A stretch of 64,000 nucleotides of DNA from Bacteroidales bacterium (GTDB lineage Bacteria; Bacteroidota; Bacteroidia; Bacteroidales; P3). Under the pieces are notes generated by a model that was not told the origin of the DNA, did not search any database, and saw only the letters and a program-made list of their open reading frames with translations. The position numbers were made by a program, and so were the translations under genes. Location of the stretch: positions 1 to 64,000 of the forward strand of contig JAFVBB010000005.1 of the NCBI GenBank assembly GCA_017480225.1. The letters run 5' to 3'. Positions 1 through 64,000 of the stretch are shown here, piece after piece; the stretch's first letter is position 1; every line of letters starts with the position of its first letter.

Positions 1-1420
1 GCTGCTGCAGGGCGACGCGGAGACGGAGCGGTATGCCGAGCTCCATACGGCCACGACCAATGCCGCGGGCCTGGTCACCCTTGCCGTGGGCGGGGGGCAG
101 CCACAGACGGACTGCACGATGGAGTGCGTGGACTGGGGCGGTGCCCCGGTGTTCCTGCGCACGGAGGTGGACCCCGCTGGGGGCAGCGACTACACGCTCA
201 CCACCACGCAGCAGCTGCTGTTGGTGCCTTACGCCCTCTTCGCCGCCAACGGGCTGATGCCCGGGGACATGGAGAGGATCGACGGCCTGGTGTCGGAGCT
301 TGGGCAGATGTGGGCCACGGTGACGGCCGAGCTTGACGGCAAGGCCTCTGCCGGCGACCTGGGGCAGCTGCTGGAGGCGCTTGACAGCATGGCCGCCGCC
401 ATGGCCGTGCTGGAGTCGAGGGCCGACAGCCTCAGGGCGATGGTGGAGGAGCTGCACAAGGAGAGCATGGCGGGCATAGAGGCCAACGCCGAGGCGATTG
501 AGGCGCTGGCGAAGAAAGCGGACAGCCTGCACGCTGCAAGCATGGCAGGCATAGAGGCCAACGCCGGCGGCATAGGGGAGCAGGCCGGTGCGGCAGAGGC
601 GCTGGCGGCCAGGATGGACAGCCTGCAGGCGGCCTGCGCGGACGGCATGGAGGCGCTGCGCATGGAGAACGACAGCCTGCGCGAGGAGAACGCGATGCTC
701 AAGGCCGGGATGACGGCCATGGAGGACAGGATGCGGCACTACGTGGACAGCGCGATAGCCGCGGCCGTGAAAAGCTGCTGCAAGGCTGACACGGTGGCTG
801 TGGAGCCCGCCCCCGACACAACGGAGGTCGCGGTGGGGTGGGTCGACCTCGGCCTGCCCAGCGGCCTGCTCTGGGCCACGTGCAACGTGGGCGCCTCCAC
901 TCCCGGAGAATACGGAGACCGCTATGCTTGGGGTGAGACCGAACCGAAGAGCACGTATAACTGGGGCAGCTACAAGTATTGCACTGGCAGCGACAAAGAG
1001 CTGACCAAGTATTGCAACAACAGCAGCTACGGCAATGACAGCTATACCGACACCCTAACTGTGCTGGAGGCAGTGGACGATGCTGCGACGCAGACGATGG
1101 GCAATGGGGCTCGTATTCCCAGCATGGATGAGTGGCAAGAGCTGTTTGACAACACCACAATGGAATGGACTGCTGTGGATGGGGTGGACGGCTGCTTGTT
1201 CACTGCCACCAACGGTAAGTCCGTATTCTTCCCGGCCGCAGGCTTCATTTCGGGCAGTTATGTTGGCAATGACGGCTACTACTGCAACTATTGGTCGTCC
1301 AAGCTCAATGAGAACAATCCGAGAGAAGTGAGGTATTTCTACTTCTACTATGGTGGCAAGTACGAAAGCAGTGCCAACCGAAGCAGCGGATTGTCGGTGC
1401 GTGCGGTGCGCGCGAAGTAG
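1..1420 (+). CDS. Coiled-coil surface protein with C-terminal Fib_succ_major-like domain (5' end outside window)
   Basis: The reading frame is open from base 2 through the window edge, so the gene starts upstream; the GTG at 86 is internal. The first visible part (about 90 residues) resembles the N-terminal beta domain of Bacteroidota tail-fibre-like proteins and ends in LLLVPYALFAANG. A long Ala/Glu-rich coiled coil follows (about bases 270-770), with a repeated MAGIEANA motif and a CC pair at its end. From about base 835 comes a globular domain (VDLGLPSGLLWATCNVGAS, YAWGETEP, NYWSSK, SGLSVRAVRAK) typical of the Fibrobacter succinogenes major paralogous domain family common in gut Bacteroidales. 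This suggests a trimeric or fibrous exported protein; no enzymatic role is visible. It ends before a strong terminator. Family assignment is from memory of motifs; function is unknown. Confidence 0.75.
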   Translation, partial: LLQGDAETERYAELHTATTNAAGLVTLAVGGGQPQTDCTMECVDWGGAPVFLRTEVDPAGGSDYTLTTTQQLLLVPYALFAANGLMPGDMERIDGLVSELGQMWATVTAELDGKASAGDLGQLLEALDSMAAAMAVLESRADSLRAMVEELHKESMAGIEANAEAIEALAKKADSLHAASMAGIEANAGGIGEQAGAAEALAARMDSLQAACADGMEALRMENDSLREENAMLKAGMTAMEDRMRHYVDSAIAAAVKSCCKADTVAVEPAPDTTEVAVGWVDLGLPSGLLWATCNVGASTPGEYGDRYAWGETEPKSTYNWGSYKYCTGSDKELTKYCNNSSYGNDSYTDTLTVLEAVDDAATQTMGNGARIPSMDEWQELFDNTTMEWTAVDGVDGCLFTATNGKSVFFPAAGFISGSYVGNDGYYCNYWSSKLNENNPREVRYFYFYYGGKYESSANRSSGLSVRAVRAK

Positions 1421-1441
1421 GACAAAACAGTGAATAATAAA

Positions 1442-1478
1442 AGAGCATCCCGAAAAACGGGATGCTCTCTTTTTTTTC
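1442..1478. terminator. Bidirectional rho-independent terminator
   Basis: A perfect 11-bp stem (AGAGCATCCCG / CGGGATGCTCT) with an AAAAA loop is followed on the plus strand by a run of T. On the minus strand it is followed by TTTTATTATT. It sits between convergent genes ending at 1420 (+) and 1502 (-) and can serve both. Confidence 0.9.
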
Positions 1479-1501
1479 GCGTGCACTGCTCCGGGCGGCA
1501 A

Positions 1502-2860
1502 TCAGAACTGAACCTTTGTAATTTGGCCGCTCTCGATGACGAAGCGGCGGGTTGTCACTGCAGAGTAGGCCGTAGTTCCTTGTCGGCGGAGGACGACCTC
1601 GTATTCTCCCGGTTGCAGTGACAGCCTCTCGGCGGCGGTGCTTGGATTAAGGTCGGCGACAAATTCAGACTTGCCTTCGCGCAGGCGAAAGATGGTGCCA
1701 GTAGTGATGCCGCGAGGCTTGCCCAGTGTGAGTTGTCCGGGACTTGGCACGGACAGTTCGGTGAGGTTGCCCCCGCTCACCTCGACGCCGCGCAACAGTA
1801 CAGGAGGCAGTGTCTGAACCTCGACGTCGTAGCGCCCCTCGAGGTAGTTGCCAGTTTCACCCACTTGCTGCGCTGCCACCCGCTCGCAGGAGGCTGACCG
1901 TCGCACAATGGCCGTCGGGGTGGGGGAGAGGGCCTGCTGCCGGCCGCCATTGAAGACCACCCTCAATGAGCCCTGTGCGGCTGTAACGTCGAACTGGCTG
2001 CATTCGTCGGGATTGAAGCGCAGCCCATGCAAACGCAACGGTGGGTGAGTGAAGAGGGTGAGGTCGTAGGAGGTCAATGGGTCGAGCATCAGGGTGTCGG
2101 GCAGAAGGTCTGGCCCTAAGCTGTAGAGGGTGCTCATTTTGTCAACCCCGGTGCGACTGTCGCAGAACGATGCAGCCAGCTCGGTCTCGAACAGCTCGCC
2201 CTCGGCGTCGACAACACGCATTACCACGCGAGCCGTGCGCCCGGCGAGGTTGAAGATGTCGTGCAGCGTGCGCGAGAATTGCTCCTCGTTGTGTACCGGC
2301 ATGTAGGCTTCGGTGCAAACACCGTCGGAGAATGCACCACCGGCAATGCCCACCACAAAGGTCTGTACCACCACACCGCTCAACTGCACCTGTCGAGCCA
2401 CCTCGCACAGCTCGTTGTCGCGGTTGTCCATACCGTCTGTTACAATAAGGATGATGTTGCGGCCTGTGCCTGTGGCGGGGAAGTCGCCCACGGCATCGGT
2501 GAGGGCAGCCTCGACGGTGCATCCGCCGTTTGGCACGAGAGTCTTGATCTTGCTTTGCAGGCTGTAAATGTTGTCGTCGGCGAATGGCACTTCGAGACGC
2601 GTGCCGAAGCGGTTGCGGTTCAAGTGTCCGAATACGCGCAGTGCAATATCGACGTCGTGCTGGCGTGCCACGGAGTCGATGAATGACAGCAGCACCTGCT
2701 GCGTGACTTTTATCTTACTGGCCGACTGCCAGTGCTCCCACATAGAGGCCGAGCAGTCGAGAACCAGCAGCAGGCGGGTCTGCTCATTTGCTGCGGGCTG
2801 GGCATGGCAGGCGGCGCCAAGAGCCAGCGTGAGCAGCAGGGCAGTCATGACTTTGCGCAT
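1502..2860 (-). CDS. Exported von Willebrand factor A (VWA) domain protein
   Basis: This 452-residue protein has an N-terminal signal peptide (MRKVMTALLLTLALGAACHA) and a VWA domain from about residue 30 to 210. The MIDAS metal site is visible as D35-C-S37-A-S39 (DxSxS), with a later TDGMDN segment. The C-terminal half is beta-rich, contains short PEGA-like stretches (QPGEYEVVLRRQG) and probably binds or presents a ligand. The protein is exported, probably periplasmic or outer-membrane associated. It is the last gene of a minus-strand run gap-fabG-BtuF-like-VWA, starting 2 bases after the previous stop. VWA proteins usually mediate metal-dependent protein-protein contacts; the partner here is unknown. 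Confidence 0.75.
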   Translation of the reverse strand: MRKVMTALLLTLALGAACHAQPAANEQTRLLLVLDCSASMWEHWQSASKIKVTQQVLLSFIDSVARQHDVDIALRVFGHLNRNRFGTRLEVPFADDNIYSLQSKIKTLVPNGGCTVEAALTDAVGDFPATGTGRNIILIVTDGMDNRDNELCEVARQVQLSGVVVQTFVVGIAGGAFSDGVCTEAYMPVHNEEQFSRTLHDIFNLAGRTARVVMRVVDAEGELFETELAASFCDSRTGVDKMSTLYSLGPDLLPDTLMLDPLTSYDLTLFTHPPLRLHGLRFNPDECSQFDVTAAQGSLRVVFNGGRQQALSPTPTAIVRRSASCERVAAQQVGETGNYLEGRYDVEVQTLPPVLLRGVEVSGGNLTELSVPSPGQLTLGKPRGITTGTIFRLREGKSEFVADLNPSTAAERLSLQPGEYEVVLRRQGTTAYSAVTTRRFVIESGQITKVQF

Positions 2861-2862
2861 GG

Positions 2863-3765
2863 TTACTCGTTGTTTTGCCGCTGGTGCATCCTGCCACGCA
2901 GGTAGAGCACGGCGTCGATGTTGCGCGGCACTTGAAGGTCGAGAGTGCCACTGCCAATGCCGATGACGCGGCCTTCACGCACGGCACCCAGACGGCTGTA
3001 TGGCTTTGTTGAGCAGAATGAGGCTGAATCCTCGCGGCGAACGATGATGTAGTCAGGGTTGGCGTCAACCAAAGCCTCCAGACTGTAGCTCCAGCCCTCT
3101 ACCCCTTCGGCAATGTTGCGCCCGCCAGCCATGCGGATAATGTCGTTGATGAAGGTATTTCCGCCTGCGGTGAAGTTGCCGCCAGGGCCGAACCCAACCA
3201 CGTAGTACACCGTCGGGGTATCGATTGCGAAAGCCTGGCTCTCGAGCAGCGCGGCCACTCTGGTGCGTAGCATTCTGTTGATCGAGTCGGCCTCATGCTC
3301 ACAGCCCACCAGCGACCCGATGGCGCTGATGTTGACATACAGGGCGTCAAAACGCGGCTTCTCAATGACGCAGACCATTGGGGTTCCCATGCGGTCCATC
3401 TGGTCGGCTGCTTTCCGGCTCACCATGGAGCCGCTGATCACCAGGTCTGGATCGCGCCCAAGTATCTGCTCGATGTTGAGGTTGCTGATGCCGCCAATTG
3501 ACGGTACGTCTGAGGCCTGCGGAGGGTAGAGGCAGAAGTCTGTCCGCCCCACCAGAAGACTGTCGGCACCCAGGGCATACATTATCTCGGTGACGGCGGG
3601 CGAGAGGCTCACCACTCGCTGTGGATTGGCTGGCACGGCCACGGTGCGGTTGTAGTCGTCGGTGAACTCGCGGCTGGCCGCGGTGCTTTCTTTCCGCCCG
3701 CCACACGCGCTGGCCAGCATGGCGGCCAGCAGCATGAGCATGACTGGGTGTGTCTTGTGGCTCAT
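2863..3765 (-). CDS. BtuF/FepB-like ABC-transporter substrate-binding lipoprotein
   Basis: This 300-residue protein starts with a lipoprotein signal (lipid-acceptor Cys probably C21, ASAC|GG). It then shows the TroA/BtuF-type bilobed fold signatures: DDYNRTVAVPANPQRVVSLSPAVTEIMYALG near the N-terminus, PDLVISG in the middle, and NTFINDIIRMAGGRNIA in the second lobe. Family knowledge says such proteins deliver cobalamin, haem or iron-siderophore to a BtuCD/FecCD-type permease. No permease or ATPase gene is adjacent, so it is either an orphan that works with a transporter elsewhere, or ligand-binding only. It lies 18 bases after fabG and just before the VWA gene in the same minus-strand operon. 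The ligand cannot be read from the sequence; cobalamin is a guess by similarity. Confidence 0.8.
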   Translation of the reverse strand: MSHKTHPVMLMLLAAMLASACGGRKESTAASREFTDDYNRTVAVPANPQRVVSLSPAVTEIMYALGADSLLVGRTDFCLYPPQASDVPSIGGISNLNIEQILGRDPDLVISGSMVSRKAADQMDRMGTPMVCVIEKPRFDALYVNISAIGSLVGCEHEADSINRMLRTRVAALLESQAFAIDTPTVYYVVGFGPGGNFTAGGNTFINDIIRMAGGRNIAEGVEGWSYSLEALVDANPDYIIVRREDSASFCSTKPYSRLGAVREGRVIGIGSGTLDLQVPRNIDAVLYLRGRMHQRQNNE

Positions 3766-3783
3766 TGTTGATGGTTTTGTTTG

Positions 3784-4530
3784 TCAGGCGTCCTCCATGC
3801 CGCCGCATAGGGGCATCACGACGCTTGTCATGTAGCTCGACAGGTCGCTGGCCAGGAACAGGCAGGCCTTGGCCACCTCGTCGGGTGTGCCTGCGCGGCG
3901 CATGGGTATGCGGCTGCACCAGGTGCCCATCAGCTCGCGTGGCACATTGGCAGTCATCTCTGTGGCTATGAAGCCTGGGCAGAGCACGTTGACGCGTATG
4001 CCACGCGCGGCGAACTCCTTGGCGCAGCTTTTGCTGAAGCCTATTATTGCAGCCTTCGACGCGGCATAGTTGGCCTGGTTGTAGTTGCCCGCTATTCCCA
4101 CCACCGAGCCGATGTTGACAATCGAGCCGTGGCCTTGGCGCCACATGTGGGGCTGCACCGCCTTGGTCATGCAGAAGACGGAGCCGAGGTTGGTGTGCAT
4201 CACGCTGTCCATCTGTTGCTGCGTCATTCGCTTGACGGCGGCGTCGGCAGTGATGCCTGCGTTGTTCACAAGCACGTCCACGCGGCCGAAGTCTGCCACC
4301 ACCTCTTTCACCAGTTGCTGGGCCTGTTCGTAGTCGGCTACATCCGCCGCGTAGCCTTTGGCTTTCACGCCCATCGCCCGCAGCTCCTGCTCAACGCGCT
4401 CCATCGCCTCTGAGCGGCTGCGGCCACAGAAAGCCACCTGACAGCCCTCGGCGGCAAAGCGCGTCGCAATAGAATGACCGATGCCACGTGTGGCACCGGT
4501 CACTATCGCTATCTTGTCCTTAAGAAGCAT
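3784..4530 (-). CDS. fabG: 3-oxoacyl-ACP reductase (SDR family)
   Basis: This 248-residue short-chain dehydrogenase catalyses NADPH-dependent reduction of 3-oxoacyl-ACP in type II fatty acid synthesis. Cofactor motif TGATRGIGHS is at residues 11-20, NNAG at 89-92, and the catalytic tetrad reads N114, S142, Y155, K159 (YAASK). The PGFIATEMT loop follows. Length matches FabG. It is three bases downstream of gap in the same transcript; the two steps are metabolically distant, so the pairing is probably co-expression of housekeeping genes. Another SDR specificity is possible but less likely, given the close match to FabG motifs. Confidence 0.9.
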   Translation of the reverse strand: MLLKDKIAIVTGATRGIGHSIATRFAAEGCQVAFCGRSRSEAMERVEQELRAMGVKAKGYAADVADYEQAQQLVKEVVADFGRVDVLVNNAGITADAAVKRMTQQQMDSVMHTNLGSVFCMTKAVQPHMWRQGHGSIVNIGSVVGIAGNYNQANYAASKAAIIGFSKSCAKEFAARGIRVNVLCPGFIATEMTANVPRELMGTWCSRIPMRRAGTPDEVAKACLFLASDLSSYMTSVVMPLCGGMEDA

Positions 4531-4533
4531 CGG

Positions 4534-5637
<1,104 letters not shown>

Positions 5638-5640
5638 TCA

Positions 5641-7008
5641 TCATTTAACATTCTCCTGCCCGGCAAAGTACTTGTAGAACAGCGGTATGGTCTCTATGCC
5701 GCGGAAGAACTGCTCCAGCGGGTAATTCTCGTTGGGGGCGTGTATGTCGTCTGTGGCCAAACCAAAGCCCATGAGGATGCTTTTCAGCCCCAGTATTTTC
5801 TCGAAACCGGCCACGATGGGTATCGAGCCGCCGCTGCGGGTTGGTATCGGGCGACGTCCGTACACTTCCTGCATGGCCTGCTCGGCCGCGCGGTAGGCTT
5901 TCAGCTCAAGCGGCGCCACGTAGGCCGCGCCGCCGTGGCAGGGCGTCACCTTCACGCTGACGCACGCAGGGGCGGCCCCCTCGAAGTACTCCTTGAACAT
6001 GCGGCTCACCTTCTCGAAGTCCTGGTTGGCCACCAGCCTGGTGCTTATCTTGGCATAGGCCTTCGAGGGAAGCACCGTCTTGGTCCCCTCGCCGGTGTGC
6101 CCGCCCCAGATGCCGCACACGTCGAGGCAGGGGCGTATGCCTGTGCGCTCCTTCGTGGAGTATCCGCGCTCGCCCAGCAGCTCCTTCACCCCAAGCTCGC
6201 GCTTGTAGGCCTCTTCGTCGAAGGGCGCCTGCGCCATCAGCGCGCGCTCCTCGTCGCCAAGCACCAGCACGTCGTCGTAGAAGCCGGGTATGGTGATGTG
6301 GCCGTCAGCGTCGTGCAGCCCGGCTATCATCTTGCACAGAACGTTGATGGGGTTCGCCACCGCGCCCCCGTAGATGCCGCTGTGCAGGTCATGGTCGGGA
6401 CCTGTGACCTCGACCTCCCAGTAGCACAGACCACGCAGCCCGCTGGTGATGCTCGGCACGTCGGGTGCTATCATCGATGTGTCGCTGACCAGTATCACGT
6501 CGGCCTTGAGCATCTCCTTGTTGCGCTCGCAGAAGCCGTAGAGCGAGCCGCTTCCAATCTCCTCCTCACCCTCGAGCATGAACTTCACGTTGCAGGGCAG
6601 CTGGCCGGTGCGCACCATCCACTCGAAGGCCTTGGCGTGCATGAAGCTCTGCCCTTTGTCGTCGTCGGCGCCGCGAGCCCATATGCGTCCGTCCTTCACC
6701 ACCGGCTCGAAAGGCTCGGTGCGCCACAGCCCGAGCGGCTCCACCGGCATCACATCGTAGTGTCCGTATACCAGCACCGTGGGCTTGGACGGGTCTGTCA
6801 TCTTCTCGGCAAAGACCACTGGGTTGCCGTCGGTGGGGCACACCTCGGCGCGGTCGGCTCCGGCCTCGAGCAGCAGCTCGCGCCAGCGCTCGGCGCAGCG
6901 CACCATGTCTGGCTTGTGCTCCTGCTCGCTGCTTATTGAGGGAATGCGGATGAGCGAGAATAGCTCCTCCAGAAAGCGATCCTTGTTCTGTTCTATGTAT
7001 TGCTTCAT
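5641..7008 (-). CDS. M20 family metallo-dipeptidase
   Basis: This 455-residue dizinc peptidase is cytosolic (no signal peptide). Start ATG at 7006-7008 (MKQYIEQNKDRF) is preferred over an upstream in-frame codon at 7065, because the latter lies inside or upstream of the promoter and codes a non-conserved leader. Metal-ligand motifs are visible: YGHYDVMP (H83, D85), ARGADDDKGQ (bridging Asp near 115), EGEEEIGS (catalytic/ligand Glu pair near 148-149) and a Gly-rich GGSIPIV near the C-terminus. The family cleaves dipeptides and some short peptides; exact substrate is not visible. It appears monocistronic, transcribed from its own promoter at about 7043. Confidence 0.88.
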   Translation of the reverse strand: MKQYIEQNKDRFLEELFSLIRIPSISSEQEHKPDMVRCAERWRELLLEAGADRAEVCPTDGNPVVFAEKMTDPSKPTVLVYGHYDVMPVEPLGLWRTEPFEPVVKDGRIWARGADDDKGQSFMHAKAFEWMVRTGQLPCNVKFMLEGEEEIGSGSLYGFCERNKEMLKADVILVSDTSMIAPDVPSITSGLRGLCYWEVEVTGPDHDLHSGIYGGAVANPINVLCKMIAGLHDADGHITIPGFYDDVLVLGDEERALMAQAPFDEEAYKRELGVKELLGERGYSTKERTGIRPCLDVCGIWGGHTGEGTKTVLPSKAYAKISTRLVANQDFEKVSRMFKEYFEGAAPACVSVKVTPCHGGAAYVAPLELKAYRAAEQAMQEVYGRRPIPTRSGGSIPIVAGFEKILGLKSILMGFGLATDDIHAPNENYPLEQFFRGIETIPLFYKYFAGQENVK

Positions 7009-7042
7009 TGCTGTTGGTTTTTGTGGGGGTGTAATCAAAGTG

Positions 7043-7050
7043 CAAATATA
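7043..7050 (-). promoter_or_regulatory. -7 element (TAnnTTTG) for the M20 dipeptidase gene
   Basis: The minus strand reads TATATTTG, 34 bases before the ATG at 7008. No clean -33 TTTG lies at the best spacing, so this is a moderate call. Confidence 0.5.
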
Positions 7051-7190
7051 CAAAAAAAAACGCAAATCGCGGCCACAAAAGTGCGCCTTGCCGCTATTGT
7101 TGCTGATAACCAGTGTCTAACCTTATGCTGAAGGCCAGCATGAGGGCTGTGGCCTTGCAAATGCGTCCAACCCATGGCAGGCTGCTGAAG

Positions 7191-7315
7191 CCGTATAAAC
7201 ACCGTCTGTTCTTCGATTGTTCTCCGATTGTTCTTCGATTGTTCTTCGATATTAAATCGAAGAACAATCGAAGAACAATCGGAGAACAATCGAAGAACAG
7301 ACGGTCCTGGCACGG
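7191..7315. repeat. Hairpin element, copy 1 (perfect 50-bp arms)
   Basis: The core 7201-7305 is an inverted repeat with two 50-base arms that pair perfectly around the 5-base loop ATTAA. Each arm is ACCGTCTG plus 11-bp modules TTCTTCGATTG, TTCTCCGATTG, TTCTTCGATTG and a 9-base partial module. Semi-conserved 10-bp flanks (CCGTATAAAC left; CCTGGCACGG right) extend it to 125 bp. It sits in the 527-base gap 7009-7535, between two minus-strand genes, upstream of the dipeptidase promoter. Apart from the promoter and the terminator at 7478 I see nothing else in that gap. Short ORFs across it are artefacts of the repeat. Confidence 0.95.
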
Positions 7316-7477
7316 CGGCATTGCGTCGTCGTGCATGCTGAAATGCCGTGCCGCCATGCCGTCTGCAGTCCAGTGCGCGGAGCACAGTTCCGGTATTCTG
7401 TTCTGCTTTTCAGTCAGATCAGCTGCCGGCAGTCTTCCCGCTCACGCCCTTGTGGCAGGCCGTGCCGTCGTGTGGGC

Positions 7478-7516
7478 AAAAAGAAAAGGGCGATCCGTCC
7501 GGGTCGCCCTTTTTCT
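7478..7516 (-). terminator. Rho-independent terminator of the exbB-exbD operon
   Basis: On the minus strand a GGGCGA / TCGCCC stem is followed by TTTTCTTTTT. It lies about 20 bases after the last exbD stop. Confidence 0.8.
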
Positions 7517-7535
7517 GTGGTCAGAGTCAATGCCG

Positions 7536-8006
7536 CTACTTGCGTGTGCCTTTGCTGGCATTGTAGAAGATACGGAGTGCGCCCGCCTTGCGGAGCTCTT
7601 GCTTGATGTCGCTGATCATACCCATGCGCACCTGCTTGTCGGCCTTGATGGCCGTGGTGATGTCGGGGCGGTCGGCTTCGGGACGCGCGGTGCGTTCCAG
7701 CTCGACGAAGGTGATGATGTCGCTCAATTCGGCAATCTGGTCGTTCAACTGGATGCGGGGCTCGGTGCCGTACTTCTGCTGCTGGTCGGCAAAGGGTACA
7801 CCGACGTTGATGTAGCTCACCAAGCTTTTCTTTTCCAGTTTGACGACCTCCGACCCTTGCGGCGGGATGATCTTCACGTAGAGCGTGCTCTCGCGCATGG
7901 TGGTGATGACCATGAAGAAGAACAGCAGCATGAAGATGATGTCGCTCATGGAACCCATGTTGAGCGCTGGGGTTTCCTTTGCTTTTTTGCCTGTAAAACG
8001 TGCCAT
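7536..8006 (-). CDS. ExbD/TolR family biopolymer transport protein (second ExbD)
   Basis: This 156-residue inner-membrane protein has a short cytosolic N-terminus, one TM helix (about residues 22-37, SDIIFMLLFFFMVITT) and a periplasmic domain. Asp22 at the start of the helix occupies the position of the conserved proton-path Asp of ExbD. It works with ExbB to power TonB. It is the last gene of the four-gene cluster (exbB, 4-TM protein, exbD, exbD), 3 bases after the previous stop. Two ExbD paralogues in tandem are a common Bacteroidota arrangement and may form a heteromeric stator. Confidence 0.88.
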   Translation of the reverse strand: MARFTGKKAKETPALNMGSMSDIIFMLLFFFMVITTMRESTLYVKIIPPQGSEVVKLEKKSLVSYINVGVPFADQQQKYGTEPRIQLNDQIAELSDIITFVELERTARPEADRPDITTAIKADKQVRMGMISDIKQELRKAGALRIFYNASKGTRK

Positions 8007-8009
8007 AGC

Positions 8010-8579
8010 TTACTTTGCTCCTATCTTAGTGGGTTCTGCCTCGGAGATGGCCACCGGAATTGCCATCTCGATGGCCTTGTGCTGTTCCTTGTTGAGGTCG
8101 GAATAGTGCTTGCCAAAGCGTGTGGTGGCCAACTCGTCGCGCATCTCGTTGATTGCGGCGGTCAACTCGTTCTGCACTTGCAGGTACATGTCGTAGGATG
8201 TGCCGCGGTCGTTGCGGAGCGAGATGACGCCTTTGGAGACTTCATACATGCCCAGTCCGGGAATGTCGACCGGCGTCTTCTCGGGCAGGTTGGGCAGGTT
8301 GTCGGGGTTGCCGAGGAACTCCTTGACACGATCCTTCAAGTCGCTGATGCGGCCATACTCGTTGTTGTAGAGCAGGCGGTCGTCCTTGTTGACGAGCACA
8401 GTGAAGATGTTGCGGTGCTTAACATACGGCGGATCCACGTTGTCTGGCAGCGGAGGCGGCAGACGGCGCGCTATGCCCATGTCCGTGTTGATGTTGCTGA
8501 CCATCAAGAAGAATGCCAGCAGCAGGAACGATATGTCGGACATTGAGCTTGTGTTTAGTCCGGGAGTTTTTCTTGCCAT
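8010..8579 (-). CDS. ExbD/TolR family biopolymer transport protein (first ExbD)
   Basis: This 189-residue protein begins MARKTPGLNTSSMSDISFLL, with one TM helix at about residues 16-30 carrying Asp15 at the membrane edge, then a periplasmic domain of about 150 residues. It shares the N-terminal pattern (MAR..., MSDI, short helix) with the following ExbD, but the periplasmic parts differ, which suggests different contacts. It lies 6 bases downstream of the 4-TM gene in the exbB operon. Confidence 0.88.
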   Translation of the reverse strand: MARKTPGLNTSSMSDISFLLLAFFLMVSNINTDMGIARRLPPPLPDNVDPPYVKHRNIFTVLVNKDDRLLYNNEYGRISDLKDRVKEFLGNPDNLPNLPEKTPVDIPGLGMYEVSKGVISLRNDRGTSYDMYLQVQNELTAAINEMRDELATTRFGKHYSDLNKEQHKAIEMAIPVAISEAEPTKIGAK

Positions 8580-8585
8580 AGCCGT

Positions 8586-9116
8586 TTATTTTTTAGTCAT
8601 TTTGGCTATCTCGGTGTACACAATAGCCACTGCGGCGCCAATCACGAGGATGTACACCATCCAGCAGGCGGCTCCGATGAGCTTCGATGTGCTTTCCGAG
8701 ATGTTGTTCTTCTCCATGAGGGCGGGCGTGACGTCGTTGCCTTTGGAAAGCATGTAGCTGACCAGACAGACAACCACCACAATGCCTATGAGGAGGAAGA
8801 ACTTGGCGGCATAACTCATGCCGTTGCGTGTGCCGTTCTGCTGGTTCAGGCGGCGCACCTCTTTGTCCTCTTTGAAACTGTTCGCTATGCGTACAAGGAG
8901 GAATATGAGCATGGCAGCCACGGAGGCCACCACCAAGCAGACCAAAATCCAATATGTGGCGTCGAACAGGCCGTTGGAGCGCACCGCTGCCAGTTCCTTC
9001 ACTTTGCCGTTGCGCATGGCGAAGAAAATTGCCAGCACTGTGCAGAGCACTGCGATGCAGAGGCCAACCCACGTGATGACTTTGTCTGTCTTGAGCAGTT
9101 TTTCGTTTCTATCCAT
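8586..9116 (-). CDS. Four-TM membrane protein of the ExbB-ExbD cluster, function unknown
   Basis: This 176-residue protein shows four predicted membrane segments at about residues 14-32, 53-75, 105-125 and 146-170, separated by a basic cytosolic loop (FKEDKEVRRLNQQN) and a short periplasmic loop. It has no domain that I can name. It lies between exbB and the first exbD. My recollection is that similar genes recur at this position in other Bacteroidales, so it is probably an accessory subunit of the TonB-energising complex; that role is inferred from context only. Confidence 0.7.
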   Translation of the reverse strand: MDRNEKLLKTDKVITWVGLCIAVLCTVLAIFFAMRNGKVKELAAVRSNGLFDATYWILVCLVVASVAAMLIFLLVRIANSFKEDKEVRRLNQQNGTRNGMSYAAKFFLLIGIVVVVCLVSYMLSKGNDVTPALMEKNNISESTSKLIGAACWMVYILVIGAAVAIVYTEIAKMTKK

Positions 9117-9201
9117 TGCTTGGTTTCTTTTGTTTTTTGTGTTGTGTGTTTACTGTTCCGGGTGCGTGCATGGCACGCCCACGGCAAAGAAACCTGATGG
9201 C

Positions 9202-10017
9202 TTACTTGTGGTACTTCACAAGAAGATCCATGAACTCAATCGAGCCGTTCTCCATCTGGTCGACCAGGCTCTCAATCTTGGTGAGGATGTAGTTGTAGAA
9301 AATCTGGAGAATGATGGCGACAATAAGACCGAAGATGGTCGTGAGCAGAGCCACCTTCATACCGCCGGCGACGACGGTCGGGCTGATGTCACCAGCCACC
9401 TCGATGTCGTCGAATGCTTGCACCATGCCGACCACAGTGCCGAGAAAACCGAAGGAGGGAGCCAGGGCGATGAACAGGCCGATCCAGGTGAGGTTGTTCT
9501 CCAGGCGGGCCATCTGCACGCCACCGTAGCTGGTGACGGCTTTCTCGACGTTCTCCAAGCCCTGGTCGAGGCGAATCAGGCCCTGGGTGAAGATGCTGGC
9601 CACCGGGCCGCGGGTATTCTTGCAGAGTTCCTTGGCGCCTTCCACGTTGCCTTGCGCCATATTGCTTTCAATGCCGTCAATGAGCTTGCGCACGTTGGTG
9701 GTCGACATGTTGAGGAAGAGGATGCGCTCGATGACGAGAGCCATGCCGAAGATGAGGCAGAGGAGCACCGGGGTCATCCACCCTGCGCCGCCCTGGATGT
9801 ACTTCTCCTTCAGCACCTGGTGGAACGACTTGGTGTCGTCCGCGGTGGCTGCTGTGGCTTCTTCTACCGGCTCCACTGCTTGCTCGGCTACCTGATCTGC
9901 GGCTTCGGCCACTTGCTCGGTGGCTTCGGGAGCGGTGGCATCCTGCGCCATCACACCGTTGAAGTTGGCAAATGTCAACAGTCCAACCATTGACATCAAA
10001 GCAAATACTTTTTTCAT
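9202..10017 (-). CDS. exbB: MotA/TolQ/ExbB proton channel family protein
   Basis: This 271-residue protein starts with a hydrophobic signal-like segment (to about residue 24), then an Ala/Glu-rich linker typical of Bacteroidota ExbB. Three TM helices follow: about 78-98 (MTPVLLCLIFGMALVIERI), about 172-195 (IGLFIALAPSFGFLGTVVGM) and about 218-242 (KVALLTTIFGLIVAIILQI). The GFLGTVVGM stretch is the family signature. It forms the pentameric stator around ExbD and couples proton flow to TonB. It is the first gene of the operon, with a good promoter upstream. Confidence 0.92.
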   Translation of the reverse strand: MKKVFALMSMVGLLTFANFNGVMAQDATAPEATEQVAEAADQVAEQAVEPVEEATAATADDTKSFHQVLKEKYIQGGAGWMTPVLLCLIFGMALVIERILFLNMSTTNVRKLIDGIESNMAQGNVEGAKELCKNTRGPVASIFTQGLIRLDQGLENVEKAVTSYGGVQMARLENNLTWIGLFIALAPSFGFLGTVVGMVQAFDDIEVAGDISPTVVAGGMKVALLTTIFGLIVAIILQIFYNYILTKIESLVDQMENGSIEFMDLLVKYHK

Positions 10018-10080
10018 AATGCTTTTAGTGTGTTGATTATTAAATTATTGTTTAGTTTCGTCACGTAGTTGTTTGGAATG

Positions 10081-10112
10081 CAAATATACGAATTGTTTTT
10101 TTGCCGACCAAA
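10081..10112 (-). promoter_or_regulatory. Bacteroidota-type promoter for exbB operon
   Basis: The minus strand reads TTTG (10112-10109), a 20-base spacer, then TATATTTG (10088-10081), 63 bases before the exbB ATG. Confidence 0.72.
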
Positions 10113-10117
10113 AAAAG

Positions 10118-11107
10118 TTACTTCTTGCGACAAAAAAGTGTCTGCACCAGATCGCGCAGGGGGCGCTTGCGCCCCTCTTCTGCACCTACTGAGTCCAAGC
10201 ATTCCACAGCATGAGAGAACTCTTCGGCAATTGTCGTATCCACTGCCCGCCGCAGCCCTACGGTATTGTATATTGCCATGACGCGGCGCACCTTCTCCTC
10301 TTCATCCATGTTTTTTTTCGCCGAAAATAGACTATCGAGCTCATCCCTTTGCTGATTGTTGCACATGGTGCGCGCCAGCAGGGGCAGGTAGGTCTTTTTG
10401 TTGTCGCGGATGTCCTGGCCTGTCTTTTTGCCGAAAACCGCTGTGTCGCCATATCCGTCAAGCAGATCGTCCTGCAGTTGGAACGCGAGTCCAAGATGCA
10501 GTCCGAAATTGCGAATCCTCTCCACCTCTTCATCTTGTGCTCCTGCGAGCAACGCCCCGATTTCCAGTGAGGCGGCCAGCAGCACGGCGGTCTTCTGCCG
10601 TATCATTTCCATGTACATTCCAAGTCCCACTCCGTCTGCCATCGTCATACGCTCGAAGTCCATGTCTTTTTGCTGTCCTTCGCACACCTCGATTGCTGTG
10701 TCGCAGAAGCATCGCATTGCGGCGTGACTATGTGGTGAGTTGATTCTAAGAAAGCATCGCCACGCCATCGCGAACATCGTGTCGCCACTGAGCACTGCCG
10801 TGTTGTCATCCCATTTTGTGTAGACTGTGGGCTGCCCTCGGCGCAGTGGCGAGCGATCCATCAAGTCGTCGTGCAGCAGTGTGAAGTTGTGGAATAACTC
10901 AATGCCGATTGCCGCGTCGTGCAATTCTTCTGGCTCTGCACCGAACATACAGCCCGATGCCAGCAGCATCATCGGTCTTATCCTTTTCCCGCCAAGGCGT
11001 AAGGTGTAGTCGATTGGCTTGTATAGTCCGACTGGTTCTGACAGGAACTGCTCGTTGGCGAAGATTTCTTCCACCATTGCGGTGAGGTGTTTCAGGTCAT
11101 GCGTCAT
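10118..11107 (-). CDS. Trans-polyprenyl diphosphate synthase (farnesyl/geranylgeranyl type)
   Basis: This 329-residue all-helical prenyltransferase condenses IPP with allylic diphosphates. GGKRIRP (39-45) binds IPP. The first Asp-rich motif is DDLMD at 80-84, followed by RSPLRRGQPT; the second is DDLLD at 213-217. Phe75, five residues before the first motif, is at a position where bulky residues limit chain length, so a C15-C20 product is more likely than a long quinone tail; that is inference. It lies 52 bases downstream of the TPR gene. The window also contains ispE of the same pathway (61709). Confidence 0.88.
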   Translation of the reverse strand: MTHDLKHLTAMVEEIFANEQFLSEPVGLYKPIDYTLRLGGKRIRPMMLLASGCMFGAEPEELHDAAIGIELFHNFTLLHDDLMDRSPLRRGQPTVYTKWDDNTAVLSGDTMFAMAWRCFLRINSPHSHAAMRCFCDTAIEVCEGQQKDMDFERMTMADGVGLGMYMEMIRQKTAVLLAASLEIGALLAGAQDEEVERIRNFGLHLGLAFQLQDDLLDGYGDTAVFGKKTGQDIRDNKKTYLPLLARTMCNNQQRDELDSLFSAKKNMDEEEKVRRVMAIYNTVGLRRAVDTTIAEEFSHAVECLDSVGAEEGRKRPLRDLVQTLFCRKK

Positions 11108-11159
11108 TTGTCAGCGTGGTGTTGTGTGGTGGTGAATGGTTTCTGTTTGCTCATCGTTG

Positions 11160-12278
11160 CTACCGTTGGTAGTCCACTCCGTTCTTTACGCACCATCGCC
11201 TGGCTTCCTCGTCACCCAGGCGGGCTGCGCGTTTGTAGTTGGCCTGCTGCTGTTTCGGCTTGTTCTGTTTGCCGTACAGTTCGGCAATGTGGCGGTAGGT
11301 GGATCCGTCGCCGGGGTCGATTTCTGCGGCACGCTGGTAGTTGCGTATGGATTTTGCGTAGTCGCCCTGTTCGGCGAAGGTAAGCCCCAGCAGACGGTAG
11401 GCTTCTGGCTGTTGTGGAGCGGCCTGCGCAGCATGGCGGTATTGTTCGGCAGCCTTGTTGTACTCTGCCCGTTCACGGTAAATGTCGCCAAGTCGCAGGT
11501 AGGCATTGGCGTAGCCCGAGTCTATCTGCAATACATTCTCCAGGCACTCTATGGCTTTCTCCTTCTCTCCCTTGAGCAGATAGGCCCAGCCGAAGCAATA
11601 GAAGAGCTTTGCCGAGCGGCGGTTCTCCTTCAGCCCCCGACGCAGCACGCTGATTGCCATGTCGAAATTGTTGCGGTAGCAATACATCGACCCCAGGTTG
11701 AAGCAGGCGTCTACGTTGCGCGGGTCGTTTTTCAAGGCTTCTTTGAATGCGGCAATGGCCTCGTTCTCGTTGCCACGGCGGTAGTGTATCACCCCCAGTG
11801 TGTTCAGCACTCGTGCCGACTGTGGATCTTCTTTTTGCGCGCTGTGCGCCCACGAAAGGGCATTGGTGTAGTTCTCGTCATTGCAGTTCACCAGTGCCAG
11901 TGTCGACATGGCGTTGGCGCGCACTGCCTTCGCGCTGCTGTCAGCCAGTTCGATGGCTTTCTCTGCCGAGCGTTTGGCGTCACTCCATTGGCGCAGCTCT
12001 GCCTGGCACAGAGCCAGGTGCGCCAGCGCGTCGGCGCTGCTGTCTGCTTGTACAAGCCATGTCGCTGCTTCCTTGTAACGCTCCCTGCGCTCTGCCATCA
12101 ACCCCAGCCTGTGGCGTGCGGCGGCGCATGTGTCGGCAGCTTGCCGGTAGTATTGCTCCGCAAGGTCGTCCAGGCCTTTGTTTTCGGCGTTGACTCCTTT
12201 GTCGAATACACCCTGTCCGGCCGCTGTGGCGGTGGCGAACAGTGTGAGCAGAAATATGCAGCCGCGTCGTGTCATCAT
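11160..12278 (-). CDS. Exported tetratricopeptide-repeat protein
   Basis: This 372-residue protein has an N-terminal signal peptide (MMTRRGCIFLLTLFATATAAGQ) and then TPR units over nearly its full length. Clear examples start near AYRLLGLTFAEQGDYAKSIRNYQRAAEIDP, with matching A8/G8/A20/P32 positions. The last unit is Sel1-like (AARLGDEEARRWCVKNG). It is probably a periplasmic scaffold. It sits between the MATE transporter (40 bases upstream) and the prenyl synthase in a co-directional run. No enzymatic motif is present. Confidence 0.8.
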   Translation of the reverse strand: MMTRRGCIFLLTLFATATAAGQGVFDKGVNAENKGLDDLAEQYYRQAADTCAAARHRLGLMAERRERYKEAATWLVQADSSADALAHLALCQAELRQWSDAKRSAEKAIELADSSAKAVRANAMSTLALVNCNDENYTNALSWAHSAQKEDPQSARVLNTLGVIHYRRGNENEAIAAFKEALKNDPRNVDACFNLGSMYCYRNNFDMAISVLRRGLKENRRSAKLFYCFGWAYLLKGEKEKAIECLENVLQIDSGYANAYLRLGDIYRERAEYNKAAEQYRHAAQAAPQQPEAYRLLGLTFAEQGDYAKSIRNYQRAAEIDPGDGSTYRHIAELYGKQNKPKQQQANYKRAARLGDEEARRWCVKNGVDYQR

Positions 12279-12318
12279 GTGCCCACAACGCGGCTTCGGC
12301 GGTTTTATTGTATGGCTG

Positions 12319-13731
12319 CTATTCTTTGTCCGGAGCCGGGGCGGCTTCCTTGCGTGGTTTCCGCTCTGGCGGCACGTATCCCGGGCGGAACACCTTTCGC
12401 TGGCTGATCAAAAGCGCGGCGGCCAGCACTGCTCCCAGTACATCGCTAATCGTACCGGCTATCCACACCCCGGTCACTCCGCTGCCCCCCATCCGGATTA
12501 CGAAATGTGGCACCAACAGGGCCAGCGGCACCAGGAACAGCACTTGTCGCGACAGGCTTGTAGTTATCGCTATCCAAGGTTTGTCAATGCTTTGGAAGAA
12601 CTGCGAGTTGGTTATTGTGAACCCTATCAGTGGCAGCATCACGTTGAGGTAGCGCATGGCCGGCACCGCTATGTCGAGCAGCTCGTCGCTGCTGGTGAAC
12701 GCCCGCAGAATGATGCGCGGCACAACCATGGCCAGCAACGCGCCAACAATGCCCGTCAGCACCGACACTTTCATCGTAAGGGTGTACACCTCGCGCAGCC
12801 GGTGGTTGTGCCCAGCACCGTAGTTGTACCCTGCTATGGGTTGCATCCCCTGGCACAGGCCGAGCATGAACATCACCATGAACGACCCGAAGGTGTTGAC
12901 GATGCCTATGGCTCCCACTGCCAGGTCGCCGCCGTAGCGTATAAGCTGGCGGTTGAGCAACGCCACGACAAACGACGCCGCGAAGTTCATCAAGAACGGG
13001 CTTAGGCCTATCAGCAGCACATTGCGGAAAATATACAGCTTCGGGGCGAAGCCGTGACGGTGGAAGCGCACGAAGCTGCGCGGGTTCAGGAAGTGCATCA
13101 CCGACACCACCGCTGTGCCGAACATCGAGATGGTTGTTGCCCATGCCGCGCCGCTTATGCCCCATCGCAGCAGGCTGATGAAGACGGCGTCGAGCAGTAT
13201 GTTCAGTATGGCGCCGCCTGCCATGATCCACATGCTTTTTGTGGGGTAGCCGCTGGCGCGTATCTGGCCGGTGAGGTTGAAGCTCATCGTCGTGAAGAAC
13301 ATGCCGGGCAGCACTATCTGCATGTATTCTCGGGCGTAGGCTATTGTGTCGGCCGAGGCTCCGAATATCTCCAGTATTGGGTTCATGAAGAGGTAGCCTG
13401 CCGTGACGAACAGGAAGCCGAAGAAGAAGGTCATCAGCATACTGTTGCCCAGTATCTTTTCTGCCCAGCGCAGGTCTTTCCTGCCCAGCACTATGCTCAT
13501 TCGGCTCGACGCTCCGACGCCTACCAGCGAGCCCAGCGCGTGTATGATGTTCATAATGGGCATCGTGATGGCGAGACCGGCAATGGCCAGCGCGCCCACA
13601 TACTGGCCGAGGAACACGCGGTCGACTATGTTGTATACCGACGAGATTACTTGCGTTATCACCGCCGGCAGGGCAAACTGCCACAGCAGCTGGCCTATGG
13701 GTTTCTCTTCTAACTCCTTTATGTTGTCCAT
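12319..13731 (-). CDS. MATE family multidrug/Na+(H+) antiporter
   Basis: This 470-residue inner-membrane protein has twelve hydrophobic segments in two MatE halves. It opens with ELEEKPIGQLLWQFALPAVITQVISSVYNIVDRVFLGQYVG, whose LPA..., Y-N-I-V-D pattern is typical of the MepA/NorM-like branch. The second half starts near LYIFRNVLLIGLSPFLMNF and includes QGMQPIAGYNYGAG. The C-terminus is Pro/Lys-rich and cytosolic. The family exports cationic drugs or metabolites; the substrate cannot be told. Confidence 0.9.
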   Translation of the reverse strand: MDNIKELEEKPIGQLLWQFALPAVITQVISSVYNIVDRVFLGQYVGALAIAGLAITMPIMNIIHALGSLVGVGASSRMSIVLGRKDLRWAEKILGNSMLMTFFFGFLFVTAGYLFMNPILEIFGASADTIAYAREYMQIVLPGMFFTTMSFNLTGQIRASGYPTKSMWIMAGGAILNILLDAVFISLLRWGISGAAWATTISMFGTAVVSVMHFLNPRSFVRFHRHGFAPKLYIFRNVLLIGLSPFLMNFAASFVVALLNRQLIRYGGDLAVGAIGIVNTFGSFMVMFMLGLCQGMQPIAGYNYGAGHNHRLREVYTLTMKVSVLTGIVGALLAMVVPRIILRAFTSSDELLDIAVPAMRYLNVMLPLIGFTITNSQFFQSIDKPWIAITTSLSRQVLFLVPLALLVPHFVIRMGGSGVTGVWIAGTISDVLGAVLAAALLISQRKVFRPGYVPPERKPRKEAAPAPDKE

Positions 13732-13824
13732 TTCTGTGTGGGCTTGGAAACAGTGTATACGCTCCTTCCCGCGCTTTATTGCGCGGAGGCTTGCATTTTT
13801 TTTGCTGTGGACGGGGCTGGGGCG

Positions 13825-15069
13825 CTATGGCAGAGCCAGGCGCACCGTCTGTCCCCGCCCTGTGGTCAGCAGGTAGATTCCGGCGGCAGGGGCGGTGCAG
13901 GAGCAGGCTCCACGGTCTACCAGCCTTCCGGCTGCGTCGTAGAGTGTCAGCGGCCCAAATGAGGGCTGGCAGCTGATGCGCCTGCCGTCGACCCCGATGC
14001 GCGGTTGCTTTACGTTGTCTATGCCTTCGGTGTCGGCGGGCTTGGCGGTGGCATGGAATGTCCATGTGCAGAAGCTCTCCATGCAGTGGCGTGAGGCCAC
14101 GACGGTTATTGTGTGGTCGCCGGTGTCTGCATAGGTGTGGCTGAGCGAGATGAGTCCGCTGGCCGCGAGCGCCGTGTCGCTGCCGTCGCCCCAGTCTGCG
14201 CGCAGGCTGTCGGCGTTGGTGGCAATGACGTCGAATGATTCGCCCATGTGCCTCGCCGTGTCAATCCAGTCAACCGCCAGCTTGGGCTGTGGACGCAGTA
14301 GGTCTTCGAGTTGCAGATACACCACGTCGCTCACCGCCTCTTTGATGGCGACCTCCACGTTTGGCGCAAGCCCCGGGCTGAAGGTGGTCGTGGTGGGATC
14401 GCTGCGGAAGAGGATGGAGTAGAACGACAGTGCGGCGGCATATGTCCCTGCCGTGGTGGGGTGGCTGTCGTCCTGCTGGTAGAGGTCAATTTCGGGGTGA
14501 GTGTCGCGCAGGCGGTGCCACACGCGCCCCACGGGGCAGAGCGCGGCATCGTTGGCGGCTGCCATCTGCGTGTAGCGCAGGTCGAGCAGGCTGTCCATGC
14601 CTTCGTAGCTGCCCAGCGGCGGGAAGAAGGGGGCGTTGGCTGGGTCGCCGTTCTTCCTGCCCCAGGTCATGTAGAACATCGGCTCGGCGCATGGGTTGTT
14701 GGCATAAATACTGTCTACCAGCTGCTTGGCGTAGGGGAACACCTCGTTGGCCACCTGTGCGTCGGGGAACGATGGCATCTGGCTTTGCTCCTGCAGCACC
14801 ACGGCGTCCCACGAGCCTTGCCTTATGAGCGTCACCGACTGGTTCATGCAGTGCTGTTCAAAGGTGCATCCTCCCGGCGCATTGACGTCGTAGTCAAGCT
14901 TTTCGCCGGCCGACTGGGCTATTTTCTGCACCATTTCGGGCAGATTGTTCACTGATGTGTAGCTGTTGCCGATGAACAGCACGTGCTTACCGCCGTCGTC
15001 GGGGCCTGGCTGAGCCGTGGCCGTGGCTGCGCAGAGCAGCGCCACGGCGGTGATGATTGTTCTCTTCAT
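13825..15069 (-). CDS. SGNH-fold (DUF4886-like) hydrolase with PKD domain and T9SS type A sorting domain
   Basis: Start ATG 15067-15069 is chosen because it overlaps the upstream stop as ATGA and begins a signal peptide (MKRTIITAVALLCAATATAQ). The 414-residue protein has an SGNH hydrolase domain: block I GNSYT (nucleophile Ser) near residue 36, GG in APGGCTFEQH, and the Asp-His pair in DDSHPTTAGTY. It is followed by a PKD-like segment (ADWGDGSDT ... SHTYADTGDHTITV). The last about 70 residues (LYDAAGRLVDRG ... AAGIYLLTT) look like a type A T9SS C-terminal domain, so the protein is probably secreted across the outer membrane and surface-attached. Likely an esterase or carbohydrate deacetylase; substrate unknown. 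Confidence 0.75.
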   Translation of the reverse strand: MKRTIITAVALLCAATATAQPGPDDGGKHVLFIGNSYTSVNNLPEMVQKIAQSAGEKLDYDVNAPGGCTFEQHCMNQSVTLIRQGSWDAVVLQEQSQMPSFPDAQVANEVFPYAKQLVDSIYANNPCAEPMFYMTWGRKNGDPANAPFFPPLGSYEGMDSLLDLRYTQMAAANDAALCPVGRVWHRLRDTHPEIDLYQQDDSHPTTAGTYAAALSFYSILFRSDPTTTTFSPGLAPNVEVAIKEAVSDVVYLQLEDLLRPQPKLAVDWIDTARHMGESFDVIATNADSLRADWGDGSDTALAASGLISLSHTYADTGDHTITVVASRHCMESFCTWTFHATAKPADTEGIDNVKQPRIGVDGRRISCQPSFGPLTLYDAAGRLVDRGACSCTAPAAGIYLLTTGRGQTVRLALP

Positions 15070-16277
15070 TTTGCGAAAAGTTTGTTTTCCAGTGCGCACA
15101 GCGCGTTGTAGGCCACCAACCCCGACGCCAGCTCGAGGCTACGCTCGTCTACCACCAGGTTGGGCCGGTGCAGGTTGCTGAACGGGGTGCCGGGCTCGTG
15201 TATGCCTATGCGGAAATAGCACGAGGGTATCTTCTGCTGGAAGAAGGCGAAGTCCTCGGCGGTCATTCGCAGGTCTATCCACTCCACCTTGTCCTCACCC
15301 AGGTAGTGGCAGGCGTTGTCGTGCACCTGCTGCGTGCAGAGGTCGTTGTTGACCACCGGAGGGTAGCCCTCGTCGACGAAGAGGTCGCACTCGGCTCCCA
15401 TGGCCTCTGCCACCCCACAGCTGATGCGCCTGATGAGCTCATGGGTGCGCAGCCGCCAGTCGGCGTCGAATGAGCGGATGATGCCCTCCATCTTCACCGT
15501 GTCGGGGATTATGTTCGTGCGGCCGCCAACGGCCTCCATCTTGCCTATTGTCAGCACGGTGGGCATCATCGGCGCTGCGTTGCGGCTCACCACCTGCTGC
15601 AGCGCCACCACTATGTGCGACGCCACCAGTATGGGGTCCACGCTGAGGTGGGGCGTGGCGCCGTGGCCGCCCTTGCCCTTCACCGTCCAGTAGAGCTCGT
15701 CGGTCGAGGCCATGTACTGCCCTTTTTTCATGCCCACGCGCCCGCAGTCCATCTCGGGCAGGCAGTGGAAGGCGTAAATCTCGTCGGGCATCAGCTCGTC
15801 GAAGAGGCCGTCGTCCATCATCATCCTTGCCCCGCCGGGGTATTTCTCCTCACTTGGCTCGAAGATGAACATCAGCGTGCCGCTGAAGTTTTCGCGCAGG
15901 CTGGTGAGTATCTTGGCCGCTCCCAGCAGCGAGCTGGTGTGCATGTCGTGTCCGCAGGCGTGCATCACGCCTGGGTTCTCGCTGGCGAAGGGCAGGCCGG
16001 TGCACTCGGTGATGGGCAGCGCGTCGTAGTCGGCGCGCAGGGCCACGCAGTAGTTGCTGCCGGGCTGTGCTCCGCGCAGCGTCGCCGCCACCCCGGTGCC
16101 GCCTATGCCGGTGCGGGGTTCGAGCCCCATCTCGCGCAGCCTCGCGGCCACGAATTCCATGGTGCCGTGCTCCTCCTGGCTCAGCTCCGGGTGGCGGTGC
16201 ATCCAGCGCCGCCATTCAATCACTTGGTCGCGCCCCTCGCGGGCCAGCGTCTTTATGGTGTCGGTCGTTATTGTCAT
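15066..16277 (-). CDS. M20D-family amidohydrolase (N-acyl amino acid hydrolase type)
   Basis: This 403-residue cytosolic metallo-hydrolase starts at the ATG 16275-16277 (MTITTDTIKTLAREG), preceded by AGGA at a ribosome-binding distance; an upstream alternative at 16319 lies inside the DUF4476 gene's 3' end and is not conserved. Motifs: WMHRHPELSQEEHGT, LRADYDALPI, ACGHDMHTSSLLGAAKIL (metal Cys/His), FEPSEEKYPGGA, HATPHL-type GGHGATPHL. This is the IAA-amino-acid hydrolase/hippurate hydrolase (M20D) pattern. Its stop overlaps the SGNH start by four bases. Acts on N-acylated amino acids; the exact acyl group is unknown. Confidence 0.87.
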   Translation of the reverse strand: MTITTDTIKTLAREGRDQVIEWRRWMHRHPELSQEEHGTMEFVAARLREMGLEPRTGIGGTGVAATLRGAQPGSNYCVALRADYDALPITECTGLPFASENPGVMHACGHDMHTSSLLGAAKILTSLRENFSGTLMFIFEPSEEKYPGGARMMMDDGLFDELMPDEIYAFHCLPEMDCGRVGMKKGQYMASTDELYWTVKGKGGHGATPHLSVDPILVASHIVVALQQVVSRNAAPMMPTVLTIGKMEAVGGRTNIIPDTVKMEGIIRSFDADWRLRTHELIRRISCGVAEAMGAECDLFVDEGYPPVVNNDLCTQQVHDNACHYLGEDKVEWIDLRMTAEDFAFFQQKIPSCYFRIGIHEPGTPFSNLHRPNLVVDERSLELASGLVAYNALCALENKLFAK

Positions 16278-16302
16278 GTCGTTGTTCCTGTGTGGTTTGG
16301 TG

Positions 16303-17049
16303 TTAGTGTTGTGTGGCAATGTAGTCGCTCACCTTGCGCTTGTCGGCGCTGAAGGTGAGCACGTCGATGGCCGTCTGGTAGTTCTCAGGGTCGAGGCATG
16401 TGTGGTAGGCATGTTTGAGCAGCTCCACCTGCGAGTTGCTGAAGTCGAGCGTGGCCACCAGCCGCGCCGTCTGCCGTGCCGTGAGGAGCGAGGCCGTGGT
16501 CAGCACCTTGCCGAGCGCCAGGCGGTCGCTTTCGTACGACTGCGCCCTCATTCTCACCACCATCGCGTCCACCTCCTCGTCGCTCGCAGGCTCGGCCTCG
16601 TTGTCGTGGTGGCGGGGCTCCGCCGTGCGGCGCCCGATGTCGGCGCGGCTGGCAAGCAGCCCGGCGCCGGGCATCGCGGGAGCCGGCCGCTCGAAGTCGG
16701 CGCGGTTCTGCGCCGCGGTGTAGAGGTAGAGCTGCTCCAGCCTCTGGTCGTAGTTCACGTTGACAATAACGGTGCGGTCCGTGGGGCGCAGCGCCAGCAC
16801 CGCGCACTTGTCGGCCGGGCGCTTCATCACCACCACCACCTCGTGCGTCATGTCGCTCACGTTGTTCACCACCACGTTGCTCTGTGGAAGACGGTTCTGC
16901 AGGTCGCCGTCGACGAATACGCTGAACGTCTCGCCGTGTTGCGAGCTGAAATGCAGCGTGAACTGCTGCGGCGCGGGTTGCGTGAAAGGCTGCGCCGCGG
17001 CAAGCATCGGCAGCAGCGCGGCCAGCAGTGCTATGAAAGGCTTCCTCAT
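16303..17049 (-). CDS. Exported DUF4476 domain protein
   Basis: The start is placed at ATG 17047-17049 (MRKPFIALLAALLPMLAAAQ), a signal peptide; longer frames upstream run through the promoter and the hairpin repeat. The 248-residue product has a beta-sandwich-like N-terminal half (HFSSQHGETFSVFVDGDLQNR), an acidic linker and a helical C-terminal DUF4476 domain of about 90 residues (YESDRLALGKVLTTASLLTARQTARLVATLDFSNSQVELLKHAYHTCLDPENY). DUF4476 is a Bacteroidota/Myxococcota family without known function. It is the first gene of the run leading to the M20D and SGNH genes, 25 bases before the next start. Confidence 0.75.
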   Translation of the reverse strand: MRKPFIALLAALLPMLAAAQPFTQPAPQQFTLHFSSQHGETFSVFVDGDLQNRLPQSNVVVNNVSDMTHEVVVVMKRPADKCAVLALRPTDRTVIVNVNYDQRLEQLYLYTAAQNRADFERPAPAMPGAGLLASRADIGRRTAEPRHHDNEAEPASDEEVDAMVVRMRAQSYESDRLALGKVLTTASLLTARQTARLVATLDFSNSQVELLKHAYHTCLDPENYQTAIDVLTFSADKRKVSDYIATQH

Positions 17050-17142
17050 GGGCGGTGTGGGTTGTGTGGATGGGTGTTGTGTATTGTATTGCAGTTGCTT
17101 GTGCGGAAAACGGCGCGTTGTGTGCGGCCTTTTTTCAAACCG

Positions 17143-17150
17143 CAAAGATA
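17143..17150 (-). promoter_or_regulatory. -7 element (TATCTTTG) for the DUF4476 gene run
   Basis: The minus strand reads TATCTTTG, 93 bases before the ATG at 17049. A -33 TTTG is not clear at the right distance. Confidence 0.55.
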
Positions 17151-17280
17151 CACCATTTTTTCCAACCGCGGGAGCCGCGCTCTCATTTTTGTCTCCCCGG
17201 CGGCTGTGGTCGCCCGCCAGGAGGGGCGTTTCCGCCAGCCGCGCACCATGCTGGCCCACAGCCCCAACAAGGCTCTGACA

Positions 17281-17405
17281 CCGTGTAAAGACCGTCTGTT
17301 CTTCGATTGTTCTCCGATTGTTCTTCGATTGTTCTTCGATTTTGCATCGAAGAACAATCGAAGAACAATCGGACATCAGTCGAAGAACAACCGGCTTTGG
17401 TGCGG
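17281..17405. repeat. Hairpin element, copy 2 (decayed right arm)
   Basis: The left arm 17291-17340 is identical to the other copies (ACCGTCTG plus the four modules). The loop is TTTGC instead of ATTAA/TTAAT. The right arm 17346-17395 carries several unpaired changes (GGACATCAGT in place of GGAGAACAAT, and ACCGGCT in place of GACGGT). It sits in the 569-base divergent gap 17050-17618, between the DUF4476 gene (-) and rnfB (+), whose promoters flank it. I see nothing else in that gap. Confidence 0.9.
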
Positions 17406-17528
17406 CCCGTCCGCGCATCATGTGGCCACACAGGGTTGCCGCGGCGTGTAAAGGAGGCATACACAGCACGGTGCGCTGCTGGCGTCGTGATGCCCGGATG
17501 GCCATAATGCGCGATGTTGAAAAAAAAA

Positions 17529-17560
17529 TTTGGCCACGTCTTATAAAATACGTATCTTTG
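17529..17560 (+). promoter_or_regulatory. Bacteroidota-type promoter for the rnf operon
   Basis: TTTG at 17529-17532, a 20-base spacer and TATCTTTG at 17553-17560 match the consensus. The rnfB ATG is at 17619, giving a leader of roughly 50 bases. Confidence 0.8.
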
Positions 17561-17618
17561 CATCAGTTTTTCGGAAGGCGAAAAGCATTGAGTGTAATCC
17601 TAAAACTCTAAAATACAT

Positions 17619-18512
17619 ATGACTAACGACATTCTGATAGCGGTGGCTGTGCTGGGTGCTTTGGGCATCCTGTTCGCCGTTGTGCTCTTCATCGTGGCCC
17701 AGAAGTTCAAGGTGGAAGAGAACCCGCTGATTGACGAGGTGGCCGACGTGCTTCCCGGTGCCAACTGCGGCGGTTGCGGAAAGGCCGGTTGCCGTGCCTT
17801 CGCCGAGGCTTGTGTGCAGCAGGGCAACATGGAGGGTCTGCGCTGCGCTCCCGGTGGCGACGCCGTGGCCGCAAAGGTGGCCGAGCTGCTCGGCTGCGCC
17901 GTGGCGCAGGGCGAGCCCCAGGTGGCTGTGGTGCGTTGCAATCCTTCGTGCAAGGGCGCTTCCCGCCGCTCGAACTACGACGGCCTCCGCTCGTGCGCTT
18001 TCCAGAACACGGTCTATACCGGCGAGAGCGGCTGCCCGTTTGGCTGCCTGGGCTGCGGCGACTGCGTGGCCGCCTGCCAGTTCGACGCCATCAAGATGGA
18101 TCCCGAGACCGGCGTGCCGGTGGTCGACGCCGACCGTTGCACCGCCTGCGGCGCTTGCGCCAAGGCCTGTCCGCGCCGCATCATAGAGCTTCGCAACAAG
18201 GGTCGCAAGGATCGCAGGGTGTTCGTGAGCTGTGTGAACAAGGAGAAAGGCGCTCAGGCCCGTAAGACCTGCGACAACGCCTGCATCGGCTGCGGCAAGT
18301 GCGAGAAGGTGTGCCCGATGGGTGCCATCACCATTGCCGACAACCTGTCGTACATAGACTTCACCAAGTGCATAGCCTGCCGCAAGTGTGTGGTGGAATG
18401 CCCGACCCACGCCATCCACGACGTAGGCTTCCCCGCCCCGGCCAAGAAGCCAGAGGCCGCTCCGGCACCGGCGCCGGCCGCCCCGCAGGCCGCCAAGACA
18501 ACGGCAGAGTGA
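17619..18512 (+). CDS. rnfB: Rnf electron transport complex subunit B (iron-sulfur)
   Basis: This 297-residue subunit passes electrons from reduced ferredoxin into the Rnf ion pump. An N-terminal TM helix (about residues 5-27) is followed by the RnfB-specific 4Fe-4S motif C50-GG-C53-GKAG-C58 ... C76. Ferredoxin-like repeats follow: CPFGCLGCGDCVAAC, CTACGACAKACP, CIGCGKCEKVCP, CIACRKCVVECP. The tail is Ala/Pro-rich. It is first in the operon B-C-D-G-E. All cluster ligands appear intact. Confidence 0.95.
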   Translation: MTNDILIAVAVLGALGILFAVVLFIVAQKFKVEENPLIDEVADVLPGANCGGCGKAGCRAFAEACVQQGNMEGLRCAPGGDAVAAKVAELLGCAVAQGEPQVAVVRCNPSCKGASRRSNYDGLRSCAFQNTVYTGESGCPFGCLGCGDCVAACQFDAIKMDPETGVPVVDADRCTACGACAKACPRRIIELRNKGRKDRRVFVSCVNKEKGAQARKTCDNACIGCGKCEKVCPMGAITIADNLSYIDFTKCIACRKCVVECPTHAIHDVGFPAPAKKPEAAPAPAPAAPQAAKTTAE

Positions 18513-18550
18513 TTAAACAGCATTTCGTCATTCCAACACGCCATTAGCAA

Positions 18551-19879
18551 ATGAAGACTTTTAAGATGGGTGGTGTACACCCCGAAGAGAACAAAATATC
18601 CAACGATGCCGCCATCGAGGTGATGCCTGTGGGCAAGCAGATGGTGGTGCTCATGAACCAGCACCTCGGCGCCCCGGCCACCCCGGTGGTGCAGAAAGGC
18701 GACAAGGTGAAGGTTGGTCAGCTGATTGGCGAGGCACAGGCGTTCATGTGCGCCAATGTGCATTCGCCCGTGAGCGGCACCGTGCTCAAGATTGACACCT
18801 GCAAGGATGCTTTCGGCATCAGCAAGCCTGCGGTGTATATCAACGTAGAGGGCGACGAGTGGCTGGAGACCATCGACCGCACGCCCGACATCAAGCGCGA
18901 GTGCACCCTTGAGCCGAAGGAGATTGTGGCCAAGTTGAAGGAGATGGGCATCGTCGGCCTCGGCGGCGCCACTTTCCCGGCACATATTAAATATAGCATA
19001 CCCGAAGGGAAAAAGGCCGAATACCTCATCATCAACGCTGCCGAGTGCGAGCCTTACCTCACCTCCGACCTGCGCGTCATGCTTGAGCACGCAGAAGAAA
19101 TATGCATCGGCATCAGCATTCTGCGCAAGGCGCTCGGTGTGCCCGCCGCCTATGTGGGCATCGAGAGCAACAAACCGCAGGCCATCAAGGTGATGACCGA
19201 GACGGCAAGCCGTTTTGAGGGCATCGTGATTGAACCCCTCAAGGTGAAGTATCCGCAGGGAGCCGAGAAGCAACTCATCAATGCCATCACCGGGCGCAAG
19301 GTGCCCAGCGGCAAGCTGCCTATCGATGTTGGTTGCGTGGTTTCCAACGTGGGCACTACATTCGCTGTCTACGAGGCCATTCAGAAGAACAAGCCCCTCA
19401 TTGAGAATATCCTCACCGTGACCGGCAAGGAGCTGCCCTCGCAGCACAACTACATTGTGCGCATCGGCACTACCTATAATGAAATTATCGCCCACAGTAT
19501 CGGCCAACTGCCCGAGACCACAGGCAAGGTTATCAGCGGTGGCACCATGATGGGCAAGGCTGTGGCCAACCTCGACGCGCCGACCGTGAAGGGTAACGCC
19601 AGTGTGCTCGTCATTGGTGAGAAAGAGGCGCGCCGCAATCCTGAGACGGCCTGCATCCGCTGCGGCAAGTGCATGAACGCCTGCCCGATGGGCCTTGAGC
19701 CATACCTCTTCTCCGCCCTGGTGAAGAATGGCCGCACTGACGAGAGCCGCCAGCACAATATACTCGACTGCATAGAGTGTGGCTGCTGCTACTTCAGCTG
19801 CCCGGCAAACAAGCCGCTGCTCGACGAGATACGCCTCGGCAAAAACCGCGTCCGCGCAGCCATGGCCGCAAAGAAATAA
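18551..19879 (+). CDS. rnfC: Rnf electron transport complex subunit C
   Basis: This 442-residue peripheral subunit reduces NAD+. It starts with the family's KMGGVHPEENK segment, has an NADH/FMN-binding region with the Gly-rich GLGGATFPAHIKY, and ends with two 4Fe-4S motifs: C368-IR-C371-GK-C374-MNA-C378-P and CIECGCCYFSCP from C407. Complete. It lies 38 bases after rnfB. Confidence 0.95.
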   Translation: MKTFKMGGVHPEENKISNDAAIEVMPVGKQMVVLMNQHLGAPATPVVQKGDKVKVGQLIGEAQAFMCANVHSPVSGTVLKIDTCKDAFGISKPAVYINVEGDEWLETIDRTPDIKRECTLEPKEIVAKLKEMGIVGLGGATFPAHIKYSIPEGKKAEYLIINAAECEPYLTSDLRVMLEHAEEICIGISILRKALGVPAAYVGIESNKPQAIKVMTETASRFEGIVIEPLKVKYPQGAEKQLINAITGRKVPSGKLPIDVGCVVSNVGTTFAVYEAIQKNKPLIENILTVTGKELPSQHNYIVRIGTTYNEIIAHSIGQLPETTGKVISGGTMMGKAVANLDAPTVKGNASVLVIGEKEARRNPETACIRCGKCMNACPMGLEPYLFSALVKNGRTDESRQHNILDCIECGCCYFSCPANKPLLDEIRLGKNRVRAAMAAKK

Positions 19880-19915
19880 CGCAATATTAACTTCAGAAAA
19901 ACATCACATACCAAT

Positions 19916-20914
19916 ATGAATTTACTGAACATATCCGGTTCGCCCCACGTGCACAGCGACGAGTCGACAAAGCGCATCATGTGGCGCGTCAATCTGGCTC
20001 TTGTGCCCGCACTCATTGTCGCTACGCTCTTCTTTGGGGTCAACGCGCTGCTGGTCAGCCTCATCTCGGTGGTGAGCTGCGTTCTCTTCCAGTGGCTCAT
20101 AGAGAAGTTCATCCTTAAAGTGCCCAGCACCATTGGTGACGGCTCGGCTATCGTCACCGGACTGCTGCTGGCTTTCAACGTGCCTGCCTCGTCGAGCATG
20201 TTGTGGATTGTGATTATTGGCGCCCTGGTGGCCATCGCCATTGGCAAGATGTCGTTTGGCGGACTGGGACGCAACCCGTTCAACCCTGCGCTGGTGGGCC
20301 GTGTGTTCCTGCTCATCTCGTTCCCGGTGCAGATGACCACCTGGCCGAAGGCGGCCTCGTGGTTCCCCACCCGTTTCCTCACCGACGCCGACAGTGGCGC
20401 CACTCCTCTCGGCCTGATCAAGGAGGGTGTGAAGAGTGGTCAGTCCATCAAGGATATTATGGCATCTGCCGACATGCCTTCGCTCTGCGACATCTTCCTC
20501 GGCCACATCGGAGGCTCGATGGGTGAGATTTCCGCTCTGGCCATCCTCATTGGCGCCATCTACCTGCTTTGCCGCAAAATCATTAGCTGGCACATCCCGG
20601 TGAGCTTCATCGGCACGGCATTCATCTTCAGCGGTATTCTTTGGCTGATCAGCCCCGACAAGTTCCTCGATCCAGTCACCACTATCCTTACTGGCGGTAT
20701 CATGCTCGGCGCCTGCTTCATGGCGACCGATATGGTTACCTCGCCGATGGCTCGCAGTGGCCAACTTATCTTTGGCTTCGGTTGTGGCTTGCTCACTGTC
20801 ATCATCCGCAACTGGGGTGCCTATCCTGAAGGCGTCAGCTTCGCTATTCTGATTATGAACAGTGTCACCCCGCTGCTCAACCGCTGGTGCAAACCTCGTC
20901 GTTTCGCTTGTTAA
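19916..20914 (+). CDS. rnfD: Rnf electron transport complex subunit D
   Basis: This 332-residue membrane subunit has about nine hydrophobic segments and the RnfD/NqrB flavinylation motif S160-G-A-T163 in DADSGATPLGL, where Thr163 would carry covalent FMN. GGLGRNPFNPALVGRVFLL is the conserved pre-motif region. It lies 36 bases after rnfC. Confidence 0.95.
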   Translation: MNLLNISGSPHVHSDESTKRIMWRVNLALVPALIVATLFFGVNALLVSLISVVSCVLFQWLIEKFILKVPSTIGDGSAIVTGLLLAFNVPASSSMLWIVIIGALVAIAIGKMSFGGLGRNPFNPALVGRVFLLISFPVQMTTWPKAASWFPTRFLTDADSGATPLGLIKEGVKSGQSIKDIMASADMPSLCDIFLGHIGGSMGEISALAILIGAIYLLCRKIISWHIPVSFIGTAFIFSGILWLISPDKFLDPVTTILTGGIMLGACFMATDMVTSPMARSGQLIFGFGCGLLTVIIRNWGAYPEGVSFAILIMNSVTPLLNRWCKPRRFAC

Positions 20915-20935
20915 ATCGTGTAAACTCATTGCATT

Positions 20936-21499
20936 ATGGCAAAGAAAGCTAAATCTACATTACCTAATATGATTGTTTCGCTGACCGTCATAGCGCTGGT
21001 GGCGGCGGCGGCTCTTGCGGCGCTGAACGGTGTCACCAAGGATGCTGTGGCCGCAACCCAGAAGGCAAAGGTTGAGAACGCGGTCAAGGAGGTGCTTCCT
21101 GCATTCGACAGGCTTGATGAGCAAACTATTGACAACCACCTGTGCCGTTTGGCCTACGATGCAGAGGGGCAGTTTGTTGGTGCGGCTATCGAGGCTGGAA
21201 ACGACAAGGGCTTTGGCGGGCACCTGCAGGTTATGGTGGGCTGTAAGGCCGATGGCTCGGTCTGTGGCTACCGTATCCTCGAGACCCACGAGACCCCTGG
21301 CCTCGGCGCAAAGGCCGACCAGTGGTTCCAGCAGGGAGGCAAGGGCGACATCATCGGTCAGACACCATCGCAGGGTGCTTTGGCTGTGAAAAAGGATGGC
21401 GGCAGTGTCGATGCCATCAGCGGTTCGACCATCACCTCTCGCGCTTTCTTGGCAATTATCAACGACGCCTCCGACGTTTTCGGCAAGATTAACCAGTAA
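20936..21499 (+). CDS. rnfG: Rnf electron transport complex subunit G
   Basis: This 187-residue subunit has one N-terminal TM helix (about 10-30), an FMN-binding domain and the flavinylation motif DAISGSTITS near residues 160-168, whose Thr is the candidate FMN attachment site. The motif has Ser where many family members have Ala (SGST rather than SGAT), a conservative change. GYRILETHETPGLGAK is the usual conserved core. It lies 21 bases after rnfD. Confidence 0.94.
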   Translation: MAKKAKSTLPNMIVSLTVIALVAAAALAALNGVTKDAVAATQKAKVENAVKEVLPAFDRLDEQTIDNHLCRLAYDAEGQFVGAAIEAGNDKGFGGHLQVMVGCKADGSVCGYRILETHETPGLGAKADQWFQQGGKGDIIGQTPSQGALAVKKDGGSVDAISGSTITSRAFLAIINDASDVFGKINQ

Positions 21500-21511
21500 A
21501 CCAGCCTGTTT

Positions 21512-22105
21512 ATGAAGACTTCTGATATTATCAAAAACGGACTTATCAAGGAAAACCCGACTTGGGTTCTTGTCTTGGGTATGTGCCCGACGCTGGCCAC
21601 CACCACTTCGGCGGTCAACGGCCTCAGCATGGGTTTGGCCACGACGTTTGTGCTGATGATGTCCAACATTGTGATCTCACTGCTCAAAAGCGTCATCCCC
21701 GACAAGGTGCGCATACCTGCGTTCATCGTCATCATCGCCACTTTCGTCACCATGGTTGAGATGGTTATGAAGGCCTACCTGCCCGGTCTCTACGACAGCC
21801 TTGGCCTGTTCATCTCGCTCATTGTTGTCAACTGCATTGTGCTTGGTCGTGCCGAGGCCTTTGCGTCGAAGAATAATGTTGGTCAGTCGGCTCTCGATGG
21901 GCTCTTTATGGGTCTTGGTTTCACATGGGCTCTCACCCTGCTGGGCATTGTGCGTGAGCTTCTTGGCACGGGCTGCTTCTTCGGACATTCGCTCATCGGT
22001 GGGGCTGACGGAATGTTGATGATGATTCTTCCTCCGGGAGGTTTCCTTGCGCTTGGCCTGCTGATGGCCCTAATTAACTACATCAGGAGCAAAAGCAAAG
22101 CCTAA
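21512..22105 (+). CDS. rnfE: Rnf electron transport complex subunit E
   Basis: This 197-residue membrane subunit has six hydrophobic segments. NPTWVLVLGMCPTLATTT (with the conserved Cys of the RnfA/E pair) and VNCIVLGRAEAFASKN (second conserved Cys) are diagnostic of the RnfE/NqrD branch rather than RnfA. In related operons rnfA directly follows; here the next genes encode exported proteins instead. Confidence 0.93.
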   Translation: MKTSDIIKNGLIKENPTWVLVLGMCPTLATTTSAVNGLSMGLATTFVLMMSNIVISLLKSVIPDKVRIPAFIVIIATFVTMVEMVMKAYLPGLYDSLGLFISLIVVNCIVLGRAEAFASKNNVGQSALDGLFMGLGFTWALTLLGIVRELLGTGCFFGHSLIGGADGMLMMILPPGGFLALGLLMALINYIRSKSKA

Positions 22106-22118
22106 CACGCAAAGCTGT

Positions 22119-22583
22119 ATGAAAAAACTCGGATTGTTGCTGTTCGCTGTTGTCGCGGCATATGGGCTGAAAGCCCAAAGTTGCGACTCGATACTCATGT
22201 CGCGCTTTGGCGGCGACCGGGATTTGATTGCGAGTTATCCGCAAGAAAAAATCGACTTTTACTGTGCTTTCGCGCATTCGGCCTTTTATGTGACAGACAC
22301 CATGCCCGAAAACGCAGTTGTACGCAGCTTGTCCGAGGTGAAAAGACTGTCTGACGGTGTTGCCCTGCCTCTTGATTATGTAGTGGATTTGGAGCATCTT
22401 ATCTACTATGACTATAATTTCGAGGCAATCCAGTCCCAGTACACGCAGTTAAAAGATCCTATATGTTTCCCTACCCCGGCCTCTGACAAGAAGTATCTGA
22501 TCTTGAGGTCGTACCTGGATATGTTGGGGCTCGCAAGCGATTTCGTTGAGAGCGATAGTAGTTATAAAGTAACAATTAAGTAG
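22119..22583 (+). CDS. Exported protein of unknown function
   Basis: This 154-residue protein has a clear signal peptide (MKKLGLLLFAVVAAYGLKAQ, cleavage before or after Gln). The mature part is mixed alpha/beta with no domain I recognise. Its composition is more AT-rich and less codon-biased than the flanking rnf genes, hinting at later acquisition. It lies 13 bases after rnfE and 2 bases before the large T9SS cargo gene, so it is probably co-transcribed with both. It is not RnfA: it has no multiple TM segments. Confidence 0.7.
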   Translation: MKKLGLLLFAVVAAYGLKAQSCDSILMSRFGGDRDLIASYPQEKIDFYCAFAHSAFYVTDTMPENAVVRSLSEVKRLSDGVALPLDYVVDLEHLIYYDYNFEAIQSQYTQLKDPICFPTPASDKKYLILRSYLDMLGLASDFVESDSSYKVTIK

Positions 22584-22585
22584 CA

Positions 22586-25500
22586 ATGAAAAAGTCGCTG
22601 GCTGTTCTGTCGTTCATGGCCGCCATGCTCGCATTTGGAGTGGGGTGGTCGCAGACCATTGTTAGGGTCGATTCAGTGCGTAACGGCACGACCATTAACC
22701 TCGGCGGCAGCGGCGTGGAACTGCACGACGACGACTCGCAGGGAGAGGGTGCGCCAACAGCTGGCTCATACAAGAAAGGCATCGACTACTGGGTCACGTT
22801 GGCCGGTGGTTGCAGTGACCCTCTGCGTATGGTTGTCCGTGTTGACGAGTTACAGGTAAGTTGCCTTGACACGGTGTATATTTACGAGGGCAACGGGACC
22901 GGCGGCCCACTGCTGGCGAAGTTCAACAGTTTCAGTGGTGGTGTTGGTGTGGGCGACCTTATCATGGAGAGCCCGACCAACGCCACGGGCATGATTACAG
23001 TGCGCCTTGTCACCGACGACAGGACAGACTCCACACGAACCAGCCTCTCATGCTACCAGAATTACCCAAATCTCGACAAGGGCTTCAAGTTCAGCGTCTA
23101 TTGCATGAGTCCATGTGAATCGGTGGTGCCGGTTATTGAGGACAAATTCTACCGCACCCGCAATGGTGTGATTTACGACTCGGCCTACATCCACGAGATT
23201 ACCATTATTGACACGTTCTATGTTGTTCCCGACGACCCCACGTCCGGCATAGATTACATCAATGAGAACACCTTCATTGGCGCCAACCTTTGTATAGGTG
23301 ACGGTGTGATTTTCAACGGCCGCGGCGAGTACTCCAACAAGTTCGGCTACTACATGGCGAGCGATGCGACCACCTACTTCCGTTGGGATTTGGGCAACGA
23401 GGGCGACTCGATAGTTGGCTTCGGCGCTACGCAAATCACTTATGAAGACTACCAAAGCACGGGCTGTTTCGATGTGAGGCTTGACCTTGTTGATGAGTTC
23501 GGCTGCCGCAGCACGCAAAACAGCATCATCCGCGTGCGCACCGCCATGAACCCCATCAAGTCAATTTTCACCCTCGACGACATGTGCAACCGCGACTCTA
23601 TGGTGGTGAACATGGGCTACGGTGAGGGCGACGCTGTTCTCACGCTGGCGCGAATACAGAGTGACTCGTCGGTGTCGAAGACCTTCTCTGTGCGAACCTT
23701 CATTCCCGACGGTTGCGGCTGTCCTGCGGGCAACTACTTCGAGGCTCCGGTCACATTCACCGAGTTCCCCAACAGCAAGAAAGTTACCAGCGCGGCCGAC
23801 ATCTGCTCCATTTGTATCAATATGGAGCACTCTTACATGGCCGACATCGCAATAGCCATCGTCTGCCCCGAGGATTCTATCGCCTACCTCAAGTACGGCC
23901 GCTCCACCTCGTGCCCCAGGCCTGACAGGATGCCCGCGAAGCCTTCGGGCTCGGCTGGCAGCGCCGATTGCTATAAGGAGGGCACCGGTATTCGCCTCGG
24001 TGCGTCGTTGACCGGCAATTACGACGTCAACTCCAGTCTGTGCGACTCGCTTGCCAATCCGTATGGCATCGGAATGGACTACTGCTTCAGCCGCGACACC
24101 AACTATACGCTGGTCACCGGCGAAAGGGCTGGTGACGTGTGGGATGCGACCAACCTTCACCCCAACGGAGACTTCAATATCGGCAAGAATGCCAAGATTG
24201 ACCCCACGCCAGTTGTCTTCCCCGCCGTGCCTTCTCCTTTCTATGCTGCGGGTTCAATGCCAAACGCCCTGACCCTTAACATCAAGAGACCCAGCGACCA
24301 CGACAACAGGACTGACTACTACCTGCCTTATGCCACCTTCGACGAGCTGGTGGGCTGCTCGCTTAACGGAGAGTGGAAGATACGTGTGTACGACATGATG
24401 GGCAAGGACAATGGCTGGATATTCAGTTGGACGCTTGACATCTGCAACGTCAGTGCCAATGGCTGCGACTATCAGGTTGACATCGACTCAATCCTCTGGG
24501 TGCCCGACCCCGACCCCATGTACCACGACTACGACCTGGGCCATTATCGCGGCGCGGAGGTGCACGAGAAGACTCCGATTATCAGCCATGTGCTCACGCC
24601 CGACACCGCAGGCACCTTCCCCATCTTGGTGCATATCTACGACGAGTTCGGCTGCCAGTGGGACACCTCGACTGTGATTACCACCCACTGGACTCCGAAG
24701 CCCGACCTCGGCCCCGACACCGCTCTCTGCGGCATTGACCGTATGGTCCTCGACGCCAGCGACGACCATGCTGCCTCGCAGAACTACAGCTATGGTTGGC
24801 TGCCCACCGGTGAGTCAACCCCGACCATCGAGACACGCCAGGATCCAGGCGAGGACATCACCTACGTCGTCGAGGTGCAGAACAAGACCAAGCGCGTCAC
24901 CTGCGTCACGCGCGACACCATCACCGTCGGCACGCGCCAGCAGCCGTTGCCCAACATCATTCCTGATCCCTTCGTATTTGAGGGGTGCGACCCGTTCACC
25001 ATCCACTTCGAGAACAACACCGTGAACGGGGACATACATCGTTGGTACTTTGGCGACGGCGCCACCTCGAGCGAAGCCAGCCCGACGCACACCTACAATG
25101 TCGGCACCTTCGACCTGCGCTACTACGTCTATTCCGGCGATGGATGCGTCGACTCAATCATCAGCCCGCAGTCCATCAGCGTCTTCCCCTCGCCCAAAGC
25201 CTCCTTCTCGTGGGCTCCGACCTATCCCTCGGTGACCGACCCGATGCTCTCGCTCACAAACCTCACCTCGCCAAAGTCGGCCAACACCAACTACTTCTGG
25301 GAGGTGCAGTACAACCTCGATAACCCATTCTCGGTTGAGACAATGACCGAGGAGAGCCCCGTGTTCGACATCACGCAGTATTTCCCCGACAACCCCGCGG
25401 GCAACTATTCCATACGCCTCATCTCGCGCTCGGACAACCTCGCTCCGTCGGGCAACATGATTTACTGCGCCGACACCTCGGAGAACACCATCCTTGTTGT

Positions 25501-25783
25501 CAACGACTTCCTGCAATTCCCCAACGTGGTGACCCCCAATGGCGACGGCGTCAACGACCGCTTCGAGGTGAAGAACCTCATTGAGGGCTTGGCCTACCCG
25601 ACCAACTCGCTGACAATCTACAACCGCTGGGGCGCAAAGATCTACCATCGCGAGAATCTGTCAAACCCGGAGGACTACTGGGATCCCTCCGGACTGCCTA
25701 CAGGCACCTATTTCTTCCACTTCACCGGTCGGGGCTACAATGGCACCGTAGAGCGAAATGGAGCAATAGAGGTTATTTATTAG
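22586..25783 (+). CDS. Large T9SS type B (CHU_C) cargo protein with P-domain-like and PKD modules
   Basis: This 1065-residue secreted protein has a signal peptide (MKKSLAVLSFMAAMLAFGVGWSQ). The middle contains a proprotein-convertase P-domain-like module (SICINMEHSYMADIAIAIVCPEDS ... LNGEWKIRVYDMMGKDNGWIFSWTLDIC). A PKD domain follows (RWYFGDGATSSEASPTHTY) and Ig-like beta segments. The last about 90 residues (FPNVVTPNGDGVNDRF ... IYNRWGAKIYH ... GTYFFHFTGRGYNG) form the gliding-motility-associated type B sorting domain used by the type IX secretion system. No protease triad is visible, so it is more likely an adhesin or matrix protein. Last gene before the terminator at 25813. Confidence 0.88.
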   Translation: MKKSLAVLSFMAAMLAFGVGWSQTIVRVDSVRNGTTINLGGSGVELHDDDSQGEGAPTAGSYKKGIDYWVTLAGGCSDPLRMVVRVDELQVSCLDTVYIYEGNGTGGPLLAKFNSFSGGVGVGDLIMESPTNATGMITVRLVTDDRTDSTRTSLSCYQNYPNLDKGFKFSVYCMSPCESVVPVIEDKFYRTRNGVIYDSAYIHEITIIDTFYVVPDDPTSGIDYINENTFIGANLCIGDGVIFNGRGEYSNKFGYYMASDATTYFRWDLGNEGDSIVGFGATQITYEDYQSTGCFDVRLDLVDEFGCRSTQNSIIRVRTAMNPIKSIFTLDDMCNRDSMVVNMGYGEGDAVLTLARIQSDSSVSKTFSVRTFIPDGCGCPAGNYFEAPVTFTEFPNSKKVTSAADICSICINMEHSYMADIAIAIVCPEDSIAYLKYGRSTSCPRPDRMPAKPSGSAGSADCYKEGTGIRLGASLTGNYDVNSSLCDSLANPYGIGMDYCFSRDTNYTLVTGERAGDVWDATNLHPNGDFNIGKNAKIDPTPVVFPAVPSPFYAAGSMPNALTLNIKRPSDHDNRTDYYLPYATFDELVGCSLNGEWKIRVYDMMGKDNGWIFSWTLDICNVSANGCDYQVDIDSILWVPDPDPMYHDYDLGHYRGAEVHEKTPIISHVLTPDTAGTFPILVHIYDEFGCQWDTSTVITTHWTPKPDLGPDTALCGIDRMVLDASDDHAASQNYSYGWLPTGESTPTIETRQDPGEDITYVVEVQNKTKRVTCVTRDTITVGTRQQPLPNIIPDPFVFEGCDPFTIHFENNTVNGDIHRWYFGDGATSSEASPTHTYNVGTFDLRYYVYSGDGCVDSIISPQSISVFPSPKASFSWAPTYPSVTDPMLSLTNLTSPKSANTNYFWEVQYNLDNPFSVETMTEESPVFDITQYFPDNPAGNYSIRLISRSDNLAPSGNMIYCADTSENTILVVNDFLQFPNVVTPNGDGVNDRFEVKNLIEGLAYPTNSLTIYNRWGAKIYHRENLSNPEDYWDPSGLPTGTYFFHFTGRGYNGTVERNGAIEVIY

Positions 25784-25812
25784 ATTAGCAAAGCTTTTCA
25801 TGATTGTGTTTT

Positions 25813-25838
25813 CCTCCCCTTTTCGGGGAGGTTTTTTT
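25813..25838 (+). terminator. Rho-independent terminator ending the rnf-cargo operon
   Basis: CCTCCCC / GGGGAGG stem with a TTTTC loop, followed by seven T. It is the first strong terminator after the rnf promoter. Confidence 0.9.
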
Positions 25839-25958
25839 CATGTATTGGAAATGGTGGAACAAGTGTTGCTTTGTGTCTATTATTCTTCTGATTTACAGTG
25901 TACTACGGAGTGGTTATTCTCGTAATGTACTGTAATACAAGCCAAAAGGATTTCAGGG

Positions 25959-26072
25959 CAATGTCAACACCGTCTGTTCTTCGATTGTTCTCCGATTGTT
26001 CTTCGATTTAATATCGAAGAACAATCGAAGAACAATCGGAGAACAATCGAAGAACAGACGGTGTTGATATGG
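25959..26072. repeat. Hairpin element, copy 3 (left arm short by one 11-bp module)
   Basis: The core 25969-26062 has left modules TTCTTCGATTG, TTCTCCGATTG and the partial, the loop TTAAT, and the full four-module right arm ending CAGACGGT. The left arm lacks exactly one 11-bp module. Both flanks match the conserved type (ATGTCAAC left; GTTGATATGG right). It lies in the 518-base gap 25784-26301, between the T9SS cargo gene and dnaG. The rest of that gap is AT-rich with the terminator at its left and the dnaG promoter at its right. Confidence 0.95.
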
Positions 26073-26281
26073 GGTGAGCAGTGCGGAATATGCTTTTTGG
26101 AGGGTGCTGTCGCCGGGACTTTGCCGGAGGCGGTGCCGCCGCGTGTCGGCAGAGGGTGCGATTGCGGGTGCATTGTGTAATGGTTTGACAGGCCGATGGT
26201 TTAATCTGCCGTGACGCAAGTTCGCGCCGGTGCCCGACGCTTTTATTTCGATATGGGGGTGCCCATGTCGGAAAAAATTAG

Positions 26282-26289
26282 TAAATTTG
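26282..26289 (+). promoter_or_regulatory. -7 element (TAAATTTG) for the dnaG operon
   Basis: The box ends 12 bases before the dnaG ATG at 26302, so initiation about 6-7 bases downstream would leave a leader of under 10 bases. The -33 element is not evident. Confidence 0.6.
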
Positions 26290-26301
26290 CACTCTCATTC
26301 T

Positions 26302-28302
26302 ATGATTGACCAGGACACAATACAGCGCATAAAGGATACGGCCAGGATAGAGGAGGTGATTGGCGACTTCGTGAGCCTGAAGAAGCGCGGCGCCAACCAC
26401 ATTGGCTGCTGTCCGTTCCACAACGAGAAGACCCCCTCGTTCTACGTGTCGCCGTCGAAGGGCATCTACAAGTGCTTCGGTTGCGGCGAGGCCGGCGATG
26501 TCGTGAAGTTCCTCGAAAAGCACGAGCACTACACCTATGTCGAGTCCCTGCACTGGCTGGCGCACAAGTACAACATCGATGTGCGCGAGGAGGAACTCAC
26601 CGACGAGGAGCGGCAGCGGCAGACCGAGCGCGACGGCCTCTTCCACGTGAGTGAGTTTGCGCAGAGGCATTTTGCCGACCTTCTGTGGAACAACGACCTG
26701 GGGCGTGCCGTGGGGTTGAGCTATTTTCGCAAGCGCGGCATGAGCGACGCCATCATAGAGCGTTTCGGCCTGGGCTACTGCCTCGACGAGTGGAGCGAGT
26801 TCACAGACTATGCGCTGGCCAACGGTTACAGCGAGTCGGTGCTGGCGAAGACCGGCCTTACAATTGTGAATGAGGAGAGCGGCAGGCGTCACGACCGGTT
26901 TCGCGGCCGCGTGATGTTCCCCATCTACAGCGTGAGCGGGCGCGTGCTGGGCTTCAGCGGGCGCGTGCTGTCGTCGGAAAAGCAGGCGGCCAAGTACGTC
27001 AACTCGCCCGACAGCGACATCTACAACAAGAGCCGTGTGCTCTACGGCCTCTTCCAGGCCAGGTCGGCCATCGCGAAAGCTGACAAGTGCTACCTGGTCG
27101 AGGGCAACATCGACGTGGTCAGTATGCACCAGTCGGGTGTGGAGAACACCGTGGCTTCGTGCGGCACGTCGCTCACCGTGGAGCAAATAAGGCTCATACG
27201 CCGCTACACGCCCAACGTCACGGTGCTTTACGACGGCGACAAGGCCGGCATAAAGGCCTCGATGCGCGCCGTTGACCTGCTTTTTGCCGAGGGGATGCAC
27301 GTGCGCCTGGTGCTGTTCCCCGACGGCGACGACCCCGACAGCTATGCCCAGCGCCACGGCTCCACAGCCTTGCAGGAGTACCTGCGCACCCACGAGGAGA
27401 ACTTCATCATGTTCAAGACGCGTGTCACGCTGGAGAGCATCGGCGGCGATCCCATCGGTCGCGCCACGCTCATTAGCGACACCGCGCGCAGCATAGCGCT
27501 GGTGAGCGACCTGCTTGAGCGCTCGGAGTATATTCGTCAGTGCTCACACCTGCTGCATGTCGACGAGGAGGCGCTGTCGGTGGCGGTGGGCAAGGCTGCC
27601 GCCGCCGCGCGTGCGAAGGCAGCCGAGAAGGCTGTGACGCAGCCTGCCCAGCCGGCGCCGCCTGCGGACGACGTCGAGCCAGCCGAGGCTGATGACCCTG
27701 TGGCGACAGCGGAGCCCGTGCACTACACGCCAGCCGCGCCACCGGCGGTGGAGCGGCGCATCGTTGCCCTGTTGCTCAACAACGGCAACGATATGTTGAC
27801 CCAGGAGTTCAAGGACGACAACGGCAACGTCACTCCAGTCTCCAGCACTGTGGCCGAGGTTATAGTGGGCGAGCTGCAGAAGGATGGCCTGACGCTGTCC
27901 CATCCGCTGTGCCAGCGCATCTATGAGCAGTGTGTGCTGATGCTCGACCTCACGCAGCGTATCGACCCCTCCCGTTTTGTGGAGAGCCCCGACGAGCAGC
28001 TGCGCACCTTCGCGGTCACCTTGATGATGGACACGGTGCGGATCAGCGACACCTGGGCAGACAAGGGAGTCTACGTGCCTTCGCTCGGCGACAACCTGCT
28101 GCAGGAAGTCTCCGAGACCATCTTCACATTCCAGAGCCAGTGCCTGGCTCGCACCATGGCCAGGCTGCGCGAGCGGTTGCGCGACGCCGACCCCGACACG
28201 CAGCGCTCGCTGCTTGCCGAACTGCAGCTCTACACCAAGGCGAGCCATGAGCTGGGCGGAAAACGCAACATTATCATAGCGCCGCGCTACAGAAACATGT
28301 AA
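26302..28302 (+). CDS. dnaG: DNA primase
   Basis: This 666-residue enzyme makes RNA primers at the replication fork. The start at ATG 26302 (MIDQDTIQRIKDTARIEEVI) matches the family; an in-frame codon at 26230 would add a non-conserved leader and lies before the promoter. The zinc finger has ligands C37, H40, C58, C61 (CCPFHNEKTPSF ... YKCFGCGEAGD). RYFKKRG-like SYFRKRGMSD is in the catalytic core, and TOPRIM motifs YLVEGNIDVV and LYDGDKAG carry the metal-binding acids. An Ala/Pro-rich linker (about residues 430-480) leads to a helical C-terminal DnaB-interaction region. Complete. Confidence 0.96.
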   Translation: MIDQDTIQRIKDTARIEEVIGDFVSLKKRGANHIGCCPFHNEKTPSFYVSPSKGIYKCFGCGEAGDVVKFLEKHEHYTYVESLHWLAHKYNIDVREEELTDEERQRQTERDGLFHVSEFAQRHFADLLWNNDLGRAVGLSYFRKRGMSDAIIERFGLGYCLDEWSEFTDYALANGYSESVLAKTGLTIVNEESGRRHDRFRGRVMFPIYSVSGRVLGFSGRVLSSEKQAAKYVNSPDSDIYNKSRVLYGLFQARSAIAKADKCYLVEGNIDVVSMHQSGVENTVASCGTSLTVEQIRLIRRYTPNVTVLYDGDKAGIKASMRAVDLLFAEGMHVRLVLFPDGDDPDSYAQRHGSTALQEYLRTHEENFIMFKTRVTLESIGGDPIGRATLISDTARSIALVSDLLERSEYIRQCSHLLHVDEEALSVAVGKAAAAARAKAAEKAVTQPAQPAPPADDVEPAEADDPVATAEPVHYTPAAPPAVERRIVALLLNNGNDMLTQEFKDDNGNVTPVSSTVAEVIVGELQKDGLTLSHPLCQRIYEQCVLMLDLTQRIDPSRFVESPDEQLRTFAVTLMMDTVRISDTWADKGVYVPSLGDNLLQEVSETIFTFQSQCLARTMARLRERLRDADPDTQRSLLAELQLYTKASHELGGKRNIIIAPRYRNM

Positions 28303-28305
28303 TAT

Positions 28306-29529
28306 ATGGACACCAGGAACATAAAGCAACGCTACGACATAATAGGCAACGACCCGCGCCTCGACATGGCGCTGTACAAGGCCATACAGGTGGCGCCGAC
28401 CGACCTTTCGGTGCTCATCGTCGGTGAGAGCGGCGTGGGCAAGGACATCTTCTCGCGCATCATCCACGAGAACAGCCGCCGCAAACATGCGCGCGGCGGC
28501 AGGGGGCTGATCTCGGTAAACTGCGGGGCAATACCCGAGGGCACCATCGAGAGCGAGCTGTTCGGCCATGTAAAGGGCGCCTTCACCGGCGCCGACCGCG
28601 CGCGCAAGGGCTACTTCGAGGAGGCCGACGGCGGCACCATATTCCTCGACGAGGTGGGCGAGCTGCCGCTGGCCATGCAGGTGAAGCTGCTGCGCACATT
28701 GGAGAACGGCGAGATAATACCCGTGGGCAGCTCCACGGCGCTGAAGGTTGATGTTCGGGTGGTGGCCGCCACCAATGTCGACCTCGAGGAGGCTGTGCGC
28801 CAGCGCCGCTTCCGCCAGGACCTCTACTATCGCCTCAACCAGTTCAGCATTGTGCTGCCGCCGCTGCGCGAGCGCAAGGACGACATACCGCTGCTTTTCC
28901 GCAAGTTCTCCTCCGATGTGGCCGAGAAGTACCACATGCCGCCGATTGTGCTCACCGACGAGGCCCGGCGCATGATGATGGACTATCCCTGGTATGGCAA
29001 CGTGCGCGAACTGAAGAACATCACCGAGCAGATTGCCGTGGTCGAGACCGAACGCACCGTCACCCCGGCCATGTTGCAGAGCTACCTCCGCTTTGTACCC
29101 GCGACCGAGCGTATGCCTGCCCTGTTGGGTGAGGCGCAGCAGGGCACAGGCGGAATAACCGACCGTGAGCTGTTGCTCAAAGCATTGACCATGGGGCAGA
29201 TGATTAACGAGATGCGGCAGGAGATCAACGACCTGCGCCAGATGGTGATGCAGCTGGGCAGCCGTCAGGGCGACTTCAAGACGCAAGGCTTCCTGCCAGC
29301 CCAGCCGTCGCAGCAGCACGGCCTCGTGGCCAGCGGTGGGCAGGAGGAGGAGTTCGTCACGCCCGAAATTATTGAGGACGAGGGCATCAGCCTCGAGGAA
29401 CGCGAGCGCCACGCCATCGTGAAGGCGCTGGAGCGCAGCGGCGGCAACCGCAAGCAGGCCGCCTCCGAGCTGCACATATCGGAGCGCACCCTCTACCGCA
29501 AGCTAAAGGAATACGACATCGAGAAATGA
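28306..29529 (+). CDS. Sigma-54-dependent transcriptional activator without receiver domain
   Basis: This 407-residue AAA+ enhancer-binding protein has Walker A GESGVGKD (40-47), the sigma-54 contact loop GAFTGA (91-96), Walker B TIFLDEVGEL (111-120), and GNVREL in the sensor region. A linker follows, and a Fis-type helix-turn-helix at the C-terminus (about 370-405, GNRKQAASELHISERTLYRKL). There is no N-terminal response-regulator or GAF domain: the AAA+ part starts almost at residue 1, so its signal must come otherwise, perhaps through the linker. It lies 3 bases after dnaG and overlaps aroA by four bases. Confidence 0.92.
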   Translation: MDTRNIKQRYDIIGNDPRLDMALYKAIQVAPTDLSVLIVGESGVGKDIFSRIIHENSRRKHARGGRGLISVNCGAIPEGTIESELFGHVKGAFTGADRARKGYFEEADGGTIFLDEVGELPLAMQVKLLRTLENGEIIPVGSSTALKVDVRVVAATNVDLEEAVRQRRFRQDLYYRLNQFSIVLPPLRERKDDIPLLFRKFSSDVAEKYHMPPIVLTDEARRMMMDYPWYGNVRELKNITEQIAVVETERTVTPAMLQSYLRFVPATERMPALLGEAQQGTGGITDRELLLKALTMGQMINEMRQEINDLRQMVMQLGSRQGDFKTQGFLPAQPSQQHGLVASGGQEEEFVTPEIIEDEGISLEERERHAIVKALERSGGNRKQAASELHISERTLYRKLKEYDIEK

Positions 29530-30758
29530 ACACCAACGACATACGCATCAATCTGCCAGCCTCGAAGAGCATGAGCAACCGGTGGCTGATGATAAACCAC
29601 TTGATGGGCAGCCACTTCCGCATTGCGAAATTCTCCTCGTCGGGCGACACGCGCCTGCTGCGGCGCCTGTTGCAGCAGCTCGAGGAGCGCAAGTCGGACG
29701 TATATTACTGCAATAACGCGGGCTCGGTGGCGCGCTTCATGATGCCGCTGCTTGCCATCACGTCGGGTCACCACATCCTCACTGGCGACGACCGCCTGTG
29801 CCAGCGGCCCATGGCGCCGCTGATTGACGCCCTGCGGCAGATGGGGCTGCGTGTGGTGTGCAACGGCGAGGAAGGCTTCCTGCCGGTGAGCATAGAGGGC
29901 GGTGTGCCGGTGAGGCGCACTGTGCAGGTCGACCCCGTGCTCAGCAGCCAGTTCGTCAGCTCGCTGCTGCTTGTGGCGCCGCGCCTGCCCGAAGGCATAT
30001 CGCTCACCATGACCCAACGCCCCACCTCGCGCCCCTACATCGAGATGACGGCCGACGTGCTCCGGCAGGCCGGCATCGAGGTGAGGCGCTCATCAAACGG
30101 ACGCACCTACTATGTGTCGCCCTTCGAGGGCAAGCCGCAGTCGGCGGCCATCACCATTGAGCGCGACTGGACGGCGGCGTCGTACTTCTACACCATGGCG
30201 CTGCTGCGCCCCGACCTGCGGATACGCCTGCTCGGGCTGCAGCTCGACTCGTGTCAGGGCGACAGCGCCGCCGACCGCTTCTTCGCCATGCTCGGTGTGC
30301 GCAGCACCGAGGTGCGCTCGCCCTATCGCTCAGCTGGCCGCAGCATCACCGTGCAGGGTGGGGGAGAGCGGCAGAAGACAGTGCAGTTCAATTGCCTCGA
30401 CTGCCCCGACCTGGTGCCCACCTTCGCCGTGGCGGCAGCCGCGGCCGGAGTGCGCACCGTGCTGCGCGGCGTGAGCAACATTGCCCTCAAGGAGAGCGAC
30501 CGCATGGTGGCCATCACCACCGAGCTGCGCCGCATGGGGGCGTCTGTGGAGGCTGGCGGCGAGGAGATGACCATACACCCCGCCACCCTTGCGCCCACCG
30601 AGCCGGTGCACACCTACGGCGACCACCGCATAGCCATGGCCTTCGCGCCGCTTCGCCTGCTGCACCCCGACCTGGTGATTGAGAGCCCTGAGGTGGTCGA
30701 CAAGTCGTTCCCGGAGTTTTGGGACGAGATGGCCAAAGTGGAGCAATGCCTACGCTGA
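29526..30758 (+). CDS. aroA: 3-phosphoshikimate 1-carboxyvinyltransferase (EPSP synthase)
   Basis: This 410-residue enzyme joins PEP and shikimate-3-phosphate in aromatic amino acid synthesis. Visible motifs: INLPASKSMSNRWLMI (substrate-binding Lys/Ser), NNAGSVARFM (a variant of the usual NAGTAxR loop), SSQFVSSLLL, ERDWTAASYF, DCPDLVPTFAVAA, LKESDRM and GDHRIAMAFA. At 410 residues it is slightly shorter than the usual about 430. Its ATG overlaps the previous stop (ATGA) and its end overlaps miaA by 13 bases, so translation is coupled. Confidence 0.92.
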   Translation: MNTNDIRINLPASKSMSNRWLMINHLMGSHFRIAKFSSSGDTRLLRRLLQQLEERKSDVYYCNNAGSVARFMMPLLAITSGHHILTGDDRLCQRPMAPLIDALRQMGLRVVCNGEEGFLPVSIEGGVPVRRTVQVDPVLSSQFVSSLLLVAPRLPEGISLTMTQRPTSRPYIEMTADVLRQAGIEVRRSSNGRTYYVSPFEGKPQSAAITIERDWTAASYFYTMALLRPDLRIRLLGLQLDSCQGDSAADRFFAMLGVRSTEVRSPYRSAGRSITVQGGGERQKTVQFNCLDCPDLVPTFAVAAAAAGVRTVLRGVSNIALKESDRMVAITTELRRMGASVEAGGEEMTIHPATLAPTEPVHTYGDHRIAMAFAPLRLLHPDLVIESPEVVDKSFPEFWDEMAKVEQCLR

Positions 30759-31594
30759 CCATCGTGGCAGGCCCCACGGCTGTGGGCAAGACGGCCTATG
30801 CCATCGGCCTGGCCCGCAGCCTGGGCACTGAGGTGGTGAGTTGCGACTCGCGCCAGTTCTACAGCGAGTTGCGCATCGGCGTGGCCCGCCCCTCCGACGA
30901 CGAGCTGCTGTCGGTGCGCCACCATTTTGTGGCCTGCCGCCCGGTGACCGATCCCTACAACATCTACGACTACGAGCGCGACGCCATCCGCGTTGCCACC
31001 GGCCTGATGGAGCGCTGCGGCAGCGCTGTGGCCGTGGGCGGCAGCGGCCTTTACGTCGACGCGCTGATGCACGGCGTGTCGGTGCTGCCCTCGCCCACAC
31101 CCGAGCTGCGCGCCTCGCTGCAGGCCATGCCCATAGAGGAGAAGCGCGCCCGCCTGCGCCTGCTCGACCCCGACTACTATGCCCGCGTCGACCTTCGCAA
31201 CCCGGTGCGCCTGCAGCGTGCTCTCGAGGTGTGCATTGCGGCCGGGCGCCCCTATTCCGCCCTTCTGGCCGAAAGCAAGCCCGCCGCGCGTCCCTTCGAC
31301 GTGAAGCTGGTGGTGCTCGGCCTGCCGCCCGCCGAGCTGCGCGAGCGCATTGACCGGCGCGTCGACGCCATGATGGCCGCCGGGCTGGCCGACGAGGTGG
31401 CCTCGCTGCTGCCATTCCGCCATCTGCCCACGCTGCGCACCGTGGGCTACACCGAGCTTTTCGCCGCCCTCGACGGGCGCTGCACCGTGGCCGAGGCCGT
31501 GGAGGCCATCAAACTCAATACCTGGCACTACGCCCGCAAGCAGATGAGCTGGCTGCGCCGCTATGGGAAGCAGCCGCAATGTGCCGGTTCGTGA
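30746..31594 (+). CDS. miaA: tRNA dimethylallyltransferase
   Basis: This 282-residue enzyme prenylates A37 of tRNAs reading UNN codons. Start ATG 30746 gives MPTLTIVAGPTAVGKT with the P-loop at 9-16; the upstream in-frame GTG/ATG alternatives sit inside aroA and break the P-loop spacing. DSRQFYSELRIG (tRNA/DMAPP loop), GGSGLYVDAL and QLNTWHYARKQ-like KLNTWHYARKQMSW are present. Its DMAPP substrate connects to the isoprenoid genes at 10118 and 61709. It overlaps aroA by 13 bases. Confidence 0.93.
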   Translation: MPTLTIVAGPTAVGKTAYAIGLARSLGTEVVSCDSRQFYSELRIGVARPSDDELLSVRHHFVACRPVTDPYNIYDYERDAIRVATGLMERCGSAVAVGGSGLYVDALMHGVSVLPSPTPELRASLQAMPIEEKRARLRLLDPDYYARVDLRNPVRLQRALEVCIAAGRPYSALLAESKPAARPFDVKLVVLGLPPAELRERIDRRVDAMMAAGLADEVASLLPFRHLPTLRTVGYTELFAALDGRCTVAEAVEAIKLNTWHYARKQMSWLRRYGKQPQCAGS

Positions 31595-31628
31595 CCTCCG
31601 GCCGCCCCCTTGTGCGACCGTGTTGAGT

Positions 31629-31753
31629 CTATGCCAGGACCGTCTGTTCTTCGATTGTTCTCCGATTGTTCTTCGATTGTTCTTCGATTTAATATCGAAG
31701 AACAATCGAAGAACAATCGGAGAACAATCGAAGAACAGACGGCCTTGACACGG
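31629..31753. repeat. Hairpin element, copy 4 (near-perfect 50-bp arms)
   Basis: The core 31639-31743 has the full four-module arms pairing perfectly around the loop TTAAT, except the outermost base. Flanks are CTATGCCAGG left and CTTGACACGG right. It lies in the 341-base gap 31595-31935, between miaA and the PurF-like gene, 35 bases after the miaA stop. The promoter for the next gene is at 31821; I see nothing else there. Confidence 0.95.
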
Positions 31754-31820
31754 TCTTGATGCCCTTTTTCGGGGCGGTTTGCGGCGCGCGTGAGTCGGCT
31801 TGGCGGCTGTTGAGAAATAA

Positions 31821-31853
31821 TTTGCGGGGTGTGGTGAAAAATGCGTATATTTG
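31821..31853 (+). promoter_or_regulatory. Bacteroidota-type promoter for the PurF-like gene
   Basis: TTTG at 31821-31824, a 21-base spacer and TATATTTG at 31846-31853. The leader would be about 75 bases of AT-rich sequence. Confidence 0.75.
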
Positions 31854-31935
31854 CAGTTTGAACAGGAGTGAAAGTTAACTGGCAACTGCAAGCCATTCAA
31901 TATATTACAACATAATCTAAAACACAAAACGTATT

Positions 31936-33348
31936 ATGAGCGGGTTTTTCGGCGTGGCGAGCACGCGTCCCTGTATCACAGATTTGTTCTACGGAACAGA
32001 TTATCATTCGCATCTTGGCACCAAGCGTGCCGGCATGGCAACCTTTGACGGCAGCCAGCCCCACCAGAACATCCACAACATCCAGAACTCGCATTTCCGC
32101 CCCAAGTTCATGAAGGACCTGGCCGAGATGACCGGCAACGTGGGCATTGGCGTGATCAGCGACACGGAGGCGCAGCCCGTGATGGTGAACTCGCACCTGG
32201 GGCGCTTCGCGCTGTGCACGGTGAGCAAGATCAACAACCTTGCCGAGCTCGAGGGCGAGTGCCTGCGCAACCACCAGCAGTTCACCGACCTCTCCATGGG
32301 TGGCACCAACCCCACCGAGCTTGTGGCGCTGCTTATCTCGCAGGGCGATGACTTCGTGAGCGGCATCGAGAATGTGTACAAGAAGGTGAAGGGCTCGTGC
32401 TCGATGCTCATCCTCACCCCCGACGGCATCATCTGCGCGCGCGACCGCTACGGCCGCACGCCGATAGTGGTGGGCCGCCGCGGCGACGACTATGCCGTGG
32501 CCAGCGAGAGCCACTCCTATGTCAACCTCGGCTACGAGACGTGCCGCTTCGTCGGCCCAGGCGAGGTGGTGAAGGTCAGTGTGGAGGGCGGCATCAAGGT
32601 GCTGCGTCCGGCCGAGGAGCGCAACCAGATTTGTTCTTTCCTGTGGATATACTACGGCTATCCCTGCACCGAGTATGAGGGAGTGAACGCCGAGGAGGTG
32701 CGCTACAGCCTGGGCCGCATTATGGGTGAGCGCGACGATGTGCAGGCCGACTTTGTGAGTCCCATACCAGACAGCGGCATTGGCATGGCCCTCGGCTACA
32801 GCAACGGCCGCCGCATACCCTACAAGCGCGGCCTGTTGAAATACACGCCCACGTGGAGCCGCTCTTTCATGCCCGTGAACCAGGCCGACCGCTTCCTGGT
32901 GGCCAAGATGAAGCTCATTCCGAGCCGCGCTGTGCTGCAGGGCAAGGAGGTGGTGTTCTGCGACGACTCGATAGTGCGCGGCACCCAACTGCGCGACAAC
33001 GTCAAGATGCTCTACGACTACGGTGCCCGCAAGGTGCATGTGCGCATCAGCTGCCCGCCGTTGGTGCACGGCTGCACATTCCTCAACTTCAGCGCCAGCA
33101 AGACTGACCGCGAGCTCATCACGCGCCGCGTGATCGAGGAGCTGGAGGGCGGCAGCGTGCGCCGCCTCGAGGCCTACCAGGACGCTACCACCCAGGAATA
33201 TGCCCGTATGGTGGAGGTGATACGCCAGCATGTGGGTGTGGACACCCTCAAGTTCAACACCGTCGACGACGTTTGCCAGGCCATAGGCCTGCCGAAGCAG
33301 AGCATCTGCACGCACTGCTTCGATGCAAGCTCATACGGCGACAAGTAA
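31936..33348 (+). CDS. Amidophosphoribosyltransferase-like protein with Ser at the nucleophile position
   Basis: This 470-residue protein aligns with PurF throughout: an N-terminal class II glutamine amidotransferase-like domain, then a phosphoribosyltransferase domain with FCDDSIVRGT (PRPP loop, Asp343-Asp344). The four cysteines that bind the 4Fe-4S cluster in the Bacillus enzyme appear conserved: C233 (ICSF), C380 (HGC), C458 and C461 (CTHC). The usual start MCGIxG is here MSGFFGV, so the N-terminal Cys nucleophile is Ser. The protein may be ammonia-dependent, use Ser, or have another job. A separate canonical purF is expected elsewhere. Monocistronic promoter upstream; the next gene starts 18 bases after. 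Confidence 0.82.
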   Translation: MSGFFGVASTRPCITDLFYGTDYHSHLGTKRAGMATFDGSQPHQNIHNIQNSHFRPKFMKDLAEMTGNVGIGVISDTEAQPVMVNSHLGRFALCTVSKINNLAELEGECLRNHQQFTDLSMGGTNPTELVALLISQGDDFVSGIENVYKKVKGSCSMLILTPDGIICARDRYGRTPIVVGRRGDDYAVASESHSYVNLGYETCRFVGPGEVVKVSVEGGIKVLRPAEERNQICSFLWIYYGYPCTEYEGVNAEEVRYSLGRIMGERDDVQADFVSPIPDSGIGMALGYSNGRRIPYKRGLLKYTPTWSRSFMPVNQADRFLVAKMKLIPSRAVLQGKEVVFCDDSIVRGTQLRDNVKMLYDYGARKVHVRISCPPLVHGCTFLNFSASKTDRELITRRVIEELEGGSVRRLEAYQDATTQEYARMVEVIRQHVGVDTLKFNTVDDVCQAIGLPKQSICTHCFDASSYGDK

Positions 33349-33365
33349 AATAACACCGACCAGTT

Positions 33366-35210
33366 ATGACAGAAAGCAAGCACGCGGCCGGGTCTGCCGA
33401 ATGGAGAAGGATGCTCTGCGTCTGGCTTGTGGCATTGTCGCCCCTGTGGGCGGCTGTGGGCAGGGCGCAGGCACCCACCGTCATGAGCGTGGCCGACATA
33501 CTCGGCAACTATGGCCTCGACACGGCCATCGTGGCCGACACCGCCGCCGCGCGCGCATGGCTTGACGCCCAGCCGCAGAACTTCGTGTTGCTCACCGACC
33601 TTTGTGTTAGTGTGCGCACCAAGGCGCAGCGCGCCCTGAAGAGCATAGAGAGCGACTACGACTTCCGCGACAGCCTGGTGTGGCTCGACTCGAACACCGT
33701 GCTTGCCGACTATTCCATCTACGAGTACCGCCTGCGCAGCCTGGCCGACTTCATGGGCCGCATGAGTATCAGGTACAGCCGTCTGGAGCAGAAACGTGCC
33801 GAGGACGAGCGCGAGGCTGCCCGCCAGCGTGCCATCGAGGCTCTCCGGCGCCAGCAGCAGGAGCGCAACCGTCAGGCCGCCGACCTGAAGGCCAATATCG
33901 AGCTGCACCACCGCGCCATACACTCGGCCTGCGATGCGCCGGGTGTGACCGACAAGAACAAGGTGAAGCAGCTGAAGGATCTCTTCTACTCGTACCTGAT
34001 GGTCTACAACAAATACGACCTCAGCGAGGGCGATGCCACCGAAGAGAGCCTCGCCCGCCTCGACCAGCTGAACGCTTTCCAGAACGACATGATGGAGAAC
34101 GTGCTGGGCGAGAACTCGCTGATCAACCAGATTGACAACTTCAAGAACATCCTCAAGGTGCGCTGCGAGAAAGACAACGCCGACATCTACCGCTCCTACT
34201 CGAAGGTTTTCAAGCACACCAATGTACCGGTGAGCTTTGCCGACGTGAAGGAGTATGAGGACTACATTGTGCGGCTCCGCACCATCGTGGCCGTACAGCA
34301 GCGCTACCTTCAGACCATCGACCTCCGCCAGGCCATCAGCCAGGGCAGCGAGGCCATAGCCTCCACCTTCGGCAAGAAGTACCGTGGAGTGGTGAGCTCC
34401 TACCGCGACGCGCTTCGCACGGTGGACCAACTGCCTGCCTTCACCTCGAATGCCGAGAGCATTGTGTTCATTCAGAACCTCGACGCATTTATTGAGGCGC
34501 AGCAGCTCTACGTCGGCTTCTACCCTGTGCTGGAGGAGATAGAGCAGCGCGGCGACAGCATCGTGGGGCAGCGCCGTTTCCCCGACGTGGCGCAGGCCTA
34601 CCGCAACGTGCAGGAACAGATGCACCCGCTACCGTCGTTCAAGGACGCCGACGGCGCCGTTCTCTACGAGCAGCAGTTGGCCGACGTGCTCGATGTGCAG
34701 CAATGCTTTCTCGATGCCCTCGACATGAGGGACGAGATTGCCGCCGCCGACGACACAATCACCGCCTCGCGCAAGCTCGACCGTACGCTGGCAAACGGCT
34801 ACCGCCTGCTGCGCAAGCAGACCGACCTCGCCCCCAACTTCGCCACTGTGGAGCGCGGCCGGGCCTACCTCTCCATGCTGGCAGGCTATCAGGAGATGCA
34901 ACAGCTGTGCATTGATGTGATCGCCAAGCTGCGCCAGGTAAAGGAGAACGACAAGAAAATCAACGACCGCGACTTCCCCTACAGCAATCTGCGCAAGGCC
35001 TACAGCCGCATGTACAAGGTGTATCAGGGCGTGGACGAAATCACCAACAACGAGGATCTGCGCCGCTACAACCGTCAGGCCGACTATGTGCTCGACATGC
35101 AGAATGCGTTTCTTGCCACCATGCGCGGCCCTAACGCCGCCGACTGCGACAACAAGCTGAAGCGCGAAAGCAACATCGAGAATATCAAGCTGATAATTGG
35201 CCTCAAGTAA
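33366..35210 (+). CDS. Exported helical (coiled-coil) protein of unknown function
   Basis: This 614-residue protein has a signal peptide ending near WAAVGRAQA; translation could start at 33366 or at the ATG 33411 (MLCVWLVALSPLWAAVGRAQ), which gives a more typical signal. The mature part is almost entirely helical, with a Glu/Arg/Gln-rich coiled coil at about residues 130-175 (EQKRAEDEREAARQRAIEAL) and then several helical repeat-like units ending in ...QYLQTIDLRQ, QQLYVGFYPVLEEI, MQQLCIDVIAKLRQ. No catalytic motif. It lies between the PurF-like gene and hydG with 17- and 38-base gaps, so may be co-transcribed with both. Confidence 0.65.
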   Translation: MTESKHAAGSAEWRRMLCVWLVALSPLWAAVGRAQAPTVMSVADILGNYGLDTAIVADTAAARAWLDAQPQNFVLLTDLCVSVRTKAQRALKSIESDYDFRDSLVWLDSNTVLADYSIYEYRLRSLADFMGRMSIRYSRLEQKRAEDEREAARQRAIEALRRQQQERNRQAADLKANIELHHRAIHSACDAPGVTDKNKVKQLKDLFYSYLMVYNKYDLSEGDATEESLARLDQLNAFQNDMMENVLGENSLINQIDNFKNILKVRCEKDNADIYRSYSKVFKHTNVPVSFADVKEYEDYIVRLRTIVAVQQRYLQTIDLRQAISQGSEAIASTFGKKYRGVVSSYRDALRTVDQLPAFTSNAESIVFIQNLDAFIEAQQLYVGFYPVLEEIEQRGDSIVGQRRFPDVAQAYRNVQEQMHPLPSFKDADGAVLYEQQLADVLDVQQCFLDALDMRDEIAAADDTITASRKLDRTLANGYRLLRKQTDLAPNFATVERGRAYLSMLAGYQEMQQLCIDVIAKLRQVKENDKKINDRDFPYSNLRKAYSRMYKVYQGVDEITNNEDLRRYNRQADYVLDMQNAFLATMRGPNAADCDNKLKRESNIENIKLIIGLK

Positions 35211-35248
35211 AGGCCGTCGGCTGCTGTACATCTATACTATCCACAACT

Positions 35249-36679
35249 ATGAGGAACGCTAACTTTATTGACCGCGACAAGCTGTACTCCATGCTGCATG
35301 GAACTCCGCCGACCAAGACTCGCCTTGCCGAGATACTTGAAAAATCAAGGCAACTCAAGGGTTTGTCGCTTGCCGAGGTGGCCGAGCTGCTGCTTGTCGA
35401 CGACGCCGAAGGCCGCCGTAGCATACTGGATGCTGCTGAGTATTGCAAGAATGAGATTTATGGACGCAGGCTGGTGCTCTTCGCGCCAATCTATACGGGC
35501 AATGCCTGTGTGAACAATTGCGTGTACTGCGGCTTCCGTCGCGACAATAAGAGCTTGCGCCGCAAGGTGCTCACGCTCGACGAGGTTGAGACCGAGGCTC
35601 TCCACCTGCTGCGCATGGGTCACAAGCGAGCCTTGCTCATCTGTGGCGAAAGCCCGCGCAACGGCATCGACTATATGGTCGAGGCCATCCGCCGCACCTA
35701 TGCCGCCCGCGACGAGAAGGGCAGTACCATCCGCCGCATCAATGTTGAGCTGGCGCCGATGAGCGTGGAGGACTACGCGCGCCTCAAGGCCGAGAAGATT
35801 GGCACCTACGTGTGTTTCCAGGAGACCTACGACCCGGTGGAGTATGCCAAGTATCACCCGGAGGGTACGCCAAAGGCCGACTACCTGAACAGGCTCACCT
35901 GCATGGATCGCGCCATGGAGGGCGGTATAGACGATGTGGGCATAGGGGTGCTGTTCGGCTTGGCCGACCACCGCTTCGAGATACTGGCCTTGATGGAACA
36001 TGCCCGCCACCTGGAGGAGGATTTTGGCTGTGGCCCCCACACCGTGAGCTTCCCGCGAATAGAGCCCGCCGAGGGCACACCATTCTCACAGCCCGAGAAC
36101 CTGCCTCACCCTGTTGGCGACGACGACTTCATGAAGATTGTCGCCATCATCCGCATAGCCATGCCATACACCGGCATCATCATCAGTACCCGCGAGCGGT
36201 CTGCCATGCGCGACCAGTTGGTGCGCTACGGCGCAAGCCAGATCAGTGCAGCCAGCGAGACCAATCCTGGCGGTTACGACGAGGAGGGCGACCACACGGC
36301 GGCCAGCCCCTATGAGAAGACAGGCGACACTGGAGCCCAGTTTACCCTCGGCGACCACCGCTCGCTCGACGAGGTGGTGTCGGCCATGGTTGACGGTGGC
36401 TATATCCCGTCGTTCTGCACCGGATGCTACCGCAAGGGGCGCGTCGGTGCCGACTTCATGGACTTGGCCAAGCCAGGCTTGATTAAAGAGTATTGCAAGC
36501 CCAATGCCATGTTCACCTTCCGCGAGTACCTGGAGGACTATGCCTCGCCATCCACGCGCGAGAAGGGGCTGCGGCTGCTCAGGCAACTTGCGCAGACATT
36601 TCCGCGCGAGGAACTTCGCCAGCGTGTAGAGTCGACGCTTGAAAAGATTGGCGAGGGTCAGCGAGACCTCTATTTTTAG
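35249..36679 (+). CDS. hydG: [FeFe]-hydrogenase H-cluster maturation radical SAM tyrosine lyase HydG
   Basis: This 476-residue radical SAM enzyme splits tyrosine to make the CO and CN- ligands of the hydrogenase H-cluster. The SAM cluster motif is C87-VNN-C91-VY-C94. The HydG-specific C-terminal auxiliary cluster motif CX2CX22C is exact (C390-TG-C393 ... C416, in FCTGCYRKGRVGADFM), which separates it from ThiH. GGYDEEGDHTA and ASQISAASETNPGG are conserved parts of the barrel. No hydE, hydF or hydrogenase gene is nearby, which is unusual for this gene. Confidence 0.94.
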   Translation: MRNANFIDRDKLYSMLHGTPPTKTRLAEILEKSRQLKGLSLAEVAELLLVDDAEGRRSILDAAEYCKNEIYGRRLVLFAPIYTGNACVNNCVYCGFRRDNKSLRRKVLTLDEVETEALHLLRMGHKRALLICGESPRNGIDYMVEAIRRTYAARDEKGSTIRRINVELAPMSVEDYARLKAEKIGTYVCFQETYDPVEYAKYHPEGTPKADYLNRLTCMDRAMEGGIDDVGIGVLFGLADHRFEILALMEHARHLEEDFGCGPHTVSFPRIEPAEGTPFSQPENLPHPVGDDDFMKIVAIIRIAMPYTGIIISTRERSAMRDQLVRYGASQISAASETNPGGYDEEGDHTAASPYEKTGDTGAQFTLGDHRSLDEVVSAMVDGGYIPSFCTGCYRKGRVGADFMDLAKPGLIKEYCKPNAMFTFREYLEDYASPSTREKGLRLLRQLAQTFPREELRQRVESTLEKIGEGQRDLYF

Positions 36680-36786
36680 CCCATTGTCCCGAAATGCGTT
36701 GCGGAATGCTGGTGTGTCGTGTTCCGGCTCGGTTTATAAAAGTGGCATTTCGGGTTTGGAATTGGACGGTTTGGTAGGAATAGAAG

Positions 36787-36816
36787 TTGCGGCTCAGAGG
36801 AAAGAATGTATCTTTG
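36787..36816 (+). promoter_or_regulatory. Orphan Bacteroidota-type promoter
   Basis: TTG at 36787-36789, a 19-base spacer and TATCTTTG at 36809-36816 on the plus strand. No plus-strand coding gene follows for about 1 kb; a hairpin at 36866-36900 and the terminator at 36936 follow instead. Confidence 0.6.
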
Positions 36817-36822
36817 CACTGT

Positions 36823-36900
36823 GTTTTGAGACACAAGAGTAGTGAATGTTTTCATGGTTTTGATACCCCATTAAGCCCACTGTCTGGTGGGCTTTTGGGG
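36823..36900 (+). ncRNA. Candidate small RNA, about 80-145 nt
   Basis: The transcript predicted from the orphan promoter has no ORF of note. It ends in a two-part hairpin: CCCCA (36866-36870) pairs with TGGGG (36896-36900), and AAGCCCAC (36873-36880) with GTGGGCTT (36887-36894) around the loop TGTCTG. No long T run follows this hairpin, so RNA may continue to the palindromic terminator at 36936-36965. The 305-base gap 36680-36984 contains only this unit and that terminator. No RNA family is assigned. Confidence 0.4.
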
Positions 36901-36935
36901 TTTATATAGGCCAGGGTTTCCCTGCAGGTATAGAA

Positions 36936-36965
36936 AAAAGCCGCGCATTGCAATGCGCGGCTTTT
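36936..36965. terminator. Bidirectional rho-independent terminator
   Basis: A perfect 30-base palindrome (AAAAGCCGCGCATTG / CAATGCGCGGCTTTT) with T runs on either strand. It lies 19 bases past the minus-strand TPR gene's stop and also closes the candidate small RNA on the plus strand. Confidence 0.88.
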
Positions 36966-36984
36966 CTTGTATTGCGGCAGTGTG

Positions 36985-37659
36985 TCAGTCCATATACTCG
37001 GCCAAGGCAATGTAGCGGTCTATGTCATTCCACTCGGAGCTTTCCGGGTAGTCGGTCTTGATCTGCTTGAAACAGTTGAGGGCGTTCTTTTTGTCGTTCA
37101 GCATGATGTAGGCCATGCCGGCTTTGAAGAGTGCGGTCGGCGACACAATGAAGTTGGGGTGGTCGGCAGCTGCCTTGCGGTAGTTCTCGGCGGCCTCCTT
37201 GACGTTGCCCTGCTCAATCTGTGCGTCGGCAAGCATCATTTTGCCAAGTGCACCGGTGAAGGTGTCTTTGCCGCTGTATTTCTTCAGCCATTTGGCCGCT
37301 TCCTCATAGTTGCCGATGCGCAGATATGTGGCTCCGGCATAGTAGCGTGCAAGTTTGCCGGCCTTGGTGCTTCCGTACTTCTCGGCCACATCGACAAATC
37401 CACGGTAGGTGTCGTCGCCTTCAAGGGCTTTCTCAAACTCGCCCTGGTTGAACCACTGCTCGGCGGCATACATCTCCTCTGCGGCGCGTGTCTCTCTCGG
37501 TTGGAAGACCCACTTGCGCAGGCCGAAGATGGCTATCAGCACAACCAGTACCGCCACCAGCACAATCGTCAGCGTCTTTTGGTTCTTTTTGATGAACTCC
37601 TCCGAGCGGCTGATGACGTTGCCCATCTCGGTGTTTTTTTCTTCAATCTTTTTTTCCAT
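36985..37659 (-). CDS. Membrane-anchored TPR protein (YfgM-like)
   Basis: The start at ATG 37657-37659 (MEKKIEEKNTEMGNVISRSEEF) is preferred; longer frames run through the promoter. The 224-residue protein has a cytosolic N-terminus, one TM helix (about residues 29-47) and a periplasmic domain of four or five TPR units (GKLARYYAGATYLRIGNYEEAAKWLKKY, ALGKMMLADAQIEQGNVKEAAENYRKA, TALFKAGMAYIMLNDKKNALNCFKQI). This layout matches the tetratricopeptide YfgM/YbgF-like family that assists periplasmic chaperones or the cell-envelope machinery. Exact partner is unknown. Confidence 0.82.
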   Translation of the reverse strand: MEKKIEEKNTEMGNVISRSEEFIKKNQKTLTIVLVAVLVVLIAIFGLRKWVFQPRETRAAEEMYAAEQWFNQGEFEKALEGDDTYRGFVDVAEKYGSTKAGKLARYYAGATYLRIGNYEEAAKWLKKYSGKDTFTGALGKMMLADAQIEQGNVKEAAENYRKAAADHPNFIVSPTALFKAGMAYIMLNDKKNALNCFKQIKTDYPESSEWNDIDRYIALAEYMD

Positions 37660-37696
37660 ATCTGTACTGTTGTTTTGTCGAGTGCAAAATCGCGTG

Positions 37697-37704
37697 CAAA
37701 GATA
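37697..37704 (-). promoter_or_regulatory. -7 element (TATCTTTG) for the YfgM-like gene
   Basis: The minus strand reads TATCTTTG, 37 bases before the ATG at 37659. Confidence 0.6.
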
Positions 37705-37863
37705 CGACATTTTTGTGAATTGCGCGCGCGAAAAAGGGAATGCTGGCCACGCAGGCACAGGATTGGTCGTTTTCGATAAAAATTTTTGATTTGATAATCA
37801 GTGCTATGTAGGAGAAAAGACCCCCTGTGGGAAGAAAAATTTTTTTCGTAAATACTTTTTACA

Positions 37864-37871
37864 TATTTTTG
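37864..37871 (+). promoter_or_regulatory. -7 element (TATTTTTG) for the DHOD-like gene
   Basis: TATTTTTG in a very AT-rich stretch, 35 bases before the ATG at 37907. Confidence 0.5.
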
Positions 37872-37906
37872 CACGGAATATTGAATGCACGAAAAAGAGC
37901 GGCAGT

Positions 37907-38890
37907 ATGGATACAAATACCAAGTATTTGGGGCTTGAGCTCCGCAGCCCTGTCGTAGTGGGCAGCTGCGGTTTGACGGCGGATGTTGACAAGATGGTGC
38001 TTATGGAGCGGGCCGGTGCCGGTGCGGTGGTGGTGAAGTCGGTGTTTGAGGAGCAGATTATCTACGACATCAAACGCAACACCCACATGTATGCGCCCAC
38101 GGACAACTACGGCGACAGCTACGAGTATATAGCGCGTCATGTCGCGGACGGCTCACTTGAGCGCCATTTCTCCATGATTGCCGACGCCAAGCGCAGGCTG
38201 ACCATACCGGTCATCGGTTCGGTGAACTGCTTCTCTTACGAGAACTGGCTCACCTATGCCTTGAGGTTCCAGGAGGCAGGTTGCGACGCGCTTGAGCTGA
38301 ACATGGCCATACTTCCCTACGAGACTTCTCTCTCGTCCGACGATGTGGAGCGGACATTCTCGCAGGTGATCAACACGCTCCGCAAGAGTGTCACCATTCC
38401 CATCAGCATCAAGGTGGGTCCCTATTTCACCGACATGGCCAAGCAGATGCAGCAACTGTCGTGGATGGGCATACAGGGCGTCACCATGTTCAACAAAAGT
38501 GTGCAGATAGACATCGATGTGGAGAAGGAGGAGCTTACGTCAGCCTCATGGCTGTCCTCGCCCACCGACCTGCACAACACCCTGCGCTGGGTGGCCATCC
38601 TGAGCAAGAAGATGCGTTGCGACATCAGCGCGTCGACCGGCGTCTACCATGCCGACGACGTGGTCAAGCTGCTGCTTGCCGGAGCGACTACGGTGCAGGT
38701 CGTCAGCTGTCTGTATAAAAATGGTATCGAAACGTTGCGCGAACTAAACGAGGGTCTCGTCGAGTGGATGGGACGAAAGGGCTACAATAACTTGGCCGAC
38801 TTCCGTGGCCGACTGGCAGTGCTTCCCGCCGAGAAAGCGTCGGTTGCCATGCGAACACAATTCATGAAGTACTTCGCCGAGATAATGTAA
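37907..38890 (+). CDS. Dihydroorotate dehydrogenase-like flavoprotein
   Basis: This 327-residue TIM-barrel protein matches the class 1 DHOD fold: LGLELRSPVVVGSCGLT at the start, VIGSVNC, LELNMAI (conserved Asn), SIKVGP (Lys), and the FMN-phosphate region SASTGVYHADDVVKLLLAGATTVQV. It belongs to the 'dihydroorotate dehydrogenase-like' group, which in gut Bacteroidota is often found near pyruvate:ferredoxin oxidoreductase genes rather than pyr genes. No pyrimidine genes are nearby here. True pyrimidine activity is therefore doubtful. It has its own promoter. Confidence 0.85.
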   Translation: MDTNTKYLGLELRSPVVVGSCGLTADVDKMVLMERAGAGAVVVKSVFEEQIIYDIKRNTHMYAPTDNYGDSYEYIARHVADGSLERHFSMIADAKRRLTIPVIGSVNCFSYENWLTYALRFQEAGCDALELNMAILPYETSLSSDDVERTFSQVINTLRKSVTIPISIKVGPYFTDMAKQMQQLSWMGIQGVTMFNKSVQIDIDVEKEELTSASWLSSPTDLHNTLRWVAILSKKMRCDISASTGVYHADDVVKLLLAGATTVQVVSCLYKNGIETLRELNEGLVEWMGRKGYNNLADFRGRLAVLPAEKASVAMRTQFMKYFAEIM

Positions 38891-38912
38891 ACCAACATCA
38901 ACATACCTATTT

Positions 38913-39374
38913 ATGGAACAAGAAGAGCAAGAAGAGAAAGTTGTAAGTTTCTTCCGCTTTGAGGATCTTCGCGTTTACGGCAAGGCTGTCGATTACGCCG
39001 GTTGGGTGGTGGCGCAGATGGGCTCCACGCAGTGCGAGTCGCAGAGCACCCTTGTAAGGTCGTTCTGCCGTTCAGCCCACGACATTGCCCTCAACATCGC
39101 CGAAGGGTCGAGCCGCAGCAAGGCACAGTTCGACCACTACCTCAAGATTTCCAAGACCGCTATCCGCGAGTGTGTGGTCTTTACCGAGGTGGCTCACCGC
39201 CAAGGCATGATGGACAGCGCGCAGTACACCCAGTCGCGCGAGTATCTCATGGAGCTCACCCGCATGATTGGGGCTCTCATCATCAGCCTTCAGCGCTCCA
39301 CCGAGCGCCGTGCCACGGCGGAGTCTGACGACGACATGGTCGACGACGGGCCTGCCGACGGCTACTCCTACTAA
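38913..39374 (+). CDS. Four-helix bundle protein (23S rRNA intervening-sequence protein family)
   Basis: This 153-residue protein has the S23/four-helix bundle pattern: FRFEDLRVYGKAVDYAGWVV near the start, SAHDIALNIAEGSSRSKAQFDHYLKISKTAIRECV in the middle and a last amphipathic helix. The family is often encoded inside 23S rRNA intervening sequences or stands alone, and its function is unknown. It lies 22 bases downstream of the DHOD-like gene. An acidic tail (DDDMVDDGPAD) is extra. Confidence 0.85.
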   Translation: MEQEEQEEKVVSFFRFEDLRVYGKAVDYAGWVVAQMGSTQCESQSTLVRSFCRSAHDIALNIAEGSSRSKAQFDHYLKISKTAIRECVVFTEVAHRQGMMDSAQYTQSREYLMELTRMIGALIISLQRSTERRATAESDDDMVDDGPADGYSY

Positions 39375-39469
39375 AGGCCTGGCCGCAAGCCGCGGCGCGC
39401 TCCAGGCAGGGCGCCGCTGCCAGTCTTCTTGTCCCAGTAACTGAATCCTGTAACCACATTGCAATAACA

Positions 39470-40330
39470 ATGGAGCTAAAACTTACTAAACCGATAATCT
39501 TCTTCGACCTCGAAACAACTGGTGTTCAAGTAGGGCACGACCACATTGTCGAGATATGCCTGCACCGTGTCATGCCCGACGGCACCGAAACGACGCGCAT
39601 TGAGCGTGTGCGCCCAGTCGATGCCGACGGGCATACAGTGCACATTCCCGAATTCACCACCGAACTGCACGGCATCTGCGACGACGACGTGAAGGACAAG
39701 CCTACCTTCAAGGAACTGGCTCCAAGCCTGCTCGACTTCATCGGCGACGCCGACCTGGCTGGCTACAACAGCAACCGCTTCGACGTGCCCATGCTCTACG
39801 AGGAGTTCGCGCGCGCGGGCTTTGAGCTCGACCTCTCGGTGCGCCGTCTGGTCGACGTGCAGAACATATTCCACCTAATGGAGCAGCGCACGCTGGTGGC
39901 CGCCTACAGGTTCTATTGCGGAAAGAACCTCGACAATGCCCACAGCGCGGCTGCCGACACCCTGGCCACCTACGAGGTGCTCAAGGCGCAGCTCGACCGC
40001 TACCAGGGAGTCGACTACAAGGACCGCCATGGCCGCGTCAGCCAGCCTGTGGTGAACGATGTGGCCGCCTTGAGCGACTTCACTGCCAACTCGCAGTGGG
40101 CCGACCTCGTGGGGCACATAGGCTACGACGCGCAGCACCGCGAGGTGTTCAACTTCGGCAAGCACAAGGGCAAGCCTGTGGAAGAGGTGTTCGAGAGGGA
40201 GCCTTCCTACCACGACTGGATGATGAAGGGCGACTTCCCCCTCAGCACCAAGCGCGTGGTCGACGACATATGGAAGCGCTACAGGCAGCGCCGCAAGCTC
40301 GACGCTTTGAAGGCTCACTTCCAGGGTTGA
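39470..40330 (+). CDS. DnaQ-like 3'-5' exonuclease with C-terminal ExoX-like domain
   Basis: This 286-residue protein has an RNase T/DnaQ-type DEDDh exonuclease domain: D13-L-E15-TTG (Exo I), GYNSNRFDVPML (Exo II) and HSAAADTLATYEV (Exo III, with the His and Asp). After about residue 215 a small domain with FNFGKHKGKPVEEVFEREPSYHDWMMKGDFP resembles the C-terminal region of ExoX-type/DUF3820 proteins. It degrades single-stranded DNA or RNA in repair or proofreading; it is not fused to a polymerase. Convergent with the OmpA-like gene 10 bases away. Confidence 0.88.
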   Translation: MELKLTKPIIFFDLETTGVQVGHDHIVEICLHRVMPDGTETTRIERVRPVDADGHTVHIPEFTTELHGICDDDVKDKPTFKELAPSLLDFIGDADLAGYNSNRFDVPMLYEEFARAGFELDLSVRRLVDVQNIFHLMEQRTLVAAYRFYCGKNLDNAHSAAADTLATYEVLKAQLDRYQGVDYKDRHGRVSQPVVNDVAALSDFTANSQWADLVGHIGYDAQHREVFNFGKHKGKPVEEVFEREPSYHDWMMKGDFPLSTKRVVDDIWKRYRQRRKLDALKAHFQG

Positions 40331-40340
40331 GGCCGGGGCT

Positions 40341-41897
40341 TCAGAATTTCTCGCACGATATTATGACGATGCGGCGCGCGCGTGCCGCCGCCAGCCCGTA
40401 GACGGGGTGCCCCTCTATGTGCCGGTCGTTGCGCGCGTCGGCATAGTCCGCGCCCTGCGGGCGCTGCACCACCTGCAGCCTGCCGTCGTCAAGCGCCTTG
40501 CCAAGAGCGCAGCTGTGCCAAGAGCGCAGCAGGTTCATGAAGGCCACGATGCGCCTCTGCGACAGCGCCTGGTTGTATTCGTCGGTGTACACCGGGCTGG
40601 CATGGCCGGTGATGGTCAGGCGCACGCCGCGCCCGGCCGCCAGCTGCTCCGCCACGTAGTCGAGCAGCGTTGTGAGCCTGTCGAAGTTTCCCACCACGCA
40701 ACTGTCAAAGAACCGCTCCATCGAGGCCGAGTCGGCTGCCGAAGGCTGGTGCGCCATGTACTCTGAGCGCATCAGCGCGTAGCGCAGCTGGCAGTCAGCA
40801 TAGTCGGCCGTGGTCGTGGTGTCGTGGCTGCGTGGGTCGGGGTCGTCGTTGTGGAAGTAGAGGAAGAGCGGGAAGAAGCGGTCTATCTCCGGCTGCCGGG
40901 GCTGCCTGCGTGCCGAGTCGGCGGCGGCGCGGCGGGCCTGCTCCTCCTGCATGGCCAGCAGGTAGGCCGTGTCCACACACCAGCGGTAGATGTCGTTGCA
41001 GCACATCGAGTCAGACAGGAAGAAGCTGTCTCGGCGGTTGCTGGCCAGGTAGCCGCCGGTGGGCATACCGGTGGCCGAGTCGTGCGAGCTCACGTTGAAG
41101 TAGAGGTCGTTGGCCTCGCTGTTGAGGCAGCCGCACACCGGCTCGGCGGCCTGCCACGTGTTGCGCTGCCCCACGGCGCAGTACACGTCGAACCCACCCT
41201 TGCCGCCCGGCCGGTCGCTGCTGAAGTAGAGCGTGCCGTTGGGCTGGTCGTAGAAGGGGGTGTACTCGTCGTGGCTGCTGTTCACCTGCGGCCCCAGGTT
41301 CACCGGCTCGGAGGCCACGCCGTCCTTCACGGTGCATTGCCAAATGTCCATGCCGCCCATGCCGCCCGGACGGTCGCTGGCGAAGTAGAGCACCGTGGTG
41401 CCGTCGGCCAGCAGCCCCACGGCGGGGTGGGTGGCGGTGTACTGGCTGCTGTTCACCGACCCGCGCAGTTTCTGCGGCTTCTCCCATCCGCGGCGGCGCT
41501 TTGCGCGCGCCACCCATATCTCGCTGTGCAGCGTCTCCACGTCGGCACGCGTGAAGTAGGCGTCGCGTGTGGCAGGGTCGAAGGCCAGGTTGCCCGTGTG
41601 GTCCTTGTCGTTGCAGAAGCCCCAGCGGTCGTGCTTCGGCCGCGCCATGCGCCCCCCCGGCCGCAGCCGGGCCTGGTACACGTGCGTCATCGGGTGTTTT
41701 ATGCCGAAGGCGCCCGATCCGCCCACAGCCGCAGGCATCGAGGTGTAGACCATCACGCTGTCGCCCAGCCTCACGGCCGACACCTCGCTGCCCGGCGTGT
41801 TGTAGGGGGCTGGCAGGTGCTCCACGCGGTATTGTGCCGTCGCGGCCAGCGGCAGCAGCAACGCCGCCGCCAGTATTTTTGTCAGATGATGGGGCAT
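40341..41897 (-). CDS. PD40/OmpA-family envelope protein partnered with PorP/SprF
   Basis: This 518-residue exported protein (signal peptide MPHHLTKILAAALLLPLAATAQ) has PD40-type beta-propeller blades (LYFASDRPGGMGGMDIW, LYFSSDRPGGKGGFDVY) and a C-terminal OmpA-like peptidoglycan-binding domain with ITGHASPVYTDEYNQALSQRRI. The architecture resembles PorE-type proteins of the type IX secretion system, but lacks an N-terminal TPR part. The usual mDAP-contact Asp of the GHTD motif is absent (GHAS), as in other Bacteroidota members. Its start overlaps the SprF-like gene by 16 bases, a strong sign that the two act together. Confidence 0.82.
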   Translation of the reverse strand: MPHHLTKILAAALLLPLAATAQYRVEHLPAPYNTPGSEVSAVRLGDSVMVYTSMPAAVGGSGAFGIKHPMTHVYQARLRPGGRMARPKHDRWGFCNDKDHTGNLAFDPATRDAYFTRADVETLHSEIWVARAKRRRGWEKPQKLRGSVNSSQYTATHPAVGLLADGTTVLYFASDRPGGMGGMDIWQCTVKDGVASEPVNLGPQVNSSHDEYTPFYDQPNGTLYFSSDRPGGKGGFDVYCAVGQRNTWQAAEPVCGCLNSEANDLYFNVSSHDSATGMPTGGYLASNRRDSFFLSDSMCCNDIYRWCVDTAYLLAMQEEQARRAAADSARRQPRQPEIDRFFPLFLYFHNDDPDPRSHDTTTTADYADCQLRYALMRSEYMAHQPSAADSASMERFFDSCVVGNFDRLTTLLDYVAEQLAAGRGVRLTITGHASPVYTDEYNQALSQRRIVAFMNLLRSWHSCALGKALDDGRLQVVQRPQGADYADARNDRHIEGHPVYGLAAARARRIVIISCEKF

Positions 41898-42883
41898 GGC
41901 AGCGAGCGGCGTTTCTTTTCTTCACGGTCGAGCAGGTAGACCACGCCCAGCTCGAAGGCGCCCAGCGTGTGGCTGGCCGACGACAGGCGCGAGAAGTTGG
42001 CGTCGTAGCTGAAGGCGAATGTCCACCGCTTCCACAGCACGCCCAGGTTGATGCTGGCCGCGTCGGCGTGGCGTGCCACCACACCCGCGCTCAGCACCAG
42101 GTAGGTCGAGGGGTGCTCGTCGAGGTACCACCGCACGTCGGCGCCGTACACCAGCTCGCTGTAGCCGCCCTGCCGCTGGAAGCCCACCACGGGCAGCAGC
42201 CCCAGCTGGCGCCACTTGCGCCACTCGGCGCGGGCGTAGACGTTCCACCTCCGCGCCAGCCGCTCGTCGCTGCCTTCGAGCAGCCCTATGGCCGGCTGGT
42301 TGAGGTTGCGCGCCGAGAAGCCCAGTTTGGTGTAGAGGCGCGTGTCCCACTCGCGGAACCAGGCCGCCCCCGCGCCCAGGGTGGGGTAGAGCGCGTGGGT
42401 GGTGGCGAAGGGCTCCGAGGGGTCGCCCACCACTATGCCGCCGGGGTTGTAGCCCACCTGCCCGCCGCCGCCCTCCACGGCCACCGACACCAGGTCGTCG
42501 CCGTCGCCAAGGGCCTGGTAGTAGCTCACCACCAGGTTGGCCGTCGTCGTGCCGTAGGACAGCGAGCCCGCGCGGTCGGCGCTCACCCACAGGCCCAGGC
42601 TCATGCCGTTGCGGTTGCGCGCCGAGCGGAAGAGGCTCTGCTCGGCGCTGACGGTCAGCGTCTGGAACGGCGCAGCCACGCTGGCCCACTGGTTGCGGTA
42701 CACCGCGCCGTAGCGCCCCTTGCCGTCGAAGAAGCCGCTGTAGGCCGGGTTGAAGAGCATCGGGTCGAGGTCGAGCATGGAGAAGTGCTGGTCCTGCCCG
42801 CGCGCAGTGGCCGGTGCCAGCGCCAGCATGGCCGCCGCGGCCATGCTGGCAAGTGTGCCCTTTATGTTGGCTGCCAGGCTCAT
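41882..42883 (-). CDS. PorP/SprF family type IX secretion outer-membrane protein
   Basis: This 333-residue outer-membrane beta barrel has a signal peptide (to about GQ30), then DQHFSMLDLDPMLFNPAYSGFFDGKGRYGAVYRNQWAS, the diagnostic opening of the PorP/SprF family. Alternating beta strands run to the C-terminal ELGVVYLL-type strand. SprF-like members are needed for export of a specific type B (CHU_C) cargo. Candidate cargos in the window are the proteins at 22586 and 44991. It lies 7 bases after tsaD and overlaps the PD40/OmpA gene. Confidence 0.87.
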   Translation of the reverse strand: MSLAANIKGTLASMAAAAMLALAPATARGQDQHFSMLDLDPMLFNPAYSGFFDGKGRYGAVYRNQWASVAAPFQTLTVSAEQSLFRSARNRNGMSLGLWVSADRAGSLSYGTTTANLVVSYYQALGDGDDLVSVAVEGGGGQVGYNPGGIVVGDPSEPFATTHALYPTLGAGAAWFREWDTRLYTKLGFSARNLNQPAIGLLEGSDERLARRWNVYARAEWRKWRQLGLLPVVGFQRQGGYSELVYGADVRWYLDEHPSTYLVLSAGVVARHADAASINLGVLWKRWTFAFSYDANFSRLSSASHTLGAFELGVVYLLDREEKKRRSLPCPII

Positions 42884-42890
42884 GGCTGTG

Positions 42891-43898
42891 CTATCTTGTT
42901 CCCCGGGTGTAGGGCGGCAGCGCCAGGTCGGCCAGCTCGCCTTTCATATACTTGAAGTGTGCCGCTATGCCCACCATGGCGGCGTTGTCGGTGCAGTACT
43001 CGAAGGGGGGTATGAAGGCCTGCCAGCGGTGCTTCGCGCACACGCGCTGCAGCTCGGAGCGCAGCAGCGAGTTGGCGCTCACCCCGCCCGCTATGGCCAG
43101 CTGGCGCACGCCGAGGTCGAGCGCCGCGCGCTCGGTCTTCTTGATGAGGAAGCCCACTATGGTGCGCTGTATCGAGGCGCAGAGGTCGGCCTTGTTCTTC
43201 TCGATGAACTGCGGGTCCTCGGCCAGCCGGTCGCGCAGGAAGTAGAGGAACGACGTCTTGATGCCGCTGAACGAGAAGTCGTAGCCCGCGATGTGGGGCG
43301 TGGCGAAGCGGAAGGCGTCGGGGTTGCCCTCGCGCGCCAGGCGGTCGATCACCGGGCCGCCCGGGTAGCCCAGGTCCATGATCTTGGCGGCCTTGTCAAT
43401 GGCCTCGCCCGCGGCGTCGTCGATGGTGGTGCCGAGCTGCACTATGTCGAAGTAATCGCGCAGCAGCAGTATTTGCGTGTGCCCGCCGCTCACCAGCAGG
43501 CATATGAAAGGGAACTGCGGACGGGGGCCGCCGTTGTCGATGAAGTGGCTCAGCACGTGCGCCTGCAGGTGGTTCACCTCCACCAGCGGAATGCCCAGCG
43601 CGGTGGCGAAGCTCTTGGCGAAGCTCACGCCCACCAGCAGCGAGCCCAGCAGGCCGGGGCCGCGTGTGAAGCCCACTGCGTCGAGCCCGTCGCGCTCCAC
43701 CCCGGCACGCCGCAGCGCGGCGTCGACCACGGGGATGATGTTCTGCTGGTGCGCGCGGCTGGCCAGCTCGGGCACCACGCCGCCATACTGCTCGTGAACC
43801 TTCTGGCTGGCAATGACATTGCTCAACACGTGGTCGTCCCTCAACACAGCCGCCGACGTGTCGTCGCAGCTCGATTCTATGGCAAGGATAGTGGTCAT
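42891..43898 (-). CDS. tsaD: tRNA N6-adenosine threonylcarbamoyltransferase
   Basis: This 335-residue ASKHA-fold enzyme transfers threonylcarbamoyl to A37 of ANN-reading tRNAs. The start is ATG 43896-43898 (MTTILAIESSCDDTSAAVL), the conserved opening; the earlier in-frame ATG would precede the expected transcript start. Metal ligands H110 and H114 are in NHLQAHVLSHF. LVSGGHTQIL and DDAAGEAIDKAAKIMDLGYPGGP are the nucleotide-binding parts. Complete. With miaA (30746) it gives two A37 modification genes in the window. Confidence 0.96.
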   Translation of the reverse strand: MTTILAIESSCDDTSAAVLRDDHVLSNVIASQKVHEQYGGVVPELASRAHQQNIIPVVDAALRRAGVERDGLDAVGFTRGPGLLGSLLVGVSFAKSFATALGIPLVEVNHLQAHVLSHFIDNGGPRPQFPFICLLVSGGHTQILLLRDYFDIVQLGTTIDDAAGEAIDKAAKIMDLGYPGGPVIDRLAREGNPDAFRFATPHIAGYDFSFSGIKTSFLYFLRDRLAEDPQFIEKNKADLCASIQRTIVGFLIKKTERAALDLGVRQLAIAGGVSANSLLRSELQRVCAKHRWQAFIPPFEYCTDNAAMVGIAAHFKYMKGELADLALPPYTRGTR

Positions 43899-43907
43899 AA
43901 CAGGCTG

Positions 43908-43915
43908 CAAAGATA
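43908..43915 (-). promoter_or_regulatory. -7 element (TATCTTTG) for tsaD-sprF-ompA
   Basis: The minus strand reads TATCTTTG, only 9 bases from the tsaD ATG, implying a leader of a few bases at most. Confidence 0.6.
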
Positions 43916-44068
43916 CACAAAAAAAACGAATGCTTCGCGCGCGGGCTGAAAAAAGAGCCTCGCGCCGCCGCCATGGCCTGTAAACCAGCGCTCTGCGCCG
44001 CGCGGCGCCCAGCCTGCGTCAGCCTTGCGCGCAACCGCCTCACTCTCAGCGACGACACCGTGCTGCCT

Positions 44069-44182
44069 CCGTGTCAACACCGTCTGTTCTTCGATTGTTC
44101 TCCGATTGTTCTTCGATTGTTCTTCGATTTAATATCGAAGAACAATCGAAGAACAATCGAAGAACAGACGGCCCTGGGGCGG
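44069..44182. repeat. Hairpin element, copy 5 (right arm short by one 11-bp module)
   Basis: The core 44079-44172 has a full left arm, the loop TTAAT and a right arm missing exactly the CAATCGGAGAA module. Flanks are CCGTGTCAAC left and CCTGGGGCGG right. It lies in the 421-base divergent gap 43899-44319 between tsaD (-) and the small barrel gene (+). The rest of the gap holds the two promoters. Confidence 0.95.
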
Positions 44183-44247
44183 CCTTGGTCCGGCGGTCGG
44201 CAAATGTTAAAAATTGGTTTTCTTGCCTCCATTTCGAAAAATTAACC

Positions 44248-44255
44248 TATCTTTG
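44248..44255 (+). promoter_or_regulatory. -7 element (TATCTTTG) for the small barrel protein gene
   Basis: TATCTTTG 64 bases before the ATG at 44320, with TTG at 44223-44225 upstream (22-base spacer). The leader ends in a sequence shared with the gene at 62588 (GTATAACAyATTAAAAAACA). Confidence 0.65.
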
Positions 44256-44319
44256 CACTGCGAAAAGAAAGGTCGCAAACGAGCAAACAACAGTATAACA
44301 CATTAAAAAACAACACAAA

Positions 44320-44790
44320 ATGAAGAAAATCATCATCGCACTCGTGGCTGTGTTCGCAATTGGCGGCGTGGCCAACGCACAGCTTTCCGGCATTGGTGTC
44401 CGCCTGGGCGGCGGCCAGGGCTTCGGCGCCGAGCTCTCCACCATGTGGAACTTCGGCAACCGCACCGAGATCGACCTCGGCTGGAGCAGTGGCGACCACC
44501 ACACCAACTTCACCCTCACCGGTGTCTACCAGTGGCAGGGCGAGATCGGCAGCGGCTTCGGCTGGTTCGCCGGCGTCGGCGCCCGCGTGGCCTACTGGAG
44601 CTGGGAGAGCGGCTACAACAACAGCGACAGCGACATCGCCCTCGCCATTGCAGGCCAGGCCGGCATCGAGTACCAGTTCAGCGCCATCCCCATCCAGCTG
44701 AGCCTCGACATCCGTCCCTGCTTCTGGCTCATCCCCGAGACCAATTTCCACTGGGGCGACATCGCCCTCGGCATCCGCTACATGTTCTAA
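44320..44790 (+). CDS. Small exported beta-barrel-like protein
   Basis: This 156-residue protein has a signal peptide (MKKIIIALVAVFAIGGVANAQ). The mature part consists of alternating aromatic/Gly beta strands (VRLGGGQGFGAELSTMWNFG, TNFTLTGVYQWQGEI, GWFAGVGARVAYWSWE, GDIALGIRYMF) with a C-terminal aromatic residue, as in small eight-strand outer-membrane barrels. No enzymatic motif. It is monocistronic between its own promoter and a strong terminator, and likely well expressed. Confidence 0.75.
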   Translation: MKKIIIALVAVFAIGGVANAQLSGIGVRLGGGQGFGAELSTMWNFGNRTEIDLGWSSGDHHTNFTLTGVYQWQGEIGSGFGWFAGVGARVAYWSWESGYNNSDSDIALAIAGQAGIEYQFSAIPIQLSLDIRPCFWLIPETNFHWGDIALGIRYMF

Positions 44791-44819
44791 ACCTTCGCGT
44801 TGTAGCGCAAAGCAATGGA

Positions 44820-44851
44820 GGGTGCCCCCATGCGGGGGCGCCCTTTTTTTT
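44820..44851 (+). terminator. Rho-independent terminator of the small barrel gene
   Basis: GGGTGCCCCC / GGGGGCGCCC stem (one G-T pair), loop ATGC, followed by eight T. Confidence 0.9.
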
Positions 44852-44904
44852 GCCCGCGGTGCAACAATGCGGCGGCGTGAGGTATCATTATTTTTAGCGA
44901 TAGG

Positions 44905-44936
44905 CTTGCGGAATTGGCGAAAATGTTGTAACTTTG
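44905..44936 (+). promoter_or_regulatory. Promoter for the T9SS cargo gene at 44991
   Basis: CTTG at 44905-44908, a 20-base spacer and TAACTTTG at 44929-44936; the ATG is 54 bases downstream. Confidence 0.65.
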
Positions 44937-44990
44937 CACAGTTGACCGCATGGGTGAGAATGATTGTAACACAAAGAAACACACTGCAGT

Positions 44991-47900
44991 ATGAAGATAA
45001 CAGCTTTGCATAGGGTGCTTTTGGCCGCGCTTTTGGCCGCTTTTGCCGCCTGCGGCGGCGCCATGGCGCAGGGCGAGTGGTCGCAGAGCACGGCCTGCCC
45101 GGGGTGGAACAACCCGGCGTCGTTCACCTCCACGGGGTCGAGCGGCGACTACAAATACGAGGGCTTCCTGGGCTACACCGACTGCAGCAAGGCTCCAAAC
45201 GTGAAGACCGCCGAGACGGGCATCAATTGGACCGGCGGCACGGTGGTGGCAGGGCAGATGGCCACCAAGACGGTCTCCACCGGAGGCGACTGCGCCACGG
45301 TGAAAAGCAACACGAGCAACAAGCCCTACGTGATCTACAACGCCACCGACAAGATTGGCTCGCATCCTGTGAACCGCGACCCAATGACCGAGGACGAGCT
45401 GCCTTTCGTGCCGACCGATTTCAACACCAGCGAGGACGACGGGCAGGTGCCCACGGCGCTTACCCGAAGCGTGCGCATCGGCGACGCGTGCGGGCGCCCT
45501 GGCGACGATGTTAATGCCAACGGCCTGCGCTACAGCATGTACGTCACCGAGCAGAACGCCATGCTTTTCATCTACTACGCGGCCGTGATTGAGTCGCCGG
45601 GCTTCAGCTACTCGCACGGCTTGAAGGAGGATCCCGCCGTCATCATACGCGTGATGAAGCAGAACAGTGCCGGCAAGTGGGTGCAGGCAAGCCCCAACAA
45701 CCCCAACTCGCAGACGGACAGCGACACGCTGGCCTACATGGTGTCGTCGACGAGCAAGAGCATGGGCGGCACGGTGGAGGACGGCAAGGGCGGCTGGCAC
45801 GCCTGCTCGGTGTCGCCCGATGACGGCGGCTGGTGGGGCGACTACTCCATCTACTGGAAAGAATGGACAAAGGTGGCCATCAACCTGAGCGGCCTGCTCT
45901 ACGAGAATGTGCGCATCGAGGTGATGATCAGCGACTGTTGTTGGACGCAACATTTCTCCTATGCCTATGTTTGCGGCGAGTGCCGGCCGATGACCATCCG
46001 CAACAACGGCTGCCCGGCGGGCATGGCCACCGACGTGGCCACGCTGGCGGCGCCGCGCGGCCTCGACAACTATGTGTGGTTCGCGTCGGAATACGGCGTG
46101 TCCGAGCCCGCCAACAACTGCGAGCCCGGCAAGGACAATGCCTACTTCACCTTCAGGCAGCTCACCCCCGACGAGGGCAAGGAGGCCGACTCGGCCTACA
46201 TTTACAAAGTGCAGGCGTCGGACTTCAAGGTGACGAAGAGCGGCATGTCGGCAGGCAGCACGGTAACGGTCGACTCGGTGGGACCCACGCAGACCTTCCG
46301 CTGCACCATGACCTCGGCCCTCGACCCCGCCAAGCCCTTCAAGACCAACCTCTACGTCAACGTCACCAACACCAAGCCCACGATGAGGATTGACACCCTG
46401 AGCCTCTGCGGCGGCGACGTGGAGCTGAAGAACCTGAGCTTTGTGCCGGGCAACGAGGCCGACGGCGTAGACCTGTCGTCGACCACATGGACGTTCTACA
46501 ACAACCCCGAGTGCCTGGGCGTGTCAGACAGCGTCTTCACCGGCCAGCAGCTCACCGCCCACTACACCGACGGCGAGCTCAAGGGCATCAAGGTGCGCAC
46601 CAACGCCGTGGTCGACGACGACAGCGAGTGCTACTCCGAGGCCATCTACCCCATAAGGCCGCTGCCCAACCCGGTGGCGGGCATGACGCTGAGCAAGCAG
46701 GTGCTGTGCGACGACGACGAGGTGACGCTGACCGACGCCTGCCCTACCTCGACCGAGCGCTTCTGGGTGTTCCTCGACCAGGACGACGAGGATGCCACAG
46801 CTCCCACCGACACCCTGCGCCAGAGCGGCGACGAGCGCCAGGTGACGCGCCCGTTCACACACTCCATCGAGCCGATAGACCTGATTGTGCGCAACGGCCT
46901 GTACTACATGGCCGAGGCTGACACCGTGTGGTGCGCCGACACCGTGCGCGACAGCGTGTTCGTCTTCCTGCACCCCGAGCTCGAGGTGCTGGGCGACACG
47001 ATAGTGTGCAACGGCACGCTTACCGACGCCACCGTGAACGCCATAGGGGTCGATGGCTGCTCGTATGAGTGGTCCACCTCTAACGGCAGCATCACCGGTG
47101 GCCTGCCCAGCGGCACGCACCTAGCCGTGACTCCCTATGCCGACACGGCCACCTACTATGTGCGAGTCACCAGTCCGCAGGGATGCGTGGCGTGGGACAG
47201 CATACATGCCTACCTTGTGGTGCCGAGGCTGCAGATGCTGCCCGCCGACGGCAAGATATGCCCGGGCGACTCGGTGGTGCTCATCGGCAGCCACGCCCAG
47301 TCGTACACCTGGACGGCCGCGCCCACCGACCTCTCGCTGGCCGGGCAGGAGGAGGAGGAGCGCATTGTGGTCTACCCCGACCGCAACACCACCTACACCC
47401 TCACCGGCCACGGCGGCACCGGCGAGAACCGCTGCGACGCCACGCCCCTCAAGGCGCAGGTGAGGGTCTATCCCTACCCCGAGAGCAATGTGCTGCTCGA
47501 CCCCGGCATTGTCGACTCTGACGACCCGACCGTCACCCTGACCGACGCGTCGGCCTATGCGGTGAGCTCGTCGTGGCTCTTCAACGGCGGCCTTGCCGAG
47601 GAAGGGCGCGTCGTGACGCACACCTTCGACGAGGCCACCGGCACCGACTCGGTCTACGTCACCCTCACCTCGACCAACGAGCTGGGCTGCGTCACGGTGT
47701 ATCCCTTCGCCATTCCTGTGAACATGTTCACGGCGTGGTTCCCCAACAGCTTCACGCCCGGCAGTGAGGATGAGAACGCCGTCTTCCGCCTCTACACCAT
47801 CAACGACTACGAGTACTTCCACATTTACATCTACAACCGTGGCGGGCAGCTGGTCTACGAGAGCAACGACCCCGCGTTTGAGTGGGACGGCACCCGCGAC

Positions 47901-48005
47901 GGCCGCGCCCTGCCGCAGGGTGGCTACGTGTACATGTGCCGCTACCGCAAGCCGGGCACGTACAATGTGAACAGCCTCACCGGGTCGGTCAGCCTCATAA
48001 GATAG
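44991..48005 (+). CDS. Large T9SS type B (CHU_C) cargo protein
   Basis: This 1004-residue secreted protein has a signal peptide ending near AMAQ (residue 27). The N-terminal about 330 residues contain no fold I can name (Cys-containing, YSYHGLKEDPAV...). From about residue 340 come several Ig/PKD-like modules with repeated D-T-V and C...C elements (VTLTDACPTSTERFWVF, GCSYEWSTSNGSI, SYTWTAAPTD). The last 90 residues (FTAWFPNSFTPGSEDENAVFRLY ... IYIYNRGGQLVYES ... GYVYMCRYRKPG) form the type B sorting domain. A surface adhesin or mucin-like protein is likely. It is followed 4 bases later by recQ. Confidence 0.85.
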   Translation: MKITALHRVLLAALLAAFAACGGAMAQGEWSQSTACPGWNNPASFTSTGSSGDYKYEGFLGYTDCSKAPNVKTAETGINWTGGTVVAGQMATKTVSTGGDCATVKSNTSNKPYVIYNATDKIGSHPVNRDPMTEDELPFVPTDFNTSEDDGQVPTALTRSVRIGDACGRPGDDVNANGLRYSMYVTEQNAMLFIYYAAVIESPGFSYSHGLKEDPAVIIRVMKQNSAGKWVQASPNNPNSQTDSDTLAYMVSSTSKSMGGTVEDGKGGWHACSVSPDDGGWWGDYSIYWKEWTKVAINLSGLLYENVRIEVMISDCCWTQHFSYAYVCGECRPMTIRNNGCPAGMATDVATLAAPRGLDNYVWFASEYGVSEPANNCEPGKDNAYFTFRQLTPDEGKEADSAYIYKVQASDFKVTKSGMSAGSTVTVDSVGPTQTFRCTMTSALDPAKPFKTNLYVNVTNTKPTMRIDTLSLCGGDVELKNLSFVPGNEADGVDLSSTTWTFYNNPECLGVSDSVFTGQQLTAHYTDGELKGIKVRTNAVVDDDSECYSEAIYPIRPLPNPVAGMTLSKQVLCDDDEVTLTDACPTSTERFWVFLDQDDEDATAPTDTLRQSGDERQVTRPFTHSIEPIDLIVRNGLYYMAEADTVWCADTVRDSVFVFLHPELEVLGDTIVCNGTLTDATVNAIGVDGCSYEWSTSNGSITGGLPSGTHLAVTPYADTATYYVRVTSPQGCVAWDSIHAYLVVPRLQMLPADGKICPGDSVVLIGSHAQSYTWTAAPTDLSLAGQEEEERIVVYPDRNTTYTLTGHGGTGENRCDATPLKAQVRVYPYPESNVLLDPGIVDSDDPTVTLTDASAYAVSSSWLFNGGLAEEGRVVTHTFDEATGTDSVYVTLTSTNELGCVTVYPFAIPVNMFTAWFPNSFTPGSEDENAVFRLYTINDYEYFHIYIYNRGGQLVYESNDPAFEWDGTRDGRALPQGGYVYMCRYRKPGTYNVNSLTGSVSLIR

Positions 48006-48009
48006 GCCG

Positions 48010-49899
48010 ATGCCCGACAAATACAGCCTGCTCAAGCGCTATTGGGGCTACAGCGGTTTCAGGCCGTTGCAGGAGCAGATTGTTGACGCGGTGGCCTCAG
48101 GCCGCGACACGCTGGTGCTGCTGCCGACAGGCGGCGGCAAAAGCCTCTGCTACCAGCTTCCGGCGTTGATGAGAGAGGGTCTGTGTCTTGTGGTGTCGCC
48201 GCTCATTGCCTTGATGAAAGACCAGGTGCAGAGCCTCAACGACAGGAAGCTGCGCGCCGCCTGCCTGGTGTCGGGCATGGCTGCCGACGAGGCCACGTCG
48301 GTGCTCTACAATGCCATCTCAGGCGGCATTAAGTTCCTATTTGTCTCGCCCGAAAGGCTGCTCAACCGCCGCTTTGTGGAGCACCTGCGCCAGATGCGGC
48401 TGTGCTTGATAGCGGTCGACGAGGCTCACTGCATATCGCAGTGGGGCTACGATTTCCGTCCGCCATACCTGCGTGTTGCCGAGGTGAGGGCTCTCCACCC
48501 CGGGGTTCCGCTGGTGGCGCTGACTGCAACGGCCACTCCTGCGGTGGCTGAGGATGTTCGCCAGAAGTTGCAGATGCGCGACGGCCTCACCTTCCAGTCG
48601 TCGTTCTACCGCAACAACCTGGCCTACCGCGTGGAGCGCTGTTCAGACAAGGTGCCACGGCTGGCGCAGCTGATACAGACGGCCGGAGGCAGCGCCATAG
48701 TGTATGTGCGCAGCCGCAAACTCACCAAGATGGTGGCCGACGCGCTGACCTCGCGTGGCATTGGGGCCTTGAGCTATCATGCCGGGCTGGACACCTCCGA
48801 GCGTGACGCGCGGCAGCGCATGTGGACGGAGAACCAGTGCCGGGTAATTGTGGCCACAAATGCTTTCGGCATGGGTATTGACAAGCCCGACGTGAGACTG
48901 GTGGCGCACATCGATGTGCCAGACTCGCTTGAGGCCTACTTCCAGGAAGCCGGACGTGCGGGGCGCGACGGCAAGCCCGCACAGGCTGTGCTGCTCTGCG
49001 ACGAGGCCGACCTGGAGCGCTGCCGCCGCAATCTCGACGACGATTTCCCCCCGTTGCGTTTTGTGCAGAACATCTACCGTGCCCTGTGCAACTACTACAA
49101 AATACCGATGGGCAGCGGCGCCGACACGGCCTACGACTTCGACCTTGCTGCGGTGTGCAGTGAGTACAACCTCGACCCGAGGCGCTTTTACAGCGCCTGT
49201 CGCTTCCTTGAGCGCGAGGGCTTGATTGCCCTGCCCGACCGTGAGGACACGTCGTCGCAGCTGCTGGTGGTCATGCGCCGTGACGAGCTTTACCGCCTGC
49301 AGGTCGACCACCAGCGCATGGGCATGGTGATGCTGGCAGTGGTGCGTATGTATGGCAGCGTGTTCACCGAGTCAACCCCCATCGACGAGGAGAAGATAGC
49401 ACGGCGTGCAATGATGAGCGCATCCGATGTGCGCGCCCTGCTGAAGCAGATGCACGAGATGCACGTAGTGACCTACCGCCAGCGACCCACGAAGCCGCAG
49501 ATACTCTTCACCTGCGAGCGCGTCGATGAGAAGAGCATCGCTTTCAGGGAGAGCAGCTTCGCGCAGCTGAAGGAAGCTGCAGGCCGTCGTCTTGACGCCA
49601 TGCTTGACTATGTGGCCGATGGCGACCTCTGCCGAAGCCAGCGACTGCTGGCCTATTTTGGTGAGGCTGGCAGTTGCCGTTGCGGAGTGTGCGATGTCTG
49701 CCTGAAGGCATCGCAGAACGGCGGCGAACTGCGCAAGGCCATAGTAGGCACACTGCAGGGCGGCCCCATGCCGGCCGCCGACCTGGTGCGCCTGCTGAAA
49801 AGCGAGGGCTACGTCGGCGTGGGTGAGTGCCTGCGCGACCTGCTTGACGAAAGCGTCCTCCTGATAAATGCCGACCGCGTGCTGACCCTCTGCCGTTAG
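48010..49899 (+). CDS. recQ: ATP-dependent DNA helicase RecQ
   Basis: This 629-residue 3'-5' helicase has Walker A TGGGKSLCYQLP (40-51), DEAH at 137-140 followed by CISQWGYDFRPPYLRV, motif III LTATATP, and motifs V/VI VIVATNAFGMGIDKPDVR ... QEAGRAGRDG. The Zn/RQC region is present with the Cys cluster SCRCGVCDVC near residue 560. No full HRDC domain is evident at the C-terminus; the last about 50 residues form a short helical region. Involved in recombination and fork repair. It starts 4 bases after the T9SS cargo gene, an odd partner. Confidence 0.94.
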   Translation: MPDKYSLLKRYWGYSGFRPLQEQIVDAVASGRDTLVLLPTGGGKSLCYQLPALMREGLCLVVSPLIALMKDQVQSLNDRKLRAACLVSGMAADEATSVLYNAISGGIKFLFVSPERLLNRRFVEHLRQMRLCLIAVDEAHCISQWGYDFRPPYLRVAEVRALHPGVPLVALTATATPAVAEDVRQKLQMRDGLTFQSSFYRNNLAYRVERCSDKVPRLAQLIQTAGGSAIVYVRSRKLTKMVADALTSRGIGALSYHAGLDTSERDARQRMWTENQCRVIVATNAFGMGIDKPDVRLVAHIDVPDSLEAYFQEAGRAGRDGKPAQAVLLCDEADLERCRRNLDDDFPPLRFVQNIYRALCNYYKIPMGSGADTAYDFDLAAVCSEYNLDPRRFYSACRFLEREGLIALPDREDTSSQLLVVMRRDELYRLQVDHQRMGMVMLAVVRMYGSVFTESTPIDEEKIARRAMMSASDVRALLKQMHEMHVVTYRQRPTKPQILFTCERVDEKSIAFRESSFAQLKEAAGRRLDAMLDYVADGDLCRSQRLLAYFGEAGSCRCGVCDVCLKASQNGGELRKAIVGTLQGGPMPAADLVRLLKSEGYVGVGECLRDLLDESVLLINADRVLTLCR

Positions 49900-50070
49900 G
49901 CCGGGTCCGATGCCGCCTTGTCGTCGAAAAGCGAGATATTGATATTTTGTGTGGCCTGAGATTTAGCAGCCTGATACCATGCATTATAGTTGCCCAGTTT
50001 GGCGTGCAGGGTAGGGGATTGCCTCAGTCGTCGTAGACGGCAATGCGTAAATCGTTGACGCGACACACTT

Positions 50071-50670
50071 TCAACGGGCATTCTGTTTTTGGCAGGGAAT
50101 GAGGGCGGCTTCCTGGCTTTTTAGCTCGGCGAAAAGGCGCGAGGTCGGCAGCCCCATCACGTTGTAGTAGCAGCCCTCGATGCCACTGATTCCCACCATG
50201 CCTATCCATTCCTGTATGCCATAGGCGCCAGCCTTGTCTGCCGGGTGGAAGGTGTCCACATAGTGGCTGATGGTCGACTCGTCGAGATGGCGGAAGTGCA
50301 CCCGCGTTGCCTCGGTGAACGACCGCTCGGCGGCCGCGGTTCGCAGGCACACTCCGGTGTACACTGTGTGCGTCTTGCCCGAGAGCGAGCGCAGCATGGC
50401 CACCGCCTCGTCGCGTCCGGCTGGTTTGCCCAATGCCATTCCCTCCAGTGCCACCACGGTGTCGGCAGTCACCAGCACCTCGTCTTGCTGAAGCCGGGCC
50501 GTGTCGAATGCTGCCGCCTTGCGCCTTGCCAGGTGCTCGGCCACGTCGCTTGCGGCCATTGCCGCTGGCGTGTGCTCGTCGACGTCGACATCGACGCATC
50601 GCACCTCGAAGCCCAGACGTGCCGCCAGCTCGCGCCGACGCGGCGATTTGGATGCCAGCACAATCTTCAT
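50071..50670 (-). CDS. maf: Maf family nucleoside-triphosphate pyrophosphatase
   Basis: This 199-residue protein hydrolyses non-canonical or modified nucleoside triphosphates (house-cleaning). The opening MKIVLASKSPRRRELAARLGF is the family signature (S7-K-S-P-R-R-R), TADTVV carries the catalytic Asp, and KAGAYGIQEW is conserved near the C-terminus. Start and length are normal. It is the last gene of the glycogen-synthase-like/DUF4270/MORN/maf operon (6-base gap). No terminator is obvious before recQ's convergent stop. Confidence 0.92.
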   Translation of the reverse strand: MKIVLASKSPRRRELAARLGFEVRCVDVDVDEHTPAAMAASDVAEHLARRKAAAFDTARLQQDEVLVTADTVVALEGMALGKPAGRDEAVAMLRSLSGKTHTVYTGVCLRTAAAERSFTEATRVHFRHLDESTISHYVDTFHPADKAGAYGIQEWIGMVGISGIEGCYYNVMGLPTSRLFAELKSQEAALIPCQKQNAR

Positions 50671-50676
50671 GGCCGA

Positions 50677-51819
50677 CTACTTCACGCGCTCGCCGTGCTT
50701 GAACTTGGCCGTATAGGCTTCCTTGCCGCCGTCATACCACGTCCACTTGCCGTCTTTCTCGCCGTCGACAAACGAGCCCTTCTCCACCGGTGCGCCGTTC
50801 TCCTCGAAACGCTCGTAGCTGCCGTCGAGCACGCCATCGCTGTAGTGCTGGCGTATCTCAACCTGCCCGTTGGGGTAGTAGCGCACCTCCTCGCCCTCCT
50901 TCTCGTCGAGCGAATAGTGTATCTCGTAGCGTGTCGAGCCGTCGTCGTAGAGGCCGCGCCATGTGCCGTCCTTCTTGCCGTGTGCGAAGAATCCCTCGTA
51001 GTCTACCGCCCCGTCTTCATACCAGGCCACCCACTTGCCCTCTTCCAGACCGTTGGAGTAATTGCCCTCGTGCAGCTTGGCGCCGCTCTCGTAGTAGGTG
51101 GTCCACTTCAGCTGCCGTTTGCCGAAGCGGCACATGCCCTCGCGCCACAGCTCGCCGGTCTCGTAGTAGTAGGTCCACTTGCCGCTTTCCGTGCCGTTGT
51201 ACCAGTTGCCCACGATGCCCAGCTTGCCTGTGGTACGCCAAAAGTAGCGCCACTCGCCGTTCTGGAGACCCTGGTTGAAGTCGCCCTCCATGTCGGTGCC
51301 CCCGTTGGCGAACCACCACTGCGCGTGGCCGTGCAGCGAGTCGTCCTTGTACGAGCCCTCGAAGCGCAGCTGTCCGTTGCGGTGCCACTGGCGTGTGGCG
51401 CCCTGGCGCTTGCCGTCCACGTAGGTGGCCTCTTCCTCCAGTCTGCCGTTGCTATGCCACGAGCGGTAGAGTCCGTTGCGCTGCCCGTCCTCCACGTTGA
51501 CCTCGCTCTTGAGGTCGCCGTTGCGGAACCACGTGCGGCTCACGCCGGTGCCGTGGCACTCCTCGCCCATGCGGCTGCCGTCCTCGTAGTAGAGTGTCCA
51601 CGTGCCGGTCTTGCGGCCTGCGGTGTACGAGCCCTGCTGCGACATGGTGCCGTCTGGATACCACCACGTCCACTGCCCGGTGCGTTTGCCCTCGGCGTTG
51701 AGTGTGCCCTCCACCTGCAGCTGCTTGCTGTCGGTGTAGGTCTTGCGGTAGCTCGTTTGTGCGCTTGCTAATGAGGGCAGCACGAAGGCTACGAGGGCTG
51801 CCACTAAAAGTCGTTTCAT
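50677..51819 (-). CDS. Exported MORN-repeat variant protein
   Basis: This 380-residue protein has a signal peptide (MKRLLVAALVAFVLPSLASAQ) and then about fourteen copies of a 22-24-residue beta-hairpin repeat of the MORN-2 type (for example GQWTWWYPDGTMSQQGSYTAG, GTWTLYYEDGSRMGEECHG, GKWTYYYETGELWREGMCR). Repeats of this type are also annotated as YwqK-family. They probably form an elongated, surface- or periplasm-exposed beta rod. Ligand unknown. 8 bases after DUF4270 and 6 before maf. Confidence 0.85.
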   Translation of the reverse strand: MKRLLVAALVAFVLPSLASAQTSYRKTYTDSKQLQVEGTLNAEGKRTGQWTWWYPDGTMSQQGSYTAGRKTGTWTLYYEDGSRMGEECHGTGVSRTWFRNGDLKSEVNVEDGQRNGLYRSWHSNGRLEEEATYVDGKRQGATRQWHRNGQLRFEGSYKDDSLHGHAQWWFANGGTDMEGDFNQGLQNGEWRYFWRTTGKLGIVGNWYNGTESGKWTYYYETGELWREGMCRFGKRQLKWTTYYESGAKLHEGNYSNGLEEGKWVAWYEDGAVDYEGFFAHGKKDGTWRGLYDDGSTRYEIHYSLDEKEGEEVRYYPNGQVEIRQHYSDGVLDGSYERFEENGAPVEKGSFVDGEKDGKWTWYDGGKEAYTAKFKHGERVK

Positions 51820-51827
51820 AATGGTTG

Positions 51828-53084
51828 CTATTCGCTGTAGACTAATTCGATGCGTACAGGTGACGCCGCCTCTGCGCCGGCGGCCACCACGCGGCGTGCC
51901 GAGCTGCGGCGTGCGTCGAGCAGCAGCAGTGTGCCGGGGTCGTAGCCCTGGCGGATGATGTTCTGCACATGCTGCGTCACCCTCATGCGGTAGCAGCCGC
52001 GCGCCTCGTCGAAGCTGCCGTCGTAGCCGCCCAGGGTGTAGAGGTCGAGCAGGTCGCTGATGTAGGAGTCGTTGCGCCCTGGGTTCTTCTTCATGGCCAT
52101 CACGCGCTCGGGCAGCGAGGAGTGGTCGGGCGTAAGCACCGGCAGCAGCAGCTCGGCGTGGTGTACCGTGGCGGTGGGGTGGGCGGCGGCGAAGGCGCGT
52201 ATGGCCGTGTCAAAGCTGAGCAGCGTGTTGTAGCCTGCCAGGGGCTCGAGGTAGAGCTGCTGCGAGCCGTCGAGGCTGTCGGAGCCGTCAACGGCCGCGC
52301 CGCTGTAGTCGTGGCTGAAGTGCAGGAAGTGCGACGCCGTGCCCAGCAGGAAGGTGTAGAGGCTGCTGGCGGTGTCGTCGTCGTAGGTGTGGTAGTACAC
52401 CTCTATGCGCGAGTCGTTGGTGCGGGTGAAGTCGAGGTCGGCCATGCCCAGGTCGGCGTCGTCGACGATGCGTATGCGCAGGCCGCGCGTCAGCTGCACG
52501 AACTCCTCGGCGCTGGCGTTGCTGCGCAGTGCCGACGCCAGCCCGTCGCTCAGCTTCATGCGCACCAGCGTGTCGCCGGGCGCCAGGGTCAGCGTGTTGT
52601 CGAAGAGCGGGGCGCCGCCCTCGACGGCCAGCGTGCTCGAGGCGTAGTAACTGGTGTCGCCCAGCAGCGGCTCGGCCAGCTGGCGCACCTCGAAGTGGAA
52701 GTTGTAGGTGGCTGTCGAGTCGGGGTAGCGGCTGCGGCTGCTCAAGCTGAGCACCACCGAGTCGATGGTCTGCGAGGCGAAGTTGATGCTGCCCATCTTG
52801 TCGTTGAGGGCAATCTGGGTGAAGAGCTCCGCGCTCACGAAGCCGTAGGTGGCGTCGCGGTGGTTGCCCACGATGCCGTAGGCGTAGTCGGAGGTCAGCA
52901 GCGAGTCGTCGCGCACACTCAGGGCGCGGTCGGCGTAGAGGGTGTGGCGGTGCCCCTCGAAGAGGGTGCTCTCGTCGACGAGGTCGAGCCCCAGCCCCGA
53001 CTCCTCGTCGATGCAGGCTGCGGGCAGCAGCGCCGCCGCGGCCAGCAGCAGCGGCATGGCGGCGCGAAGCAGGCGGTGTGTCAT
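51828..53084 (-). CDS. DUF4270 family lipoprotein
   Basis: ATG 53082-53084 (MTHRLLRAAMPLL...) is the likely start: it lies 4 bases after the upstream stop, whereas the longer frame needs a TTG inside the upstream gene. The 418-residue protein has a lipobox (LLPAAC, the next residues IDEESGLG form the spacer), then a long beta-rich body with ALSVRDDSLLTSDYAYGIVGNHRDATYG and repeated LxLPVL-type strands, typical of DUF4270. In several Bacteroidota this family is encoded next to the glycogen/starch synthase-like gene, as here. Probably surface- or periplasm-exposed; function unknown. Confidence 0.82.
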   Translation of the reverse strand: MTHRLLRAAMPLLLAAAALLPAACIDEESGLGLDLVDESTLFEGHRHTLYADRALSVRDDSLLTSDYAYGIVGNHRDATYGFVSAELFTQIALNDKMGSINFASQTIDSVVLSLSSRSRYPDSTATYNFHFEVRQLAEPLLGDTSYYASSTLAVEGGAPLFDNTLTLAPGDTLVRMKLSDGLASALRSNASAEEFVQLTRGLRIRIVDDADLGMADLDFTRTNDSRIEVYYHTYDDDTASSLYTFLLGTASHFLHFSHDYSGAAVDGSDSLDGSQQLYLEPLAGYNTLLSFDTAIRAFAAAHPTATVHHAELLLPVLTPDHSSLPERVMAMKKNPGRNDSYISDLLDLYTLGGYDGSFDEARGCYRMRVTQHVQNIIRQGYDPGTLLLLDARRSSARRVVAAGAEAASPVRIELVYSE

Positions 53085-53088
53085 TGCG

Positions 53089-53910
53089 TCAGTTTTCAAT
53101 TTTGCCGATTAATGAGTCGAAGAATTTGCCTATCTGGGCGTAGAAGAGGTCGCGGTCGGGCTCGTAGGGCAGCACGTGGTGCTTGTTCTTCATGGCGAAG
53201 TCGACCAGCTCGGGGTTGGCGTCGGGCGAGCCCACGATGACGCCGTGCGAGTAGGTGATGGCGGCCTTCATCAGCCCCAGGTAGGTCGTGTCGCCATACA
53301 GGCGCAGGTCTTTCGCCGTGGCGTTGTCGGCCTTCATCTTGCGCTCCAGGTCGCCCCCGATGCGCCCCTCGAAGCCCCCGGCGGTGAGCGTGATGACCAT
53401 CTTCGTGCCCGAGAAGAAGGCGTTCTCCTTGTTGATGCGGCGCATGTAGAAGGGTATCATCGACGTGAACCACCCGCCGAAGTTCACCAGGTGGGGCTGC
53501 CAGGCCAGCTTGCGCACGGCCTCGAGCGAGCCGCGCCCGAAGAAGAGCAGCTGCTCGTCGCAGTCTGGCCGCGTCGTGCCGTCGGCTTCGAGCGGCGACT
53601 CGACACCGGCGAAGTACTCGTCGTTGTCGATGAAGTACACCTGCATCCTGGCCGAGGGTATGGAGCCAACTTTGATTATGAGCTGGTGGTCGCAGTTGTT
53701 CAGAATCAAGTTCATGCCGCTGAGCCTGATTACCTCGTGCAGCTGGTGCTTGCGCTCGGCCACGCCGGCGAATTTGGGCATGAAAACCCTGATCTCGCGC
53801 CCGGTCTCCTGCATCTTGGCAGGCAGATAGCGCCCCATCGCGGCCAGCTCGCTCTCGCTGCTGAACGGCATAATCTCTTGGTTTACAAACAGTATTCGTC
53901 CTTTACCCAT
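53089..53910 (-). CDS. Short glycogen/starch synthase family protein (GT5 N-terminal domain only)
   Basis: Start ATG 53908-53910 (MGKGRILFVNQEIMPFSSESELAAMGRYLP). The 273-residue protein corresponds to the N-terminal catalytic half of GlgA-type synthases: ISQEI-like VNQEIMPF, MPKFAGVAERKHQLHEVIRLSG, MQVYFIDNDEYFAG, and a C-terminal YSHGVIVGSPDAN segment. The second GT-B half found in full-length GlgA (about 480 residues) is absent. This is a recurrent Bacteroidota form, not obviously a truncation. Whether it synthesises glucan alone is open. It heads the operon to DUF4270, MORN and maf. Confidence 0.85.
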   Translation of the reverse strand: MGKGRILFVNQEIMPFSSESELAAMGRYLPAKMQETGREIRVFMPKFAGVAERKHQLHEVIRLSGMNLILNNCDHQLIIKVGSIPSARMQVYFIDNDEYFAGVESPLEADGTTRPDCDEQLLFFGRGSLEAVRKLAWQPHLVNFGGWFTSMIPFYMRRINKENAFFSGTKMVITLTAGGFEGRIGGDLERKMKADNATAKDLRLYGDTTYLGLMKAAITYSHGVIVGSPDANPELVDFAMKNKHHVLPYEPDRDLFYAQIGKFFDSLIGKIEN

Positions 53911-53937
53911 AACCGTGAGTATATTTTTTCCGTGCTG

Positions 53938-53968
53938 CAAAATTACAAATTTTTTCTCAATTGGCAAA
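53938..53968 (-). promoter_or_regulatory. Bacteroidota-type promoter for the glycogen-synthase-like operon
   Basis: On the minus strand TTTG (53968-53965), a 19-base spacer, then TAATTTTG (53945-53938); the ATG is 27 bases on. Confidence 0.75.
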
Positions 53969-54085
53969 AACGAATTTCAGCATCACAGGCTGTGGCGGGC
54001 GGCGGTGTGCGTCAACGGCTTGGAGTGCTGGCGGTTGCACGTGCCGTAAGCCCTGCCGCCGCCCTGCGCCGGGATGCCTCCAAGT

Positions 54086-54210
54086 CCGTGCCAGGACCGT
54101 CTGTTCTTCGATTGTTCTCCGATTGTTCTTCGATTGTTCTTCGATATTAAATCGAAGAACAATCGAAGAACAATCGGAGAACAATCGAAGAACAGACGGT
54201 GTTGATATGG
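54086..54210. repeat. Hairpin element, copy 6 (perfect 50-bp arms)
   Basis: The core 54096-54200 is identical to copy 1 (loop ATTAA). The flanks are swapped: CCGTGCCAGG is on the left here and on the right, as its complement, in copy 1, so this copy is inserted in the opposite orientation. It lies in the 486-base divergent gap 53911-54396 between the glycogen-synthase-like gene (-) and the AddA-like gene (+). I see no clear promoter for the AddA-like gene in that gap. Confidence 0.95.
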
Positions 54211-54396
54211 TGTTGATGCCTTGCGGGGCTGGTTTTCAGTGTGTTGTGATTGGTGGTCACTGTAAGTGTTTGTCGGAGTGGAGTTTGCATGGCCGGGAAG
54301 GGCGGTGCTGCGGGGTGCGCACAATAATTCGGCGTGGCTGCCGTTTGCGGTCTGTGCGCCGCGCCTGCAACGGGCGCGGCCAACCTGTTAACCGCA

Positions 54397-57300
54397 ATGA
54401 CTACGATGAACCCCTTTGTGATATGCAAGGCCGCCGCAGGCAGCGGCAAGACCTTCACCCTGGTGCGCGAATACCTGAAGCTGGCCATGCTGCCGCCGCG
54501 CGGCGAGGGCGAGGGCTGGCGCGAGCACTGGGAGCGGTGGCTGCCGTTCCGCTTTGCAGGCATCCTGGCCATAACCTTCACCAACAAGGCGGCTGGCGAG
54601 ATGAAGAGCCGCGTGATGGACAGCCTGCTGGCCATAGCCGCCAGCGAGCCGGGCGGCGGGCTCGACGGCATGGGAGGCTCGCTGCTCGACGCCCTCAACT
54701 CGACGCCCGAGTACAGCCGCCGACCGCTGCAGGCCGACGAGCTGCGCCGCATGGCCGCCGTGCTTTACTCGGCGGTGCTGCACCGCTACACCGACCTCTC
54801 GGTGTGCACCATAGACAGCTTCATGCACCGCGTGGTGCGCACCTTTGCCCACGAGCTCGACAAGCCGGTTGACTTCGAGGTGATGATCGACCACGACGAG
54901 CTGGTGGAGCAGGCAGTGGAGGGCTTGATGGCGCAGGTGGGCAAGGCCGGCAACGAGGAGCTGACGCGCGTGGTGGAGGCCTTCTCGCGCAGCCGCATGG
55001 AGGAGGACAAGGGCTACCGCATAGAGGGGGCGCTGGTGTCGCTGGCGGCGCAGCTCTTCCGCGAGGACGCCTCGCACTACCTCGACGCGCTGTCGCAGCT
55101 GCGCATGGGCGACTTCATCGACATGCAGCGCGAGCTCAGCGAGGAGAACCGCCGCTTCGAGCGGCAGGTGGCCGACTGCGGCGCGCGCATGATGGAGGCC
55201 TTGTCGTCAATCGGCGTGGCCGACATCGACTGCGCGGGCGGCGCCAAGGGCTTCTACGGCTACTTCCGCTCGGTGGCCGAGGGGTCGGTGCGCCCGCTGA
55301 CCAAGACCGCCGCCAAGGCTTTCGAGGAGGGCAGGCTCTGCAGCGCAAAATGCGGCGACGCGGCGCGCGAGGCCCTCGACGAGGCTGCCCCCGACCTCAC
55401 CGACATCTACCTCGACCTGCGCTCGCTGGTGGGTGTGGCCGAGGGTGGCGAGGACGACGAGGGCGGGCCGCTGCGCGACTACAGCACGCGCCTCATCCTG
55501 CTGCGCAACATCTACAGCATGGCCCTGCTGGGCGAGCTCAACAGTCGCCTGCGCCAGTATGCAGCCGAGAACGGCGTGGTGCACCTGTCGGAGTTCAACC
55601 AGATGATTGGAGGCATAGTGGCCGAGCAGCCGGCACCTTTCATCTACGAGCGCCTGGGCAACCGCTACCGCCACTTCCTCATCGACGAATTTCAGGACAC
55701 GTCGGTGCTGCAGTGGCACAACCTGGTGCCGCTGCTCGAGAACGGAGTGTCGCAGCGACACGAGAGCCTGGTGGTGGGCGACGGCAAGCAGGCCATCTAC
55801 CGCTTCCGCCAGGGCGACGTGCGCCAGTTTGTGGCACTGCCGCGCGTGGAGGGTCTGCCCCTGCACGGGCAGACGCTGGCGGCTGAGGGCAACTACAGCC
55901 AGGTGCAGCTCACCGAGAACTACCGCACGGCCGAGCGCATCGTGGCGTTCAACAACGGCTTCTTCGAGTGGCTGCTGGCCCACAGTCCCTACAGCGGCAA
56001 CGAGCTGGCGCAGCAGATATACATAGGCCGCCGCGACGGCGAGGGGCGCCCGGAGCTCTTCCAGCACCTGCCGGAGGGCGGCAGGCCGGGCGGCAGGGTG
56101 GACCTTCGCCTGGTGGAGGGCGACGCGAAGGAGGGTGTGTGCGAGCACATTCGCGCCACCATTGAGCGGCTGGTGACCGAGGAGGGCTACCGCCAAAGTG
56201 ACATCATGGTGCTGGCACGCTACAACCGCGAACTCGACGTCATCAGCACCTACCTGCAAAGCCACCACGAGGGTATGCGCATAGAGGTGACCTCGAGCGA
56301 GTCGTTCTTCCTCTGCCGCAGCCATGCCGTCATGGCGCTGGTGTCGGCGCTGCGGCTCGTCGACGACCCGTCCGACCGTGTGGCCGCCGCTTCGCTCATG
56401 CAGTGCCTCTTCGCGCTGGGGCTCGTGGCCTCGCCCCACGACGATGACTTCCTGGGCGGCGGTGTGTCCGACGTGCGCTCAATGCTGCTGGCCGAGGGTC
56501 GCGGCTTCGACCTGCGGCTCGACTACCTGGCCTCGCTCGACCTCTACGACTGCTGCGAGGAGGCGGTGCGCCAGCTGCACCTCGACGGCTTCGACACGGC
56601 CTATGTGGCCTCGCTGCTGGGGAGGGTGAACGACTACAGTGTGCGCCACCACGACGGGGTGGGGGGCTTCTTGAGCTGGTTCGACGAGCACGCCTCGGCC
56701 GACTTCACGCTGGCCACGCGCCGGCAGCTGTCGGCCGCCAGCCCGGAGGGGGTCGACGCCGTGCGCCTGCTCACCATACACAAGGCCAAGGGACTGGAAG
56801 CGCCGGTGGTGATAGTGCCCGTCTTCGCGTCGTCGGCCAAAGGCTACAGCCTGTGGGTCGACCTGGGCGAGGGGCTGCCCATCGCCGGGCACCGCCTGCC
56901 TGCGGCCTACGTGGAGCTTGGGCAGAAGAGCTCCACCCGCTTCGACCCCACGCGCGACGCCGAGCGGCGGCTGCACGAGGTGGACATGCTCAATGTGCTC
57001 TACGTGGCGCTGACGCGCCCGCGCGAGCAACTGTATGTGGTCGGCGTGAAGCAGCGTGAGGACAGCAAGGCCGAGCCGGGCTTCGCCCAGCTGATGGCGG
57101 AGTACATAGAGCAGTGCAACCCCGACCTGGGCGGTGGCCCGACGCGCGGCGAGGCGCCCCGGGGGGCTGCGCAGGCGACTGCCGAGGCCGTGCCCCTGCG
57201 GCACGTGTCGTTTGCCGACTGGACGTCGAAGGTGCAGGTGGCCTCGCCCGCCGAGAACGCGCTCACGCCGCTGCTGGAGCGCAGCATCAGGCTTGGCAAC

Positions 57301-57711
57301 TGGCTGCACGCCGCGATGGCGCTGGTGGGCGACGCCCAGTCGGTGGATAAGGCTTTGTCCGACTTTGCCGACAGGGAGGCTCTGCCCGACGGCGACATGG
57401 AAGAGGTGGCACGGATGGTGCGCGCGGTGGTGAGCCACCCCGAGGCAGGCCGCTTCTTCGGGCATGGCTGCGTGGTGAAGACCGAGTGCGACATGGTTGA
57501 CGCGCAGGGGGTGATCCGTCCCGACCGCATAGTGCTCGCCCAGGGTGAGACATGGGTGGTAGACTTCAAGACAGGCCGCGACATGGGCGCTGACCACGAC
57601 AGGCAGCTTGCACGCTACTGCGCCGCGCTGCGCGAGATGGGCTATCCGCGCGTCAGCGGCTGGCTGGTCTATGCGGGCGACGAGGTCAGGGTGCGCCAAG
57701 CGGCCGTGTGA
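54397..57711 (+). CDS. AddA-like UvrD-family helicase with C-terminal PD-(D/E)XK nuclease
   Basis: The start is ATG 54397 or 54406 (MNPFVICKAAAGSGKTFTL), just before Walker A. The protein is about 1100 residues. Superfamily 1 motifs run in order: AAAGSGKT (I), AITFTNKAAGEMK (Ia), LIDEFQDTS (II), VGDGKQAIYRFRQGD (III), LTENYRT (IV), LLTIHKAKGLEAPVV (V), LYVALTRPREQLY (VI). The C-terminus has a PD-(D/E)XK nuclease (RPDRIVLAQGETWVVDFKTG, with Gln-Tyr after). This is the AddA-like subunit that resects double-strand ends for RecA loading. The usual AddB-like partner gene is not adjacent; tonB follows. Confidence 0.9.
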   Translation: MTTMNPFVICKAAAGSGKTFTLVREYLKLAMLPPRGEGEGWREHWERWLPFRFAGILAITFTNKAAGEMKSRVMDSLLAIAASEPGGGLDGMGGSLLDALNSTPEYSRRPLQADELRRMAAVLYSAVLHRYTDLSVCTIDSFMHRVVRTFAHELDKPVDFEVMIDHDELVEQAVEGLMAQVGKAGNEELTRVVEAFSRSRMEEDKGYRIEGALVSLAAQLFREDASHYLDALSQLRMGDFIDMQRELSEENRRFERQVADCGARMMEALSSIGVADIDCAGGAKGFYGYFRSVAEGSVRPLTKTAAKAFEEGRLCSAKCGDAAREALDEAAPDLTDIYLDLRSLVGVAEGGEDDEGGPLRDYSTRLILLRNIYSMALLGELNSRLRQYAAENGVVHLSEFNQMIGGIVAEQPAPFIYERLGNRYRHFLIDEFQDTSVLQWHNLVPLLENGVSQRHESLVVGDGKQAIYRFRQGDVRQFVALPRVEGLPLHGQTLAAEGNYSQVQLTENYRTAERIVAFNNGFFEWLLAHSPYSGNELAQQIYIGRRDGEGRPELFQHLPEGGRPGGRVDLRLVEGDAKEGVCEHIRATIERLVTEEGYRQSDIMVLARYNRELDVISTYLQSHHEGMRIEVTSSESFFLCRSHAVMALVSALRLVDDPSDRVAAASLMQCLFALGLVASPHDDDFLGGGVSDVRSMLLAEGRGFDLRLDYLASLDLYDCCEEAVRQLHLDGFDTAYVASLLGRVNDYSVRHHDGVGGFLSWFDEHASADFTLATRRQLSAASPEGVDAVRLLTIHKAKGLEAPVVIVPVFASSAKGYSLWVDLGEGLPIAGHRLPAAYVELGQKSSTRFDPTRDAERRLHEVDMLNVLYVALTRPREQLYVVGVKQREDSKAEPGFAQLMAEYIEQCNPDLGGGPTRGEAPRGAAQATAEAVPLRHVSFADWTSKVQVASPAENALTPLLERSIRLGNWLHAAMALVGDAQSVDKALSDFADREALPDGDMEEVARMVRAVVSHPEAGRFFGHGCVVKTECDMVDAQGVIRPDRIVLAQGETWVVDFKTGRDMGADHDRQLARYCAALREMGYPRVSGWLVYAGDEVRVRQAAV

Positions 57712-57851
57712 GCGGGCAGAAAAAAATGTTAAAAAAGCAGTTTTTTTAGGCACCGGTGTTGCCGGTTGAGTTTTTTTTAGTAATTTAGCGGTGGAATAAA
57801 TGGGGCGCTTTTGTCCCCCTGTAGTGGAATAAAAAACTAACAGTCAAAAAT

Positions 57852-58538
57852 ATGGAGCTGAAGAAAAATCCGAAGGCCGACCTTGAAAAACGCCGCGGGC
57901 TCTACCTTGAGATAGGACTTGTGGTGACGATGGTGGCCGCATTGGTGGCTTTCAACGTGAAGCGCTACGACAAGGCAGAGAAGGTGCAGTTCGAGCGCCA
58001 TGCCAGCGAGGAGCAGGAGGAGATTATCATCCAGACGCAGCAGGACGAGCTGCCGCCGCCACCGCCACCCGAGCAGCCCGAGGTGACAACCCAGTTTGAG
58101 GAGGTGGAAGACGACGCCGAGATTGAGAACGAGCTTTCCGTCAACGCTGAGGTGACCGATGATACCAAGAACACCGAGATTGTCCCCGTCAGCATAGAGG
58201 AGGAGGTGGAGGAAGAGGACCAGACCATCTTCACTGTGGTTGAGAACGAGCCGGAGTTCCCCGGCGGCTATGACGCTCTGATGAAGTATCTTGGTGAGAA
58301 CATCAAGTATCCGCAACTTGCGCGCGACAACAACATCGTTGGCAAGGTGTACATCACCTTCGTGGTGGAGCGTGACGGCTCGATTGCCGACGCCAGGGTG
58401 GTGAAAGACATCGGCGGCGGCTGCGGCCAGGAGGCTCTGCGTGTTGTGAAGTCGATGCCCAAGTGGAAGCCTGGCAAGCAGCAGGGTCGCTCGGTGCGCG
58501 TGCAGTACAACCTGCCCGTGAGCTTCAGGCTGCGTTAA
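57852..58538 (+). CDS. tonB: TonB energy-transducing protein
   Basis: This 228-residue inner-membrane protein has one N-terminal TM helix (about residues 20-38), a Pro/Glu-rich periplasmic linker (PPPPPPEQPE and several acidic blocks) and a C-terminal TonB fold (FPGGYDALMKYLGENIKYPQLARDNNIVGKVYITFVVE ... WKPGKQQGRSVRVQYNLPVSFRLR). It contacts TonB boxes of outer-membrane receptors (SusC-type) and works with ExbB/ExbD from 7536-10017. Its promoter is weak: TAATTTAG at 57781 is only a poor match. Confidence 0.93.
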   Translation: MELKKNPKADLEKRRGLYLEIGLVVTMVAALVAFNVKRYDKAEKVQFERHASEEQEEIIIQTQQDELPPPPPPEQPEVTTQFEEVEDDAEIENELSVNAEVTDDTKNTEIVPVSIEEEVEEEDQTIFTVVENEPEFPGGYDALMKYLGENIKYPQLARDNNIVGKVYITFVVERDGSIADARVVKDIGGGCGQEALRVVKSMPKWKPGKQQGRSVRVQYNLPVSFRLR

Positions 58539-58561
58539 ACAGACAGTTGACAACCCGATGC

Positions 58562-58619
58562 ACAAAGGTTTAGTGCGAGCGGCAGTGCCCGGTGGGCAGC
58601 TGTCGGCACTAAACCTTTG
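58562..58619. repeat. Imperfect 58-bp inverted repeat between tonB and ABC-F genes
   Basis: Outer arms CAAAGGTTTAGTGC / GCACTAAACCTTTG pair perfectly over 14 bp. The inner parts (CGGCAGTGCCC against GGGCAGCTGTCG, loop GGT) pair with one or two mismatches or bulges, so the whole segment can form one long hairpin. No T run follows, so it is not a standard terminator. It is not related in sequence to the six-copy hairpin family. Confidence 0.7.
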
Positions 58620-58646
58620 GCCGTGTAAAGAAACAGTGAGCCAAAA

Positions 58647-60548
58647 TTGATTAGTGTCAACAATCTATCGGTGCAATTCACCGGCACCGACCTCTTCAGC
58701 GGTGTTACGTTCAACATTGGTGACCGCGACAGGGTCGGACTTGTAGGGAAGAACGGCGCAGGCAAGAGCACGCTGCTGAAGATACTCTGCGGATGGCAGG
58801 AGCCGGAGGCAGGCAGTGTAGTGGTGGCCAGCGGCCAGACGGTGGGATACCTTCCGCAGGAGATGGTTCCCGAGGCGCATGGCACGGTGCTTGAAGATGC
58901 CATGACGGCCTTTGCCCGGCTCGACGAGATGGAACGCGAGCTGGAGCGGCTCTCAATACAGATAGCCGAGCGCACCGACTATGAGAGCGAGGATTACTCG
59001 CGCCTGCTGGTGCGCCACACTGAGCTGTCGGAGCACATGGCTGTGCTCGGTGGCGGGCGTCGGCGCGAGGCGGCGGAGAAGGTGCTGCTGGGCTTGGGCT
59101 TCAGGCACGACGACTTCGATAAGCCGGTGGCGGTGTTCAGCGGCGGCTGGCAGATGCGCGTGGAGCTGGCCAAACTGCTGCTGCAGCATCCCGACTTCAT
59201 TCTGCTCGATGAGCCGACGAACCACCTTGACATCGGTTCGATACAGTGGCTTGAGGGCTATCTGGCCGACTATTCGGGGGCGGTGGTGCTTGTGAGTCAC
59301 GACCGCGCGTTCCTCGACAATATCACAAAACGCACGGTGGAGATCACCGCCGGGCGGATATACGACTACAAGTGCCCGTACAGCGAGTATGTGGTGCAGA
59401 TGCAGCAGCGCAGGGCAAGCCAGATGGCGCAGCTCACCAACCAGCAGCGACAGGTGGCGCAGATAGAGGCGTTCATAGAGCGCTTCCGCTACAAGGCTAC
59501 AAAGAGCCGCCAGGTGCAGAGCCGCATAAAGATGCTGGAACGCATGGAGGAGGTGAAGGTTGACGAGGTGAGCACAGAGAGCATACACTTCCAGTTTCCG
59601 CCTGCCCCGCACAGCGGGAAGATAGTGGTGGAGGCGCAGCATCTTGGCAAGGCATACGGCAGCAACCAGGTGTTCGACGGGGTAGACCTTCTGCTCACGG
59701 CGGGACGCAAGGTGGCATTCGTCGGTCGCAACGGCGAAGGCAAGAGCACCATGGCAAAGATAATAGTGGGCGACCTTAACGACTACACAGGCACGCTGCG
59801 GCTTGGCGCCAATGTCGTGATAGGCTACTATGCGCAAAATCAGGCTGCGATGCTCAATCTGGACCGCACGGTTTACGAGACGATTGACGACGTGGCACAA
59901 GGCGACATACGTCCGAAGATACGCAGTATACTGGGTAGCTTCCTGTTTGCTGACGACGACATGGACAAGAAGGTGCGTGTGCTCAGTGGTGGAGAGAAGG
60001 CAAGGCTGGCATTGGCCAAGCTGTTGCTGACACCGTGCAACCTGCTTGTGCTTGACGAGCCCACCAATCACCTTGACATGGACAGCAAGGATGTGCTGAA
60101 GAATGCCTTGCTGCAATTCAACGGTACGCTCATTGTGGTGAGCCATGACCGTGACTTTCTGGCAGGGCTCACCGAAGAGCTGTATGAGTTCCGCGACGGC
60201 GGGGTGCATGAGTTCCGTGGTGATGTGATGGAATGGCTTGAGGCTTCGGAGCAGAGCAGGCAGGCAGTGTCTGTTGCGTCGCACCAGCAGCAACGTTCAC
60301 AGGGACGTGAAGCATATGAGAAGAGCCGTGAGGCGGAGCGTGAAAAGCGCAAGTTGCAGAATGTTGTGAGGCAGAAGGAGGCGGAGGTTGAAGAGATTGA
60401 GAGAAAGATTGCGGAGCGCGACGCCATGCTGGCGGCAGGTGAGCAGCCCGATGCAGAATTTTATGAGGAATACCAGCGGCTTAAGCAGCAGTTGGATGCC
60501 AAGATTGAAGAATGGGAGGAGGCTGTGATTGCCGCGGAAAACGATTAA
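58647..60548 (+). CDS. ABC-F family ATPase (ribosome-associated), TTG start
   Basis: This 633-residue protein has two ABC ATPase domains and no membrane domain. Walker A motifs are GKNGAGKST (34-42) and GRNGEGKST, signatures FSGGWQMRVELAKLLL and LSGGEKARLALAKLLL, Walker B LLDEPTNHLD and VLDEPTNHLD. The Glu-Lys-Arg-rich linker (about residues 250-320) and a coiled C-terminus (about 520-633) are as in Uup/YkpA-like ABC-F. Translation must start at TTG 58647 (MISVNNLSVQF), because a stop codon lies in frame 19 bases upstream and no ATG/GTG is available at the right place. The family rescues stalled ribosomes or confers antibiotic tolerance; the exact class is undetermined. Confidence 0.92.
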   Translation: MISVNNLSVQFTGTDLFSGVTFNIGDRDRVGLVGKNGAGKSTLLKILCGWQEPEAGSVVVASGQTVGYLPQEMVPEAHGTVLEDAMTAFARLDEMERELERLSIQIAERTDYESEDYSRLLVRHTELSEHMAVLGGGRRREAAEKVLLGLGFRHDDFDKPVAVFSGGWQMRVELAKLLLQHPDFILLDEPTNHLDIGSIQWLEGYLADYSGAVVLVSHDRAFLDNITKRTVEITAGRIYDYKCPYSEYVVQMQQRRASQMAQLTNQQRQVAQIEAFIERFRYKATKSRQVQSRIKMLERMEEVKVDEVSTESIHFQFPPAPHSGKIVVEAQHLGKAYGSNQVFDGVDLLLTAGRKVAFVGRNGEGKSTMAKIIVGDLNDYTGTLRLGANVVIGYYAQNQAAMLNLDRTVYETIDDVAQGDIRPKIRSILGSFLFADDDMDKKVRVLSGGEKARLALAKLLLTPCNLLVLDEPTNHLDMDSKDVLKNALLQFNGTLIVVSHDRDFLAGLTEELYEFRDGGVHEFRGDVMEWLEASEQSRQAVSVASHQQQRSQGREAYEKSREAEREKRKLQNVVRQKEAEVEEIERKIAERDAMLAAGEQPDAEFYEEYQRLKQQLDAKIEEWEEAVIAAEND

Positions 60549-60562
60549 CAAATAGAATACAT

Positions 60563-60760
60563 ATGATGACAGTAATAGTGGTTTTGGTGGTGGCGGTGGC
60601 CGTGATAGGGCTGATGATGCTGGTGCTTGGCAGCAAGATGCTTATGCACAAGGAGAAAGAGTACAAGAGGCCATGCGCAAACGCCGACCCGACTACCGGA
60701 CGTTGCTCCCATTGCACATGTGACTTGAAGAAAACCAGCGATGGAAGAGCCGGGCATTGA
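60563..60760 (+). CDS. Small single-TM protein with Cys-rich tail
   Basis: This 65-residue protein starts MMTVIVVLVVAVAVIGLMMLVLGSK (TM helix about residues 3-23) and has a cytosolic tail with C-x-n-C-SH-C-T-C spacing (RPCANADPTTGRCSHCTCDL) that could bind a metal or cluster. It sits 14 bases after the ABC-F gene and overlaps phoH by 20 bases, so it is likely translated. Similar small membrane proteins occur in other Bacteroidales; function unknown. Confidence 0.65.
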   Translation: MMTVIVVLVVAVAVIGLMMLVLGSKMLMHKEKEYKRPCANADPTTGRCSHCTCDLKKTSDGRAGH

Positions 60761-61712
60761 AAGGTTGTTCTCGCTCGACGAGATTGACTACCAGCGTTTC
60801 TGGGGCGCAAATGGCAGAATGCTCGATTTTGTGAGACTCTTGTTCCCCAAAATCAAGATAGTGGTTCGGGGTGAGATGCTTAAAGCCATTGGCTCGGAAG
60901 ATGATATTGACTGGTTCGATGAAAAGCTCGCAGCCATGCTGTCGCATTTTGAACGTCACGGTTCGCTGGGCGAAGAGGCTGTGATGCGAATAATGGAAAG
61001 CGGCAGCACCGAACCGGGCAAGGAAAACAGCGACGAGGTGTTGGTGCACGGACGCAACGGACTGCTCGTTAAGGCTCGCACAGCCAACCAGTCGCGCCTT
61101 GTGGAGATGGTGGCGGCCAACGACCTGGTGTTTGCAGTTGGGCCTGCCGGTACGGGCAAGACCTACACGGCTGTGGCGCTGGCGGTAAGGGCATTGAAGA
61201 ACAAGGAGGTGCGCCGCATCGTGCTGACCCGTCCTGCGGTCGAGGCAGGAGAGAACTTGGGCTACCTGCCGGGCGACCTGCGCGACAAGCTCGACCCCTA
61301 CCTTCAGCCTCTCTATGATGCCCTGCGCGACATGCTGCCACCGCAGAAGATTGACAGTTACCGTGATGACGGCACCATAGAGATTGCACCGCTGGCATTT
61401 ATGCGTGGGCGCACACTCGACAATGCTTTTGTAATTCTCGACGAAGCCCAGAATGCCACTGCGGCACAGCTGAAAATGTTTCTCACCAGAATGGGGCGCA
61501 ACGCCAGGTTTGTGGTGACCGGCGACCTGACGCAGATCGACCTGCCACACCGCCAGCAGAGCGGGTTGCCGCAGGCGCTGTCGATACTGCGCGACGTGAA
61601 GGGTGTCGGCATTGTCGAGCTTGACCGCTCCGATGTGGTGAGGCACAGACTGGTGGCCGAAATAATACGTGCCTATGAACGGCAGGCCGCAAACGACAGT
61701 ACAAGGCCATGA
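60741..61712 (+). CDS. PhoH-like ATPase
   Basis: This 323-residue P-loop protein has VGPAGTGKTYTAVALAV (P-loop 134-141), RPAVEAGENLGYLPGDL, FVILDEAQNATAAQLKMFLTRMG (Walker B) and VTGDLTQIDLPHRQQSGLPQAL, all family signatures. PhoH-like ATPases (YbeZ group) act with YbeY in rRNA processing and ribosome quality control; ybeY is not adjacent. The start overlaps the small membrane protein by 20 bases and the stop overlaps ispE by four. Confidence 0.93.
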   Translation: MEEPGIERLFSLDEIDYQRFWGANGRMLDFVRLLFPKIKIVVRGEMLKAIGSEDDIDWFDEKLAAMLSHFERHGSLGEEAVMRIMESGSTEPGKENSDEVLVHGRNGLLVKARTANQSRLVEMVAANDLVFAVGPAGTGKTYTAVALAVRALKNKEVRRIVLTRPAVEAGENLGYLPGDLRDKLDPYLQPLYDALRDMLPPQKIDSYRDDGTIEIAPLAFMRGRTLDNAFVILDEAQNATAAQLKMFLTRMGRNARFVVTGDLTQIDLPHRQQSGLPQALSILRDVKGVGIVELDRSDVVRHRLVAEIIRAYERQAANDSTRP

Positions 61713-62485
61713 CAACTCACCCCAATTGCAAGATTAATATCGGGCTGCAGATTGTTGGCAGGCGTGCTGACGGATACCACGAGTTGCGCACCATATTTAT
61801 GCCGGTGCATTCTATGCACGACACCCTCACCATAGAGCCCCAGCCTGATGGTGAAGACGTGGTGATGACGCAGCAGGGCATCGCCCTTGACAATGCTGCC
61901 GCCGACAACTTGTGCGTGGCGGCGTGGCGGTTGATGCACAGCGAATATGGCATCCCCCCGGTGGCAATTACCCTGCACAAGGGCATTCCTTTCGGTGCAG
62001 GCCTTGGTGGTGGCAGCAGCGATGCCGCGTTCACCCTCAAGATGCTCAACGCGATGTTTGCCCTCGGACTTGACGACGCCACGCTCTCTCGCCATGCTGC
62101 CATGATTGGTGCCGACTGCCCATTCTTCATATACAACCGTCCGGCCTATGCCACGGGAACTGGCGATGTGCTCGAACCTATCGGGCTGAGCCTGGACGGC
62201 TACCGTGTGGAGGTGTCAATACCGGAAGGCGAGCATGTAAGCACAAGGGAGGCCTATGCTGGAGTGGACTGCATCAATATCGACCACCGGCCCGATTTGC
62301 GCCAGGCGGCGCTGCTCCCGGTAGAGTCATGGCGTGGCGTGATAGAGAATGAGTTCGAGCGCACTGTGCTGCCAGCCCACCCTGCCATCGCCTCGTTGAA
62401 ACAATCATTCTATGATCGGGGCGCGGTCTATGCGAGCATGACCGGCAGCGGCGCTGCGGTTTTTGCGTTTTTTGCCTCGTTTTAG
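61709..62485 (+). CDS. ispE: 4-(cytidine 5'-diphospho)-2-C-methyl-D-erythritol kinase
   Basis: This 258-residue GHMP kinase phosphorylates CDP-methylerythritol in the MEP isoprenoid pathway. Start MTTHPNCKINIGLQIVGRRADGYHEL is canonical. The ATP loop GAGLGGGSSDAAFTLKMLN is at about residues 96-114; IGADCPFFI carries the catalytic Asp. MTGSGAAVFAFF near the end is the third GHMP motif. The ATG overlaps the previous stop (ATGA). It uses the MEP pathway that supplies the prenyl synthase (10118) and MiaA. Confidence 0.95.
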   Translation: MTTHPNCKINIGLQIVGRRADGYHELRTIFMPVHSMHDTLTIEPQPDGEDVVMTQQGIALDNAAADNLCVAAWRLMHSEYGIPPVAITLHKGIPFGAGLGGGSSDAAFTLKMLNAMFALGLDDATLSRHAAMIGADCPFFIYNRPAYATGTGDVLEPIGLSLDGYRVEVSIPEGEHVSTREAYAGVDCINIDHRPDLRQAALLPVESWRGVIENEFERTVLPAHPAIASLKQSFYDRGAVYASMTGSGAAVFAFFASF

Positions 62486-62528
62486 TTTATTTAAGAATAA
62501 AAAACGATGCCAAACATTGGAAACATTG

Positions 62529-62536
62529 TATCTTTG
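62529..62536 (+). promoter_or_regulatory. -7 element (TATCTTTG) for the Cys-rich lipoprotein gene
   Basis: TATCTTTG 51 bases before the ATG at 62588. The leader shares the A-rich tract GTATAACAyATTAAAAAACA with the leader of the gene at 44320. Confidence 0.65.
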
Positions 62537-62587
62537 CAAATGTTTCTGTGAAAGAAAAGTAAGTATAACATATTAAAAAACAACAAA

Positions 62588-63037
62588 ATGAAGAAAGTAT
62601 TATCGTTCATCGGAGCTGCCGCAATCGTGGCCGCTATGACTGTTGCCTGCAACCACAAGGCTGCCGAGACCGCTGACACCACCGCTTGCTGCGAGAAGAC
62701 CGAGCAGTGCTGCGAGCAGAAGGACGCCGTTGAGAGCGCCGCCACCAGCGAGAGCGACAACGACGCTTCCGCCATGCTTGCCGCCGCCAAAGAGGCCGGC
62801 CAGGCTATCTGCAACTGCACCAATGGCGACGCCGCCAGCATTGAGAACTGCATGAACAGCGTTCTCGCCGCCAGCTATGCCCAGTACGAGGGCAACACCG
62901 AGTTCAGCGCCGCTGTGAAAGCTGAAATCGAGAACTGCGTCAAGGCCAAGGCCACCGAGGCTGCCAAGGATGCCGTCAGCGAAGGTGTGAAGGCTGGTGC
63001 CAACGCCCTTGCCAAGGAGATTGCCAAGAAGAAATAA
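62588..63037 (+). CDS. Small exported Cys-rich lipoprotein-like protein
   Basis: This 149-residue protein has a hydrophobic signal with a possible lipid-acceptor Cys21 (MTVAC|N). The mature part is Ala/Glu-rich and helical, with Cys clusters at CC (TTACCEKTEQCCEQK), CNC (AICNCTNGD), and single C in NCMN and NCVK. A helical tail (AAKDAVSEGVKAGANALAKEIAKKK) follows. The paired cysteines could bind metal or form disulfides. I recognise no family. Expressed from its own promoter, closed by the terminator at 63071. Confidence 0.7.
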   Translation: MKKVLSFIGAAAIVAAMTVACNHKAAETADTTACCEKTEQCCEQKDAVESAATSESDNDASAMLAAAKEAGQAICNCTNGDAASIENCMNSVLAASYAQYEGNTEFSAAVKAEIENCVKAKATEAAKDAVSEGVKAGANALAKEIAKKK

Positions 63038-63070
63038 GCTCCTTTGACCGATTGTGACAAACATCGACCA

Positions 63071-63108
63071 AAGCCCGCTTTGCCGCAAGGCCAGGCGGGC
63101 TTCTTTTG
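63071..63108 (+). terminator. Terminator after the Cys-rich lipoprotein gene
   Basis: AAGCCCGC / GCGGGCTT stem with an inner GCC / GGC helix and GCAA loop, then CTTTTG. It ends just before the start of the DUF4296 gene, so the next gene's initiation region lies at the hairpin foot. Confidence 0.7.
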
Positions 63109-63109
63109 T

Positions 63110-63436
63110 ATGGAGATGAAACGTTTGGTTATTGTTGCCGCAGCTTTGCTGCTGGTGTCGTGCCATGGGGGAGAGCGACGTCCGTCCGATGTGCTCTCGC
63201 CGGAGGAAATGACGCGGTTCATGGAGGGGGCATACGACGTGGAAAGCGCGTTTTCAATGCAGACGCAGTACCGCTACAGCCATCTGACCGAGGAGGCCGC
63301 CGCAGGCTACGACAGTCTGCTGGCTGCCATCGGCGTCACCAGGGAGCAGGTCGAGGCAAGCTTCGACTACTATTCGAGGCATCTTGACGAGTTCCTGGCC
63401 ATACAGGACTCCGTGGTGGCACACTCAAAGCAGTAG
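63110..63436 (+). CDS. DUF4296 family lipoprotein
   Basis: The start is ATG 63110 or 63116 (MKRLVIVAAALLLVSC), giving a signal with lipobox LVSC. The about 108-residue product has RPSDVLSPEEMTRFMEGAYDVESAF ... QYRYSHLTEEAAAGYDSLLAAIGVTREQVEASFDYYSRHLDEF, the pattern of DUF4296. The family is Bacteroidota-specific and of unknown function. A longer frame from 63044 would run through the terminator and is not preferred. Its promoter is not evident; it may depend on read-through past the hairpin. Confidence 0.8.
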   Translation: MEMKRLVIVAAALLLVSCHGGERRPSDVLSPEEMTRFMEGAYDVESAFSMQTQYRYSHLTEEAAAGYDSLLAAIGVTREQVEASFDYYSRHLDEFLAIQDSVVAHSKQ

Positions 63437-63450
63437 CCACGCCTGCCGAC

Positions 63451-63502
63451 AAAAACAAGCGGCTGCCGTTGCATGAAGGGTGACGGCAGCCGCTTGCTTT
63501 TT
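63451..63502. terminator. Bidirectional terminator between DUF4296 and recJ genes
   Basis: CAAGCGGCTGCCGT / ACGGCAGCCGCTTG stem (14 bp) flanked by CTTTTT on the plus strand and GTTTTT on the minus strand. It serves both convergent genes. Confidence 0.88.
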
Positions 63503-63516
63503 CCGGCGCAGAGCCG

Positions 63517-64000
63517 TCAGTAGCAGAACTTGATGTCTTTCACGTTCAACTGTATCTCTGTGCGCCCATGCCAATAGTTCTCCTCAAGCTGGTAGCACAG
63601 GTCGAAGTGCTCGCCACTCTGCATCTTGCCCAGCGCCTCGCCCTGCTGGAAGGCTATCGAAGGGTAGGGAGGTGTACTTTCGGCGATGGGTATTGAGGTG
63701 AACTTCAGGTGATTTGTGCCCACTATGCGCACGTTGCCGGTGTCTACAAGCTCGCGGCTGATGAACACCGGCACATTGTTTTCCGGCCCGAATGGCGCGA
63801 ACTGTTTCAGTATGCGCAGGAATTTTGGCGTGATTTGCGAGAACAGTATCTCGGCGTCGGCCTCAATCTCCGGCACCACCTCCTCGTTTCCGAGGCTTTC
63901 GCGCACCAGTTGCTCGAAGCGAAGGACGAAGGCTTTCATGTTCTCTTTGCGCAGGCTGACTCCTGCCGCGCTCTTGTGGCCGCCGAAATGCTCCAGCAGG
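63517..64000 (-). CDS. recJ: Single-stranded-DNA exonuclease RecJ, C-terminal part (5' end outside window)
   Basis: The minus-strand frame is open to the window edge, so the annotated internal ATG at 63937 is not the start. Upstream codons give HFGGHKSAAGVSLRKENM, the DHHA1-domain GGH...AAG motif of RecJ. The remainder (EADAEILFSQITPKFLRILKQFAPFGPENNVPVF ... LKFT) is the RecJ OB-fold and C-terminal region, ending KDIKFCY. The DHH catalytic core would lie beyond base 64000. Confidence 0.88.
   Translation of the reverse strand, partial: LLEHFGGHKSAAGVSLRKENMKAFVLRFEQLVRESLGNEEVVPEIEADAEILFSQITPKFLRILKQFAPFGPENNVPVFISRELVDTGNVRIVGTNHLKFTSIPIAESTPPYPSIAFQQGEALGKMQSGEHFDLCYQLEENYWHGRTEIQLNVKDIKFCY

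Follow-up and report, generated by a model that had tools for sequence, protein, structure and literature searches.

Intergenic arrays of 11-bp units, spaced about 10 kb apart, as a putative chromosome-organising element in a Bacteroidales genome

The window (the whole stretch of DNA analysed, 64,000 nucleotides of contig JAFVBB010000005.1 from the Bacteroidales bacterium assembly GCA_017480225.1) contains six intergenic copies of a hairpin repeat family, F1, all of which were recovered by a sequence check where a preliminary description had placed them (Table 1). According to gene calls made with our own codon-usage script rather than a standard annotator, three copies are located in divergent gaps, as had been claimed, and three between co-directional genes. 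With regard to the 50-base arm described as common to all copies, a full arm occurs at least once per copy but is not guaranteed in both halves, because one arm is short in each 94-bp copy and one arm of the copy at 17291-17395 is degraded. Likewise, the position of a variant TCC module is fixed in 6/6 left arms, as stated earlier, but not in every right arm. The number of modules differs among F1 copies by whole 11-bp units. The modules are contiguous, with no unique spacers between them, in agreement with the earlier view that these are not CRISPR arrays.

Table 1. Coordinates of the F1 arrays in the window, the gaps around them and one flank
Feature	Position	Strand	Description	Surrounding gap
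F1 array	7201..7305	.	both 50-bp arms perfect, separated by a 5-nt centre; RNA fold -89.6 kcal/mol, z -20.6	both flanking genes on the minus strand: 5641-7065 (M20 peptidase) and 7536-7949
F1 array	17291..17395	.	one canonical arm; opposite (right) arm degraded, carrying GGACAT and AACCGGC	divergent: 16303-17049 (-) / RnfB-like 17619-18512 (+)
F1 array	25969..26062	.	left arm 39 bases, right arm 50	tandem: CHU_C protein gene 22586-25783 / dnaG 26230-28302
F1 array	31639..31743	.		tandem, upstream of PurF-like gene 31936-33348
F1 array	44079..44172	.	left arm 50, right arm 39, one module shorter and without TCC-type module	divergent, 43899-44319
F1 array	54096..54200	.	perfect arms; RNA fold -89.6 kcal/mol, z -20.6 (figure for perfect copies)	divergent: 53089-53910 (-) / UvrD-helicase-like 54334-57711 (+)
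Flank of last F1 copy	54201..54239	+	two TTGA modules in 11-bp register, then CTGN5CAG (54229-54239)	

The six hairpins represent one sequence form of short arrays built from 11-base units, which recur in intergenic gaps along the chromosome of this uncultured bacterium at intervals of about 10,000 bases. In the whole genome, the pattern TTCTTCGATTGTTCT has 221+233 matches (reversed-pattern control, 0), and hairpin centres were detected 66 times with one pattern and 68 times with another. Copies are found throughout the genome and not, as the preliminary description had allowed for, in the window alone. Three contigs of this genome (589,751 bp) contain 41 F1 copies, which extrapolates to ~140 in 2.05 Mb. 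A second family, F2, consists of other modules and occupies other gaps; F1 and F2 arrays together number 58 in the same 589,751 bp, or ~200 per genome by extrapolation, so that the hundreds of copies anticipated earlier were of the correct order of magnitude. Members of a family are near-identical at unrelated genomic sites, and some process must therefore copy them. A strong hairpin is formed by 41/41 F1 arrays on the three contigs compared with 1/17 F2 arrays. Since F2 and the arrays of relatives mostly lack a strong hairpin, the hairpin is a variable trait; the constants are the 11-bp direct period, the intergenic position, and mutual exclusion.

On six contigs (1.37 Mb), 119 period-11 arrays were intergenic (115 after merging neighbours) and 3 were within genes, compared with 9 intergenic arrays in total for six control periods together. 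Over 1.91 Mb that had not been selected by motif, period 11 was represented by 76 arrays (42 in this genome and 34 elsewhere), and periods 8, 9, 10, 12, 13, 14, and 15 by 8, 12, 0, 5, 0, 7, and 3, respectively. Low-complexity segments were dropped in both scans and kept in a check of period 23 and in the scans of PurF-upstream regions and of other genera. Overall, the arrays favour divergent gaps (48/113 vs 51/265 other gaps, P = 6e-6), whereas those of one relative, G036, favour convergent gaps instead (12/21).

The F1 cores sit inside outer TTGA-type modules in the same 11-bp register, with TTG[AG] at one phase of 11 in 65/80 cases in flank A and 31/41 in flank B, and outer modules of TTGN type likewise recur every 11 bp around F2. 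The flank listed in Table 1 is an example, those of the other F1 copies being similar or weaker. Among the 52 F1 copies that passed a mismatch filter, core identity fades outward on both sides without an edge (on one side, 0.92, 0.68, 0.57, 0.53, 0.46, and 0.38 in successive 11-bp steps). In addition, CTGN5CAG was observed 51 times within 70 bp of arrays vs ~8.7 expected, summed over six contigs, and 46/115 arrays have it inside this distance. No significant common motif emerged from 27 module clusters (their information content of 5.39 compares with 5.01+-0.18 after shuffling of the modules, where the highest of 25 shuffles reached 5.47).

Arrays in this genome are never closer than 4.9 kb, and their mean spacing of 9.4-11.2 kb bears out the suggested density of one per about 10 kb. 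Contig C1 has 24 arrays (mean 11.2 kb, minimum 5.0 kb) with a coefficient of variation (CV) of 0.35 vs 0.84+-0.15 for random gaps (0/10,000), and C14, added as a test contig after the C1 result, has 28 arrays (mean 9.5 kb, minimum 4.9 kb) with a CV of 0.37 vs 0.89+-0.15 (0/10,000). The six arrays of the window have a spacing CV of 0.24 (P = 0.007). Neighbours <600 bp apart counted as one array in the final spacing test (4 merges), and three further null models agree on even spacing. F1 and F2 also exclude each other, staying >=4.9 kb apart (minimum distance, P = 0.023 on C1 and 0.0007 on C14). On 5/5 contigs tested, the spacing CV is matched by a purely random process on which a hard exclusion distance is imposed (P = 0.12 to 0.74), the longest C1 gap being slightly below its prediction (P = 0.045). 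The even distribution is explicable by a 5-kb exclusion alone, and as hard exclusion suffices for the CV, there is hardly any evidence of an upper limit on domain size.

Relatives bear arrays of other modules, which on two of three long contigs lack strong hairpins. No strong hairpin was detected in the 21 arrays of G036 or the 12 of G020 (one weak); period and spacing are nonetheless kept. Spacing is regular in both, as in this genome (G036:C5, 21 arrays, P = 0.0007; G020:C13, 12 arrays, P = 0.001; 80 kb of each contig had already been examined before the test). On the third contig, G041:C4 (24 arrays), only the minimum distance is significant (3.1 kb, P = 0.0024), whereas regularity is not (CV 0.73, P = 0.14). 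Multi-copy array families occur in each genome, with 9 module clusters among the 24 arrays of G041, and several module families per genome are difficult to reconcile with one sequence-specific protein. The similar spacing of other unit sequences in some relatives suggests a putative chromosome-organising element.

Array positions do not appear to be clearly conserved between species. An array was present in both species at 7/165 ortholog upstream gaps (odds ratio 2.5, P = 0.13), and 62 of the 63 adjacent gene pairs kept in both genomes were array-free in both, the remaining one having an array in this genome only. Of 78 relatives with sufficient sequence upstream of their PurF gene, at least 5 (L047, L057, L065, L078, and L120) carry there an 11-bp array built from a different module, a frequency that the density of arrays may by itself explain. 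No F1-like hairpin was found at 80 PurF loci of relatives (two with <200 bp upstream), where the gaps were too diverged for a clean empty site; the best DnaG identity among the 119 genus genomes searched was 71%. Across the order, TTCTTCG-N4-TTCTTCG occurs in 14/149 genomes including this one, mostly as single matches. G218 has two TTCTTCG arrays, in its two motif-selected stretches; its five remaining stretches have none. In 13 further genomes of the order, represented by stretches of 20 kb (11 stretches), 10 kb (one), and 552 bp (one), a single weak AT-rich period-11 match was found, in G303. Other genera of the family, sampled by fourteen stretches, yielded three weak matches (G167, G175, and G183), and an exact 22-base match was not found in viral contigs.

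The arrays have a period of 11, lie between genes, exclude one another within ~5 kb in this genome, also between families, and continue in register past the core into weaker outer modules. Judged by sequence, they may be best explained as putative DNA-level binding arrays phased to one helical turn, which would form a chromosome-wide lattice and perhaps domain boundaries, a reading that we favour tentatively and at somewhat less than an even chance. The DNA-binding array with 11 bp as about one helical turn, one of the options raised in the preliminary description, thus appears to have survived best. Each 11-bp module would present a surface for protein binding, repeated at every turn on one face of the helix, and a candidate protein would nucleate on the conserved core and spread outward in register onto weaker modules, and so mark or anchor the spacer between genes. 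Selection would maintain a distance of several kilobases between the sites, which would serve chromosome domains as boundaries or anchors; the even distribution expected of such sites is seen in this genome, G036, and G020, and in G041 as a minimum distance only. The module sequence would be free to change, either because protein and sites co-evolve or because periodicity outweighs the letters, and the palindrome would be an optional form, consisting of two opposed half-arrays, rather than the working principle. That chromosome domains are hard-wired in this way, with ~200 arrays, one per ~10 kb, as boundaries or anchors whose sequence turns over satellite-like under a conserved 11-bp pitch and minimum spacing, is conceivable although on the unlikely side. 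Candidate barriers ~10 kb apart are readable from sequence in this lineage, making such a role testable by deletion, pull-down, and contact maps.

The chief rival explanation, which we consider possible but rather doubtful, is that the arrays are non-autonomous repeats copied by a hypothetical transposase for which the array or its CTGN5CAG flank is the recognition site and which does not insert within ~5 kb of an existing copy, the spacing being a by-product. The near-identity of copies at unrelated loci, the presence of multi-copy families in each of the genomes, little positional conservation, and the CTGN5CAG enrichment would all fit, as would the finding that hard-core exclusion alone gives the observed CV and the similar scale (~5 kb) of Mu cis-immunity; however, families of different modules also exclude each other, the ends are not sharp, and no match to the Y1_Tnp, rve, or Tn3 transposases was found in this genome. 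A MITE with defined ends, a MITE-like element having been suggested earlier, is not supported, the 52 F1 copies having no sharp edge or terminal inverted repeats and a gradual fade of identity. The transposase search covered Y1_Tnp, rve, Tn3, and IstB. A REP-like element mobilised by a RAYT, another earlier suggestion, is not supported, there being 0 matches to Y1_Tnp (PF01797) in this genome (97.6% complete), G036, and G024; the family is present in 28/41 genomes of the genus searched. The rve family (PF00665), which we take to cover IS21 IstA and TnsB-like enzymes and which may also cover MuA, had no match in 5/6 array-bearing genomes including this one and three matches in G026, and Tn3 transposase had none in 6/6. 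Five IstB matches above cut-off (open frames of 484-523 aa) are presumably DnaA. One reverse transcriptase was found in this genome and none in G036 and G024. As array mobilisers, RAYT, rve, IstB, Tn3, and reverse transcriptase genes were all rejected, none of them tracking the arrays. If the arrays were mobile, they would be a class of repeats that combines target immunity with an exchangeable sequence, and the copying enzyme would be of an unsearched or new kind.

It is improbable that the arrays are a functionless, minisatellite-like by-product of conversion-like copying (concerted evolution), which would overwrite pre-existing intergenic loci while new 11-bp units arise mid-array. Such copying would account for the peak of identity at the core and its edgeless outward fade, for the embedding of F1 and F2 cores in same-register TTGA-type and TTGN-type modules, and for variation by whole units, but by itself it yields neither even spacing nor cross-family exclusion, and slippage has no reason to pick 11 whatever the sequence. 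Selection against recombination between nearby copies, which would delete genes, would give a minimum distance between like copies and hence even spacing, but F1 and F2 cores differ in modules and yet likewise stay at least 4.9 kb apart, so that this account is very unlikely. An action of the hairpin as RNA, whether as a source of long double-stranded RNA, a bidirectional terminator, or a processing signal, is also very unlikely. Although the perfect F1 copies fold strongly (Table 1) and every F1 array on the three contigs forms a strong hairpin, F2, G036, and G020 arrays mostly or wholly do not, and the F1 arms, without covariation, show hardly any compensatory change (171 changed pairs in the 52 copies, 3 on both sides and 168 one-sided). 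Changes number 12 in arm A vs 162 in arm B, a contrast that is partly by construction, as arm A is the arm with fewer changes and copies with missing modules add to B. The scarcity of two-sided changes, together with the period and spacing kept by non-hairpin arrays of relatives, argues against the long double-stranded RNA proposed earlier. The view that these are not terminators is upheld, as no TTTT or AAAA occurs within 20 bases on either side of the six cores; moreover, arrays lie in all gap types, and divergent gaps, where there is nothing to terminate, are over-represented. Rfam 15 gave no match above the gathering score in the window, and a further 140 kb that contains F1 and F2 copies gave only two tRNAs.

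Among known systems, matS, SlmA, and Noc sites are dispersed chromosome-organising sites with single conserved sequences. The arrays are likewise many and dispersed, but it is their period and exclusion that persist, the sequence differing from genome to genome and also inside a single genome. REP/BIME elements with RAYT comprise >100 short intergenic palindromic elements per genome (PMC2817692), and one BIME was reported to impede supercoil diffusion (PMC6907758). The likeness lies in the many short intergenic palindromes (F1 only; not F2, G036, or G020) and a proposed role in chromosome organisation; unlike REP/BIME, the arrays have no RAYT match here and those of G036 and G020 are not palindromic, and the available portions of the REP/BIME descriptions contain neither 11-bp phasing nor module exchange at kept spacing. 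BrickBuilt, a Porphyromonas gingivalis MITE with a minisatellite of 23-nt units (19 copies in ATCC 33277), has a leader and tail with terminal inverted repeats and duplications at 3/4 intact copies (PMC4596501). It resembles the arrays in its occurrence in Bacteroidales, intergenic position, tandem short units with a flanking leader, and variable unit number, but the arrays repeat at 11 bp (and at the doubled value of 22, but not at 23) and have no edges; the word "spacing" is absent from that text (PMC4596501). PINSR of the Prevotella intermedia group, a 188-bp repeat with 177 and 184 intergenic copies in two strains (PMC4755523), is similarly intergenic, lineage-specific, found in Bacteroidales, and free of terminal inverted repeats (PMC4755523). 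Compared by description only, it is a single sequence family, with no 11-bp period or even spacing reported in the portions available. Mu cis-immunity is strongest around 5 kb and decays to 25 kb (PMC7350765), which matches the exclusion length of the arrays, whereas rve is unmatched in most array-bearing genomes. No description of a fixed pitch combined with a conserved exclusion distance and an unconstrained sequence was found in the open-access literature searched.

Some minor features of the array surroundings were also recorded. TAnnTTTG occurs between array and gene on 38/61 gene-start sides, and a terminator-like hairpin on 11/22 gene-end sides of >=40 bp, both being counts without a control set. 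The orientation of the leader against GC skew looks suggestive.

All six hairpins of the preliminary description were found where it had placed them, and RNA folding predicts each to be strong (-61.4 to -89.6 kcal/mol; z from -12.5 to -20.7). The full-length arm that it had assigned to every copy is present as a pair in four of the six, but two copies have one arm a module shorter (see the table below). The supposed genome-wide occurrence of this family (F1) was borne out, as a search of the whole host genome (G000; 2.05 Mb, 22 contigs, 97.6% complete; the window is bases 1-64000 of its contig 15) with TTCTTCGATTGTTCT gave 221 + 233 matches and the reversed-pattern control none. The nearest named relatives of the PurF-like protein of the window are Bacteroidales MAGs (identity up to 90%), many of which bear rumen or ruminant-gut names. 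Two window proteins carry the T9SS signal domain CHU_C, and the RnfB-like and HydG-like genes are in keeping with a fermentative anaerobe. A single reverse-transcriptase (RVT_1) match is present in G000, with none in the array-bearing genomes G036 and G024.

Coordinates of arrays, genes, and other features
Feature	Location	Remark
F1 hairpin	window 7201-7305	
F1 hairpin	window 17291-17395	both arms full length, one degraded
F1 hairpin	window 25969-26062	one arm a module shorter
F1 hairpin	window 31639-31743	
F1 hairpin	window 44079-44172	one arm a module shorter
F1 hairpin	window 54096-54200	
RnfB-like gene	window 17619-18512	
HydG-like [FeFe]-hydrogenase maturase gene	window 35249-36679	
RVT_1 match	G000:C20:76410-77003	
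CTAG-rich palindromic array, 9-bp period	G000:C1:258521-258665 (L168, about 18521-18665)	directly adjoins F1 copy at C1:258,670
TTCTTCG-based 11-bp palindromic arrays	L298 12723-12840; L300 5461-5602	G218
F2-like array	L214 11250-11336	G120
72-bp AT-rich tandem repeat	L194 5287-5497; L195 10928-10994	G026

In the first 449,751 bp of G000 examined (709,751 bp in the end), 29 F1 copies occur. All lie outside called genes: 10 occupy divergent gaps, 15 tandem gaps, and 4 convergent gaps. A k-mer count of the leftover intergenic DNA revealed a second family (F2), whose modules, TCCTACTCAAC among them, are likewise of 11 bp. A scan for any period over the same 449,751 bp showed that 11-bp arrays are a property of the whole genome: it returned 48 regions of period 11, every one intergenic (29 F1, 17 F2, and two others that both adjoin an F2 copy), against none at periods 10 and 13, no intergenic one at 12, and one intergenic each at 9 and 14. 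Contig 1 yielded a single intergenic array of 9-bp period, the CTAG-rich one.

The arrays are also evenly spaced. This was discovered on contig 1 (265,751 bp), where 24 arrays (12 F1 and 12 F2) have a mean spacing of 11.2 kb, a minimum of 5.0 kb, and a coefficient of variation (CV) of 0.35, against 0.84 ± 0.15 for random choice among eligible gaps. Contig 14 (260 kb), fetched afterwards as a test, gave 28 arrays with a mean of 9.5 kb, a minimum of 4.9 kb, and a CV of 0.37 against 0.89 ± 0.15 (0 of 10,000 random draws). Evenness recurs in G036 (contig 5, 280 kb; 21 arrays, CV 0.47, P 0.0007) and G020 (contig 13, 200 kb; 12 arrays, minimum 9.4 kb, CV 0.37, P 0.001), 80 kb of each having been examined before the test. 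On contig 4 of G041 (300 kb, 24 arrays) it was not significant (CV 0.73, P 0.14), but the minimum distance of 3.1 kb exceeds chance (P 0.0024). Three further null models gave the same picture. Three G000 contigs have 109 gaps of 100 bp or more that hold no array, and 85 of these are no farther than 4.8 kb from one; F1 and F2 also exclude each other (P 0.023 and 0.0007). Random placement with a hard exclusion distance suffices to give the CV, so what is demonstrated is exclusion rather than a clock. Conservation of array position between genomes could not be shown, in part because DnaG identity reaches 71% at best in the 119 genus genomes searched.

Across 52 F1 copies, arm A hardly varies (12 changes over 2,184 positions) and arm B has 162 changes, a contrast favoured by naming the less changed arm A. 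Away from the core, identity declines gradually: it is 0.92 and 0.76 in the first 11 bp of the flanks and reaches background about five units out on side A and three to four units out on side B. The 11-bp register extends into these flanks through TTGA-type modules, which keep a single phase in 65 of 80 cases on one flank and 31 of 41 on the other. TTGN recurs at 11-bp steps on the distal side of F2, which gives F1 and F2 the appearance of alternative cores at a single type of locus. CTGN5CAG lies within 70 bp of 46 of 115 arrays (51 occurrences against about 8.7 expected, six contigs). Orientation of the conserved arm seems in part to follow local GC skew (last 80 kb of contig 14 versus the rest; contig 1), a comparison made without a control.

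Module sequence differs among relatives. Of the family's 190 genomes, 6 contain TTCTTCGATTGTTCT and 51 contain TTCTTCG-N4-TTCTTCG, many of the latter once but 17 of them five times or more; among the matches listed, the N4 tetramer varies by species. A few genomes also matched the reversed control, G066 most often; the G066 array contains that pattern by itself. In stretches picked without a motif, other species of the genus have arrays whose modules are quite unlike these but keep the period of 11. A motif-blind scan of 1.91 Mb found 76 period-11 arrays (42 in G000 and 34 elsewhere), against 8, 12, 0, 5, 0, 7, and 3 at periods 8, 9, 10, 12, 13, 14, and 15, and no significant common motif emerged from their 27 module clusters. 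Arrays also lie near PurF in three MAGs (L089, L100, and L120) with a PurF identity of just 70-74%.

The constants of the arrays are pitch, place, and distance, which suggests that the DNA is read as a double helix. A protein might make one contact per helical turn on one face of the DNA, with a strong core, weaker in-register flanks, and sites held kilobases apart. We tentatively regard the arrays as a lattice of putative binding sites for a chromosome-structuring protein, a reading that is quite possible though short of probable. Its main rival, a mobile repeat with target immunity, is somewhat unlikely; its length scale fits Mu cis-immunity, but in a search for rve, Tn3, IstB, and RAYT families G000 yielded no rve or Tn3 transposase, the one IstB match above the cut-off is taken to be DnaA, and F1 has no visible element edge. 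RAYT is absent from G000 as well, so that the RAYT-mobilised REP-like element raised as one option in the preliminary description is not supported.

Functionless concerted overwriting is rather improbable, and action of the array as RNA very improbable. Base pairs of the 52 F1 copies changed on both sides in 3 cases and on one side in 168, so that no maintenance of pairing is visible. The hairpin is an optional form of the array, strong in 41 of 41 F1 and 1 of 17 F2 copies in G000 and in 7 of 24 arrays in G041, 0 of 21 in G036, and 0 of 12 in G020 (one weak). Selection against recombination is the least probable reading. REP/BIME, MITE, BrickBuilt, and PINSR are intergenic dispersed repeats like the arrays, but the arrays lack at least one tested feature of each of the first three; PINSR was compared by description rather than by sequence. 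The open-access literature searched gave no account of 11-bp arrays that are evenly spaced and exchangeable in sequence, though such a negative is no proof of absence. The function of the lattice is inferred.

Most other families and genera sampled had no arrays or weak matches only. G218, of another family of the order, has TTCTTCG arrays, which far beyond the genus and at apparently low density suggests transfer or convergence. G041 (L181) and G026 (L193 and L195) have their own perfect palindromic arrays, of ACGGTAGTATT and TGTACGGTATA modules. Their centres are alike (CGCTT-NNN-AAGCG), and it seems that palindromic arrays emerged or spread on more than one occasion. G120 (DnaG identity 69%) has an F2-like array of TCTTACTCATG modules; F2-type modules thus predate the species or were exchanged. 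G026 also carries a separate AT-rich tandem repeat, with another copy elsewhere on the contig.
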